This document shows, piece after piece, positions 1 through 64,000 of a stretch of DNA of 64,000 nucleotides. Positions within the stretch are counted from its first letter, which is position 1; every line of letters starts with the position of its first letter. This DNA comes from Anadara kagoshimensis. Its lineage: Eukaryota > Mollusca > Bivalvia > Arcoida > Arcidae. The notes beneath the pieces were generated by a model. It was not told the origin of the DNA. It saw nothing but the letters and a program-made list of their open reading frames with translations, and did not search any database. The DNA lies in assembly GCA_021292105.1 (NCBI GenBank), contig CM037870.1, positions 16,029,234 through 16,093,233 of the forward strand, in the 5' to 3' direction. Both the position numbers and the translations under genes were made by a program.

Positions 1-168
1 AATTTTTTTAAAAACTCGTATAATAGAAATGCAGAAAGAATGAAGAAAGTAAGATTTCTACTTGTTCATCGCTCGGTTTGTATTCGTACACATTCAGTAG
101 CGTCCATTCTGTTTGAGTCCAAATGTCCTTGGAGAGTGCACCTGTCAATTGGAAATGAAGTACTTATG
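1..168 (+). CDS. Gene A exon (ectodomain module 2, first half), 5' truncated by window
   Basis: Open from base 1; the ATG at 40 is internal and not the start, because codons before it align with the B counterpart. Conserved core RSVCIRT, then C-x-W-R-V, ending in LM before donor GTGAGT at 169. Phase 0 end. Confidence 0.8.
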
Positions 169-3100
169 GTGAGTAACATGACTTATCGTTGTGACTTGAA
201 AAAAATCAGAAAGTGTTTGCCATGTTTATCTTAACTTGTCAGTTTCAAAGTTTTTACTTTGCTTCATGTTTGTGATTCAGACATGGAGAAGTATGTTTGT
301 TTTTGAATATGAAAGAAAGAGATTACTTTGAAAAATGATATTCCATCATGCTATTATTATATTCTTTCATTCTCAATTCAGATTTCATATGTGGCGGTTG
401 ACACTGCCTAACAGGAGGTGCTCACTTTCCGGATCATCCATCTCACTTCCTTGGAAAGTTAGCGTATTTAACTCATTTTGCAAGTTTCAAATAAAAAAGA
501 TAAATTATGTGTATTATGATTAAAAAAACACATTGTTTCATGTTTTTGGCACTAGAATATGGGACATTCTTTTTACAACCAGCCAAGGTTATATTGAAGT
601 TGGTGGTTTAGAAAATGGTCAGATCTGCGGGAAAACTGAAAACATTCTCAGTTTGCTCTTCTCGAGTAGGATTATAATTTAGGAGATGAGAGGCATTGTG
701 ATATGTAAAATGACGCTTGAGATTATTCGGCCTTCACTAAGGCTTTGTCGAATATAAGATCTGTAAAACATATTAATGTAACTCTTCATAACGATTATAT
801 AAATGTTCTTTCGATGTTTTTTCAGGTTCTCAAGTGTATGGGAACATATGATTACTGGTGTTTACCAAAAGAATGGATTAAAAAATCTCGTGAATTATTG
901 GAAATTTCTTTCGAATCTGTAGATAATAGAACTTTTTTTACGTCTTATTCAATTAAGATAACAACTAATGAATCTTACTCCTCATATGGTCAGTATAGAT
1001 GCCCGTATGAGACAACCACAGCAACAGTGCCAACAAGTAAGTAATCATATAAGTCAATAGCGATATTTCAATTTGTTGATCTCCTATCCGGATTTTATAA
1101 GAAGTATTCGTAGAGTTATGTATTGGTATTTAACCCCCCCCTCCCGTGAAGATTCTGCTTCTCTAACAGAGGTTGACAGTTTTGGTGTACCCGTAGAAAA
1201 GTACAGACTTCTGATAGCAAACTGAGAAATGTCCCCATACCAAGATCTACTCTACTATAGGATTCAAACCTTGGCGACGAGAAGGGCTGTGATCTGTAAG
1301 TGTGTGCTTTAGACCACTGGAACCTTGGCTATGAGATTTGTAAGGATGAACGTCAGACCACTGGAACCTTGGCGATGAGATCTGTAACGTCGAGCTTCAG
1401 CCTACTAGAACCTTGATGATGAGATCTGTAATAACGAGCTTCAGACCACTCATCCACTGGAACATATTATAAAAGAATTAAGAAATCTAAATAGGCGATG
1501 AAAATGTCTGTGATCTGTAAGGATGTGCTTCAAATCACTGGAAACTGTACGGACGGATTTCAGACCACTGGAACCTTGGCAATGAGATCTGTTACGACGA
1601 GCTTCAGACCACTGGAACCTTGGCGATGAGATCTGTAAGGATGTGCTTCAGACCACTGGAACCTTGGCAATGAGATCTGTAAGGACGAGTTTCAGACCAC
1701 TCGTCCACTGGAACCTGTTATAAAAAATATAGAAGTCTATCTCTAATCATCAGGTACACTTAAACCTCTGACAAGCGTCGCAGAAACCTTCTTATTTAGT
1801 TCAACTTAAAATGTACTTCTCTAGTAACAGCATTGCATACAAAAACTGTAAACATTCTAAGAGCTCATGGCCAAATAAAAAAGAAACAAAATAGAATCTA
1901 ATTGTTTATGGTAACCTTGATAGATGTTGTTTGTATCCATCTCAATCCTGATAATAAGGATAAAATCGGTTAACGAATTATTATTGTCTAGTAAGAAAGG
2001 ATCCCGAGGACTTATAATCAAACAGGAAAATATTTTTGTTAATTAATTGTATTATGTCATTTACAATGTTAAGTTGAATGTTAAATAAAAAAGAATAAAG
2101 TCAACACAAGACTTTGCCACTCGCCTCTGCTCTTGGCTTTGGTCTCTGTCTTTCTCTATGCCTTGTTAAGATCTTTCAGTTATCATTTAACTGTTCTATG
2201 CCAGGTTGTTGTTTTTTTTTTTTTTTGTCTTTTTTCCCGGTGGTGTCTATTTAAGATACCACTTCCTTCATTCTAAAGACATGCCCTTACAACCTTAATC
2301 TTCTCTGTTTTATTTCGTTTTATGGTGTTTGTATATAAATATTTTATTTCAAATCTTATTTGATGGTATTTCGAGATTTGACACATTCTCTCTCTTTTTT
2401 GTCGCTCATTTCATTCTTCAAAATATGTACAAAGTATTTTACTATGTACATGTAATTGCATTTTAAGAATTTTGAGATCTCGGAAATATCTGGCATTTTA
2501 GATTCAGATGGATAAAACAAACACATCAGTCCATGTCTAAAGTATATCCCAAATCAAAGTAAAAACCTTTGAAAACTGGCATACATAGATTAAGTTAAAC
2601 ACGCCAATTTTCACCAGGGAATTGAGACCGGGTGTTCCGGAAGGCAAGCTCCTTCAATTAATCAAAAACACACATGTCAATCGATGTACAAATCTCAATC
2701 CCAAAGTAGAGTTAAAACTTTAAAACTGGCAAATTAAGTTAAGCATGTGAACTGCCACCAGGGAAATGAGGCCGGGTGCTCCGGAAGGATAAGTGTCTCC
2801 TGTTTAGTTTTTTGATACAGAGAAATCATACTTCCTTTCACACAATTTTGATTACACACGTGACAGGTGTAGCTAGCTAAACAGGAGGTGCTTACCCTTC
2901 CGGAGCACCCAGCCTCACTTCCCTGGTGGAAGTTCACGTGTCTAACCTAACTTGTCAGTTCCAAAGATTTTACTTTGCTTCTGGATTGTGATTCGGACAT
3001 GGATTAGTGTGTTTGTTTTTGATTATTAACAATATTGTGACGACAGCCATAAAACTTGAACTATGGTATTAAACTAGCTGAACATTCTGGAGCACCTGGT

Positions 3101-5381
3101 CTCATTTTCCTGGTGGAAATTCATCACTAACTCTGTCAGTTTGTAATAACTTACTTTACTTTGTTTTTTTGGACATGGTTTTTGATTATACTACTACTAA
3201 TAATAATACCAAATGAATATATGTATACAGTATTAGCAACTAACTATTTTTCCCATTTTTCAGCAAGGGCAACACATAACGATCACGAAGACTATTGGAG
3301 TTATAGAAGACCAGGTGTTGTAACTTACCTGGTTCCAATTGTAGCTGTACTTATCATGGTGTTTGTCTGCATCTGTTTCGCGTCATACATTAAATCAAAA
3401 AGAACTTCGAGACAACGCCGTATGCAGCAACACCGTATACAAATGGCCTACACACCCACTGGTTTGTATAATACTTACTAACTTTCTTACTTCCTTCCTT
3501 CCTTACTTACTTACTTACGTACTTAATTGCATACTTACTTACATACTAACTTACTTGCTTACTTACTTAGGCCTTTAATTACCTGTGGCCTTCCATCGTG
3601 GATTTGTTTTGTACGAGTGTTTTTATGTCTGTGTATTATTTTCAGAAATATACTAGTCTAAATTTGCTGCAAGTAACTAAATTTGAAATTCCTCAAAAAC
3701 TAAGGTATACTCCCTCATGCAAAGTATTTCCTTAGCTGAATTTGGTAAAATATATTTTGGTCCTTTGGCTATCTTTTCAACATCTTGAAAAGTTAAACAA
3801 TTTTGGATTCATAATTTTGGTTCAAGCACTACTGATGAGGAATTGTATTCCAAAACGGCCGTCTAGTGCTGTAAAATTAAAACTAATATAATATGTATTC
3901 TGACCAGTTAAATAAGCGTCAAAATATTCAGATTAAAACTGTTACATGGACGAGAACATTATAAAAAATTAATGAATGGTGGATTCATCAAATGGTATTT
4001 TATGTCTCAGCTAAAATAGTTTATTTATATCGAGACGTCGGTAGCTATAGGGGAAGTAGCAGAAATTTTGACCTTTGTAGTGCTCTTGGAGCAATGTTCG
4101 TGGAGTTACCCCATTACTTTCATTTCTAAATGCAAAGTGCTTTGTAAAAGACCAGTAACTGTTTAAGAAATAAGGTAATTTCTCAATGTCTTTATGAACT
4201 TGCAAAGTATAATGAGCTGTCTCAAATTGTATAAAATGCGGAGCAACTTTTTGCAAGTTCATTAAGACATTGGAAAATTACCTTATTTCTTACATTTACA
4301 ATATTTATAAAAATTAAGTTTATTGCCGTCTCATATTTTCCTTGTTAATTTGAAAACAATGTTGAAATGTGTTGTTGCTACACCTTCTCATAAAAATGGG
4401 TCGTCTCCTGTTAGTCAACGAGAGCATTTGACATCTGACGTCATCACGTAAATGCGTGGAGCAATGTCCCAAATGAAGTTGCAAAGTATAGTCGATGTCA
4501 AACAATTTATTGAAGCAAAGATATTGCAATTGTAAATATTTTAAAATATTGGTCAGATCCGGGCTGGAGTTCCCGCCCTGACATCTTGCTTACGAAATAA
4601 GCTCTCGACCAACTGAGCTACTGTAGTTGTATATACTCAAAGAAAGGAAATTAGAATTGTGAATTTTTTACATAATCCCAAAATAATGATATCAAATGTT
4701 ATGAACTCATCTTGAACAAGAACTTTACCCTAAAAAGAACAATAGAATGGTACAGTCAAGCCTGTCTATAAAGGTCATTAAAGGGAACCATTAAGATGGC
4801 ATTTATCGGCATGTGACTCCTGTAAAGAATATGAAAACAACATGGAACTATGCAATGCCAAACATATCCAGGATTAGTTGGGATATGCAGTCAAACCTGT
4901 CTATAAAGGCCACCCAAGGGAATTAGTAAAAGTGGCCTTTATGGGCAGGTGGTCTTTATATACAGGTTCAAATAATATGAATAAAGAACAATTGGGATAT
5001 AATTCTACTGGCCTTTATAAGCAGGTTGCCCTTATATAGAGATGGCCTTTAAGGCAGTTTGGACTGTATGTTTTTTTTTTTACTTTTATCAATCAATAAC
5101 ATATGTTATCAAAACCTTTCTTTTTTCTAGATTCTGGTCAATCAGTGCCAAACCCGGTCTACAGATCGCATGACCCTGTAATGGATCCAGCTGGACATAC
5201 CGAATCAACACCGTCTTATTATGATCCTCCACCCAATTATGCTGGTGTCATGGCGTCAGCACCACCGTCCGAAAACTCAACAACTGCCACGCCCTCTTTA
5301 GCAGATATACCACCACCGCCTTCATATGAAGATGCTTTGGCGATGGCTGAAAACAAAAATACTAGCAGTACAAATATTTAA
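1..5381 (+). CDS. Gene A: 3' part of a PPxY-tailed single-pass membrane protein
   Basis: Spliced gene whose 5' part lies before the window; visible exons are 1-168, 826-1036, 3264-3461 and 5131-5381. All junctions are GT-AG and in phase, giving 275 residues to the TAA stop. Order: second ectodomain module (Cys-bearing, motif WCLPKEWIKK), a Thr-rich stalk (TTTATVP), a hydrophobic helix in exon 3264-3461 followed by a basic stop-transfer stretch (KSKRTSRQRR), then a Pro-rich tail with PPPNY and PPPPSYEDAL. The tail motifs are of the PPxY class known to bind WW domains, so recruitment of NEDD4-type ligases is a reasonable inference, not seen directly. Gene B downstream is a close tandem paralogue: exon 826-1036 and its B counterpart are both 211 nt and match at 56 of 70 residues. 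I do not recognise the ectodomain family. Confidence 0.8.
190..500 (+). repeat. Dispersed repeat family 1 (GGAGCACCC repeat), two forward pieces
   Basis: Family 1 is the commonest dispersed repeat of the window. Its forward consensus runs from about CTTGATAAGCCTAGG through TTGATAAG, GTAGCTAGCTAAACAGGAGG, TTCCGGAGCACCC and CTTCCCTGGTGGAAGTT to GACATGGATTAGTATGTTTG, roughly 330-380 bp when full. No coding capacity or clear target-site duplication was seen. Here a 3' piece (190-308) and a second copy (336-500) follow the gene A exon; gene B has a copy at the same place after its matching exon. Confidence 0.7.
826..1036 (+). CDS. Gene A exon (ectodomain module 2, second half, plus Thr-rich stalk)
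   Basis: Acceptor TTTTTTCAG ends at 825; donor GTAAGT starts at 1037. Encodes VLKCM, then WCLPKEWIKK, N-glycosylation sequons NRT and NES, YRCPY and the Thr-rich stalk. Same length as the gene B exon at 16169-16379. Starts phase 0, ends phase 1. Confidence 0.9.
1260..1738 (+). repeat. 44-bp minisatellite, about ten imperfect units
   Basis: Unit around CCACTGGAACCTTGGCGATG followed by AGATCTGTAAGGACGAGCTTC, interrupted near 1450-1545. Lies in the gene A intron between 1036 and 3264. Confidence 0.85.
2514..3170. repeat. Cluster of family 1 copies, reverse-reverse-forward-forward
   Basis: Reverse copies at 2514-2660 and 2664-2815 meet forward copies at 2816-3030 and 3045-3170. The 2664-3030 pair forms a near-continuous inverted repeat just upstream of the gene A transmembrane exon. 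Confidence 0.7.
3264..3461 (+). CDS. Gene A transmembrane exon
   Basis: Acceptor CCATTTTTCAG ends at 3263; donor GTTTGT at 3462. Encodes an acidic and aromatic lead-in (HEDYWSY), about 23 hydrophobic residues (core VPIVAVLIMVFVCICF) and a Lys/Arg/Gln-rich cytoplasmic start. The donor context CCACTGGTTTGTATAATAC recurs at the paralogous exon ends in B and C. Confidence 0.85.
3475..3568 (+). repeat. (CTTA)n simple repeat
   Basis: Imperfect CTTA/CTTC tetranucleotide run starting right after the gene A transmembrane exon donor. Confidence 0.85.
4012..4632 (-). mobile_element. SINE-1 copy, reverse, split by a foldback insertion
   Basis: Tail half (rc ends with TATATCGAGACGTCG) at 4012-4157 and tRNA-like head at 4547-4632 (on minus: AGTAGCTCAGTTGGTCGAGAG). 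In between sits a hairpin sequence (4158-4292, arms around AAATAAGGTAATTTCTCAATG and its complement) plus about 250 bp of unexplained AT-rich DNA. Confidence 0.65.
4752..5066 (+). mobile_element. MITE-C: partial copy followed by a full copy
   Basis: MITE-C begins CAGTCAAACCTGTCTATAAA and ends with the inverse, CAGGTTGGACTG, flanked by TA, with repeated GGCCTTTATA inside. Full copy 4888-5066; a diverged partial copy precedes it at 4752-4887. CAGT ends and TA flanks suggest a pogo/Tigger-like (Tc1/mariner) origin. It sits just upstream of the gene A last exon. Confidence 0.7.
5131..5381 (+). CDS. Gene A terminal exon, cytoplasmic PPxY tail
   Basis: Acceptor TTTTTTCTAG ends at 5130; stop TAA at 5379-5381. 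Contains NPVYRSHDPV (shared with B and C as NPAYRRH), DPPPNYAGVMASAPP and PPPPSYEDAL. The two PPxY motifs are about 40 residues apart, compatible with binding by a multi-WW protein. Confidence 0.9.
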
Positions 5382-5571
5382 AACAAATATGGAGGGAGAG
5401 TTTTCATTCGACAAAGTGGTATAAGGATATTGAACTGTCTCGATGAGGATCGTATCATAGGTACTCGTGGAATGGATTTTAAGCATTTTATGAAAAGCAT
5501 ATATTCGATACGATATATTTGTACTAAAATGCTTAAAATCCAAGACCCGAGCAACTATGGATCGTGTTGGT

Positions 5572-5577
5572 AATAAA
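5572..5577 (+). terminator. Possible gene A polyadenylation signal AATAAA
   Basis: AATAAA about 190 bases after the gene A stop codon. The region is AT-rich, so chance occurrence is possible, and the A/B shared 3' motif lies further downstream. Confidence 0.3.
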
Positions 5578-5594
5578 GAAATTACAATACGTAT

Positions 5595-5640
5595 ACAGTC
5601 AACCCTGTCGATAAAGGTCACCCAAAGGCAGGTTGGACTG
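5595..5640 (+). mobile_element. Minimal 46-bp MITE-C derivative
   Basis: Both termini (CAGTCAACCCTGTCGATAAA and GGCAGGTTGGACTG) are kept with almost nothing between, flanked by TA. A deletion product of MITE-C inside the gene A 3' region. Confidence 0.7.
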
Positions 5641-5683
5641 TACAATCAAATTGAGTAATAATATGTAGTTTTAAAAATAGAGA

Positions 5684-5699
5684 GTGATGTATGACGTCA
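5684..5699 (+). promoter_or_regulatory. 16-bp motif shared by gene A and B 3' flanks
   Basis: GTGATGTATGACGTCA occurs identically 303 bp after the A stop and 138 bp after the B stop (19679-19694). It contains the palindrome TGACGTCA, the CRE core. Either residual duplicated sequence or a retained 3' UTR element. Confidence 0.4.
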
Positions 5700-5923
5700 T
5701 ATAATATATAACCATGGGTAAATATTGCGCACAAAAAATGCAGGGGGATCGAAACCCGGTGTAGTTTACTAGGTATTAACATTAAAATCCATGACGCCAA
5801 AGCACCAGTATTGTGGAATTGACACTGGTTTGTAGGAATCTGCAGGTCAGCTTCGTACCAGTATAATGAACAGTAATTATAGTAGTTTGTGGTGTTTTAT
5901 TATCAGCTTTTTTGTTTGCAATA

Positions 5924-5927
<4 letters not shown>

Positions 5928-5967
<40 letters not shown>

Positions 5968-6255
5968 ATCCCCGGTTTCACAATCATTTCTAACTAAGAT
6001 TTTCCTTAACTTTTTATCAAATTTGAAATCTGAACTATGATAATTTTGTTGGATTTTAAGAATTCGTGCGTATATAATTAAGATCAGTTTGAAGATCATT
6101 CTCAGCTTACCACACACACACACACACTGGTCATTTCTAACTAAGATCTCTCCTAACTTAAATTTAACAAACTTGAAATCTGTATAATTTTGTTTGTTTT
6201 CGTGAACTTGTCATTAAGGTAAAGTGTCAGTTTGAAGATCATTCCTAGCTAACAT
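5928..6255 (+). repeat. (CA)n microsatellites and a ~140-bp direct duplication
   Basis: (CA)n at 5928-5965 and 6112-6126 each precede one copy of a duplicated segment (about 5988-6108 and 6127-6255) that starts near CATTTCTAACTAAGAT. Confidence 0.7.
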
Positions 6256-6335
6256 TTATATTATAATTTTGTTGAAAGTAATTAATTGCATTACTAAAAA
6301 AATTGCCAAAACTTGCCAAATTTAAGTTAAGGAAA

Positions 6336-6793
6336 ATCCAAAACAAACATATCAATCCATGTCCAAACCACAACCCCAAAGGAAAGTTAAAACTTTGAAG
6401 CTGCCAAATGAGTTAAATAACGTAACCATTCACCATGGAATTGAGGTTGGATGCTCGGGAAGGGTAAGCACCTCCCGTGTAGCTAGCTACACCCGAAACG
6501 TGTGTAATAAAATAGGGAAATCTTAATTAAGGAGTGATTGTGAAACTGGATTCTGGTCGTTAATTCGAGATAAAAAAAACAAGAAATCTACATATCCGTT
6601 CATAATCAAGAGCTATGATGTTTTGCTAGTTACAAATGTTTAATTATTCAATGTATTGTGATTTACTTATGTGATCGTTTATAAACGAGAGAGAGAGAAA
6701 TGATTCAGTTATCGTGGTTTACTTGTGTGAACGCTTAGGATATATATATATTCAGAATGATGAGTATATTGTGATTTACTTGTATAATCGATT

Positions 6794-6835
<42 letters not shown>

Positions 6836-6861
6836 ATGATTCACATTTTACTTGTATGGTC

Positions 6862-6914
<53 letters not shown>

Positions 6915-7385
6915 TATATTGTGTTTTACTTATGTGAGATCGTTTAATAGAAAAGATAATTCGGTGATTTACTTATATGAGAGAGATTAAATTACTGCCT
7001 TAAAATTTTACGCAATTATTATTGTTCACATGTAGTTGTACAGATAATAATTTAATAAAAAATTTACATATTGCTATGTTAATTAATGTTTGTTAATGAA
7101 TTTTATTATTGGATAAAAAATGATATTCTTACTCTAGTTTCTTTTTTATTTAGTTCAAACGTTTGTGCATTTTTCGGCAGCATATAGGGTAGCTCAATGA
7201 TCAAGTTATTATTCAACAAAAACAATCATACTATATATAGCTAATCCATGTTTAAATCACAATTCAAAAAATTAAAGTAAAATCTTTAAAAACTGACCAA
7301 TTAAGTTAAATACGTGAAATTCCAGTGAAGTGAGACCGGGTGCTCCGGAAGGGTAAGTACATCCATCTTTAGTGACATTCGGGTA
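6336..7385 (-). repeat. Family 1 reverse copies with (GA)n microsatellites between
   Basis: Reverse family 1 copies at 6336-6530 and 7215-7385. Between them are (GA)n runs at 6797-6832 and 6868-6911, each preceded by GTGATTTACTTGT-like repeats. No gene seen. Confidence 0.65.
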
Positions 7386-7412
7386 AGCGATGGTTATCTA
7401 GATTCAAGTACA

Positions 7413-7660
7413 ACCACTACTATAGCTCAGTTGGTAGTGTGTTAGCGCCCTATGTGGCAAGGCGGGTTTCATACCCTGGTCGGTCTGACCAAGACTTGAA
7501 AATAGGTAGTGATTGTTCTTTCGCTAAGCACTCTGCATTTAAAATGAAAATCAGTGGGTCCCCTTTGGAAACTAGGTACATGTACCTTACAAACGGAGTA
7601 AGGGTCTGTTATGGAGCTTTAAGACATATTGTATGTTGAATGGAAGATGCCTCCCTGTTA
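7413..7660 (+). mobile_element. SINE-1 copy, forward, 3' truncated
   Basis: tRNA-like head with A box TATAGCTCAGTTGGTAGTG and B-box-like GGGTTTCATACCC, then the body motif AGTGATTGTTCTTTCGCTAA. Diverged and lacking the family tail. Confidence 0.65.
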
Positions 7661-7890
7661 TTGATTTTCAATATTGCGCAAAAATTAGAACATGTTTTTT
7701 CAAAATATTACTTCACATAGGAAATCGCCTTCTAGAAAGAAACAGGTATTGAGTTGAGGTAATACTATATGCACTCAAAAATTAATATTGACAGTTTTAA
7801 ACACTCTTATTTACTATAAATACATTTTTTACATTTACACTGAGCTTATAGGTCATATGTAAATAAGAAACCTTGAATAATACAATTATT

Positions 7891-8118
7891 GGCAGACAAC
7901 ATTGACCTGTCCGCTTGACCTTTAATTTAAACATTTAATATGGACCAGTACATTTTGTACAGGTGGGAACACATGTGTTTATTTCGTTCACATCATTAAA
8001 AGCATTATTGTGTATGTATTAACATCAAATTATTTCACAAACCATGCATTGAATAGCTCATCATATATAAGAATATCCCTATGAAAGGTCGAGCGGACAG
8101 GTCAATGTTGTTTGCCTA
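7891..8118. mobile_element. MITE-A, full copy
   Basis: MITE-A: about 230-245 bp with terminal inverted repeats TAGGCAAACAACATTGACC and the inverse, flanked by TA. Here the ends read GGCAGACAACATTGACCTG and CAATGTTGTTTGCCTA. No coding capacity; a non-autonomous element, probably mobilised by a Tc1/mariner-type transposase (inference from TA flanks). Confidence 0.75.
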
Positions 8119-8324
8119 AATTGTCATGGGAATGATAAATAGACGGGCTTGGTATTTTAAATTTAATCGTGACATAATGTTTCCTTGCATGTGTTTCTTC
8201 AGGTGTGTCAGTATAAACGAAATAAACATGACATCAAATATTTTATAGACCCATATTTTTACCTTTTATTCAGGTGTCTCGATAGAAGGGAGGTAACTCT
8301 ACAAGAACACTAAAATGTCGAATC

Positions 8325-9115
8325 GGCAATTTTCAGTGATTTCGTTTTTCACGTCGCATCAGTTTTCAGCTTTTCGTGTTTAACATTGTTTTAGAAATTT
8401 CTGCATTTCGTGTTTAACATCGCATCAACAATTTTCAGCTTTTCGTGTATCACGTCTACGCGGCAGGAATTTTCAGCTATTCCTGTTTCACGTCGCATCA
8501 CCAATTTTTCAGTTATTATTGTTTCACGAATTATCAGTTAATTGTGTATCACGTCGCATCACGAATTATCAGTTATTCGTGTATCACGTCGCATCAGGAG
8601 TTTTCACCTATTCATGTTTCACGTTGCATCACCAATTGTTCAGTTATTCATGTTAAACGTGCAATCATCAAGTTTCAGCTAATCGTGTTTAACATCGTAA
8701 CAACAATTTTCAGCTTTTCGTGTATCACGTCACATTAGCAATTTTTCAGCTATTAGTGTATCACGTCGCATCAGCAATTCTTCAGTTATTCGTGTTAAAC
8801 ATGGAATCATCAAATTTTAGCCATTCGTCGCATAAGCAATTTTTCAGCTATATGTATTGAACAGCGCATCAGCTATTCGTGTAAACGTCGAATCAGCATT
8901 TTTTCAGCTATTCTTGTTTAGCTTGGAATCAGCAATTTATTTAGTTATTCAAGTTTAACGTCGGCTCGGCATTTTTCTGCTTTTCATGTTTCACGTCGCA
9001 TCACAAATTTATCAACTATTCATTTTAACGAACTCTTAGCAATTTATCAGCCATTCGTGTTTAACGTCGCATAACCAATTTTTGAGCTATTCGTGTTAAA
9101 CGTGGAATCACCAAA
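8325..9115 (+). repeat. Degenerate 36-bp tandem array, about 22 units
   Basis: Unit around TTCAGCTATTCGTGTTAAAC then GTCGCATCAGCAATTT, strongly diverged between copies. A lone unit of the same sequence sits 31 kb away at 40276-40315. Confidence 0.8.
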
Positions 9116-9120
9116 TTTAT

Positions 9121-9611
9121 ATTCCGTTTGACCTTCAATTTAAATATTTATTAAGGACCAGTACATTTGCGTTTAGGGAATACAGGTGTTTATTATTATA
9201 GGAAAAATGCAGTTGTGTATGTATTACCAGCTAATCCCAACACTATCCATGTATTGGCCACTGCGGTAACTCAGTAGGTAGAGTGTAAGGTCGTGGGTTC
9301 GCGCCCCGACCGGGTCTAACCCAAAATTTGAGTGGTCAGTGACTGTTCATTCGACAATGGCTCGGTTCTTTAAATAAACGAGGTACCGTGTCATGGTAGG
9401 CTTTGCATGATAAAGGACCCTGCTATATAATGCCATCAGCACAACGCACAGGCAAAATTTTTGCACCTTCGCCTTTAGCTGGCGACGTCTCGATATAAGT
9501 GAAATATTCTTGACTTGGGTCTTTTAACACTATTACTCAACTCAATTCAACTACCCAAACTTGGGTGGACTAATGGAAAGTAAAGCGGACAGGTCAATCT
9601 TGTTTGCCTAT
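9121..9611. mobile_element. MITE-A split by a SINE-1 insertion (9255-9558)
   Basis: Left part starts at CCGTTTGACCTTCAATTTAA, right part ends AGCGGACAGGTCAATCTTGT then TTGCCTA. The SINE lies at the internal GTATTGGGTGGAC, with TTGG at both junctions. Confidence 0.75.
9255..9558 (+). mobile_element. SINE-1 copy, forward, full length
   Basis: SINE-1 reference copy: tRNA-derived head (GGTAACTCAGTAGGTAGAG; B box GGGTTCGCGCC), body (GTGACTGTTC, TAAACGAGGTACCGTGTCA, CAACGCACAGGCAAA), and a tail GCTGGCGACGTCTCGATATA followed by GAAATATTCTTGACT and ACACTATTACTCAA. No poly(A); transcribed by Pol III by family inference. Confidence 0.85.
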
Positions 9612-9849
9612 TTCTGACATGCCTATTTCATTTTTTGATATTACAGGTTAATAATATTTTCAAGCAGGACTTTTGGTATGCCAGATGGAATACACGACGT
9701 AAATGATCAGCGCAGCGTACACCGTCCTTCTATGTTTTTTATTGAACGATATCATTTATATAATTGCCTCGGGTAGGTAAAACAAACATTGCAGTCCCCT
9801 GCGAGACAAATCCCCATCCCGAACATTGCCGCGTTGTTATTTTTAAGTT

Positions 9850-10085
9850 TCTAAGATTTGACCTTGACCGTTTACATTTCCACCTAAAATCGGTATGCGA
9901 CACATTGTTTCATGTTGATCTACATTTTTGCCATATTTGACCAAAAAAATCTCGATATTGATTTGTACAGCCAGACGGACAGAGTGAGACACACGGTCAG
10001 GCAGATGTTCACTCAAACAGATGGACGGACGAGCGGACGGGCTGTGTGGTTCCTATATAACCATAAACTTTGTTTGTAGGGGTAT
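9850..10085 (+). repeat. Dispersed repeat with GACGGAC-rich segment
   Basis: GACCTTGACC, ATATTTGACC and a run AGACGGACAGAGTGAGAC. Related AAATTTAGGTG/CAAGGTC/CAAATCTT sequence recurs at 53630-53760 and 54040-54265. Family unknown. Confidence 0.45.
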
Positions 10086-10269
10086 TACAATCATAATGTT
10101 GTTAACATCTTAAAATACAAATGGAACGGTTGTAAAAACGTTTGATGAATTGAAACCGAGCTTGTGTTCAATTCTCCCATAAAGTTTTTTTTCGAGTACC
10201 CCGGTGGTGTCAGTTGGCTTGTTTTCTTTTTCTTTTTTTAAATTTATTTGTTATTCCGTATTCTAGCGG

Positions 10270-10610
10270 CATTGGTCGGGGCCTCGGTGGCCGAGTGTTT
10301 TTAAACTTACAAAGCTTCTTCCTGCCTACATTCCGATCCAACCTGGAAAGATCCTGGAGAATAGAGTTTGCCAATTCACTTGGCAAAGGTCGGTGGCTTT
10401 ATCTGAGAACTCTTCTTCTTTCGGATGGGAACTAAAAATAAACGAGGCCCCGTGTCACGGCAGGCTTGACACGATAAATAACCCTGCTGCATAATGTCAT
10501 CAGCGCTACTCACGGGCAAAATGTCTGCATCTGCGCCTATAGCTGGCGACGTCTCGATATAAGTGAAATTTTCTTGACTTGGACGTGAACACCATTACTC
10601 AATTAAGTAT
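10270..10610 (+). mobile_element. Chimeric SINE: SINE-3 head joined to SINE-1 tail
   Basis: Starts GGGGCCTCGGTGGCCGAGTG (as at 59738) and switches near 10420 to the SINE-1 body and tail (TAAACGAGGCCCCGTGTCAC through CTGGCGACGTCTCGATATA). It ends 130 bp before a gene B exon. Confidence 0.65.
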
Positions 10611-10742
10611 TACCCAATTACCCATTACCATTACTGGCCTGTACTGTACATGCATGTTATTTATTTTTGTTTTTGCCAAACCGTTTCTTTTACTTCTTAT
10701 CATTAATATTATTTGCTATGATTATTTTTCTTTTATTTTCAG

Positions 10743-11002
10743 ATATAGAGAACCATGTTTGTTTCCCGGCAGTTAACAGAACGCAACATTATTACATCAC
10801 AGACATATCAATATCCCTTGACACGGAGACGGTTAAAGAAATCCTAAAACAAAACACATCAACATGTACATTTGAGTTTGAACTTAAAAGTCATGGGGCA
10901 ATTAATATAGAGTTAATCAATGGGGATATATATAGATACAAGATATGTAGGACTTTTTCCTCCATTATATTCAAAATTGACAAAGAAGGAATTCCTGTTA
11001 CG
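10743..11002 (+). CDS. Gene B ectodomain module 1, first exon
   Basis: Acceptor CTTTTATTTTCAG ends at 10742; donor GTAATT at 11003. Begins mid-codon (phase 1) and ends phase 0, exactly like 40645-40901 in gene C. Conserved with C: HVCFPAV against NPCKPAV, and CRTFSSIIFK against CRAFSSIYFK. The polypyrimidine tract reads as a short in-frame hydrophobic run from an ATG at 10718, but it is too short for a normal signal peptide. Confidence 0.8.
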
Positions 11003-11679
11003 GTAATTCAAAATATACATTTAAAATAGTGAAAGTATTTGACATTACATAAAGCTCTATGTACCTTTTATTGTCAATTTCAGTTGTACAGGTGGCGAAT
11101 GTAGCTCGCTAAACAGGAAGTGCTTACCCATTCGGAACACTCGGCTCATGTGTTTAACCAAATCTGTTCACTTTTCTTTTTTGGGGATTGTTGTTTGGAC
11201 ATGGATTGGTATGTTTATTTTGGATTAAGAAACAATTAAGATTTAACGTGTTTAATCCGCTAATAATCTAAGAGTCAAAGTTCACAAGCTGCGGAATAAA
11301 TATCTAGGTTGCAAAGCCGCAGAGGGGCTTATTCAATGCATGTGCACGACAATTTGTACGTTATAGGCATTCCGCTTTAAGAAAAGGAAAGGCATGGGGT
11401 CCTTCGGAAGGGACCTTAAAAACCTATGCCACGTGTAAAGGTATGCATGGCACGTTAAAGAACCCTCGCTCACTGCACATTGCCTGCATTGCAAAGATAA
11501 AAAATTCTGTCACTTCATCTGTAGAGAACAAGATGTTGACGACGAGATTCTAAACTGGGGACAAGATATAAACTTAGGGGAACAAGATACTAGCTCGAAG
11601 GGTCAAGATATTAACTTGAGGGTCTCGATAGAAATGAAATATTCTTCACTTGGACGTAAACCATTCAATAAATAAAAAA

Positions 11680-11710
<31 letters not shown>

Positions 11711-14700
11711 AGAAGAAAGAAATAAAGAAATTATTTGATATATTCTGCATTTTCAAGTAATATACAGTCAGTGGCACTATGGCTACATCAGTTTACTTGA
11801 CCTTTTTTCTGTGGGGAGCAAATGGGGTTCGCCGCTGTACAACGTCATGTCCCCTTACGATTTGGCCAACACTTATTTCAAATGAATCGGAATCGCAAAA
11901 GATTTCGCTTTCCCGTAAAAAGGTGTTATTCAGGGAAATTTTTACGTTAACGGTTTCCAAAACGTTCCGCACACGCGTTAAAAAGTATTTATCACGTGAT
12001 ACAGTAGCAAACCATATCATAAATGGGCTCTTGTTACCTATTGATCATGTGCTCCATCAAATCCACTGAAATGGATATTTTATGAATGCAAATTACGTTA
12101 CAATGCATGTGATATGATGGCTACCAAACGAAATCACGGAATCATTAAATAGCAATGACGTCACCGGGAGTAAATTTAAACAACAGAACAGCCGTGGATT
12201 ATCGTTTGATATTACACAATTTTCTCCTTCTTTCATATAAAAAAATACGAGTAACGATGTAATATAATGTTAAACAAAACAAACATTCAAATCAATGTCC
12301 AAATCACAATCCCAAAGGCAAAGTAAAAACTTTTACACTAACCCGTGAAATCCACCAGGTGAGCGAGACCGGATGCTTCTAAAGGTGAAGCATTTCGTTT
12401 TTAGCTAGCTACACCCGCGACGTGTATAATCAAAATTGATTGTGTGAAAGAAACATGGAAATATGGAACGCGAAATATATTCAGGGTAATCCTGGACACA
12501 GAGAAATCATACTTATCAACAATACTGTGGTGGAGACCATAAAACGTAGTGAGGGTCTTGATAGGCCTAGCTAGTTGAATGATATAATAATTGATATTAA
12601 ATGGGATTTTTTTATGGAAAACGTCAATGTAAGCGATTTCATATGTAATAACAAAAATAGTTCCGCATAACTTATTTATAGATATTCTGATTAATCCCAT
12701 AAGGTGTAACTAGCTAGACAGGAGGTACTTTCCCTTCCGGAGCACCCAGCCTCACTTCCCTAGTGGTGGAAGTTCAAGTGCTTCATTTAATTTGCCAGTT
12801 TTCAAAGTTTTTACTTTGCTTTTGAGATTGTGATTTTGACCTGGACTAATATGTTTATTTTTATATAATATCGATTGATTCTTTTTCAGAAACTAAATTG
12901 TTGGGATACTGGAAAATGGTTTGTGCCATGGCCATGGAAAAAAGTCGTGGTGGAAATAAATCTGTCAGTTAAGAACACTTCATTGCATCCACTCAATGAG
13001 TCTACTGCACATGTGATGACATCTGCCTCCACTATTCCAAAATTAATGTCTAGAAGACACATACCATACAAAGGCTTAAGTAAGTACAAATTCATATCAA
13101 AGTGTCAAAAATAAACATGCTGATCCATGTCTGAACCACAACCCAGAAGCACAGTAAAAAACTTTAAAACTGACAAGTTAGGTTAAACACATGAACTTCC
13201 ACTAGGTAAGGCTACCAGGGAAGTAGGGCCGGGTGCTCTGGAAGGGTAAGCACTTCCTGTTTTGCTAACTACACCCGCTACGTGTGTAATCAAAATTGAG
13301 TGAAAGGAACATAGACCTACCGGTATAGGACATCAAACATATCCAGGACAATCCTGGACACAAAGATTTAATACCATGTTTCCGAAAATCAGATTCGGTG
13401 AATAAGTATTTCTCGTCAGCAGTTATTTTGTGTATCCAAAATTAACTTGGATGTATTTGTCTTCCTATAGCTCCATGTTTGTTTCATTCTGCAATTTTAT
13501 TTCACTTGTCAGGTATTGCTATTGCTAGAGTGTGCCTACTCTTCCGGAGCAGCGGTCTCATCTTGCTAGTGAAGTTTACATGTTAAACCAAATTTGCCAC
13601 TTTTCAATGTTTTTACTTTGGATTTTAACATGGACCAATATGTTTTTTTGATTATATCAATATATATTTTATCATATGTTCAAGTACATTTATATTACTT
13701 GCACATATGTTCTAGATTCTCCTAATTTGATATTGTTACCATTGGCTTCAAGATCAAAACAAATATTTTTGTTTTATTTATAATTTAACATTTTTACTTT
13801 TCTTTTTTTAAAGTAAGATTCATACATGTGCCATTTTTGTCACTAGATTAAACCATAGAAAATCTTGGTTAGGGGTCATATATTAGCCCAATCTTTATTC
13901 TTGTTAAGACCTATTTTTTTGACAATTTCCCGAATGGATTTGAGACATGGATTTGTATTTTTTAATAATTTATCGATTAGATTGAGTGTAAGGCATATTA
14001 TTCCCAGGTCAGCCCCTAGGGTCTTCATGGTTGTCTTAGCGTAAGCATGCTGATTTTTAAGAAAAAAAACAATCTTAATACCAAAATCACCGTGATTATG
14101 ATTTTATGTCTGTAAAACAAACGGTTACAAAAGAACGTGTAGTACAACGCTTTTATTTTGTATTTGCATTAAATGTTTTTTTCTAATTTTAATCAAGACC
14201 TTTTAACATTTTTGTCGTCATCACAATTGATAAGTATGTTTCTGTATCCAAAATTGCCCTGGATATACTTGAGGTCCGATAGTTTCCTATTCCTTTCATG
14301 CTGAATTTTTATTTCATACATAACTAGCTTAACAGGTGCTTACTTTTCCGGATCCGGACTCACTTTCCTGGTGGAAGTTTACATGTTTAACAGTTTAAAA
14401 GTTTTTACTTTGTTTTAGTATTGGACATTGGCCGACATATGTTTGTCTTAATAATATATTCAGAACTCTCAATATTTTTGTTTTTCTTATTTCGTTTTGG
14501 TGGTTTTATTTTTTATCCCACGTCTTTCGATGAAAGAGTGGATTGTTAAATTAGAAGTTCCGTCAGCCCATACAATTCCTTTCTCGAGTAAAAACATGAA
14601 GCACTTTTTTACGAAACTTGTTGTAAACCATCAACATTGGTAGGAGATGCGTATTTCATTAACCCGAGTTAGTTTGCTCATTTTCCTTTGAGTCATGACC

Positions 14701-17700
14701 CTTCACTGAAAATAAAATACATATTTTACACCACTAGACGGCCATTTCGGAATAATTCCTTATTGACCGGGAATTCTAATTCACTAAATTTGCTTTTTTA
14801 TTTTTCGACATGTTTTTTTGTTTCAGTTAAAATGCCTACAAATTTGTACTATGGGGATAGAATTCCAGAATATTGTTTAGGAAACTATGTATATGAAATA
14901 GATTACAAAGAAGATTTTTCAAATTATGCCAAAAGTACTAACAGAGAGAGGAAAGTTAAATTTCTTCTTGTTCGTCGTTCTGTCTGCATTCGTACATACA
15001 CAGTTTCCCCTTTCATTAATTCTGAATGTCGTTGGAGAGTAAACGTATCAATTGGAAAAGAAGTTCTTATGGTAAGTAAAATGAATTTACTTTGTACTCG
15101 AAATTATTTTTGAAGGTGCTTAACCTCCCAGAGCACGCAGCCTCACTTCCCTGGTGGAAGTTTGTGTGTCTAACCTGACTTGCCAGTTCCAAAGATTTTA
15201 CTTTGCTTCTGGATTGTGATTCGGATATGGATTAGTATGTTTGTGTTTTTTATTTTTGACAAAACTACCGGACGGCATCTATCATGAATGGCAGAAACTT
15301 CTTTATCTTATTAAACGATTCATCGTTTAAAGGGAATTGAATACCAGTGAATCAAAATGTAATTCCACAGATTTGTTATGCTATAAAATATCTTTGAAAA
15401 TTAGTCATTGCATTGATGATTGATTGAATTTGGTTTAGCGTACCAAAAATATTTCACTTATACAAAGACGTCACCGGCTATATGCTTTTTTAACTTTGAA
15501 GTGCGCTCAGGGCAATGTGCAGGGAGGGTTCTGCCTTGACACGGGGCAGCGTTTTAAGGTATCTTTCATTGGACCCAGTGACTTTCATTTTCTAATGCCC
15601 AGTGCTTGGCGAAAGAAAAATCGCTACCTATTTTCAAGTTTTGATCAGACCAGGCGGAGTTCAAATTCACAATCTCCCAAAAATGGAACAAGTACTCTAC
15701 CAATTGAACTACCGTGGCAAATTTAATTTTATAAAAAGGTGGCAATTGTTTAAAAAAGTAATCCGTTTAGTTTTCCATTCTAGAACAAAGTCATTCCTGT
15801 CTATAAAGGCCGACGTGTTATCCAGTAAAAAGTGACTTTTTTGGGCATGTAGTCTTTACACACAAGCTCAAATACCACTTAATATTAGCCTTTATAAGCA
15901 GGCGGAATTGTATAAAGGTGGCTTTAATGTACATTTTTATTAAACAACACAACAATATTCTTTTAAAACTCGTGTAATAGGTTATCACGTCGGGCCAAAA
16001 ATGGAACATTTGGACTAATGCCGTTTTGCGATCTGGTCATGATGCTTGCATTTATATACAATAGTGGTAAGTTCTTGGGTGACTGTGGAAACAAAAGTGT
16101 CCAGAGAAAACAACTAACCTGTTACTGTATCAATTCATAATGGTTATTTAATTTTTTTCATGTTTTAGGTTCTCAGGTGTATGAAAACTTATTATTTTTG
16201 GTGTTTACCAAAAGAATGGATTAAAAAATCTGGTGAATTATTGGAAATTTCTTTCGAATCTGTGGATAACAGGACTCAAGCCCTGTCTTATTCAATTAGG
16301 ATAACAACTAATGAATCTTATGCCGCATATGGTCAGTATAGATGTCCTTATGATACAACTACAGCAACAACGCCGAAAAGTAAGTAACTGATCATGAATT
16401 GGTGTGTTTATTTTTTAACTCAAATAAATTAATTGATTGATTGATCGACTGATTGAATGGAATATGACGTCCCAGTCAAAAACATTGTGCTTATATCTAG
16501 ACGTCACCAGTTAAAGGTTAAATGTCAGAAATTTCGACATTTGCAGTGCTTTGATGCAATATTCAGGGCCTAGCGTGACACGTAACATTAGGTATTAAGG
16601 TCTCTTTCGAAAGACACCGAGTCTTTCTTTTCTAAAAGTCAAGTGCTTAGCCAAAGAACAATTACTACATATTTCAAGTCTTGGCCAGACCTGGCTCAGG
16701 GTACATAAATCATTGACGGGGTACAAGGGGCCGTGAAACCTGCCAAAGCCGTGTATAACTTATAATGTATTGTCTTTTTGGTTAACGAAATCCTGGGAGA
16801 TGCTTAGTTTAACAGTCTAGAAACTAACCCTGTAGTTGCAATTATCCATACACCACTGTTTAAATATTTTTAGCACTTGATCGACTTTTTTCGGAATAAA
16901 TTTAATAAAATTAGTATAAATGTACTCAACTTACAATTTTTTACATTTTTTTTCCAGCTAGGGCAGCAAATAACATCAATGAATCAAAATGGCAGCCCAA
17001 AACTCACAACTTTGCATATTTCTTCGTTCCATTTGTAGCCGTAGTTAGTCTGACGATAGTTTGTGTTTGGCGTCTTCTTAGATTAAAACAAAAGCGCCGT
17101 TTGCAGCATCTTTTTCAAAGGACAGATTCATTACCCGGTTTGTATAATACTATTGTATGTTAACTATTGAAACCGTTTTCATTTTGCAGCACAAGACGGG
17201 CGTTTTGGACTAAAATGTTTCTCATCAGTAATGCTTTAACTTTAACCTTTAAGAAAAAATAAAATGCTATGGAATTTATTCTATGGACCAGAAACACAGA
17301 AGATGTATCGTCACTGTGGTTTTTGACGTGCATTTATATAGTAGGCACACACCTAAACACTGAAAGTTCTATGTACTAAAACCATTTCCGAAGAAAGTTT
17401 ATTGGTCACTGTCGGATTTAGTTATACTGTATAATGCTTATATTTCGCTATGGTTTTATTTTCGCTATATTCGCGGTAAAGTGTATTCCAGCGAAAATTA
17501 AACCACCGTGAATAGACACTGCTATTACCAGCCCATTAATCTTGCTAGAGTCGTTTTCCTTGAATCAGATAAGACGCGAAAATATGACACCGCGAATACA
17601 CTAGTCATCGCCAAACCGCGAACATTTGACACCGTGAAAATAAAGGAATATACAGTAGTTGGCTTTTATGGACAACTTTTATGCTAAGTTCATTTAACAT

Positions 17701-19541
17701 TCTCGTTAATTATGGAAAATACAAAGCTACCAATTGAACGATGCAGGACCTATTCGACTCCTTGTTCTTTTTATTTACAAAATTGTTTACTGGGTGATAT
17801 TGAAAGCATAGGCTTATCAAGTCCCCTGAAAACGTTTTATGGCCGCCATCACTATATCGTTGATAAGTATGTTGTTTCTGCATCCCAAATTATCCTGAAC
17901 ATAGTTGACGTCTTATAGTTCGATGTTCCTTTTATTCGTAATGTTGTTTACTTATGAGACAGGTTTAATATAACTAGCAAATAAGGAGGTGCTTAACCCT
18001 TCTGGAGCACCCGGTCTCGATTCTCCGATGAAACTTCACGTGTTAAACTCAATTTGCCAGTTTTTACTATGCTTTCGGATTGTAATTTGGACATGGATTA
18101 GTTGTTTTTTTCTGATAATCTTTTTCATGATTTCTGTTTCTGTTACTAAACAAAAAAATAATAATATTTAAATATTATCAAATTGGATTTGCACAAAAGT
18201 CTAAAAATCTACAATCAACACGTTGATGGTACACGAAGATGGTAGACGAATGGTTTACATTATTGTTTTAAACATTGTTATGTAATTTTTGTCATCCTTC
18301 AATATATATCTCGTCGCGATGATAGTGATTGGTTCACTTGCCGGGGTACGTAGAATTCAGTTCGGATATCATAAACGCACACGACGTTTAGCGGTAAGAG
18401 GGAAGTAACTCGTACGTTGTGTATACAAACATGGCGACAACGTACATAAGTCTCACATTAACAGACCAATACTGCTTTAAAGAGTGACGTAGACATATAT
18501 ATTTGTTCTGCTAAATGTATTGTTAAGATTTTGTTTTTTGAATTTGAAATCATGCTTGTCTTGCATTGCAAAAGTGTAGAACGGTAAACAAATATGACAA
18601 TAACGTACACAAGTCGCACAAAATACCAAATCAAAGTTATAATATCATACTATTACCACTTTGAAGGGTGATAAAAAGATATACGGGTTTTTGCATATTA
18701 CAGTCCCATGTACTCTGTCAAAAATCATGTACATCAGTGTATATTAATGCTCGGGGTACACAAATCTGACGGGATACATGGGACATTGTAACCTGCCAAA
18801 ACCCTATAACTTACAACGTCGCTGTTCTAATATATTGTCATTCATTGCTCAAAACGTTACTGATTTATCCACTCCTTACGAAGAAAGAACTGTAAATCAA
18901 ATTTTAAGACCCTTTCGTCCGTTTGCCTTTCAGAAAGGGGGTATTAAACTCCTGTCTTTCTGTCCGTCTAGACGCCTCTTGTCCTGTTCAGATTTATTCT
19001 CCACAACTATGAGGCACTATTCTACGAAACTTGGTGCAAAGCATCAACATAGATAGGCGATGCGAACGCATATCATAGTATGATTTGGTTGGCTGTTTTT
19101 TTCTGGGAGTTACGGCTCGTTGAACATAAGAGTAAATCACAAAAAGTACCCATTGGTTCCCAATTCATCTAATTTGCTTTTTGTGTTAATAATATTCTTT
19201 CTTTTAATCTAGGTTCTTCTACCCCCTCAACCAATCCTGCCTATAGAAGACATCATCCTGTTATGGACCCCGCTTCATCCTCAGAGCCTAACGAATCAAC
19301 ACAGCTTTACAATAACCGAGTCGTGAACCCTGCTTTATTTGAACCTGGCGAATCAACACAACTCAACAATCGCCGATTCGTGAACCCTGCTTCTTTTGAA
19401 CCTGGCGAATCAACACAATCACACAATGACCAACCACCCAGTTATGATGACATTTTGACAACATTACAACGACCTGGCCTTTTGGCGATATTACCACCGC
19501 CGCCTTCATATGAAGAGGCTTTGGACATGACTGTTGATTAA
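10743..19541 (+). CDS. Gene B: PPxY-tailed single-pass membrane protein, near complete
   Basis: Six exons (10743-11002, 12890-13079, 14827-15071, 16169-16379, 16958-17137, 19213-19541), all GT-AG and in phase, encode about 471 residues. The signal-peptide exon expected upstream, as in gene C, was not identified, so the true start is unknown. Ectodomain: module 1 (exons 1-2 of this list) and module 2 (exons 3-4), each with Cys residues and a W-x2-P-x2-W motif, several N-glycosylation sequons and a Thr-rich stalk. Then a transmembrane helix, a basic segment, and a tail with QPPSYDD and PPPPSYEEAL. The tail also carries a threefold repeat around EPGESTQ not found in A or C. Location is inferred as the plasma membrane or endosomal membranes. 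Function unknown; WW-domain binding by the tail is the only specific inference. Confidence 0.85.
11080..11720 (+). mobile_element. Family 1 forward piece, then SINE-1 body with (AAAT)n tail
   Basis: Family 1 at 11080-11240. From about 11365 a diverged SINE-1 body, ending with CTTGGACGTAAACCATTCAA and an AAAT tetranucleotide run (11665-11710). In gene B intron. Confidence 0.6.
12268..12868. repeat. Family 1 reverse and forward copies upstream of gene B exon 12890
   Basis: Reverse copy 12268-12570, forward copy 12700-12868. The forward copy ends about 20 bp before the exon. Confidence 0.75.
12890..13079 (+). CDS. Gene B ectodomain module 1, second exon
   Basis: Acceptor TTCTTTTTCAG ends at 12889; donor GTAAGT at 13080. 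Encodes LNCWDTGKWFVPWPWKKVVV and two sequons (KNTS, NEST). It is bracketed by inverted copies of a dispersed repeat (12700-12868 and 13104-13395), an arrangement also seen at the matching exon of gene C. Confidence 0.85.
13104..13655. repeat. Family 1 reverse then forward copies downstream of gene B exon 12890-13079
   Basis: Reverse copy 13104-13395 starts 25 bp after the exon; forward copy 13405-13655 follows, making a large inverted repeat. Confidence 0.75.
14195..15250 (+). repeat. Family 1 forward copies flanking gene B exon 14827-15071
   Basis: Forward copies at 14195-14455 and 15108-15250. A further dispersed repeat (ACGAAACTTGTTGTAAACC, then ATCAACATTGGTAGGAGATG) at 14560-14665 recurs at 18890-19065 before the last exon. 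Confidence 0.65.
14827..15071 (+). CDS. Gene B ectodomain module 2, first exon
   Basis: Acceptor TTTTTTGTTTCAG ends at 14826; donor GTAAGT at 15072. Encodes PEYCLGNYVYEIDY, then RSVCIRTYT, SECRWRV and KEVLM. Phase 1 in, phase 0 out, as for the corresponding A and C exons. Confidence 0.9.
15425..15722 (-). mobile_element. SINE-1 copy, reverse
   Basis: Tail near 15440-15480 (rc CTTATACAAAGACGTCACC) and head near 15700-15720. Followed by a partial MITE-C (15788-15935). Confidence 0.7.
15788..15935. mobile_element. MITE-C, partial
   Basis: CCTGTCTATAAAGGCCGACG at the left, GGCCTTTATAAGC-like motifs inside, terminal CAGT lost. In the gene B intron between 15071 and 16169. Confidence 0.55.
16169..16379 (+). 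CDS. Gene B ectodomain module 2, second exon with Thr-rich stalk
   Basis: Acceptor CATGTTTTAG ends at 16168; donor GTAAGT at 16380. Carries VLRCM, WCLPKEWIKKSGELLEISFE, NRT and NES sequons, YRCPYD and TTTATT. Same 211-nt length as in gene A. Confidence 0.9.
16420..16703 (-). mobile_element. SINE-1 copy, reverse, headless
   Basis: GACGTCCCAGTCAAAAACAT and TATATCTAGACGTCACCAG at the tail side, TTCAAGTCTTGGCCAGACC at the body side; adjoins a (TTGA)n run near 16430. Confidence 0.65.
16958..17137 (+). CDS. Gene B transmembrane exon
   Basis: Acceptor TTTTTTTCCAG ends at 16957; donor GTTTGT at 17138. Hydrophobic core FAYFFVPFVAVVSLTIVCVW followed by RLLRLKQKRRLQ, so the C-terminal side is predicted cytoplasmic by the positive-inside rule. 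Confidence 0.85.
17426..17655. mobile_element. MITE with TACTGTATA ends
   Basis: Imperfect terminal inverted repeats TACTGTATAATGCTTATATT and the inverse of AAAATAAAGGAATATACAGT, with several CGCGAA motifs inside; about 230 bp, in a gene B intron. Confidence 0.6.
17800..18115 (+). repeat. Family 1 forward copy, near full length
   Basis: From AGGCTTATCAAGTCCCC through AGGAGGTGCTTAACCC to GGACATGGATTAG. In the gene B intron before the last exon. Confidence 0.75.
18300..19210 (+). other. Rest of last gene B intron: unexplained, mostly dispersed-repeat-like
   Basis: A duplicated segment around CGACAACGTACATAAGTC (18430) and CAATAACGTACACAAGTC (18600), then the ACGAAACTTGGTGCAAAGC repeat near 19030. 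No coding exon seen. Confidence 0.4.
19213..19541 (+). CDS. Gene B terminal exon, PPxY tail with internal repeats
   Basis: Acceptor CTTTTAATCTAG ends at 19212; stop TAA at 19539-19541. Begins with the family motif NPAYRRHHPV, followed by three imperfect copies of a unit around NPA-x-FEPGESTQ, then QPPSYDD and LPPPPSYEEAL. The repeat makes this tail longer than those of A and C. Confidence 0.9.
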
Positions 19542-19678
19542 AGAAGTACATGAATTCAGAACAAAAATCGATGGCTAATTTTTCCACCATCGAGTTGGCA
19601 CAGTCAGCTTAAACCGTCTTGTTGAGGATAGCTTTTGTTAGTAAAGGAGAACATATGGAATGAGAGGAACTGTAGCTA

Positions 19679-19700
19679 GTGATGTATGACGTCAAATAAA
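19679..19700 (+). promoter_or_regulatory. Gene B 3' UTR: shared CRE-containing motif and AATAAA
   Basis: GTGATGTATGACGTCA (19679-19694) runs directly into AATAAA (19695-19700), about 150 bp after the stop: a plausible polyadenylation signal for gene B. The motif repeats in the gene A 3' flank. Confidence 0.5.
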
Positions 19701-19701
19701 A

Positions 19702-21262
19702 AAGTATTCACATGAACAAACTGCCATGAATATCTTGCACAAATATGCGGGGACGCCGAGTGGTTAAGGCGTAAATGACGAAATTAATTTTATCGCATCT
19801 CACTGATGTGTATTTCAAAATGCCGGATCTTTCCAGCATGAAATAATTTACTGATAGTAATGTGGGCTTGGTATAGTATACCTCATAAATATTGAGATTT
19901 TAAAATTTTGAAAAACCATTCCTAATTTGTAAATAATATATTTTCATAACAAATATATATCTATTAACAAAGGGGCAATTGAAATTAATGAAATATAAAA
20001 ACAGTTTTACAATGACAGCCCCTAAATGTTAGAAAAAGGGGCCTCAATCCGATAGGGATCAGTACCTTAAAAATAGCCTAGGTATTTTAATGTCATGAGT
20101 AAAGTCCCAAAATTATACAATCTATACCTGTTTTACATGCATTAAATCGGTACTGTGATTACATAAACAGTCTTTGAAATCCTTTATCGGGGTTGGTTTT
20201 GGACTATAACGCAATAAGTCCAAAATATCCTCATTTTCGGCCGCAGCCACCTAAAATAACTGTTCAACATGACAATTTTGACATTATCCCTCTGAAAAAT
20301 CTAGCAATTTGTAGTCATTATCCCTCTGAAAAATGTAGCAATTCTGTTTGTTACACAAGAATTAACTCTACCTCTTAATTTCATCAAGTTTCAATGTTTC
20401 TAGCTCCGATTTAAACTTTTAATGGTCAGATAAGCAAGCCTCGTCATTCCAGCCAGGTCATTTGTCAATTTTTGGGGGTCACCCAACTCCTTTCTATTAT
20501 TGAATTACAAAATCTGTCTCAATATTCCAAGCAACCAAGTATACAGTTGAAAAGATATATTCAGCTGTTAAGCTATAATTTTTGATTTAAGTATTTCTTT
20601 ATAATAGACTTTAAAAAGGGCTTTGTTTGACCGAAACCACCAAATTTGCTATCTAGAAGACGACCGGAAGTGCTAAAACAAGGGGAAATAACTCTCAATG
20701 CAGAAAAAGGTCCGTTTATTTGCAGCATTAATCCCCTTATATTTCCCGAGATTTAAACACGTTTTATTATTGAAAATATAGATTGAATAGCAATAGATAG
20801 GAACGTATTTTTAATTTGCAAGTTTTGCGATACATGTACATTAAAGCGCAACAGGTCATATAAACACAGTCACACGCACACACCCACACATGCATATATA
20901 CATTCCGTAAATACAATGGTTTACGTACGAAAACATGTAATGCGTGCGTGCGAGCTAGCGTGTGTGTGAGAGAGAGAAAGAGAGAGAGATTTAACTGCCT
21001 TAGGAATTTGCTCAATTGTTATCACCATTTTGACCATAGTCTATTTATGTTTGTGGACTTGGCGTATTGCTTTGTTAATATAACTTACTTGTTAACGAAC
21101 ATGTCATATATTTACATTTATAATATTGTTATTTGTTTATATAATTATATTGATATTCGTTAAAACAACCTTTATATGATCCCTATTTACATCATATAGA
21201 CTCTTCTATGTTTATAAACACTTTGCCAAACTATTGCTGACGGACTTTATATTTTTAAACTT
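19702..21262. other. Gene-free stretch after gene B
   Basis: A SINE-head-like fragment GGGGACGCCGAGTGGTTAAG at 19749, a GGGGAAATAACTC motif near 20680, CA/GA-rich runs at 20868-20990, otherwise AT-rich DNA. No convincing gene. Confidence 0.4.
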
Positions 21263-21915
21263 GTTTATATTGATATCGATATTTTGACGTCTATTTATAT
21301 TATATCAATTTATTAATGTCCTGAAAATGTTTGATATCGATGTATTTACATTTATTTATATCGATATATTGACATTTGTTTATATTAATATCGATATTTT
21401 GATATTTGTTTATATTAATATCGATATATTGATATCCGCTTATATTAATATCGATATTTTGATATTTGTTTATATTTGTATCGATATATTGATATTTGTT
21501 TATATTAATATCGATATTTTGATATTTGTTTATATTAATATCGATATATTGATATACGCTTATATTAATATCGATATATTAACATTTGTTTACACTTATA
21601 TCGATATATTATCATTTGTTAATATAAATATCGATATACTGACATCCGCTTACATTTATATCGATATATTGACATTTATTTATACTTATATCGATATATT
21701 GACGTCCGTTTATATAATTATCGATATATTAACATTTGTTTATATTTATATCGAAATATTAACATTTGTTTTATATTAAAATCGATATATTGGCATTTGT
21801 TTATATTTATATCGATATATTGATATCCGTTGCTATTAATATCGATATATTGACATCTGTTTATACCTATATCGATAAATTGACATTTGTTTATATTTTT
21901 ATTGATATATGGATA
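21263..21915 (+). repeat. 30-bp tandem array with TATCGATA in nearly every unit, about 22 units
   Basis: Unit of exactly 30 bp around TATCGATATATTGACATTTG then TTTATATTAA. Because 30 is a multiple of three, it stays open for 150 codons (21327-21779) with a decapeptide repeat; this is judged non-coding. Confidence 0.9.
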
Positions 21916-22127
21916 CATTTCTCCTTGTTTGTATTTATATTTTTAGTTTACACCCAAATATTTATACATATATCTTTTCAGAACTCAAGATATGTTCAAA
22001 TCGACGCAGAATGCACATAATTAGTTTCGTATTCATAATGGTCGTCTTATTTGCTTTGTTATTAGTTACGCATTATGTCTTAGTTCTACACTTTCATCAT
22101 ATAATTGGGTCTATGATATAAGAAGTA

Positions 22128-22965
22128 AAAAACAAACATACCAATCCATGTTTAAACCAAAAGACCAAATCAAAGTAAAAACTCTGAAGCTGGCATATCA
22201 AATTAAATGTGAACTTTTAACCAGGGAAGTAAGACCAGGTGCTCTGTACCTTCTGTTTAGCTGACTACACCCGTCATGTGTAATTAAAATTGGAAATGAA
22301 AGAAATGAAGATGTAACTGTATCCATAGAAATCCTGGACACAGAGACATCATACTTATCGACAATGTATGAGATTGGATAACTTTAGTGATAATATAAAT
22401 CAAAAACAAACATACTAATCCATGGCCAAATCACAATCCAGAAGCAAAGTAAACACTTTGGAACTGAAAAGTTAGGTTAGACACGTGAACTTCCACCAGG
22501 GACGTAAGGCCGGATGCTCCGTAATTCCAGAAGATCGTATTTGTAATTTTGTGATAATTACTGTACATTGTTAAAATAAAAATATACTCTTCTTAAGCAT
22601 ATTACATCTTTAATGAGCTATGGTATATATCGGAGCAAGCTGGTTACTAAAAAAAGTATTGATTGGTAATATCATAGGCCTCAGAATGTTATTGTTGCCA
22701 TCACAATGTTGATGACAAGCTTTATGTCTCTGTATCCAAATTGATCCTGGATATTTTTGACGTCCCATAGGTCCATGGCCCTTTTACAATTTTGTTTTGA
22801 AGGGTAAAGCTAGTGAGATAGGAAGTATCCAACCTTTCTGAGCACACAGACTCAGTTCTCTGGTGGAAGTTAATGTTGTTTTAATTTGCCAGTTTTCAAA
22901 GTTTTCACTTGGCTTTGGGATTATGATTTGAACACAGATCGGTATGCTTATGTTTGATGGTTACA
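22128..22965. repeat. Family 1 copies: reverse, reverse, forward
   Basis: Reverse at 22128-22345 and 22388-22525, forward at 22672-22965, with about 150 bp of AT-rich DNA between the opposed copies. Confidence 0.7.
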
Positions 22966-22992
22966 TACATATGTGACCTATACTTACAGGTA

Positions 22993-23230
22993 TAGGCAAA
23001 CAACATTGACCTGTCCGCTTGACCTTTGATTTAAATATTCATTATGGACGAATAAATTTAAGTAATACCGGTAGGGATAGTGCGTGTATATTAAGTTTAT
23101 ATGATGTGAACACTAATCATGGGCAATGTAAAATGTATTAACTGTGAACGCTACCTATTATTTGGGTGGACCCTCCTATATTAATATTCCTAATATAAGG
23201 TCAAACGGACAGGTCAGTGTTGTTAACCTA
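22993..23230. mobile_element. MITE-A, full copy
   Basis: Ends TAGGCAAACAACATTGACC and GACAGGTCAGTGTTGTTAAC-CTA, flanked by TA on both sides. Confidence 0.85.
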
Positions 23231-23234
23231 TATT

Positions 23235-25740
23235 GTTCATTTATTGCTTTGTGTAACCTTTAACATTTACATGCACAACTAGTTATAAAATCAGTTAACA
23301 GCACTATAACCACACTCCAATTCAAAGTTTGGGGGTTTATAATCCGTTGTTCGAATACGTTTTTACGTACTTTTTGATTGAGCTGTTCCAATACTGTCAT
23401 TTACATGTATTGTATCGTTCCTGGTTACCAAGCAAATGTTTTCAATAAAGGTTTTTCTGCTATTGGTGATAGCCAGGCTTCAGTTTCACTTATTTTGGCA
23501 ATCTTTTAGTATAGTAGAAGAACATAGCACTGTCGTGCTGTTGTACAGCGTACAGTAGTTGGGAAAATTGTGTTGTGGCAAGACAGAATATAACCGAAAA
23601 TTCGGGGGGGGGGGGGGGGTCGATCAATGCATAGTCCGACGGATGTTTTTTTTTTTTTTTTTTTTTTTGAAAAAGAAACAATGTACCAAACCATGTATTG
23701 CTTAATTAAATGGTAGAAAATAATAATTTCATAAATATATGAAAAAGACAATCGGTAATTAAAATTTAAAAAAGTTGTACCCGATCGTTTTGTCATTTCG
23801 GATAGAGAGAAAGAGTTTTGCAGATCCTACCGTCGCTATGAGGGGGTACATTCTATCGGTTGTATGTAACTGGATCATTTGCTGTTAATCTGGGTTTTAA
23901 TTAACTGCTGATTATCACTCACAATATTCCCGTTTCATGTTAATGGTGAAGTACAGTTGTTATACCAGTTCCGAATTTTTACTACCGAATAATCTAAAAT
24001 TTCAATCCCGTTCAATTAAAGGAATCGCAAAATAACTTTCTAAATTTGCTTCTACTTGAATGTATGGGCATTAATTGTTTAAATAATATTAAACTTCAAC
24101 CGCTTCCTAAAAGGTCGACAGATTGTTGGTGACCTAGTTTAACGATGTAAACAAATCGTGATCACGGAAATGCTTTTTTCAAGAAAACATACTACCACGT
24201 GTTTTTGAGGACAGGTGTCGATATTTTGGAATCAGTTAACATTTGTATTATTACACAACATAAATTTTATTTCCTCTGCTTGTGGACGACGTCTGCAGCA
24301 GCGCTTATATGAAACCCTGTTCGGAACTGGTAAAACGACTGTACACAACACTGTACGAATTATCTCCCTTTCACGAAGTAAAATCTAATCGATAAACATT
24401 TTAAAATATGACACAATTGCCTCAACATCAAAATACGTTATCATAACCTTCAAAATAAATTTAAATTTCCGTAGATTTCGCGAAGAATTAATTAAACAAC
24501 CTGCCGTTGCTGTTCATTTCATAAAAAGTTATGATTTTACATCGTAGGACGCAAACTTCTCGAACTACTTTTTATTGTAAACATGAGATCAGTTCGCCAA
24601 ATTGCAGAAATTATTAGGTGCATCCCGTCGCAATATTTTACTATATTCCGAAATGTATTCCGAAAATTTATTCCAAATGTGCATATGTAACCAAATGCAT
24701 TACCCGTCTCAGAATACATATCTCACGATAAAACAGATATACTTCTTTCACGCTCATTTACCAGGCGCACTATTTCCAGGTGTACTCATATTTTATAATT
24801 TCATAGCAAAGAAGCTCGATATCTTGGAAGAAAGTGACAACAATGTACGCGTTTTCACGCTGTACAACAATATTACAATTTATATGTTATAAACCTATGG
24901 TGATCTTTCAAATGACACACCAAATATTAATAAAAATTTTGTAATTTCAAACGCTCCTGATTTAAGGAATGATTCTGAAACTCGTACCTTATTCAATTGA
25001 CAAGTGAATTGCATGAATAACAAAATTCAATTCATGTATTATATTTATTTATTTTACATATGTTAAACATAATTTCCGTATAAAATAAATATAACAACAA
25101 GAGTACCCTTACCACATTCTAATAAACTTGGTCTCGTTAGAAAAGTGCCAAAAGTGTTACGGATAAGTTTTTAGATTAAAAAAAAAAGAAAAAATTATTT
25201 AGTTTTATTGTTATTATTCATTTATGTAGTTTTCGTAGTTTTGAAATTTTAAAAGTTAGGTAAATAACAATTATATCAATCATGTTCAAAGCAAAATAAA
25301 AAAAATCAAAGTACTGAAGCATCAGCTAAACTGAGGAATTTGATAAAAAAAATGTGCACTTGAAACTGAGATTTGTCTAATGAATCAGTAACAAATGAAA
25401 ATCATGCAAATAATAGATACTGTGATCGGGAAGCTACTAACAACAAGTCTGCTTTTTATGCAAGTTGTTAGGTTCTAACATATAAATATGTTACAATGGT
25501 CAAAATGGACATGCCACGCAATGTTTATCAATTGAGTAAACTAAGTAATTCGCATAAATATAAACTTTCAATTTTTCAAAAACCAAGAGAGGCTACTAAA
25601 GACCCGACCCCAAATCTGAGTGAAATATCTCAAGCGTAACGGAAAAAAGTCCAGAGAAACCATCATTTTGATAAAATTCACAAAGTGAAAGAGGCATAAC
25701 TCCACTAAAACGCAGTTGACTGGAAGAAAACCCAAACTGG
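23235..25740. other. Gene-free stretch
   Basis: Contains a 16-base G run (23604-23619), a T run (23647-23668) and an ATTATCTCCCTTTC motif at 24360. Overlapping ORFs near 24540-24890 on both strands have no recognisable features. Nothing else seen. Confidence 0.4.
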
Positions 25741-25741
25741 A

Positions 25742-26645
25742 TCTGTAATCACCACCATCATCATCATTATCACTCCTCATATCACATTTTGATCATCAAC
25801 ATGAAGATCATCATCATCATCATCATCTTCATCGTTGTCATTAGCAGCAGCTGTAGAACCCATGACAATCACCACAACCATTATATTAATCATTTTCAGA
25901 AATCCTTATGTTACATCATTAATATGGTCACATCATCATCATAGCTCTTCGTGTCACATAATCATCATCATTATCAGCAGCAGCAGTACTGAATGTCATC
26001 ATCATCATCATCATGTCACATCATCAGCATGAAGACATTGGCTTTGTCATCATCATCATCGTGAATTATTATCATCATCGACAGCAGCAGAACTGATTGT
26101 CATCATCACCACCATCATCATCATCATCACCACCATCTTCATCATCATCATCATCATCATACTATCGGCAGTGCTCAGCAGTACTGAATGTCATCATTGC
26201 CACCATCATCATCATCGGTAGCAACAGAACTCATGTCACCATCATAATCATCATCATAGTTCGTCAAGTCACATCGTCATCATCACCATCATCATTCATA
26301 GCAGCAGAGCTTATTTTCATCACCACCATCACTATCATCTTCTTCATCACGATAATCATTATCATCATCGGCATCAACAGAACTCATGTCTTCACCATCA
26401 TCAACATCATTATCATATCTCCTCGTGTCACATCATCATCATGGTGACATCATCATCATATCTCCTCATGTCACATCATCATCATTATATCTCCTCATGT
26501 CATATCATCATCATCATCATGGTGACATCTTCATTATCATCGGCAGCAGCAGAACTGAATGTCATCATCATCATTATTATTGTCATCATCTTCACCAGAT
26601 CATCATGCCACATCATCATCGACATAGTGTCATCATCACAAAAAA
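25742..26645 (+). repeat. CAT/ATC trinucleotide-rich block, about 900 bp
   Basis: Dense (CAT)n and (CAC)n with interspersed GTCACATCATCATC and AGCAGCAGAACTGAATGTC segments that recur, a higher-order microsatellite. His- and Ser-rich ORFs here are artefacts. Confidence 0.85.
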
Positions 26646-27055
26646 AACTTTCACCATGACCAGCTATTTCCCTCGACTTGCAATTGACAGATTAACCATT
26701 GTTGAAGTCATTAATTTTATTCATTGAATTCACAATTAATTTGAAAAAAAAAATTAAAATAAAAATGAAACCTTTGTTTTAGAAATAATTTAAATGTATT
26801 TAAAATTATTGTTAAATATACTAGTATATAAATTGTCCAAGTGAGCTTCAAAAGCCTGAAACCATCCTGACACAATAAGCTAATAATCTGTACCTCCCAA
26901 TTACAGAAGTTGTCCAGGCAACTGTCTCTTTCAAAAAAAGTTTGTTGACAAGAATTGTGTACAAAAGGGGGAAATATTTCTGAATACGATTAATTGAAAA
27001 TTAATTGATTATTATTTAGACAACTAAAATGTTACAATAAAATTACTTTGAATTT

Positions 27056-27465
27056 AAGAGAAACTGTAAGAGGAGTTGAGTTCACGAAGTAGGTACCCCC
27101 ATTCTAATACTTGCTAAAAAGTGACTAAGTTTCAAAGTCTGGAAAAATGAGGAAAAAAAATCTTGAAATATTTCCATAAAGTCAGGTGCACATCTTCAAT
27201 ATATATATATAAACATTCTGTGAAGTTTCAAGGCTTTTGGTTGAAACTGTAAGAGGAGTTGAGTTCACAAAGTAGGTACCCCCATTCAAATACTTGCTAA
27301 AAAGTGACTAAGTTTTAAAGTCTGGAAAAATGAGGAAAAAAAATCTTGAAATATTTCCATAAAGTCAGGTCACATCCTCAATATATATATTAACATTCTG
27401 TGAAGTTTCAAGGTTTTTGGTTGAAAACTGTAAGAAGAGTTGAGTTCACAAGATTGGTACCATAT
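27056..27465 (+). repeat. 183-bp direct repeat, two copies and a partial third
   Basis: AAACTGTAAGAGGAGTTGAG begins units at 27061, 27244 and (diverged) 27425; units end with ATTCTGTGAAGTTTCAAGG. Flanking 26650-27055 and 27470-28500 hold nothing recognised. Confidence 0.85.
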
Positions 27466-28521
27466 TTTCCCCGCCCTTAGTTTCTGTTCTACTTCATTAA
27501 CGGTGCTCTAGAAATCGGAAGAACTTAAGAAAGCACAATAACGTTTTCCTCCATGTCCAGTGGCCACATTTTATGTGAAATAAAGTAATATCCATGGCTT
27601 CATGAAAAGAAATTAAAGGTTGTAAAAACCATGGATTAAACTACTGACAACAGCTTTAATCGGATATCCACTGTAAAAACGATCTAATGACTTGTAACAA
27701 GGTAAATAAATTTTATCTGAAAATTTTAAAACATCGTTTTTTTTCAGTTTTGTTTAGATTTTGATTTCAAGTTGTTCTTTCTTGTGATTTATTTTGTTGA
27801 TTCAAAATAAACAACTGGAAAAGGTATTTAAATGAACATTGATGATGAAATTGTTTGTCTTCGGAGACATATGGTGAGAAGTGGAGTGTGTGCGGAAGAT
27901 CGGAAGTATGTAGCAGAGATTCGAGAATAAAGCATGTCGTTTTTATATTAAACTGATAACTGAAAAGGACAGGGTGTCATGGTCATTTTAAAAGGGGCAA
28001 GGGTGTACTGGACTAAAAAGGTCAGTCACTACGCTATGTGAATACATTTGAGCAGGGGCATCGGGTGTCAAAGGCCATGTCCCCAAACACATGGCTAATT
28101 TGCATACGAACTGATATCCTACACAACTTCACGAGTCACAAACGATTTATCAACATAGCCAATAACTTGTAAATTTTTATACACTTTTTTTCAGTTTCGT
28201 ATCACATTTTTGGAAATAATCTTTGATTTCTACTTTTTTGTTATGCATACTTTCGCTACCGGCAAACTGACAGGAATGAATTTTAATACCCAATGAAAGC
28301 GGGAAAATCCTCGTGACGTTATGATGAATATTAATGAACCAGGTCGGCATATCCCAAACACGAAATATTATTGACAATCAATTTTTAAAAAATACATATA
28401 ATTTATCATCAAATGTGAACCATGTTTAAAGTTATTTAACTTAAAAACTGTTTAATGAGCATACTTTGTGTTTATTTATCGATGTCACTTTGCGTTAATT
28501 AAAAAAATCCAATATGGCGGC

Positions 28522-29850
28522 GACTATAGAGAGGGTATAAAATGTGTAGGCGGGCTGGCAAAATCTTACATCCAATTTTCAATGATCTATATTTCAATAA
28601 ATGTCCATTGGATTCTTATAATATTTATACATAGTATCGGGCATGACCTCAAATTTTAAAATATATTTTTGATTTTAAAAAATATGTGATATTTTTGAAG
28701 TTATTACAAAAAACATGGGCTACACTTTTTTCAATCGGTAAAAATTCATCCGAGGCAGGATAACAAAATTTTACCACCCAATTTTCATTGATCTATATTT
28801 CAATAAATATCTATTGGATTTTATAATTATTTTACATAATATTGGGCATGACCTACATTTTTTAAATATATTTTTGATTTTAAAAAATATTTGATATTTT
28901 TAAAGTTATTAAAGAAAATACGGGCTACACTTTTTCCGATCGGTCAAAATTCTTGCGAGGTAGGACGAGTGAGCTTTGAACATTGATCGATATCTCTCCA
29001 CATAATTATGCTTGCCTATTAAAATTTTCAACAAATACGCGGTGGATATATATCTTTAATAGCAACAAATGGTATTTCCTATAATGGAATGGTTTTCTTT
29101 TTATAAACGATTGTTTGTGACAGTTTATTGTTCTTTAATTGCGATAAGTACGCCGCCATCTTTGATCAAGACACGACAGGTTCACCATTACACAGGAGGG
29201 ATTTACAGAAAAATAACTCATGGCGTCGTACTTATAGAACAATCAAATGTCACAAACAATCGGTTATAAAAAGAAAACCACTGCATTATAGGAACTACCC
29301 TTTTGTGGTATCAAAGATACATATCCACCGCGTATTTGTTGCAACTTTTAATAGGCAAGCATAATCATGTAAAGAGATATCGATCAATGTTCAAAGCTTA
29401 CCCGTCCTGCCTCGGATGAATTTTGACCGATTGGAAAAAGTGTAGCCCGTATTTTCTTTAATTACTTCAAAAATACCAAATATTTTGTAAAATCAAAAAC
29501 ATATTTTAAAAATTTAGGTCATGCCGGATATTATTTCAAAATACTATATAAATCCAACACACGTTTATGGAAATATAGATAATTGAAAATTGGGTTGTAA
29601 AATTTTGTTATCCTGTCTCGGATGAATTTTGACCGATTGAAAAAAGTGTAGCCCATGTTTTTGTAATAACTTCAAAAATATCAAATATTTTTTGAAAATC
29701 GAAATAAATTTACAAAAATTGAGATTATGCCCAATATTGTTTGAAAATATTATAAAAATCCAATAGATTTTTATTGAAATATAGATCATTGAAAATTGGG
29801 TGTAAGATTTTGCCAGCCCGCCTACACATTTTATACCCCTTCGCGACTAT
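28522..29850. repeat. 1.3-kb composite foldback element
   Basis: Left arm 28522-29150, right arm about 29222-29850; outer ends GTATAAAATGTGTAGGCGGG and the inverse. Each arm contains two direct copies of a ~205-bp unit (CAATTTTCAATGATCTATAT ... CCGAGGCAGGA). The inner arm pairs ATAAACGATTGTTTGTGAC with its inverse around a ~70-bp spacer. No ORF of note. Confidence 0.8.
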
Positions 29851-30354
29851 AAAACAACCACATGTACAGCACTGTAGGTCAAAAAGAAGAACGTCGGCGC
29901 GAACTGACAAGATCGTCATTTTTGTTGGGTTTTCCGAGGGGCGTATACTTAATGGATTTTTATGGTTTTATCTTAAAATTATCATACAAAAGTGAAGAAT
30001 TAAAATATATATCAAGCAAAAACAATTACGGACTAATACGCGTATGAATACATTTCAGATCGGCCGCATGTGTACATGATGAAAACATTGCTTTCCGTAA
30101 CTTTCCGGGAGACCCAATCACTCAGATTAGAGTTTATACATACCTGGGATACCGTATATGGAAATTCCCGTAATTTCAGTCGAAACGAAGGATTTGATTG
30201 GCTGTCAAGGTGAAATGAGAGCGGCGCTAAATACGAAAAAATCCAACGATCGCTATAAAGCATTCGGCATGGCTGATGCTTTAAAAATAAAATTTTTTAA
30301 ATCTGTCAAATTTAGCTTACGCGGGAATTTTCAACAAGGAAGAGGGGCTGTGAG

Positions 30355-30610
30355 ATAAGGAAGGGTAAGCACTTCATGTTTAGCTAGCTACAACCGGCAA
30401 GTGTGAAGTCAAAACTGAGAGTGAAAGGAATATGGAATTATTGGACATCGATTATATCCAAAATAAGTTTGGATACAGCAACATCATACTTATCAACAAT
30501 ATTGTGATAACGGTCGAAAAACATTTTTAGGACAATCATAAGTTTATGAACAATTCATATGTGGTCTTGATATGCTACTTAATGAGAGCAGTTCAATGAT
30601 ATGTATTAGC
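30355..30610 (-). repeat. Family 1 reverse copy
   Basis: GGAAGGGTAAGCACTTCATG, TAGCTAGCTAC and CATACTTATCAACAATATTG; starts immediately at a sharp border after AGGGGCTGTGAGATAAGG. Confidence 0.7.
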
Positions 30611-30773
30611 GCAGAGACGATTCCCTAGCCTACACAAAAGAATACAGGGTCAGGAAAATCTTTCTTGTTTAATGCATTCAGTCATACACTGCCGTTTATA
30701 AATATCTATACAAATTTATGATTTATGTCTAACCTCGGCCATAGTATTGAAATATTGAAATTTTTTGCAGTAT

Positions 30774-31185
30774 TTGGAAGCGAAAACTTAACTTACTGAT
30801 CATTTAAATTTAATTTATATCATTTTCGTGGATTTTTTTTTAGTTTGGGTAAAAATATAAAAGTGTTCAAAATATTTATACTTTTTCGAGTTTTTGCATT
30901 AGTATTTCGGAGCGAAATCTTAAATTGATGATCTAAATATATGCAGACAATTTGTTATTTTTGAAAAAAAACGTTTTCGTGGAATTTTTGGAAAATTTTG
31001 ATAAAAAATATAAAAGTGTGCAAAAATATTTTTAATCAAGATAAAAGCGCTCTTAAGCATGAATTTTTCAAAAAATTAGTTTTCGTGGAATTTTTTAAAA
31101 ATTTTGGGTAAAACTATAAAAGTGTGCAAAAATATATTTTTTCAAGATAAAAAACTGCTTTAGCATGAATTTTTCTACTATATTT
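30774..31185 (+). repeat. Three degenerate ~110-130-bp tandem units
   Basis: Each contains TTTTCGTGGA-ATTTTT, GGGTAAAA-ATATAAAAGTGT and CAAAAATAT. The surrounding 30620-32065 is AT-rich with only a decayed SINE-1 (31723-31838). Confidence 0.6.
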
Positions 31186-31722
31186 TTCTGTGGAGATTTT
31201 CAATCTGTAATAATATGACTAGTTTTAAGCATGTATAAACATTAACAGATTATAGTGTATATGGCAATCCTATATCTTAGCACTCAATTGCTATAGACGT
31301 TGATAACAGAGATGAGAATATTACATAAATTATGATATTGCAATACAACGTTTAAAAATACAGTTTGCATTAATTCTGCAAAAATTATTTTTATCACCGG
31401 AATCATAAAAAAATCATAATAAAATGAAAAATGTAACATACTTGTAAATTAATATTAGATAACTATTAAAAACGAAAATTAAATATACATGCATATGCAA
31501 GAAGTAAAAACTATGTAAACAAATGAGATATTAACAATTATTACAATATCACAGAAAGGGTGAATATCTCGCTAGTATTTTCATGCTTATGGTTGCAACC
31601 TTCAGGCGAATATTATTCTAAAGAATACCATAATCATAAAAGTACTAGTTAAAGATATCCCGATTCTGCCATAATGTAATGATTATATATATATATAGTT
31701 CCATATTACTTTTCTTTAAAAT

Positions 31723-31838
31723 GTTACCACTGCGGTAGCTCTCGTTTGGTTTGTTTCACTTCACCTATAGCTGGTGTCGTCTCGATATAAGAAAAATCTT
31801 ATTGACTGGGGCATAAACCCATTCATTGTCGCGTCTTG
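31723..31838 (+). mobile_element. SINE-1, internally deleted
   Basis: Head CCACTGCGGTAGCTC joins directly to the tail AGCTGGTGTCGTCTCGATAT and TATTGACTGGGGCATAAAC. Confidence 0.6.
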
Positions 31839-32070
31839 TTACTAACTCGAAATCACACCAAAATCAATCGAACGGATAAAAGTCCTATTTACAGTAATAA
31901 CAATAATACTGATGACAGCTGATGGCAAAATTGTATGTGACCAGTATGTACTTAAGCTTGCGACGGAAATATTGCTGGCATGATTAACACATCATGTCTT
32001 TCTACACCAACATGTCCGGTCAGATTATATCTGACAAACGGCTAAAAATCGGCTTTGGTCTGTGGGAAAT

Positions 32071-32635
32071 GAATTCCTTATAATATCGAGAACATCAATG
32101 CAACTTTTAAAGGCATTAAATATTGATCTATTTTAACTAAAGCAGATCTTTAAAGCTTATTTGTTTTGATGCAGCACTACTTCACTTTACCTGAAAAAAA
32201 ACCTTACTGATTGCACTGCAACCTATTCCATAACTTCGCTAAATGTTTCGGAAGGATTTGATCTTCAAGGAGAGAATTCCTTATATCAAGATCATCAATG
32301 CATCATTGAATATTGATCTAATTTAATTAAAGCAGATCCATGAGATCCTTAAAGCTTATTTGTGTAGCGCCACTTCACTTTAGCTGTAAAAACCTTACTG
32401 ATTGCACTGCAACCTGTCCATAACTTCGCTAAATGTCAGAAGGATTTGATCTGTAAGGAGTGAATTCCTGATATCAAGACCATCAATGCGACTTTAAAAG
32501 GCACTATTGAAAATTGATCTAATTTAACTGAAACCAATCCTTATTTGCGATGATGCAGCACTACTTCACTAAACCTGGGAAAACCTAACTGGTTTTCCTA
32601 CAATCTGTTTTATTACTTCCCTAAATGTTTGAACT
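32071..32635 (+). repeat. Tandem repeat (three ~190-200-bp units) spanning gene C stop codon
   Basis: Units start at GAATTCCTTATATC-like sequence at 32071, 32274 and 32462 and end CTTCGCTAAATGTTTCGG. In the third unit the CTAAATGTTTG segment is the TAG stop and last codons of gene C read on the other strand, so the array was made from gene C 3' sequence. Confidence 0.8.
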
Positions 32636-32892
32636 ATTTTTACCACCAGACATAGTTAAAGCTTCTTCATATGAAGGAGGTGGCGCTATGGGCATACTGG
32701 CTGTCGGTGAGGTAATGGTTGTAGTTAGTTGTTCCCTATAATCTGGAGGTGCTGAAGCCATAACACCGGCATAGTTTGGTGGAGGATCACTGTAGTAAGT
32801 GTCTGTTCTATTTGTTCCATTAAGTGTTAAATCTGGACCTCGTACCGGGTCATGTCTTCGATAGGCTGGATTCCGTGGCGCCTCGTCATCAT
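32621..32892 (-). CDS. Gene C terminal exon, tail with three PPxY motifs
   Basis: Acceptor TTTACTTTAG; stop TAG at 32623-32621. Contains NPAYRRHDPV, DPPPNYAGVMASAPPDY and APPPSYEEAL. The last codons and stop lie inside the last unit of a tandem repeat that continues downstream (32067-32635). Confidence 0.85.
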
Positions 32893-35800
32893 CTAAAGTA
32901 AACAGATATCATGCTTATACATTTCAGTTACTAGTATATGCTTGCAAATAAATTGTTGACTCGGGGATAATGCAAGCCTAGGCTTATCAAGGCCCTCAAA
33001 AAGTTTTATGACCGTCATCACATAATTGTTGATAAGTTTGATGTCTCTGTGTCCAGGATTGTCCTGGATATATTTGACATCTCATAGTTCCATGTTTCTT
33101 TCACACAATTTTGATTACACACGTGGCGGGTGTAGCTAGCTAAACAGGAAATGCTTATCTTTCCCGTGCACCCGGCCTTACTTCCCTGGTGTTCACGTGT
33201 CTAACCCGACTTGTCAGTTCCAAAGTTTTTACTTTGCTTCTTGATTATGATTCGGACATGGATTAGTATGTTTGTTTTTTATTATTCCGGATAATTGCAT
33301 AAAATTTCCTGACAAACATGTTATGCAATTTAGCGGAAATTGACTGAACCATAATGATGTCACTTAAAGTTTGACATTCCAAAGTTTTATGTTCCTTTCA
33401 TTCTCAATTTCGATTTTACATACGGAGGTTGTAGCTAGCTAAACAAGAAGTGCGTACCCTTCCGGAACACCCGACCTCACTTCCCTGGTGGAAGTACACA
33501 TGTTTAACTTTGTTGCCCGTTTTAAGTTATTACTTTTGTTTTTGTGATTTGGACCAAAACCATAGTCACTTGACTTAGTGGAAAAGTCTCTAAAACTTAA
33601 AAGGAAAATCAAATTTTATTGTTCTTTGAGTTACGTATTTTAATAAAGCATATCTGATGTACATGTGTTATTTACTCATCTGTTTTATTTTTGCAGCACT
33701 AGACTACTGTTTCGGAATAAAATTCCTACTATGTAGTGCTAAGACCAAAATTGTTGAAATTCAATAAGTTTGATGTCTCAGGATTGCCCTGGATATATTT
33801 GACGTCTCATAGTTCTATGTTCCTTTCACACAATATTGATTACTCACGTGGCGAGTGTAGCTAGCTAAACAGGGGGTGCTTACCCTTCCGGAGCACCCGG
33901 CCTCACTTCCCTGGTGGAAGTGCACGTGTCTAACCTAACTTGTCAGTTCCAAATCTGGATTGTGATTCGGACATGGATTAGTATGTTTGTTTTTGATTAA
34001 GATGTTGAAATAAGAAAAAGGGGTCAAAATGTGTTTTATCAAATCCACCTAAAGATATACTTGAACAATTATGCATATCTAAATTTTTCTCAGGAATTTA
34101 ATTTTAAGAAGCAGACAAGTTTGATGGAAAACGTTAATCTATACAAACCGGCATCTCTGTAGGTTATATGTGAACGTTGGCTCATTCTACTTTCATAATT
34201 TGAATGGCGCCTATGCGATCTTATATATGAGGCTCCACAAATAAATGCAAAAATAAACACCAGTAAACCGATGATGGGGATGTAAATGGCGGAAGATGAA
34301 CTGTGTCTTCTTGAATTGTAATCCCCTCCCGAATCAAAACTGTGGTACTTACTGTAATAATAAAGAGTGTATTAATACAATTTTTGGATTTGACTACAAA
34401 AATGGTATCATAAGCCTTTTTGCTTTAAGTGCTCCGACCATGTCAGTTAACATTTTTCATTATGCAATTACAGTCAAACCTGTCCATAAAGCCACCCAAG
34501 GGAATCAGTAAAAGTGGCCTTTATAAACAGGTTCAAATAATATGAAAAAGAATGATTGGGATATATTTCTACTGGCCTTTATAAGCAGGTGGCTCTTATA
34601 TAGAGGTGGCCTTTTAGGCAGGTTGGACTGTAGTTCTAAAATTCTGACAGCGTAAAATTTAGGAAGAATTTTCAGACTATAATTCACATTGATTCTATTA
34701 AAATACTAGTAGCGAATTGCATCAGATAGACTGTTTAAGCATTGAAACAAACAAACGAAGCAAAAGCAACCACTTGTAATTTTGACGTTCTTATTTCTAT
34801 AGTTTCTTTCAATTTTCATCTCGTAATAAAACTTCTGAAGCTTGTAATTCTTTGAAGATATCAAAATAACACGTGTGAGCATAATATACTGCTAAATAAA
34901 GAAGCTAAAATTGAAGATTACATGCAGCGTGCATGTATTGGGAACTGCAAACAGGTGTAGCGGGTATTGAGTATAGATGGACAAGTTATACATGTCTACG
35001 GGGAAATGACGTATCGCTGACCACGCCCACAATGTTCCGACAAATGTCTGGCTTGCTTAAATTACATAAACTCGACCTGAATTGCGCCATTTAATGACGT
35101 CACTGACACTAGTACGTCATTTTTTGCCGTTTTTGGTACCGTGATGACGGCCTTTGTCGGAACATTGTGGGCGTGGCCGGCGATCCGTCAAATTTTCAAC
35201 TGGGACGGTTTAGACTTCTTATTCTAGGAGAAAAAAACAAGAGAGCCTTAGACGGTCATCTTCAAAAGGGAATAATAAACTAGATGTACCTGTAGTAGTA
35301 GTGGTGGTAGTTGTGGTAATTGGACATGAGAAGCTTCTATAGGCACTCTTTGTCTCGTTGCTGCTTAATGTTATTGTGTATTTGCTATAGCGTTGATATG
35401 ACGAAAAGTATATTTCAAGCCATTCTCCTGATTTTTTAATCCATGATTCTGGCAGACACCAGTATTTAGTAATGTGGTTACAGTCCAAAACCTACAACAA
35501 TTCCAATACTGTCATACTTCGTCGTCCATCCATATATATATATATATATATACAGTCTAACCTGTCTATAAGGGCCACTCGGGGGAAGTTGCAAAAGTGG
35601 CCCTTATGGACAGGTGGCCTCTATATAGAGGTTTGTAAATCCAATTGTGACATAAATATAAATATTAGTTGAAAAAATAGTGAGCAGTTCTAATTTATTT
35701 ATTTCATTTGTTAAAATCTCTGTTACAAAAAAGACATTAGCTAATTTTAATAGAATAATTTTTTTGAAAACAATTAAAGAAAAATCTTCTGACCACACTA

Positions 35801-38800
35801 TTTATCAATCTTTGAAAAAAAAACCCCTTAAAAATCACCAAGTATATACACATATCTTAAATAAAGACATGTTTTCTTTAAAAAGATAGGAGCCAGTAAT
35901 AAAACAATAGAAAATAGTATCTGTATCATAATTAATAATGAGTAATAATCTATCCTTAGTGCTTTATGGCTTCATTTGTTGACATAAGGATAAATGACAT
36001 AAGAATGTTTTTAAGTTTTAAAATAGTTTCAAAAATATTCATTTTAAAAATTCTTTTCTTATCAACATACAGATTTGGTTACATGTACTTAGTTTAATGA
36101 TCAATGGATTAAAGTTAAATAATCAATGTTTAAAATCTAATTTTAGCTTCAAGATTTTTAAAAAACTACATGGCTTAATATTTTTGCAAAAATTTTAGAA
36201 ACTATAACAAAACTTGTCCCCAAAATACGAAAAAAGTGGCCTTTATAGACAGGTTCATGAGCCATTTTGTACAAAAATAGGGTGGCCTCTGGCTCAGTTG
36301 AACAGTGGCCCTTATATAGAGGTTAAATAAAGAGTAAAATGGCTCGGGAGGAATTGAAAGTGCCCTTTATAGACAGGTGGCCCTTATATAGAGGTGGCCT
36401 TTAACACAGGTTGGACTGTATATATATAATAATAATAATAATGACAGTTTGCTAGTACGTTCATGACTATGACTATGATAGCAATCTTCAGGCGAATATG
36501 ATGTTTCATCACTTGATGAAAGAAGAAATTCTATGATGTTTTGGAACATTTGCTTTGTTCTAAATCTCTGAAAATATTTTGCCAAAGGACAGCAGTTTTT
36601 GTGTGTGAAATATAAAAGGGGGTACTTTGTGTCTTCGCGTGGAAGCACGTGGCCTAGTGGTTAAGGCGTTGGACTCATGATTCGAAGGTCGTGGGTTCGA
36701 TCCCTGGACCGGGTGATGTGTTGTGTCCTTGAGCAAGACACTTAATTTCGCGTTGTTCCAGTTCACTCAGCTGAAAAATAAATGAGTACCAGCAAAAACG
36801 CTGGGGGTTAACCCTGCGATGGACCAGCGTCCCATTCAGGGGAGAGTCTTGTACTCTCAGTCGCTTAACGCCACCGAAACCGGGATAAGCTCCGGCCTGA
36901 TGGGCCTAATGGCTCGGGACAGACTTTAACTTTAACTTTGTGTCTTTTGCCATTTAATTGCCTCAAATTTACATAGGTTTCATGTAGTGGTGTGCAACCT
37001 TTAAGTAACTATTAAGCAAATCATTCACAAAAATGACAAAATTTGTTAGACCTGAAAAAACCCTTACCATGCTTTAAACTATATTTATTTTTTAAGGACG
37101 TAGAAATTTTTCAGTTTGAAGTGAAATTGAAAATTTTTAGAGTGTGCAGACTTTTTGAGCAAAGACTGGCATTTTACATTAAGTCACTTCCTACTGAAAT
37201 ATTGTCGCTAGAAACAATATGGTTTTGCGCTATGTATGAGTGTGTGAATGGCGTACTAATAATTTTTGTAAAATGTGTTAAAAAATGGAAAAAATGGTTT
37301 TGCACCTATACTCACCATAAGGAGTTCACCTCCTATTTTTATATCTATTTTCCATGGACAACTAAAAATTGTCTCATATAAACCCCCAGCGTATGTTTTT
37401 ATACAAACAGATTTATCAACAAGAAGAAAATGTATTTTTCTTTTCATGTTTCCACCTAAATAACTTCTTTTAAATGTTATCTTATAATAAAAATCTCCTA
37501 GGCATAACTCGTGTAACTGTGGAACTCTTGGCAGTATTCTATCAACAGTCATTTCAACTACAAAACACAATAATATGGTATTACTGGCAAATTTTCTAAA
37601 TAAATAAGTTTTCATTCTTGGCCACTCGTATGTTTGAGGTCGTGAGTTCCATTCCTTGGACGGGTCTGATCAACACTTGAAAATATATAGTGACTGTTCT
37701 TTCGCCGAGCACTCAACATCTAGAAATGAAAGCCATGGGGTCCTTTGATTGAGACCTTAAAACAGATGCTTCTGTACGGCATGCAAAGGTAAAAATTTCT
37801 GACACTTAACCTTCATCCAGTAACGTCTCGGTCTAAGTGATGTATTCTTAACTGGGGCTTAAAACCCCATTCAATCGACCATTCCTCGAAACGGATATCG
37901 ATGCTAATTTCTCAATAATTTGTAATAAATATTAATGATCAAAGCGGTCCGGTTTTTATGACCCACCTTGTACATGGTAAATCGCTAAATTCTTCGAGAT
38001 GCTCTATTTTCGTGTCAATTCGCAAGAATAACAACTTGTGCAAATAAAACCTTTTGCAAATATCCAATTATAATTTTGTACAACGAAGCAGGCTGCTTGC
38101 AAATAAATTGTTAACTCAGGGATATCACAAGCCTAGGCTTATCAAGGCCCCCAAAAAGTGTTATGGCCGTAATCAGAGTATTGTTGATAAGTTTGATGTC
38201 TCTGTATCCAGAATTGCCCTGAATATATTTTACGTCCCATAGTTCCATGTTTCTTTCACACAATTTTGATTTCACACGTGGCGGGTGTAGCTAGTTAAAC
38301 AGGGGGTGCTTTCCCTTTCGGAGCACCCGGCCTCGCTTCCCTGGTGAGAGTTCAAGTGTCTACCGTGACTTGTAGATTACGATTCGGACATGGATTAATA
38401 TGATTGTTTTTGATTAAGTACTTAACAATAAAAATCATCGAATAACTTGAAATGTCGTTACTCGTGAGACGAAAATTTTCTGTTTAAATTATAATCCATT
38501 ACCCTGTTGTTTATATTTTTGTAGCCAATGGATCCAGACATGTATATCATTTTAAGAGTCAAAATTGCTTTAGTAGATGCATTCAAGATCAAGTGATTTT
38601 CTGTAGAATTGACTACCAAATTAATTCCCACAACAACTCTTTTCTTTGGCCATGGTACCGTCCAATTTCCTGACTCATCACAACTAAGTGTCTACAAAAG
38701 AAAAAAAAAACATTCATATATAAAAAAAAAACATACTACATGTAATTCATATCCTAATCAAAGTCCCTAAGCAAAGTAAACACTTTGAAGGAAGTTAGGT

Positions 38801-41800
38801 TAAACAAGTGATCTTCCACCAAGAAAGTGAGGCCGGATGCTCCGGAAGGGTAATCACCTGTTTAACTAGCTACATCTGTCATGTGTGTAATAAAAAATGG
38901 TGAAATAAAAAATAACATGGAAACAATGAGACATCAAATTTATCCTGGGTAATTTCGGTTAAGAGACAAACGTACTTGTCAACAATAATGTGACGATGGC
39001 CACTAAACATTTTGAGGGCCATGATAAGCCTAGGCCTGCAATATCCTTGCGTCAACAATTTATTTGTAAGCAGCTTGCTTCGTTGTATAAAGTTCCCGTA
39101 GTTGGAACAAGTTCTACCACTGCGTATTACTTATAAAACAAATGCAGCATAAGCAACAGAAGCAAGTACATTGCTGCATAGAAAAGGAGTTGAGTAATGG
39201 TTTTTAACGTCCAAGTCAAGAATATTTTACTTATATCGAGACGTCGCCAGCTAGTAGTGACTGTTCTTTCGCCAAGCACTCGGCATTACGAAATAAAAGT
39301 CACAGTTCTTTCGGATGGGAACTTAAAATAAACGAGGTCCCGTGTCACGGTGGGCTTGTCACGCTAAAGAACCATGTTGTATAATGCCATCAGCGCAACG
39401 CACGGGCAAATTTCTGCATTTTTGCTTATAGCTGGCGACGTCTCGATATAAGTGAAATATTATTGACTGGGACGTTAAACACCATTACCCAACTCAACTC
39501 ATCTAGTAATTACTGAATTTTGAAAGAAAAACGCAAATTAGAGTCACTTAAAGGCATTACTTTATTTGGTTCCGTAAAGATCATGAGGGTAAAAGTAAAT
39601 TTATTTCGTATTTTCCAAATAGTATTTCGTAGTTTCACAATAATTATTTCGAATCTTCAATTAGTATTTCGTATGATCGAAATAGTTTTTCCTATATCCA
39701 AAATAGTATTTCGTATATTCGCAATAGTTATATTGTATTTTCAAGATAGGTATTTCGAATTTTAGAAATAATATCATGTATATAGTATAGTAAAGTTGTA
39801 TAGTATTTTCGCAATAGTATTTCGTATATCCAAAATAGTATTTCGCATATCAAATAGTTTTTCGTAAAAAGTTGTATAGTATTTTCGCAATAGTATTTCG
39901 TATATCCAAAATAGTATTTCGCATATTCAAAATAGTTTTTCGTATATCCTTAAACATATTTTGTATACATGTATTTGCAATAGTTATTTCGATTTATATA
40001 TAGACACAGAGTTTCGTATAATCACAATAGTTGTATGGTATTTTTGAATAAGTACATGTATATCCAAAATAGTATTTCGTATATTAAAAATAGTTATTTC
40101 GAATTTCCGAAAAGGTATTCTGTATATTCATAATGGTTGTATAGTATTTTCAAAATAGTATTTTGTATATTCACAATATTTTGAATTTCGATTTAGTTTT
40201 TCTTATATCCAAAGTAGTTATCCAAAGTAGCCACCCATTAAACGGTCTGCCACAAGTGTAATAACGTTTGGTTAAATGTTGCTTAACGTCGCATCAGCAA
40301 TTTTTCAGCTATTCGCGACGAGAACTGTTTTATTAATCTCTATGGATTAATCTATGAACAATTTCGTGTACGCATGTGAAGTGCGAGTGTGTTGTATGAT
40401 GTGCTTTGTACTAACGCGCACTCAAGGCGACATTAACGTGCTAGCTCACAGAATCAGTATACCGCAGACAAGCCTACCACTCCCCCAGTCCATTATACTG
40501 ATACCAGGTGAACCAGTAAAGGCCAGCGGCTAGGAAAATTCACTTTCCCACATATGGTCTGAGCAGGACTCGAGCTCACAGCGGTGAGAGTTGTAGACTG
40601 ACCTCTTATCCGTTAAGCCAATAAAGATTTACTTAATACATTACCTTGACGGGTTTTCCCACTTTGCCAACTTTGAAATAAATGCTGGAAAATGCTCTAC
40701 ATTTTTCAGATTTAGAAATATTATTCGTTTCAAAAGCTATCTGTAGACCGCCAGCTGCCCAACCATACATATCAAGGTCATATATACAACTGTTTCCAAC
40801 AATGTCCTTGAAATCCCTTCCATTTTGTGAAATCCGAAGTATCTTTTTGGAATAACCTGACTCTATTGTTACAGCCGGCTTGCAGGGGTTTTTAATTAAA
40901 CCTGAAATATGAACAAACAAACTCAGTGATTAGAATGCGGTCTATATAAACTACAGTACTGTCGAAAGTTTAACGCTCAGCTAAAGAATAAGTACCGATT
41001 CGGCAGTTCATTTTGTCCCCCCCCCCCGTTATCTATATCTTGGTAGCTGCTATACAGTAAAGACCTGTCGAAAGTTTAACACTGAGCTAGAGTATTAGTG
41101 CCAAATAAGCCAGTCATCATCTGGACTGCTCGTTAGCTAGATCTCGACAGCCTTTTCGCCCCCCCCCCCGGCCGGGTCTGACCCAAGACTTATAAGTGGG
41201 TAGTGACTGTTCTTTCGCCAAGCACTCGGCATTACGAAATGACGGTCACGGTTCTTTCGGATGGGAACTTAAAATAAACGAGGTCCCGTGTCTTGGTAGG
41301 CTTGGCACGATAAAGAACCCTGCTGTATAATGCCATAAGCGCAACGCACAGGCAAAATTTCTGCACCTTCGCCTATAGCTGGCGACGTCTCGATATAAGT
41401 GAAATATTCTTGACTGTGACGTTAAACACCATTACTCAACTCAACTCGTTTTTCGGTCACAAGCTAATCGATATCTTGGCCACTCGACAGCCATTTTGTA
41501 CGTTCTGTGTTAAACTTTAGACAGGTCTGTATTGTATATCTTCCGGTAGGTTTTCGATTATCTCAATCACTCAACAGCCGGGCTTCGACTCTTTCTCGTT
41601 AGATCAGCGTTAAACTTTCGACGAGTCTGTACTGTAGGTTCAGTATAGTCCTGTCGACAGATATGGACAGCTACAAGACACACCTGTCGACAGATATGGA
41701 CAGCTACAGTGCAGACCTGTCGACAAATATGGACAGCTACAGTACAGACCTGTCGAAAGTTTAACAATGAGCTAACGATAAGGAGTCCAAGTTCAGTAGC

Positions 41801-43197
41801 CGAGTGACATAGATATGATAGACAGTGGCAGGAAAGCTGTAAATATCGGCACTGATTTGTAGGTGTTAAACTTTCGACAGGTCTGTACTGTGTATACCAA
41901 AAAGTTACCGAGAGGTAGATATCAGCTGCCAAAAAGCTACTGAGAGATAGCTAACGAGGAGCCAATATGAACTGTCGAAATTTGTTAGCTTAGTGTTAAA
42001 CGTTTGAAAGGTCAGTACTGTACTTTCGGAAAAAATCATAGCATTATTACTGCAACTTTCAACTTTATAAAATTACTGTAGAAGCCACTCTGTTTGTGAC
42101 AGTAAAATGTTCTTTATTTCCATAGAAAATCAAATAAATTTGAATAAAGATTGATATTTTTCATTTACTTGTATCAAGTCGTAACAGAAAACTTCTGTAT
42201 GCGCATCCGTGAATAGCGTAGAATATTTCTGCACACAGCAAAACGTTGGCGCTATGGGGATTTAACATGTTGAAAATGGCGGACCCTGTTGTGCATATGA
42301 CGTAAAATGTCAACAAGTACATCACTTCCGGTGTAAATATCGTTATTTTCACCATGTAAAATCCCCGTAGTGCCAACATTTTCCTTTCTACAGAAATACG
42401 TTCTGACAATCGCGGATGCGCATACAGATTTTCTGTTACGACTAGGTACAAGTCGGTGAATAATATCAATTTTTATTTAGATTTATTTGATTTTCTATGG
42501 AAAAGAGCGTAACTTCACTGTCACAAACAGACTGGCTCTGAGAGTAATCATGACTGTTTTCCAAATTTACGGGCAGGTAAAATTTAAACCTGATCAAATG
42601 TTCTGTTAAAAGACATATTGGATGCATAATGGGGTTATCCAGCAACAAGGAAAATAATTTTTGCACTAATGCATTACCGGAGGGCCGGGGTTAGGATGTC
42701 TGGCTCTCTTGGAAGGGATAGTTCTTATATTATAATCATGATTATATTATAATGATAAATCATAAACAAAAATACCAGTCCATGCACATATCACAATCCC
42801 AAAAAGCAAAGTAAAAACTTTGAATCCTGGCAAAAATTAAAACACCTGAACTTCTCCCAGTGAATGAATCTGGTTGATCCGGAAGAGTAAGCACCTCCTG
42901 TCAAGCTAGCTATACCAGCGACGGGTAAAGATAAAATTGAATCGAAAGAAGGAAAGGGTGGAATTATTGGAGTCACTCTTCAACTGAAAAGCTTCAAAGG
43001 TACTCCAATAGTAGGAAGAATATAAAAGAAGACGCAGATTTACAATCATATGCTTTAATAAATAAATTCTGAATTAAAAAAAAAATTAAGATATATAAAA
43101 AATAATAATTACCGGCTCCATTAGTATAAAGAATCAAATCTAACATAAAACAAAGAAAGGATATTTGTTTTATGTTCAGGTCCACTCTGTCTTTCAT
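32621..43197 (-). CDS. Gene C: PPxY-tailed membrane protein, full exon set, two out-of-phase junctions
   Basis: Seven exons on the minus strand: 43197-43113, 40901-40645, 38691-38503, 37557-37316, 35491-35290, 34351-34149 and 32892-32621. Together about 1,450 coding bases, or roughly 483 residues if the frame is kept. It supplies the signal peptide missing from B. The rest follows the family plan: two ectodomain modules, a poly-Thr stalk, a transmembrane helix, and a tail with PPPNY, APPDY and PPPSYEEAL (three PPxY motifs). Every exon is open and well conserved. However, exon 38691-38503 is one base short of the phase needed by the next exon, and exon 34351-34149 starts one base short. Either this is a young pseudogene, or the sequence has single-base deletions, or unusual splice sites are used. 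Gene B converges on it from the other side. Confidence 0.75.
32965..34000 (+). repeat. Three forward family 1 copies in the last gene C intron
   Basis: Copies at 32965-33290, 33365-33560 and 33765-34000. The third (AGGGGGTGCTTACCCTTCCG) and first are the best preserved. Confidence 0.75.
34149..34351 (-). CDS. Gene C transmembrane exon, one base short at its 5' end
   Basis: Acceptor TATTATTACAG then T AAG TAC; the paralogues have two bases before the first codon, here only one. The frame with the helix (IYIPIIGLLVFIFAFICGAS, then RSHRRH) continues to donor GTTTGT in the conserved context. Confidence 0.65.
34471..34630. mobile_element. MITE-C, full copy
   Basis: CAGTCAAACCTGTCCATAAA to CAGGTTGGACTG, flanked by TA. 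In the gene C intron before the transmembrane exon. Confidence 0.8.
35006..35193. mobile_element. Foldback MITE, about 188 bp
   Basis: Arms ACCACGCCCACAATGTTCCG-ACAAA and the inverse (TTTGTCGGAACATTGTGGGC) around a ~100-bp loop holding a TGACGTCA site. About 90 bp from a gene C exon. Confidence 0.75.
35290..35491 (-). CDS. Gene C ectodomain module 2, second exon with poly-Thr stalk
   Basis: Acceptor AATTGTTGTAG; donor GTACAT. Encodes VLDCNHITKYWCLPESWIKK and YRSFSCPI followed by an uninterrupted Thr tract from an ACC/ACT microsatellite. Such stalks are commonly O-glycosylated (family-general inference). Confidence 0.85.
35553..36418. mobile_element. Long MITE-C relative, 866 bp
   Basis: Ends CAGTCTAACCTGTCTATAAG and CACAGGTTGGACTG, flanked by TA. 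It is five times longer than the usual copy, with AT-rich interior and extra GTGGCCCTTATATAGAGG units near the right end. No transposase ORF seen. Confidence 0.7.
36647..36944 (+). mobile_element. SINE-2 copy, tRNA-derived
   Basis: Head GTGGCCTAGTGGTTAAGGCG then GGTCGTGGGTTCGATCCC (intact A and B boxes), body with TCCTTGAGCAAGACAC and GGGGAGAGTCTTGTACTC, tail of ACTTTA repeats. Different family from SINE-1. Confidence 0.85.
37316..37557 (-). CDS. Gene C ectodomain module 2, first exon
   Basis: Acceptor GTGTTTTGTAG; donor GTGAGT. Encodes LHELCLGDFYYKITF, then SVCIKTY, FSCPWKIDIKIGGELLM. Clear counterpart of 1-168 and 14827-15071. Confidence 0.85.
37616..37885 (+). mobile_element. SINE-1 copy, forward, head lacking
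   Basis: GGTCGTGAGTTCCATTCC, TAGTGACTGTTCTTTCGCC and tail TAACGTCTCGGTCTAAGTG. Ends 60 bp above the start of a gene C exon on the other strand. Confidence 0.7.
38085..38415 (+). repeat. Family 1 forward copy beside gene C exon 38503-38691
   Basis: Near full length, from GCTTGCAAATAAATTGTT to GACATGGATTAATATGATTG; lies downstream of the exon in gene C orientation. Confidence 0.8.
38503..38691 (-). CDS. Gene C ectodomain module 1, second exon, one base short
   Basis: Acceptor CTTTTGTAG; the only nearby in-frame donor is AGG/GTAATG. Encodes LSCDESGNWTVPWPKKRVVV and sequons NST and NAST. Length is 189 nt against 190 in gene B, so it ends in phase 0 while the next exon expects phase 1. Bracketed by inverted dispersed repeats at 38715-39095 and 38085-38415. 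Confidence 0.7.
38715..39095 (-). repeat. Family 1 reverse copy on the other side of the same exon
   Basis: From ACATACTACATGTAATTC to GCAGCTTGCTTCGTTGTAT. With 38085-38415 it forms an inverted pair around the exon, matching the gene B arrangement. Confidence 0.8.
39190..39502. mobile_element. SINE-1 inverted fusion
   Basis: A reverse SINE-1 tail (39190-39254, GAGTTGAGTAATGG start) abuts a forward SINE-1 body and tail (39255-39502), giving complementary ends of about 60 bp. Confidence 0.75.
39560..40230 (+). repeat. Degenerate ~21-bp tandem array
   Basis: Unit around ATAGTATTTCGTATATCCAA with many variants and a 50-bp higher-order duplicate near 39790-39950. Followed at 40276-40315 by a single unit of the 36-bp array of 8325-9115. 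Confidence 0.8.
40540..40620 (-). mobile_element. tRNA-like SINE head, other family
   Basis: On minus: TGGCTTAACGGATAAGAGG then GAGCTCGAGTCCTGC, an A and B box pair. The B-box spacing fits a tRNA but no intact acceptor stem is evident, so a SINE head is more likely. It lies right next to a gene C exon donor. Confidence 0.5.
40645..40901 (-). CDS. Gene C ectodomain module 1, first exon
   Basis: Acceptor CATATTTCAG just above 40901; donor GTAATG below 40645. Contains NPCKPAV, GNSCIYDLD and KCRAFSSIYFKVGK. Same phases as the B exon 10743-11002. Confidence 0.8.
40955..41640. mobile_element. MITE-B copies with a SINE-1 insertion
   Basis: MITE-B starts CAGTACAGACCTGTCGAAAG and ends with the inverse, flanked by TA. 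A partial copy at 40955-41050; a full copy 41055-41534 interrupted by a headless SINE-1 (41165-41449) next to a C run; a 3' half at 41541-41634. Confidence 0.75.
41641..41739 (+). repeat. 33-bp minisatellite grown from a MITE-B 5' end
   Basis: Three exact-length units at 41641, 41674 and 41707, each CAGT-x-CAG-x-CCTGTCGACAGATATGGACAGCTA-like. The next 33-bp step (41740) is the real 5' terminus of a MITE-B copy. Confidence 0.85.
41740..42021. mobile_element. MITE-B full copy and a partial copy
   Basis: Full copy 41740-41890 with both termini; a second 3' half 41891-42021 ends GTTTGAAAGGTCAGTACTG. Confidence 0.75.
42070..42535. mobile_element. Foldback element, about 465 bp
   Basis: Arms: CTGTTTGTGACAGT at 42090 against ACTGTCACAAACAG near 42528, TTTCCATAGAAAATCAAATA against its inverse, and further paired segments (CTTCTGTATGCGCATCCG). 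ORFs here read through the arms and are not genes. Confidence 0.75.
42755..42990 (-). repeat. Family 1 reverse copy in first gene C intron
   Basis: AATACCAGTCCATGCACATA through GTAAGCACCTCCTGTCAAGC; ends about 120 bp from the signal-peptide exon. Confidence 0.7.
43113..43197 (-). CDS. Gene C signal-peptide exon
   Basis: ATG at 43197-43195, donor GTAATT after 43113. Encodes MKDRVDLN, then a hydrophobic run (core ISFLCFMLDLILY) and TNGA, typical of a cleaved signal peptide. It ends phase 1 with G, joining in frame to the GT TTA ATT start of exon 40901-40645. Confidence 0.65.
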
Positions 43198-43436
43198 TTT
43201 TTTCTCCAGGAATTGTTGTGTACCAGTTTCTTTTAGTTAACACCCACAACAAATATTTAGATCTGAAATATACAATAGGGTACCATTTTTTTAAAACACT
43301 CCCCGAAAATATTTAAATCTGAAATATACAAAATCATGAATATGTTTCTAAACACTCGCCGAAAAACGCAGCCAAACTTCAAGATTTTTTGGTTACCTAA
43401 ATACAATTGATGAATTCAGATCCCCGGGGTCAACAT

Positions 43437-43772
43437 GTTGAGTATATGTGGTTAACGTCCCAGTCAAGAAAATTTAACTTATATCGAGACGTCGTCAGCT
43501 TTAATCGAAGGTACAGAAATTTTGCCTAAGTGTTGCGCGGATGACATTATATAGCTGGGTTCTTTATTGTTCCACGAATACCGTGACACGGAACCTTCTT
43601 CATTTAAGTTCTAAATCGAAAGAACCGTGACTTTCATCTCGAAAATGCCGTGCTTGGCAAAAGAACAGTCACTATCCACTTTCAAGTCTTTGGTCAGACC
43701 CGGTCAGGGTTAGAACCCACGATCTCAAACTTACGGAGAGAACACTCTACTAACTGAGCTGCCGCAGTGGGA
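43437..43772 (-). mobile_element. SINE-1 copy, reverse, full length
   Basis: Tail at left (GTTAACGTCCCAGTCAAG, CTTATATCGAGACGTCGTC), head at right (ACTCTACTAACTGAGCTGCC). Upstream of gene C. Confidence 0.85.
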
Positions 43773-43964
43773 AACGTACATGATAAAAAGTTTATAATAT
43801 AATTATTCTGTCATGCGCTTTCTTTGAATTATATTATTTCATAAAAATTCAAAAGTAGCACATGGCAATTCTGATATCACACCCCAAATCAGTCTGTTTC
43901 ACTATTTATTAAGTATCCTTTTATATTACAGGGGACAAAATTTGGGTGGGGTTTTTACAATGAC

Positions 43965-44255
43965 AAATTAAGTTAAACACGTGAACTTCAACCAGGGAAG
44001 TGAGACCGGGTTCTCCGGAAGAATAAGCAAATCTTGTTAATCTAGCTACACCCGCCACGTTAGTAATCAAAGTTGAGATTGAAAGGAACGTGCATAGAAC
44101 TATATGAAATCGAATATATCAAGGGAATTTTGAAGACACTATACTTATCAACAATATAGTGATGACGACCATAAAACATTTTGATGGTCTTGATAAGCCC
44201 ATGCTTGCAATATCTGCTTATTTGTGAGCAGCTTGCTTTGTTGTATAAAGTTCAT
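43965..44255 (-). repeat. Family 1 reverse copy
   Basis: AATTAAGTTAAACACGTGAA through AGCTTGCTTTGTTGTATAAA. Confidence 0.7.
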
Positions 44256-44399
44256 TTCAAATTAAACTAGAAGATTGTGATATGCCTTATACACTCAGGG
44301 ATATTTAAGATTTAAAAAAGTGTGACTTATTGACAAATTAGACATAGGCTGTAACACGCTACCAGTTATTTTCTCTTTTCAATATATATTTTAATGCTA

Positions 44400-44660
44400 T
44401 ATAGTGGTGGCGGACCCGGGTGGTGGGGTGCCGGGGGGGGGGGGGGGGTCGGGTCGGACCCCCTTTATTCCTGTCCATGATATTATATATATTTATGCGT
44501 GTATCACTTGCTCAGATTGCAAGAAATTGCGGGATTTCATGCTTATGTCATGTGCTGATTTTGAATTTTTTTAAATAATGCATTCAAAATCAGCACATGA
44601 CAACTGTGCCAATTTGAATGCATTTTTTAATAAAAATTCAAAATCAGCACATGACACTTA
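44400..44660. repeat. G-run repeat and TGTGCTGATTTTGAA hairpin
   Basis: A GGCGGACCCGGG segment with a 16-base G run (44433-44448) and matching GGACCCCC, then a hairpin (44548-44602, CATGTGCTGATTTTGAATTT) and a third copy of its arm at 44625-44658. Confidence 0.6.
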
Positions 44661-44740
44661 ATTTAAAAGATTTTCTGGGGAAGCATGCGAAAGAGAAAGA
44701 AAGTAAAGTAATGGAAGTTTACTCCCAAAACAAGATTCTT

Positions 44741-44905
44741 TTACATTATTGAGTCGATGAGATCACGGACCATGGTGGAGGAACCCAGATTGCCCCGATG
44801 AAAAGCACCCGGAACTTCGGCAAGTGAACTGACAAACCGTCTGTCCCGATCGGATTCAAACTTAGGCGGTAACAAGCTATTTAGGCAATTCGACCACTGA
44901 GTCCC
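44741..44905 (-). mobile_element. SINE head-like sequence, reverse
   Basis: On minus GGACTCAGTGGTCGAATTGC and TTTGAATCCGATCGGG, a tRNA-like A/B-box pair. Family uncertain. Confidence 0.5.
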
Positions 44906-45029
44906 AATAAATAAAAAGATGCAACATATATCAAAATATAACAAAATTGACCTGTCATTAGGAATATTCATATCCAATGACACATCCCGACTAGATCTAG
45001 TACGTACTATTAGGATAAATAAATAAATA

Positions 45030-45205
45030 AATAATACAGTAAAATGATGTAAGCGAAAAAGTATATGTGTTCCCTATACATAAATGTTCTGGCACATAAG
45101 AAATATTGAAATTAAAGGTCAAGCGCACAGGTCAATGAGTTGTTTTTCTATTCACATATGACAAGGTCGATCGGTCAAGTCAAACTTGTTGAACTAGTCG
45201 CACCT
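45030..45205. mobile_element. Decayed MITE-A end
   Basis: AAGGTCAAGCGCACAGGTCAATGAG followed by TTTTTCTA, and a second weaker inverse; complete element not reconstructable. The following 45205-45735 holds only an AATTATCTCCCTTTAC motif (45644). Confidence 0.5.
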
Positions 45206-45740
45206 GTTGTTGTTTTGTAGATCTGACGGATGAAAATACTCCATCTCCGGACCAAAAATCGGGTGACATCGAATGAGTATCGGACAAAAATTGATAAAAA
45301 TTAACTTAAATTTTCCTATAAGTGTTGTTTTTTTCAATCAACAACACAAACAAGGTCAATATTTGATCAACCAGAGACATATTCAGGAATTAATGGGCGT
45401 TTCTGTCCACTGAACGGTCAACTGGCCAATAAGCTATAAATACCTTACCTATATCAGTTTACGATATGTCGCTGTATCCCTCGACCATTTTTCATGAAAA
45501 TAACATACTCAATATGTGTGTGAAGGAGTGACATTATTGAGAAATATATCCTCATCATTTTTCAAAACACATATATCCTACTGGAAGTACAAAAGATTTC
45601 TTAAAGCTCCATAATTGTAACCTCTGTTAATATGCCCATTTGAATTATCTCCCTTTACAAACTAAACCACTGTTCCGTCCCTTGTCGTGTAACAATTTCC
45701 TGTCACGCGTTGGTACGAATGAATAGGGGATGATGTGCTA

Positions 45741-46433
45741 CAGTACAGATCTGTCGAAACTTGGAACTTAACGAAAAAAGTCAAAGCACTGATGTCGAGT
45801 GGCCGAAGTTATGCATAGCCAACTAGTGGCAAAAATAAATAAATAAATAAAAATCTGTCAAAAAGTGGATAGCATCAACTGAAAAAGGTGTCGCAAAATA
45901 AGCCGTGATGGCGCTAATTCGTGAGCTTATTGCTAAACTTTCGACAGGTCTGCACAGTATAATGCATATATATAGTACAGGCATGTCGAAAGATTAACAT
46001 TGAGCTAAAGAAAGGGCAACAAAGATCGATTAATTAGTGACCGAGATAGTGATAGCTAGTGATCGAAAAGCTCATGAGATACATTGAAGCTTCCTAAAAG
46101 CTGTCGAGAGACGAGGGGCTCGGAGAGGAGCTGTCGATTCGGTACCTACCCGTCAGCTCAGTGTTTAACTTTCGACAGGTCTGTACTGTAAATACCAACA
46201 CTTCAGTACAGGCCTGTCGAAAGTTTAACATCGTGCTAAAAATGAGTTAGTGCCGAATCGGCAGTAAATTTCGGCCCCTCGTTAGCTATACCTACATGGC
46301 TTTTCGGCCGGCAGCTGCTATCTATCGCAAGGCAGCTTTCCGACCATTAACTAACTTTATTTTGGTTACTTAGCAGCCGAATTTCGACTCCTTTTCATAA
46401 GGCCAGTGTTTAACTTTCGACAGGCCTGTACTG
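45741..46433. mobile_element. Three consecutive full MITE-B copies
   Basis: 45741-45957, 45974-46188 and 46204-46433, each with CAGTACAG-type start and GACAGGTCTGTACTG-type end, separated by 15-17 bp of TA-rich sequence. Insertions next to, not inside, one another. Confidence 0.85.
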
Positions 46434-46534
46434 CAACTCTTACCGATGTCAACTGATTTTTGTGCTGTTATGAACAGACTGCAAAACAGAAAAGATTTAA
46501 AAAAAAAAATTTGCTAGCATTTAGTATTTTATTT

Positions 46535-46670
46535 TAGAAACAATTTTCAATTTGTTGTGGTTTACGGGGTATTAACAAGATTTTGCGAAGTAATTTATGA
46601 TACGTGTTGCCACTTACAAAATCTTGTTAATACCCCGTAAAGCACAACAAATTGAAAGTTATTTCTTATA
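46535..46670. repeat. Hairpin with ~45-bp arms
   Basis: CAATTTGTTGTGGTTTACGG-GGTATTAACAAGATTTTG and its inverse around a ~30-bp loop. Small foldback element. Confidence 0.8.
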
Positions 46671-46876
46671 TTTACCACATTAAACATTGAGCTTGGTTTT
46701 TGCTTGGCACACATCATGTAAACATCGTTCTTGTAAATGAGTTTAATGTGTAAGAAAAAAAATCAGCGATTGCAAATAATAATTTATGTATGATTTGGAG
46801 TCTCATATATAATGTTCAAATACATTGTAACAAGACACAGTCCAACCTGTCTTAAAGGCCACCTCTATATAAGGCC

Positions 46877-47182
46877 TGTACAAACTGATAATGTCCAAAC
46901 CGACTCATAATGTCCAAACATTTTTATCAACGCATAATGTCCCAATATCCATCACATTTTTGTCTAAAACAACTCATAATGTCCACAGAATGCGTCAAAA
47001 AATGTTTGGACATTATGCGTCAAAAGGTTTGGACATAATGCGTCAGAAAAAGTTTGGCCATTATGCGTCGATTTGGACACTATGAGTTGATTTGGACAAA
47101 AATGTGATGGAAATTGGGACATTATGCGTTGATAAAAATGTTTGGACATTATGAGTCGGTTTGGACATTATCAGTTTGTACA
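46877..47182. mobile_element. 306-bp near-perfect palindromic element
   Basis: Ends TGTACAAACTGATAATGTCC and inverse, with repeated CATAATGTCC and CATTATGCGTC motifs. Flanked by AGGCC on both sides (5-6 bp duplication). Confidence 0.85.
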
Positions 47183-47270
47183 AGGCCACCTGCTTAAAAA
47201 GGCCAGCAGAATTGTATCCCATTTGTTCTTTGTGGCCATCCGCCCATAAAGGTCACTTTTACTGAATCCC

Positions 47271-47446
47271 TAGTCCGACTAATCAGACCACTAAACCCCC
47301 ATTTTAATTTTTCACTTGTGGAGGTTTGTGGTCTTTCTGCCGTTTTCGCCAGAAATTTCAAGAATTCAATAATGGAAGCTGTCAGACCACAAACCCCCCA
47401 AGTCAAAAATTAAAATGGGGGTTTATTGGTCTGATTAGTCGGACTA
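47271..47446. mobile_element. 176-bp foldback with 9-bp target duplication
   Basis: Ends TAGTCCGACTAATCAGACC and inverse; CTGAATCCC directly repeated at both sides. A 9-bp duplication with long inverted repeats is typical of Mutator-like elements (inference). A related partial copy is at 60881-60960. Confidence 0.8.
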
Positions 47447-47601
47447 CTGAATCCCTTGCGTGGCCTCTATAGACAGGTTTGACTGTATCTTTCAATGTAT
47501 GTATGTTGTAACTCTACATCTCATGATTGATGAACAAGTGCATTATTAAGGTAATTGTAAAGGCAAATATGCTGAAAACCATCTTCATCTAATTTAAAGA
47601 A

Positions 47602-47764
47602 CAGTCAGACCTGTCTACAAAGGCCACTCAAGGAAACCAGTAGAAATAGCCTTTATGGACAGGTGACCTTTATACACATGTTCAAATAACATGGATAAAG
47701 AACAATAGGGATATAATTCTACCGACCTTTATAATAGAGAGGGCATTTAAGACAGGTTGGACTG
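47602..47764. mobile_element. MITE-C, full copy
   Basis: CAGTCAGACCTGTCTACAAA to GACAGGTTGGACTG. Confidence 0.8.
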
Positions 47765-48110
47765 AAAACCATCTTCATCTATTTCAAAGTACAGAGAAAC
47801 GATTTAAATAATCATTGTTCTTTCAAATAAGCAAATTATATCATTTAACAATAAACTTTTAAAAACAAATTGTATCAAAAAGTGATAAAAAACGAGAAAC
47901 TGTATTTTGTGCTAAAATTAATGACATTAATTAATACAGTTCGCTGCCAGAAGTCGAGGGTTTTCTCCGGGAACTCTGGTTTTATCCACCATTCCTGAAC
48001 TGGATGTCCCGATATAATTGAAATTGAAGTCAAAACACAACTCAGCTCAAAACCACGTTACGATGTTGACTCACCTTACCTCGAGTGTTTTAAAACCGAA
48101 ATACAGTGTA

Positions 48111-48357
48111 TAGGTAAACAAGATTGGCCTGTCCGCTTGACCTTTTGATTTAAATATTCATTATGGACGAGTATATTCAAGAAATAGGGACCATTCGTGT
48201 ATATTTCGTCTACTGGTGTGGTCTACACTAATCATGGGGAATGTGTGTATGTATTTACTGCGAATACTAACTCTAACTATGTATTGGGTAGACCCTCCAA
48301 TTGATATGACTATCCCTGATGTAAGGTCAAACGGACAGGTCAATATTGTTTGACTAT
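48111..48357. mobile_element. MITE-A, full copy
   Basis: TAGGTAAACAAGATTGGCC to GACAGGTCAATATTGTTTGA, flanked by TA. Immediately followed by a MITE-B start (48357-48480, partial). Confidence 0.8.
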
Positions 48358-48486
48358 ACACACCTGTCAAAAGGTTAACATTAAGTTAAAGAATTGGTGC
48401 CGAATCGAAGTTTATCTCGGACCATGCAATTGTTACCTATATTTTGACAGCGTTGCTATCTACTTCTCGGCAATATTTGTTAACTA

Positions 48487-48928
48487 CAGTACAGGCTTGT
48501 TGAAAGTTTAACACCAAGCTAACGAGCAGGAGTCTAAGCTCGGCTTCCGAGAGGCAGAGGTATAGGTAAACAACTTTGACCTGTCCGCTTGACCTTTGAT
48601 TTAAATATTTATCACGGATCAAGTATATTTATGTATAGGAAGCACAGGTGTTTAGTTTGTCTACATAATGTGAACACTTATCATGTACCTTAAGTAGATA
48701 CTATTAACAGTGAATCCTACTACTACCCATTTATTCGGTGGTTCCTTCTATATGAATATTCCTAATAAAAGGTCAAACGGACAGGTCAATGTTGTTTACC
48801 TATATGACTAGGAAATGGCTGGAACGCTCCCGAGAGAAAGATAGCTGTCGAGATATAACTAACGAGGAGTCGATATGTGTTGTACTAATGCGTTAGCTGA
48901 GTGTTGAACTTTTGACGGGTCTGTACTG
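48487..48928. mobile_element. MITE-B split by MITE-A (48563-48802)
   Basis: MITE-B start CAGTACAGGCTTGTTGAAAG, end TTTGACGGGTCTGTACTG. The MITE-A inside has TAGGTAAACAACTTTGACC ends and TA at both junctions. The right end seeds the 64-bp array that follows. Confidence 0.85.
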
Positions 48929-50112
48929 TAGCTATATATCTTTTACCTTTTCCTTGAGGTTAGTGTAAGCACTCTTTGACGGGTCTGTACTGTAGCTATA
49001 TATCTTTTACCTTTTCCTTGAGGTTAGTGTAAGCACTCTTTGACGGGTCTGTACTGTAGCTATATATCTTTTACCTTTACCTTGAGGTTAGTGTAAGCAC
49101 GCTTTGACGGGTCTGTACTGTAGCTATATATCTTTTACCTTTACCTTGAGGTTAGTGTAAGCACGCTTTGACGGGTCTTATCTTTTACCTTTCCCTTGAG
49201 GTTAGTGTAAGCACGCTTTGACGGGTCTGTACTGTAGCTATATATCTTTTACCTTTACCTTGAGGTTAGTGTAAGCACTCTTTGACGGGTCTGTACTGTA
49301 GCTATATATCTTTTACCTTTCCCTTGAGGTTAGTGTAAGCACGCTTTGACGGGTCTGTACTATATCTATATATCTTTTACCTTTACCTTGAGGTTAGTGT
49401 AAGCACTCTTTGACGGGTCTGTACTGTAGCTATATATCTTTTACCTTTCCCTTGAGGTCAGTGTAAGCACTCTTTGACGGGTCTGTACTGTAGCTATATA
49501 TCTTTTACCTTTCTCTTGAGGTTAGTGTAAGCACTCTTTGACGGGTCTGTACTGTAGCTATATATCTTTTACCTTTCTCTTGAGGTTAGTGTAAGCACTC
49601 TTTGACGGGTCTGTACTGTAGCTATATATCTTTTACCTTTCTCTTGAGGTCAATGTAAGCACTCTTTGACGGGTCTGTACTGTAGCTATATATCTTTTAC
49701 CTTTCTCTTGAGGTTAGTGTAAGCACTCTTTGACGGGTCTGTACTGTAGCTATATATCTTTTACCTTTTCCTTGAGGTTAGTGTAAGCACTCTTTGACGG
49801 GTCTGTACTGTAGCTATATATCTTTTACCTTTCTCTTGAGGTTAGTGTAAGCACTCTTTGACGGGTCTGTACTGTAGCTATATATCTTTTACCTTTCTCT
49901 TGAGGTTAGTGTAAGCACTCTTTGACGGGTCTGTACTGTAGCTATATATCTTTTACCTTTCCCTTGAGGTTAGTGTAAGCACTCTTTGACGGGTCTGTAC
50001 TGTAGCTATATATCTTTTACCTTTCTCTTGAGGTTAGTGTAAACACTCTTTGACGGGTCTGTACTGTAGCTATATATCTTTTACCTTTTCCTTGAGGTTA
50101 GTGTAAGCACTT
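48911..50112 (+). repeat. 64-bp minisatellite, about 19 units
   Basis: Unit TTTGACGGGTCTGTACTGTA plus GCTATATATC, TTTTACCTTT, CCTTGAGGTTAGTGTAAGCA and CTC. Very homogeneous; one unit near 49167 has lost about 18 bp. The first 20 bases of the unit are the terminus of the adjoining MITE-B and the rest is its flank. Confidence 0.95.
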
Positions 50113-50386
50113 TGTGCTTCTTAGACCAATTTGTTGTCATTTCTTCATCTTCTGCTACTACTTCGGTTGTCACTCCCGGTCTTAGACACTCTGGATTGAA
50201 CTTGAAACTGATGTTCTTCTAAATAACATTTAGCCTATATACTTCTAGTGACCACAGGACAGTAGAGTTGCCATACCAGTTCGTAAGCTCATTAAACTTT
50301 TGTCAGGTCTGTACTGTTTATATGTATATGTACATTCATTTTATTACGTTTTTATAAATAAAACGAAATAAGTAAATCATTTTAAT

Positions 50387-50965
50387 GACAGAACTTTATA
50401 AAAATGAGTTTAAAGAGTGTATGTGTGTGTGTGTCAAAGCGTACGCGTGTGTGAAATGAACGTGCAAATAATTCACTGCTACAAATAAAAAAAAGCGTGA
50501 TAGTTTTACATTTCACAATATATACCGAAAATTAAGTGGTTTTTTTTTTATTTTCAAACTTTATAAAAATGAAATTAAATATGGTGTACGTGCGTGTGTT
50601 CGTATGTATGCGCGTGTAAAATGACTGTGTAAATGATTTACTGCTACAAACGAAAAATGATTGATAGTTTTACATTTCACAATATATATCGAAAATGAAG
50701 TTTTTTTTAATTTTCAAACTTTTGTAAAAATGAAATTAAATGTGTACGTGCGTGTGTCCGTGTGTACGCGCATGTGAAATGAATACTGCTACAAACGAAA
50801 AATGAGTGATAGTTTTACGTTTCACAATATATACCGAAAATTAAGTGTTTTTTAAATGTTCAAATTATGTGGTGTGCGTGCGTGTGTTCGTATGTACGCG
50901 CGCGTAAAACGACTGTGCAAATGATTCACTGCTACGAACGAAAAATGAGTTATAGTTTAATATAC
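50387..50965 (+). repeat. Four tandem ~140-170-bp units upstream of gene D
   Basis: Each has AACTTTATAAAAATGAAATT, a GTACGTGCGTGTGT run, ACTGCTAC-AAACGAAAAATGA and TTTCACAATATATACCG. The last unit ends about 190 bp before the SH3BGRL3-like ATG. Confidence 0.8.
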
Positions 50966-51154
50966 CAAAAATTAACTGTTGCATCTCAACTTCTTTCACC
51001 TCTTTCTAAATGGACTCGTCCATATACTGCCAGACCGAAGTATCAGCAGGGATGTACCAAGATAGAAAATAGATAAGAAATCGGATCTATTTTCATTTTC
51101 TGGTAACCAGCATAAGAGAGGATCCATCAGGCAGAAGGAAATTTCATTTACAAG

Positions 51155-51199
51155 ATGTCTGTTAAGTTATATATGACGTCAGTGACAACTAGCCGAGAT
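51155..51199 (+). CDS. SH3BGRL3: SH3BGRL3-like exon 1
   Basis: Fifteen codons from ATG (MSVKLYMTSVTTSRD), donor GTAAGT at 51200, phase 0. The first beta strand of the thioredoxin-like fold. Confidence 0.9.
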
Positions 51200-54100
51200 G
51201 TAAGTATTTTCACACCTAAAAGAAAGTTTAAAAAACCGGCATCATTGTTTAATTTTTCTCTATATCTAAAATTTAAATATCTGTGTGATCTCGGTTGATA
51301 AAAACCAAAAAGCCGTTTGTTTAATTCGCGTTGGGTCACTCAATACCCATAGCAGTAAATGCATGATATAAATTTTCTTAAACTGCTGAAGAGACTGTTT
51401 GTGATGGCTTATAAGCGAAATATATACGGATATATATATTATTGGGTGTGGCACCTGCTATAGATGATGAAAAACAATAATAATAGACAAGTGATGGTTA
51501 TAATAGGAAACTAGAGAGATATAAAAATGCTGCGTTTACTTGATCAATATACATGTATCTGATATACATGTATCATAGCATCTATATTAAAGCATTTATT
51601 GTTGAAATGGGTTTAATATTTCTGTATGTGTGTAGATATAACATATCATATCTTGTAATATATAGATAAGTTATTGAAAATTTTTGTGATATTTTGTGAT
51701 CAATATTTGGAATAATTCCTACCAAATGGTATTGGTAATGTGGGAGTAGATGGAGGACACCGTATTGGCTAGAGTTAAAGATAATCGTTCTACTAAAATA
51801 CAGGGTCCATTCATTATTTGATGATGAGTGTAGGCTAGATTAGAAATGATACATGCGTGCACGTGTGTGTATGTGCAGCGCTAGTCATCTGTTTATATAT
51901 ATAATATTTCGCTAACTACTACCTCCCCTGCCAGTATATATGTACACAGAAGCCGACAGCAGACAGTTTTCTTGTAGATAACCAGGGGCCATCTCAAGGT
52001 GTAGGGGGTATAAATAAAATGCTATATTACTCATGGGTATCAAATTGGCATTAGTGCATGTGCACTACCACAAAGATACAACATTTTTTTCATTTTTTAT
52101 TTTAATGTTTTTAAACATGTCTATATAATTTAAAAGTAAAATCATATAAAAATATAGACGATAAAAAAGTCATGACCCCCCTTTATGAGATTTTCACAGT
52201 AAGGGTTCTTTTTACAGCCAGACATCTCGCCAGAGATTATGACCACCCATTGTGCACCCCCGGTCAAGGTTGAAATCCAATTATTTTAACCATCCTCATC
52301 ATCTTCGTCATGGTTGAAACCATTACCACCATCATATCATTGCCATCATCATCATCATCATCATCGTCATCATCATCACTACCACCACCACGACGTTATC
52401 ATCAGCATCGTCACTACAACACTATCATCATCATCATCATCACTACCACACCACCACGACGTAATCATCATCAGCATCATCACTATCACCATCACCACCA
52501 CTTCCATTATCATCATCGTCATCATCATATTCAAATTTAAAGATGACATTTTTGTTAAATTCAGCTTATCTGAAAGTTTACTTTCATCACCACCACCACC
52601 ACCACTACCACCATCACCATCATCATCATCATCATAACCACCACAATACCCCCGCCACCACCATGTTTATCAAAATAAAATCATTATCACGGCGCCATCA
52701 CCACCAACGGTACCAGTACCACCACCATTCTTTCGGCAAAACAAACTTAATCAGCATCAACTGTAAGCTACTGGTTAAAACTCTTTTTTTACTTTTTACG
52801 TTCCTATATGAATTTTATAACAAAATAATTATACAATCATTGTTTTTTCCACAACTCTTACCATAAGCCATATCAGATTTCGCAGATTAATCAGCATGAT
52901 AAAGTTTGTATCTCTTCAGAATTCTTTGTAGAAGATAACGGTTTTAACTAAATTAGTTAAAGGTCGTGCAGGTGTTTGCAATTATTATTATCATCATGAA
53001 ACTTGGGGAAATACGCGGGGTTGTTGTTAAAAAAGTGAGAGGGTTTCAATTCAAAGCAAAGACGATTAAGCTGTTTGAATGAATAGATTTTATTACCATC
53101 ATGAAATTAACTTCGTGAAATATTATGAAAATTATGCTGAATATTTTATATCAATTAGCTTAAGAGAAGAATTTGATGTTATATAGTATTATACAGTGAC
53201 TAGTACGTGTATATATACTACTCTATATTAACCGATTTGCGAAAACATTCGATACAGTTTATATTTATGACGAGTGGAGTGACGTATCAATACGTCACAC
53301 CAATTGGTATTTCACGCTCTAGCCAGCAATTTTAAATGTGGAGGAAACCGGTGTGCTCGCTTCGACTGTACACGTATTTCCAGTGATCATTTTAGACTTA
53401 ATTGATTAATTTACAAATAACATGTGATACAATTTTAAATGATTTGCGAAAAATGTGAAGAGCATTTGACATCATAGTTTATATGACAGTCAAGAATATT
53501 TCACATATGTCGAGACGTCAGCAGCTTTATAGGTTAAGTGGTAGAAATTTCGACCTTTGTCGTGCGCCCAGGGCAATGTGCATGAAGGGTATACAGACCC
53601 GTCACAATATCCGATCAAAAACTCTAATATATGAGCGAATTTTGATCAAACCTCGCATGTGAGGACGTGTTGCATACCAAATTTAGGTGTGTAGGTTAAA
53701 GGGACAAGGTCGTGGGGTCAAATCTTAGATTTCCCCATGTAGGCGGAGTTGGAGACAGGAGACTAGGAGACTAATTGACAGTGGTGGTGACGATGATAAT
53801 GGTCTTACAAATTTGCTTATTTTCAGCTCTCGACAAAACAGAACAGAATCAAGCTAGTACTAGATGGTAAAAAGATACAATATCAAGAAATAGACTTATG
53901 TAAGGACCAAGATTCACGGGAAGAAATGCGAGCAAAAGCCGGAATTCCTGATCTACTACCACCACAGCTGTTTAACGGTGATGAACATTGTGGTGTAAGT
54001 TATGAATTAAATTGTGTTTCGTATATAAACTAGTTATACCCTGCAAACGAAGTTAATAGGTTTTAGGAACCACCCTTTCCGTCTGCCCGTCCCATTATCG

Positions 54101-55494
54101 TATCTTCCCTGCCTATGGGTGGATTGTGATCAAATTTGGCAAAAATATTAATATAAATAAACTTAAGACGACGTATTAAATTTAGGTGCATAGGTCAAGG
54201 TTCAATGTCGCAAGGTCAAATCTTGGAAATAACAATCCTGCAATGTTAACGTTGGGGACGGGGTATTTGCCTTTAAAGGTCACCGGTCACCAAAAACCGA
54301 ATTTTTTGTAGTACTATTTTCCGAAAGATTACATCATAACAAGTCGATTTAGCCACAAAAAACATGTTTTAATCATTTCTGCTCTTTTCTACAGCGTAAA
54401 TTAAAGTCCTGAAACTGTTGAAAAACGGTATTATCTCCCTTTGGTAGTAAAAGGACACAAAACCGAAAGTGACGCAGAAGGTGTTATACCAGCTATTTAG
54501 TAAATAAAGCTTGTATACTGAACTGCATTTATTACCCAGATTTATCGGAAATAACTTCTAGTATTTTTATATATATTTATTTATTTTTTAGCATAGGGTA
54601 TTTCAGTTTCTTTCAGCAGAAAAAAATAAATAAAAAATAAACATAATGATAAGAAATAAATAAAGAACAAAACGATATTTCATATGTGTGTTTGCTCTAA
54701 GTATTAAATACTATTTACTAATACTTTTACAAAACATAATTTTACATTATTTATTATTTTTATTTTTTATCTATTTATCACAACGAATTAATAAAAAGAA
54801 CACACATTTTTGTTTTTTATTTAAAATATTATTCATATTTATTTTCATTAATATTTAATATCTTTCTAAATATCCTTATATCTCTTTTAAATTTATTTAT
54901 TTATTTATTCATCACAACAAATAATAAAAGAACCCAAATTTCCGTTTTTTATTTAAAATATTGTTAACATTAATTTTTATTGATATTTAATATCATTTTA
55001 ATTATCTTTACATATCTCTTGTTAATTAATTAATTAATTAATTAATTAAGTTATTTATTTATTTATTTATTATTTATTTATTTATTTATTTATTTATCTA
55101 TTTATCATAAGGAATAATAAAAAGGACCCATTTTTTTGTTTTTTTTAATTTTGAAAACAATCTTTTCTTCTCTCTAGTACAGCTATATTATTACCTCAAA
55201 TTGATTTTAATTCATATTTGTTTTAGAAATTGTCCCATTTTTAATTCCTTTTTAGATTAAAATCAAAGATTTATAATTATTATTATTATTTACCCATGTA
55301 TTGAATAAAAAAACATGTTTTCGGGTAGAAACTGAGTCCAAGACCTGTAGTTTTTTGTTCAACGAAAATATCAAAATAAAGGTTTAAAAAATAACTTCTT
55401 ATTGTCTTTCAAATAAAATATTTCATCTCAGTATTACTTAAATATGAAAACAATTTCAATTCAATAGCTTCCTATTCTTATTTGCAGTAAGTTT

Positions 55495-55530
<36 letters not shown>

Positions 55531-58500
55531 AAAATAAAAAATAAATAAAAATTTTCATATAATAACTTTATTACACTTGATTTTAATGGGATGAAAAGAA
55601 CGTCATCCAAATGTGATACCAGTGGGATTATGCTTGACTAACTAAGGACTCAAAACTCGAGTGAAACTTTCTTTCATTTATTCACAATAAATTAATATCG
55701 TTCAAAGTGTGATTTACACCTCCTCACATCCTAGTAATTAAGAGATTATCAATATGCTACATTGGGAAACATCCTGTTTAGAAGTAGACATTTACCATCT
55801 GTAATTAACAGAGTTTACCTTACAATATGCAACATTAACTGACACGTGCGTATATCTATATGATATAACCGGTAAATGTTATTTGTCAATTTTTGCTGGA
55901 TTCTGAAAATCGAACACATTAAAGTTAAATTAGATTAGTTAATTTGAACAAGACATATGTCTCTGTTTAAACGTGTGAATTGGTGAACTAATTGAATAAC
56001 GGAATTAAACTAATTTTGAAAATTCAAATTGTTTAAAATGTATATATTTGACTGAATTCATTCATAATAATTTAAATTGTCTTCAATGATTATACCGCTC
56101 TTATTTTCCTGACTTATCTCGTAATGTTTAATCTGAATACATTCAAAACAATTTCAAAGCTGCATGAAGGACTTGTGTAAATCTGGCTTTAATGTGTTTT
56201 TTTTGTAGAAAAAAACATGTTAATGGGTCATTGTGATTTTATTATATCCAAACTTTACAAAATATATCATTTTGACTTGATATCAAACTTTAAAACCCTG
56301 CAAAACACCACACAAACCCACATGTAATATATGGATACATATATAGGTAATGTGTCTTTCCTCAGCAGCTTAAAGGTCACCGGTCACCAAATTTATCAAT
56401 TTTGTATTTTGCATTCCAATGGGTAGAATAGTCAATATTGATGTGTCTGACGGTTTCCCACACCTTACATTTACCTGTAATATACTAAAACCTTACCTGA
56501 ACGAACTGCTAATACTCGGTAGTTTCCGGCACCGCTCGTAACTTTCCGGCGACCTAATTGATGACGTACATGGTGTTAAGCTGCTGAGGAAAGACACATT
56601 ACCTATATATGTATCCATATATTACATGTGGGTTTGTGTGGCGTTTTGAAGGGTTTTAAAGTTTGATTTCAAGTCAAAATGATATATTTTGTGAAGTTTG
56701 GAGATAATAAAATCACAATGACCGATGAACATGTTTTTTCCACAAATTTCAGAACAAATTATAACCAGATTTACCCAAGTCCTTCATGCAGCTTTCTAGT
56801 TGTTTTGAATGTATTCAGATTAAATATTACGAGATAAGTCAGGAAAATATGAGTGGTATAATCATTTAAGACAATTCTAATTATTATGAATGAATTCAGT
56901 CTGATAAATAGATTTTAAACAATTTTTATTTTCAAAATTAATTTAATTCTGTAATTCAATCAGTTCACACATTCAAACAAAGACGTGTATGTCTTGTTAA
57001 AATTAACAAATCTAATTTGACTTTAATTTATTCGATTTTCAGAATCCATCAATAATGACAAATAACATTAACCGGGTATATCATAAAGATAATCACATGT
57101 GTCAATTAATGTTGCATATTGTAAGGTAAACTCTGTTGATTAAAGGTAGTAGATGTTTACTTCTAAACAGGATGTTTCCCAGTGTACTGTAGCATATTGA
57201 TAATCTCTTAATTACTGGTATGTGAGAGGTGTAAATCACACTTTGAACGATATAAATTTATTGTGAATAAAAGAAAGAAAGTTTCACTCGAGTTTTGAGT
57301 CCCTAGTTAGTCGAGCATAATCCCACTGGTATCACATTTTGATGACGTTTTTTTCATCCCATTAAAATTAAGCGTAATAAAGTATTATATGAATAATTTT
57401 TTTTATTTTACCATGGAAACAATAATGGTGAATTATTATTATTATTATTATTATTATTATCATTAAACTTACTGCAAATAAGGAATAGGAAGCTATTGAA
57501 TTGAAATAGTTTTTATATTTATGTAATACTGGGGTGAAATATTTTATTTGAGAGACAATAACAAATTATTTTTTAAACCTTTATTTTGATATTTTAGTTT
57601 TACAAAAAAACTACAGGTCTTGGACCCAGTTCTACCCGAAACGTGTTTTTTATTCATTACATGGGTAAATAATAATAATAGTAATAATAATAATAATAAA
57701 TCTTTGATTTTAATCTAAAAGGAATTAAAAGTTGGACAATTTCTAAAACAAATATGAATCAAAATTATTATTCCTTATAATAAATAGATAAAAATAAATA
57801 AATAAATACATAAATAAATAAACGTACTATTAATTAATTAGTTAATTATTTAATTAATTAATCAGAGATAAGTAAAGATATTAACTATTAATAAAAATTA
57901 AAGGGAACAATATTCTAATAAAAAAAAAACGGAAATTTGTGTCTTTATTATTTGTTGTGATAAATAAATAAATAACTAAATAAAAATAAATAAATAAATT
58001 TCAAAGAAATGTAAAATTATGTTTTGTAAAAATATTAGTAAATAATTAATCATACTTAGAGCAAACACAAATATAGTTTTTTTTCTTGATTTATTTCTTA
58101 TTATGTTTATTTTTTATTAATTTTTTCTGCTGAAGGAAACTGAAATACCCAATGCTAAAAAAATAAATAAATATATAAAAACACTAGAAGTTATTTCCGA
58201 TTAATCTGGGTAATAAATGCAGTTCACTATACAAGTTTCATTTCCTAAATAGCTTGGATAACACCTTCTGCGTCACTTCCGGTTTTGTGCCCTTTTACTA
58301 CCAAAGGGAGATAATACAGATTTTCAACAGTTTCAGGGCTTTAATTTACGCTGTAGAAAAGGATAGAAATGATTAAAAAATGTTATTTGTGGCTAAATCG
58401 ACTTTTTATGATGTAATCTTTCGGAAAATAGTACTAAAAAAAATTCGGTTTTTGGTGACCGGTGACCTTTAACACCATGTACGTCATCAATTAGGTCGCC

Positions 58501-59249
58501 GGAAAGTTACGAGCGGTGTCGGAAACTACCAAGTATTAGCAGTTCGTTTAGGTAAGGTTTTAGTGTATTACAGGTAAATGTAAGACGTGGGAAACTGTCA
58601 GACACATCAATACTGACTATTCTAACCATAGGAATGCAAAATACAACTATGATTGATAAATTTGGTGACCGGTGACCTTTAAGGAGACTGCTCTAATTTT
58701 TTTTTTGTTGAATTTTAAAAAAATAATAAAATAAAAAATACTTCATTGTTTAATGAATGTTTGTTATATGGCGCTATATACTCCGTAGGTATCCGTATTT
58801 TAACGCTTCTGCTGTTAACCGATCGTGTCTCAGTGGCATGTGGTCAAAAGCGCGCGAAAGCTTACGTTTTACAGGAGTAACTTACCCTTTAAGAGCAGAA
58901 ATCTAGTGTGCAACTTATTTTTTTTCAGTTTTAAAAGTTTTTACTTCGTTTTTTTGGTTTGTGCTTTAACCATTGACATGAGTTGGTATCTTTATTTTGG
59001 ATGTAACACCCGAGTTCGATGATTGTTTTTTTTCCGTAAAAAATGTCGAAAAATGCGACCAGAACAATGTATTGATTTTATTTCAATTTTTACTTTTGGG
59101 CACAAAATTTTGAAATAATAATGATCACCCCTTAATTAAAGATGAAGGTTGGTCTAATAGTAACTGTTTTATAACATTTGTAGGATTTCCAAGCCTTTGA
59201 TGATGCTGTTGAAGATGGAAGACTACTAGAATTTTTAAAATTGAAATGA
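51155..59249 (+). CDS. SH3BGRL3: Gene D: SH3BGRL3-like protein (SH3 domain-binding glutamate-rich-like 3)
   Basis: Three in-phase exons: 51155-51199, 53827-53994 and 59184-59249, all GT-AG, encoding 92 residues, close to the 93 of vertebrate SH3BGRL3. Recognisable features in order: start MSVKLYMTSVTTSR; LDGKKIQYQEIDL; REEMRAKAG; PPQLFNGDEHCGDFQAFDDA; a final EFLKLK. The family has a thioredoxin/glutaredoxin-like fold without the active-site CxxC, and here too that position (SVTTSR) has no Cys. Members are small cytosolic proteins tied to redox signalling and cytoskeletal control; the exact role here is unknown. The ATG context is ACAAGATGT. Intron 2 (5.2 kb) is mostly a TTAA-delimited foldback element. 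A tandem array sits just upstream (50387-50965). Confidence 0.92.
51202..53826 (+). other. Gene D intron 1 contents
   Basis: CAT/CAC microsatellite blocks at 52300-52535 and 52585-52735, a short CRE-like pair GTGACGTATCAATACGTCAC at 53279, a reverse SINE-1 tail piece (53484-53590), and part of the CAAGGTC repeat at 53630-53760. No other gene seen. Confidence 0.6.
53827..53994 (+). CDS. SH3BGRL3: SH3BGRL3-like exon 2
   Basis: Acceptor TTATTTTCAG ends at 53826, donor GTAAGT at 53995; 56 codons, phase 0 at both ends. Contains the family hallmark PPQLFNGDEHCG, with the proline preceding the conserved strand. Confidence 0.93.
54277..58678. mobile_element. 4.4-kb TTAA-delimited foldback in gene D intron 2
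   Basis: Four segments separated by TTAA at 54273, 56370, 56576, 58469 and 58679: arm A (54277-56369), L (56374-56575), arm A inverted (56580-58468), L inverted (58473-58678). A and L both begin AGGTCACCGGTCACCAAA, seen four times in alternating orientation. Arms differ by indels, mostly in simple repeats ((ATC)n at 55498, (ATT)n at 57430). TTAA flanks are piggyBac-like, but the ends are not the usual CCC; no transposase ORF seen. Confidence 0.85.
59184..59249 (+). CDS. SH3BGRL3: SH3BGRL3-like exon 3
   Basis: Acceptor ATTTGTAG ends at 59183; encodes DFQAFDDAVEDGRLLEFLKL then K and TGA. Confidence 0.92.
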   Translation, partial: DFQAFDDAVEDGRLLEFLKLK

Positions 59250-59327
59250 AAAACCAGAAAAGGTATTTTTAGAATATATATCAAAATTAATACTCTGTGT
59301 AATTAAATTGACAAAGTGAACTATTTG

Positions 59328-59632
59328 AGTTGAGTTGAGCAATGGTGTTAAACGTCCCATTCTGGAGGAATATTTCACTTATAATGAGACGTCACCAGCT
59401 ATAATCGAAGGTATAGAAATTTTGCCTGTGCGTTGCGCTGCTGGCATTATACAGCAGAGTTCTTTATCGTGCCACGCTTACCGTGACACGGGACCTCGTT
59501 AATTTTAAGTTCCCATTAAAAAAAAAAACATTTCGTAATGCTGAGTGCTAGATGGAAGAGCAGTCACTACCTACTTTCAAGTCTTGGGGTCAGACCCGGT
59601 CATGGTTCGATCCCACAACCACCCACTTACGG
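59328..59632 (-). mobile_element. SINE-1 copy, reverse
   Basis: Tail GTGTTAAACGTCCCATTC at left and B-box side GGTTCGATCCCAC at right; sits 80 bp after the gene D stop. Confidence 0.8.
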
Positions 59633-59737
59633 GTTGAACTATTTGAGATAAGCGCTTTATCGTCCTTTTTAAGACACTTTAGCCCTTTTCAAACCAAATC
59701 ATGACTACTCTACCAAGAGAAAATTCCAAAGGGATTT

Positions 59738-59860
59738 GGGGCATCGGTGGCCAAGTGGTCTAAACCGCCGAATCCAATTTAGGGTAGGTCCTAGAGTGCT
59801 GAAGTTTGTCAAGTTGCTTGTCTAAGGTTGGTGTGTTAGTTTGTTAGTTTCCTGCACTGA
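59738..59860 (+). mobile_element. SINE-3 fragment
   Basis: Head GGGGCATCGGTGGCCAAGTG followed by GGTAGGTCCTAGAGTG and AAGTTTGTCAAGTTGCTTG. A longer SINE-3 copy is at 61588-61798. Confidence 0.55.
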
Positions 59861-60263
59861 AAAACGTTACCTGTGACATGTTTAACATGTCAGCCGGTAT
59901 GAGGCGCCGTTTCTATATTCATTGGCTATAATTTTACTATTTGCATTAATCGATTTTTGCATATGTAAAAATGTTAGCTATTTTAACTTATGTAAAAATC
60001 CCATTTATTCATATGCAAAATTCACTTCATTTTTACATATGTAAAATCATTTTTGGATATCTTAGAATAATTTCACATGTTAAATTCGATTTATTGGTGT
60101 TCATAAATGAATTATGCATTTGTTGAACTAGAAACGTCGCCTCATAAGTCGGCGCTTTAGACTAATGACCACTTTAATTTGCCCAAATTACCTTTAAAGT
60201 TGATGAACTAGTGAATAGCAGATTAATTGGTGATCTTTATTTATTTTATTTGATCTCTTTTAG

Positions 60264-60391
60264 CCTTTATGAAGATGGTTGAATACAGTATTATACGTTT
60301 TCTAGAGACGAAATGAACGATGAAGACAGTCTGTTTGTGCTTGTTATAATAAATGACGGAGAGACATTTTGTGCTGTAATATATTTATGGA

Positions 60392-60444
<53 letters not shown>

Positions 60445-60464
60445 CAGTGGCAGTGATTGGTTGA

Positions 60465-60505
<41 letters not shown>

Positions 60506-61100
60506 GATGAGTGTGATGATGGATTACGTTGATGTTGGATATTTAGGAGAAAATATATGTATATCTACTTTTTTGACAGAGGGAAATGGGGGTGGGTGGT
60601 TCTTTTTATTATTTGAATATTTTTTACCAAATGTATTATTTGTTGTGTTTAGGATTGTAATGTGTTGATGGGCTATAACTGGTTTTAAAAATGGTGAATG
60701 TATAGTATGGAGAGACAAACATGACATAATTGTATACATTGCTCACTGTATGGAGAGCCAATTGTGACATTGTAATTGTACAAGTATCTTCAATAATCCT
60801 TGCAATTTCTGTTTGGAGAGACAATCTTGACATATTATATAATTAGGCAACTGCACATGATGTTGTTTTAAACATGTGTAGTCCGACTAATCATCCCAAT
60901 AAATCCCCAATTTTAATTTTTGTCTTTGTTGGGGCTTTAAATGGGGACGAATAGTTGGGCATATACATGTGCTGTCAATTTACCCATTTTTTGCATATGT
61001 GATGTTTATTGCATTTGAGAAGATGACACTGCATTGTGTGTAATGTTTTGAGGTATCTCATCTTTTATACATATTGAAATAAAAAATGTGATATAATTTT
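60264..61100 (+). other. Possible 3' UTR exon of the SH3BGRL3-like gene
   Basis: A donor-like AAAAG/GTATTT at 59263 lies just after the stop, an acceptor-like ATCTCTTTTAG ends at 60263, and AATAAA lies at 61078-61083. Together they suggest a spliced 3' UTR, with (GA)n microsatellites at 60396-60442 and 60472-60500 inside it. Inference only; transcripts would decide. Confidence 0.3.
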
Positions 61101-61199
61101 TATGTGCCGTTTTTATTCATTACCCCATGTTAAAGGTCCTTACCAGCTCTATAATTGTTAGGTACTTTGTTTTGGATATAACACTTTTACCCCAAATTT

Positions 61200-61798
61200 G
61201 AGCTGAGTTGAGTAATGGTGTTTAAAGTCCCAGTCAAGAATATTTCAATTATATCAAGATGTCACCAGCTATAGGCAAAGGTGCAGAAATTTTGCTTGTG
61301 CGTGCCTTGATGACATTATACAGCAGGGTTCTTTAGCCTGCCAAACCAATGGCGACACGGGAACTCGTTTATTTAAGTTCCTATCCGAAAGAACCGCCAC
61401 TTTCATAATGCTGAGTGCTTGGGGAAATAACAATCACTACCCACTTTCAATCCGAGTATTGAACCCACAACCTCCACTTACCAAGTGATCACTCTACCAA
61501 CGGAGCTACCACAGTGGTCCTACCCCGAGTTTGATGCCTTTTTAAAAAGTCGAAAAATACAACCAGAATAATATAACTTTTCTGTTCTTAGCCTAATTGG
61601 GCTAAACTCTAAAGTGCATGCTCACTGAACACAGTGGTTCCCACCCTCTAAATTTGAATCCTACTTGGGTAGATTCTAGTGTGAGAAAGTTTGTCAGTTT
61701 GCTTGCTGAAGATTGTTTTCTCCACCATCCCTGAATGGGCCCCGGTGATTGAAAAATTCTTGACAGAGGCATAAAACACCATCTCACTCCACTCCATG
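61200..61798. mobile_element. SINE-1 reverse copy, then SINE-3 forward copy
   Basis: SINE-1 61200-61517 (tail left, head CTCTACCAACGGAGCTACC right). SINE-3 61588-61798, with TTTGAATCCTACTTGGGTAG and a tail TTCTTGACAGAGGCATAAAA like that of SINE-1. Confidence 0.7.
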
Positions 61799-62006
61799 TT
61801 AAAGGCAAAATAATGGTTTCATAAGCCCTTCGACAAAGCATTATATCAAGCTGGTTTCATATTGACCCAACTTGGCCCTCTAGGTTCATCACAGTAAGGG
61901 TAAGTTGGAAAAAAACATTTACCATATGACGGCATATCAAAATTGATCCAATTTGGCCCCGTGGGTTTTAGAGGAGGATCTATTTCATCACCCTTTGATA
62001 ACGGTC

Positions 62007-62229
62007 ACCATTGTGGTAGCTCAGTTGGTAGAGTGCTAGCTCCATAAGTAGGAGATCGTGGGTACGAGCCTGACTGGGTCTGACCCAAGACTTGAAAGTG
62101 GGTAGTGACTGTTCTTTCACTAAGTGCTCTGCATTACGAAATGAAAGTCATGATAGCTGGTGACGTCTTGATATAAATGAAATTGAAATATTCTTGACTG
62201 GGATGTTAAACACCATTACGCACTCACTC
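62007..62229 (+). mobile_element. SINE-1 copy, forward, internally deleted
   Basis: Good head (GGTAGCTCAGTTGGTAGAG, GATCGTGGGTACGAGCC) and body to GAAATGAAAGTCAT, then directly the tail GCTGGTGACGTCTTGATAT. Confidence 0.85.
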
Positions 62230-62379
62230 CCTTTGATAACGGTCAAAACATATAAAATTGTTCCAGTTTGACCAATATGTGTCACATTTCACATTCATAT
62301 ATCCCTTGCGGTTGCATCTTTTTGTGCCCAAAAGCAGAGCATGTGAATATGACAAACTTTCTCACACTTGTTATATTGC

Positions 62380-62910
62380 AAGTCTAAGCGTATCGAGGCC
62401 CTCATGAAATTTTATGGCCATCATCACAATATTTCTGATAAGTATAGGTTAACAACATTGACCTGTCCGTTTGACCTTTCATTAGGAATATTTATATAGG
62501 AGGACTCACTCAATACATAGGTAGTGTTAAGATTCACTGTTAATGAATATGCACATTGCCTGTGATTAGTGTTCACATCATATGACGAAATATACACACA
62601 TGATCCCTATTACTTAGTACTTAAATTCACTCATCCATAATGAATATTTAAATCCAAGGTCAAGCGGACAGGTCAATGTTGTTTGCCTAAATATGTCTCT
62701 GTATGCAAATTATCCAGCATATATATCCAACATCCCATAGTTCCATGTTCCTTTCATTTTCAATTTTAATTACACACAAGGAGGTGCTTGCTTTTCTAGA
62801 GCACCCGGCCTCAATTCCCTGGTGGAAGTTCAGGTGTTTAACCTTATTTGCTATTTTTCAAAGTTTTACTTTTACTTTGGGATTGTGATTGGTATGTTTG
62901 TTTTTGATTT
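62380..62910 (+). repeat. Family 1 forward copy split by MITE-A (62445-62689)
   Basis: Family 1 continues from TTCTGATAAG to TGTCTCTGTATGC across the insertion. The MITE-A has ends TAGGTTAACAACATTGACC and CAATGTTGTTTGCCTA with TA on both sides. Confidence 0.85.
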
Positions 62911-63734
62911 ACCAAGTTACAAAAATAACGAATAAAATAAATTCAGGATTTTTAAGATACCAGTTTTAAAAAAGTGACCAAATAACTACTAGGTATATTT
63001 TTCAGTAAAACTACAGATTTATGTGTATTAATCTGATTTTATTGTAAATAAATAATGTTTGACAACAGAGTAATACAACGTACCAGTGTAGTAAATAGTC
63101 TTATTATGAATAAGATTCACCGCTGTACCACGCAATAGCCCCTAACATTTGTGAGGAACAGTTATATTTCCAATGGATATTGGATCTTGCCATTTAGTGT
63201 TTTCCCGTAAAAATGACATTATTCCATAAATTTGAGAGGTAAATGTTTTCCAAAGCATCCTGCAGAAAGGTAAAAAGGAAGTTATTATGGTAATTTGCGA
63301 CATTTTCCAAAATGTCCCATACAGATGTTAAGAGGTGTTGCTTACATGGTACAATGCGAACCGCATTACGTTCAGTGTATTAACATTTTAAGATATGGCA
63401 ATCAAATGTTCTTTCTGTAAGCTTCATCTTCTTCCAATTAAAAGCCTGGTCTTTGTACTTGAAACAGCATTAATGTAGACTGTATATTCTCAACACACTT
63501 TTCTTCAGTTTAGGACCTATTAGTTCCTGGTTCTTATACTCAACACAAACTGTATATTTTCAATCTCTTTCTGGTGTTTGCAATTTTTCAGTTGCCATAA
63601 ATATGTACCAGTAGTTTATTTTATAGGTCACTGCAGAGTTTAAAAACATGGATGACACATTCTTTTTGACAGTTGATACAACTGTGTAACATTCTCTTCA
63701 ACAATATAATCTGATGTATAAAAACTGAGAACAG
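62910..63734. other. Stretch without recognised features
   Basis: AT-rich sequence with a weak duplication around CTGTATATTCTCAACACA (63480) and CTGTATATTTTCAATCTC (63550). No gene seen. Confidence 0.4.
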
Positions 63735-64000
63735 TAAAGCTTGCTCACCTGCGTATTCAGTTCATCAAAATACCGGAACTTAATCTTGGACAACCCAGCT
63801 TGGACCTGATTTTAATTAAGCTGCAATGATCTGTACACAGGAGCTGCCAGAGAAACAGTATAGCTTGCTCAAATATGTATCCAGTTCATCAAAATACTTA
63901 TATTGGATGAACAAACTCGTACCCCATTTTAATTAAGCAACAACCATCTGTACACATGAGCTGTCACAAGAGCCATATAGCTTGCTTGCTTACATATCAA
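63734..64000 (+). repeat. ~120-bp tandem repeat running off the window end
   Basis: Units begin at GCTTGCTCA at 63738, 63862 and 63978, containing CAGTTCATCAAAATAC and TTTTAATTAAGC. Confidence 0.8.

Follow-up and report, generated by a model that had tools for sequence, protein, structure and literature searches.

The window, a 64,000-nucleotide stretch of Anadara kagoshimensis DNA, contains a cluster of three related genes, here called A, B and C, whose products appear to combine an unfamiliar extracellular part with a PPxY-bearing tail, and it raises the question of what such proteins might do at the cell surface. NEDD4-family membrane adaptors help determine which surface proteins a cell retains and, to our knowledge, those described so far have ectodomains that are short or unrelated. 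Among the papers listed by our literature searches, no title points to a mollusc family of PPxY membrane proteins; one listed title concerns 22 HECT ligase genes of a mussel (PMC11353290).

A family of at least eight genes with one exon plan

A, B and C are real genes. The preliminary description had proposed three paralogues, A and B on the forward strand and C on the reverse, that share an exon plan, and the exons, the splice phases and the A-B dN/dS values bear this out. The plan comprises a signal-peptide exon, four ectodomain exons (e1-e4), an exon for stalk and transmembrane segment, and a PPxY tail exon with the stop codon, joined at intron phases 1-0-1-0-1-1. The window begins within e3 of gene A, so that the first 77 bases of that exon, together with e2, e1 and the signal-peptide exon, lie upstream, at C14:16024270-16029233. 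The exons within the window are as follows.

1..168, + strand: gene A e3, 3' part (initial 77 bases upstream of the window)
826..1038, + strand: gene A e4 (YWCLP exon)
3266..3463, + strand: gene A stalk and transmembrane exon
5130..5381, + strand: gene A tail exon with NPVY, PPPNY, PPPPSYEDAL and stop
9703..9772, + strand: gene B signal-peptide exon (MISAAYTVLLCFLLNDIIYIIAS), phase-1 donor, resembling that of gene A
10745..11002, + strand: gene B e1 (ectodomain 1, first half)
12890..13078, + strand: gene B e2 (ectodomain 1, second half)
14826..15071, + strand: gene B e3 (ectodomain 2, first half)
16169..16381, + strand: gene B e4 (ectodomain 2, second half)
16960..17139, + strand: gene B stalk and transmembrane exon
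19212..19541, + strand: gene B tail exon with NPAY, two PPSY motifs and stop
32621..32893, - strand: gene C tail exon with NPAY, PPPNY, APPDY, PPPSYEEAL and stop
34147..34353, - strand: gene C stalk and transmembrane exon, acceptor phase mismatching the e4 donor in the window copy
35291..35491, - strand: gene C e4 with T-rich stalk
37316..37558, - strand: gene C e3
38503..38691, - strand: gene C e2, e2/e3 junction out of phase in the window copy
40645..40902, - strand: gene C e1
43114..43197, - strand: gene C signal-peptide exon, start codon at 43197

The C14 cluster is duplicated 1.38 Mb away in a second copy that is 94% identical and is possibly a retained haplotype. The signal-peptide exon of gene B differs from its second-copy counterpart by one residue, and a 57-bp tandem repeat at 19292-19431 lengthens the gene B tail. 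Across the genome the family numbers at least eight distinct genes, with A-C on contig C14 and D-H at two places on C1. The set of e1-e4, transmembrane and tail exons is shared by all eight; signal-peptide exons were found for A and B, where they recur in the second copies, and for C, and there are candidates only for D and E. Over the eight genes, the listed splice sites include one of the expected phase at 44 of the 48 acceptor sides and at 38 of the 40 donor sides, a count that excludes signal-peptide donors (their search itself required the expected phase) and that should be read knowing that sites of other phases also lie near some exons. In addition, dN/dS between A and B is below 1 in all seven exons, which identifies them as coding sequence rather than chance open reading frames. 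The gene tree firmly recovers F-H as a group and A with B as a pair, but not the positions of C, D and E. A search for family exons at a weak place on C4 (E 0.58) returned nothing beyond chance E-values of 1.6 and more, and a query of the genome with the IL8 family gave no match.

A conserved PPxY tail and its candidate readers

Each of the eight proteins has one transmembrane peak, with a mean hydropathy of 2.10-2.96 over 21 residues as against 0.77-1.55 elsewhere (signal peptides excluded), followed by a tail that looks disordered. The only motif kept in all eight tails is the C-terminal PPxYxxALxM. Thus the constancy of PPxY put forward in the preliminary description stands, but PPPNY, which it also listed as kept, occurs in A and C and not in B, where both PY motifs are PPSY. 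Tails A-E carry two or three PPxY motifs, spaced 11-41 residues apart, and their number exceeds that in residue-shuffled tails at the 5% level in seven of the eight proteins (C, 0 of 5000 shuffles; A, B, D and E, 0.0004-0.0088; G and H, 0.030 and 0.037). F-H have a single PY motif, an observation that counts against a ligase reading, and that of F is within chance by count alone (0.072). NPxY is present in four tails (A-D).

A single transmembrane segment with cytosolic PPxY or LPxY, the trait of NEDD4-family transmembrane adaptors, is present in eight of eight proteins. The tail exons encode 4 lysines in 910 residues compared with 157 in 2446 in the ectodomains (P = 4e-21, a figure that is unfair as a test, the eight tails being related). 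Such scarcity is what one would expect of a tail that acts as adaptor rather than as chief substrate; Pro/Ser/Thr-rich disordered tails are, however, commonly lysine-poor.

Among the closest parallels are Drosophila Commissureless (Comm) and vertebrate PRRG1-4, which likewise have a single transmembrane segment and cytosolic PY motifs. The motifs GLPSYDEAL of Comm and GLPSYEQAV of PRRG4, as given in the consulted part of PMC5578492, are close to the family's PPxYxxALxM, and PSYDEAL in gene E is identical to that stretch of Comm. According to the same part of that source, Comm binds Nedd4 via L/PPxY, with the LPSYDEAL motif being critical, and lowers surface Robo; it implicates Nedd4 binding in endocytosis alone, and not in the sorting of Robo during secretion (PMC5578492), which means that a Comm-like protein is able to function independently of the ligase. 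Comm differs in being short and, as far as that source goes, without extracellular cysteines, whereas PRRG proteins have a Gla domain, which is absent from the 10 Pfam families matched by any of the eight members at E up to 1. The STMC6/Shisa-like adaptors (WBP1, WBP1L, VOPP1, CYYR1 and TMEM92) also have a single transmembrane segment with PPxY inside the cell, and WBP1L and CYYR1 are described as binding NEDD4-family ligases (excerpts of PMC6991692; PMC11399591). Most Shisa-like proteins have six cysteines ordered C*C*CC*CC, unlike the family, which has 9-12, none adjacent, and no Pfam match. By analogy, the family would work like the Comm, PRRG and STMC6 adaptors but is no member of them by sequence.

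Taken from these sequence features, we see about an even chance that the products are type I receptors or adaptors which bring a partner, bound through the ectodomain or the transmembrane segment, to a NEDD4-family ligase. PPxY motifs are also bound by the WW domains of non-ligase proteins, several WW classes reading PPxY, and the tail could instead provide a docking platform on which signalling or scaffold proteins with WW domains of the YAP, WWOX or MAGI type assemble, in an adhesion or signalling receptor that involves no ubiquitin ligase. The spacing of the PY motifs in A-E would be usable by tandem WW domains. We consider this reading unlikely, though deserving of serious weight, given that the invariant xxALxM after the tyrosine resembles the motif of Nedd4-binding Comm and that the low lysine content suits a ligase adaptor.

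The extracellular face is constrained

The preliminary description had further held that the tails are kept while the ectodomains diverge, and had likened the family to self/non-self, gamete or immune surface proteins, in which a diversifying exterior is coupled to an unchanging output. The first part is not general, since aligned tail identity exceeded ectodomain identity in just 7 of the 13 pairs compared (28 possible). Three dN/dS comparisons are unsaturated, all of them made at the level of exons. Between A and B, dN/dS is 0.39 in the ectodomain and 0.25 in the tail, which indicates that both are constrained. For A against its second copy, the ectodomain value is 0.31, calculated from as few as 5 silent and 6 replacing changes; the tail has 3 replacing and no silent changes, too few for judgement; for B against its second copy the ectodomain value is 0.16. 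With ectodomain values of 0.16-0.39, and with e1-e4 holding 21 of the 28 alignment columns that are invariant across all eight proteins, the fast-changing face finds no counterpart in diversifying selection at exon level. The clusters at three places, the divergence of the paralogues and the conserved PY motif would all fit a diversifying family, which we nevertheless regard as rather improbable in view of these whole-exon values and of the pairwise identities; moreover, if the second copies are alleles, few residues separate A and B from them.

An ectodomain outside the recognised families

The ectodomains of the eight proteins span 271-335 residues (e1-e4 including part of the stalk) and contain 9-12 cysteines; the stalk is Thr-rich in several members. 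Their sequences suggest two successive domains of about 150 residues each (e1+e2 and e3+e4), presumably cysteine-bonded and probably beta-rich. Models predicted for single exons (e3 of B and C; e4 of A, B and C) are mostly beta-stranded and of low confidence (mean pLDDT 37.9 and 57.5), and do not establish the fold. The profiles of e2 and e4 align in register from residue 2 of both over 45 columns (hhalign E 0.0019, probability 14%; score equalled by 1 of 100 shuffles), and D1 against D2 gave E 0.069, or 0.019 with other trimming (1 of 100 shuffles as high), while e1 and e3 had no similarity in profile comparison. An internal duplication is suggestive only.

That the ectodomain matches no recognised family was borne out by searches with Pfam, PDB, NCBIfam and CUB profiles, in which no match held up. 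Pfam gave none above the cut-off where a cut-off was shown (A-F whole; single domains). Its best match over all eight members was TMEM154 (E 0.0028, in three members), which on the transmembrane region of gene A scored 15.4 against a cut-off of 30.3. The best match in the PDB profile search (E 0.23) was to a transmembrane helix. NCBIfam returned four one-member matches (best E 0.0019, GltJ included), which we treated as chance, the library being one for bacterial and archaeal annotation.

There is a slim chance that the family is a very divergent relative of cytokine receptors, with two two-exon beta-sandwich domains and a JAK-binding tail replaced by a ligase-binding one. The beta-stranded exon models would agree with this, as would the pre-membrane WSSWS in G and H, WSSW in D and WTSW in F. 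WxxW may, however, simply be a C-mannosylation site, WSxWS lies past the last cysteine and the T-rich stalk and occurs in just two of the eight (G and H), and phase-1 ends are common among shuffled extracellular exons. Pfam gave no FN3 or cytokine-receptor match. The order of parts is that of class II (and I) receptors, and four of six intron phases equal those of most genes for the class II receptor IFN-upsilon-R1, 1-2-1-0-1-0 in the consulted part of PMC8863823. On the other hand, the class I signature CX9-10CXWX26-32CX10-15C is found in none of the eight, and domains of about 150 residues each compare with about 200 for an entire two-fold cytokine-receptor domain (both taken from an excerpt of PMC1963337). 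Slightly slimmer still is the chance of an invertebrate receptor lineage that has a cytokine-receptor-like exon plan and recruits a HECT ligase directly via a Comm-type PY motif instead of JAK.

Divergent tandem CUB domains, suggested by a C-x-W-x-[IV] stretch in e3, are very improbable: the local C.W.I....G resemblance (CUB-profile score reached by 1 of 100 column shuffles for D2 and 9 of 100 for D1, over 15 columns only) stands against hhalign probabilities of 1.2% (D2) and 0.4% (D1), compared with 99.8% between two halves of the CUB set as positive control, and against the family's absence among the 150 scored of 366 genome-wide PF00431 candidates, on which, together with the Pfam scans, we rejected the domain.

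Reading frames of gene C

In gene C the listed splice sites leave two junctions, e2/e3 and e4/transmembrane, out of phase; the second copy of the gene is in phase at both, but is interrupted in the signal peptide and at the start of e4. These breaks would fit decayed genes or an assembly artefact, yet their complementary positions resemble consensus errors more than decay, every modelled exon of A, of B and of the second copies of both is open, A-B dN/dS is below 1, and the D-H exons are likewise open, most of their ends carrying splice sites. We regard decay or artefact as very improbable.

A possible route from ligand to turnover

Returning to the ligase-adaptor reading, we infer WW binding, the identity of the ligase and the trafficking outcome as follows. 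The products would be type I single-pass membrane glycoproteins whose ectodomain or transmembrane segment binds a ligand or a partner membrane protein. A NEDD4-family HECT ligase would dock on the tail through its WW domains, with a firmer hold where there are two or three PY motifs, and would ubiquitinate the bound partner or membrane-adjacent lysines, upon which the receptor-partner complex would go to the endosome and lysosome. In A-D, the tail NPxY may add uptake through clathrin or PTB adaptors.

The ectodomain may be a family absent from Pfam. If the proposed mechanism is true, an expanded family that pairs a large, paired, unclassified ectodomain with an invariant ligase-type motif would amount to a new means of selecting targets from outside the cell, and would connect ligand sensing to ubiquitin-driven turnover in Anadara kagoshimensis in a way that can be tested.

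Results

An expanded family with a common exon plan

Gene models that we reconstructed using open frames and splice signals bear out the preliminary description of a three-gene cluster with one exon plan: the window paralogues A, B and C each have a signal peptide, four ectodomain exons (e1 to e4), a stalk/transmembrane (TM) exon and a tail exon. Gene A crosses the left edge of the window (C14:16029234-16093233); its signal peptide (C14:16024270), e1, e2 and the first part of e3 lie upstream. Searching the genome (1.115 Gb, 36 contigs) with B and reading the matched loci added five relatives, D to H, on contig C1, and queries with E and G returned the same clusters plus one weak extra place on C14. 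These counts are lower bounds, coming as they do from genome searches.

Family loci
Window, +: genes A (5' exons upstream of the window) and B, seven exon types each
Window, -: gene C, seven exon types
C1 6.669-6.713 Mb: D (+) and E (-)
C1 33.077-33.111 Mb, +: F, G and H
C14:7441782-7442066, -: possible further member, perhaps broken (E 2.9e-4, 34% identity to G e3-e4, internal stops)

Genes A and B have similar signal exons (MNDITYICLLCFLLNSIVHIFAS, MISAAYTVLLCFLLNDIIYIIAS), and both were found again in second copies; that of C was also found, D and E have one chosen candidate each (from 2 and 6 listed), and the search in F-H gave no convincing candidate. With expected donor phases of 0 (e1), 1 (e2), 0 (e3), 1 (e4) and 1 (TM), a site in the expected phase was present among those listed for 38 of 40 donors and 44 of 48 acceptors in the eight genes. 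The C e2 donor and C TM acceptor have listed sites in the other phase, the D e2 donor misses the expected one, and the C e4, G e1 and H e3 acceptors had no site listed under the filter used. In the tree, F-H form a single group (support 100/100) and the A-B pair is supported; C, D and E have no firm place, with long branches in D and E.

A second copy of the cluster

A second A, B and C set, identical in order and strands, lies at C14:14.64-14.69 Mb.

Features of the second copy and the window
C14:14635001-14703546: colinear second copy, offset by ~1.38 Mb from the window
Window ~53800-54033, +: SH3BGR-matching exon (PF04908, E 3.2e-13)
Window 48911-50111: tandem array of a 64-bp unit (19 copies, 90% matches)
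Window 58003-58472: part of an abundant repeat

Identity between the copies is 94.1% over 46,103 aligned bases, summed from colinear matches of at least 300 bases, with some overlap and with introns counted. Window positions 53,700-54,100 recur at equal offset in the second copy (C14:14703132, 93%), and a third copy lies at C18:15398778 (91% identical). Since CUB matches elsewhere also occur in same-contig pairs, a fair guess is that the second copy is a retained haplotype; a true segmental duplication is the other possibility. The listed CUB pairs are on C3, C17, C18 and C19; partners score alike and are separated by 0.4-2 Mb, a pattern that haplotypes retained in the assembly would give. Separately, C11:11.47-11.91 Mb holds a dense CUB exon array, half - and half +, with mirrored scores among the matches listed, which looks like a large inverted duplication. 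The abundant repeat has at least 39 other copies, 95-98% identical, on 15 contigs (39 scored among 12,382 first-look candidates for query 58000-61000).

In the window copy of gene C the e2/e3 and e4/TM junctions are out of phase; the second copy is in phase at both and broken at two other places, the signal peptide and the e4 start. Because these are single-base length differences, differently placed in each copy, they seem likelier to reflect consensus errors than gene decay.

Ectodomain and tail

As in the preliminary description, the ectodomain could be matched to no known family: the strong match that would count against this was sought in Pfam, PDB, NCBIfam and a CUB comparison and not found. 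A, B and C share 10 cysteines at matching positions, E has 10 (one displaced), F-H 12 and D 9. The third e1 cysteine and the first e2 cysteine are both missing from D in the alignment, suggesting that they may pair. The best-kept stretch is [YF]WCLPxxW in e4, of which WCLP and the second W are the same in all eight proteins. Profile comparison found e2 and e4 similar and in register, suggesting that (e1 e2) and (e3 e4) may be duplicates of a single two-exon unit (phase 1-0-1); the comparison of e1 with e3 gave no such similarity. Single-exon AlphaFold models are for the most part beta-stranded, at low confidence.

PY and NPxY motifs of the tails
Gene; last PY motif; earlier PY motifs; NPxY place
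A; PPSYEDALAM; PPNY; NPxY
B; PPSYEEALDM; PPSY; NPxY
C; PPSYEEALTM; PPNY, PPDY; NPxY
D; PPSYEDALDM; PPDY, PPNY; NPxY
E; PPSYDEALDM; PPDY; NSAY
F; PPPYSAALDM; none; IRAY
G; PPSYNAALDM; none; IRAY
H; PPPYQAALDM; none; IRAY

The idea of a constant tail beneath a changing extracellular face was not supported. Aligned identity was higher in the tail than in the ectodomain in 7 of the 13 pairs computed, of 28 possible (AC, AD, CE, CD, DE, AF, GH), and lower in AB, BC, AE, FG, FH and AH, and the ectodomain has its own invariant core, with 21 of 28 invariant columns. Judged from sequence, the constant element is one C-terminal motif, PPxYxxALxM at the last PY motif (8/8), and not the whole tail. Lysines are rare in the tail exons (4 of 910 residues). 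A 57-bp tandem repeat adds a repeated VNPA.FEPGESTQ to one of them:
Window 19292-19431: 2.5 repeat copies, in the coding tail exon of B

By the Nei-Gojobori method (own script), the A-B ratio is 0.39 in the ectodomain (dS 0.56, dN 0.22) and 0.25 in the tail, where dN of 0.36 and dS of 1.4 make the tail the faster part in absolute terms. A and its second copy do not differ in signal peptide, e1 or e2; their ectodomain ratio is 0.31 (5 silent, 6 replacing changes; e3 alone 0.66), and the tail has 3 replacing and 0 silent changes. For B and its second copy the ratios are 0.16 (ectodomain) and 0.39 (tail). Most A-C and B-C exons are near or past saturation, and C against its second copy was left out because of the frame breaks, one of which its e2 ratio of 2.84 spans. 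Whole-ectodomain dN/dS gave no sign of positive selection. We take the family to be real: expanded, constrained and with no sequence match in Pfam or PDB.

Discussion

The boldest reading, to which we give low probability, is that the family is cytokine-receptor-like. The class II receptor IFN-upsilon-R1 has intron phases 1-2-1-0-1-0 in most genes, according to an excerpt of PMC8863823; those of this family are 1-0-1-0-1-1, equal at 4 of 6 positions, and the order of parts is identical. Four proteins have a WSxWS-like stretch past the final ectodomain cysteine, ahead of the membrane: WSSWS in G and H, WSSW in D and WTSW in F. The other four (A, B, C, E) have none there. The class I cysteine signature, in the pattern excerpted from PMC1963337, occurs in none of the eight, and FN3 gave no match in the family. 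The W-x-x-W stretches in the stalks of D, F, G and H (WSSW, WTSW, WQPWSSW, WSDWPSWSSW) are possible C-mannosylation sites.

A role as adaptors, with ectodomain or TM binding a partner and the tail bringing a NEDD4-family HECT ligase, is suggested by the ligase binding of Comm, CYYR1 and WBP1L. In the portions of PMC5578492 drawn on here, Comm binds Nedd4 via L/PPxY and its GLPSYDEAL is called critical, and the PRRG4 motif is GLPSYEQAV; the last PY motifs of A-H, PPxYxxALxM, are close to both. Extracts of PMC11399591 and PMC6991692 report that CYYR1 and WBP1L, respectively, bind NEDD4-family ligases. A ligase-only model is weakened by PMC5578492 itself, in which Nedd4 binding by Comm is implicated in Robo endocytosis alone and not in secretory-route Robo sorting, and a Comm-like protein may be partly ligase-independent. 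By analogy with these proteins, the family would most likely comprise receptor-type adaptors for WW-domain ubiquitin ligases.
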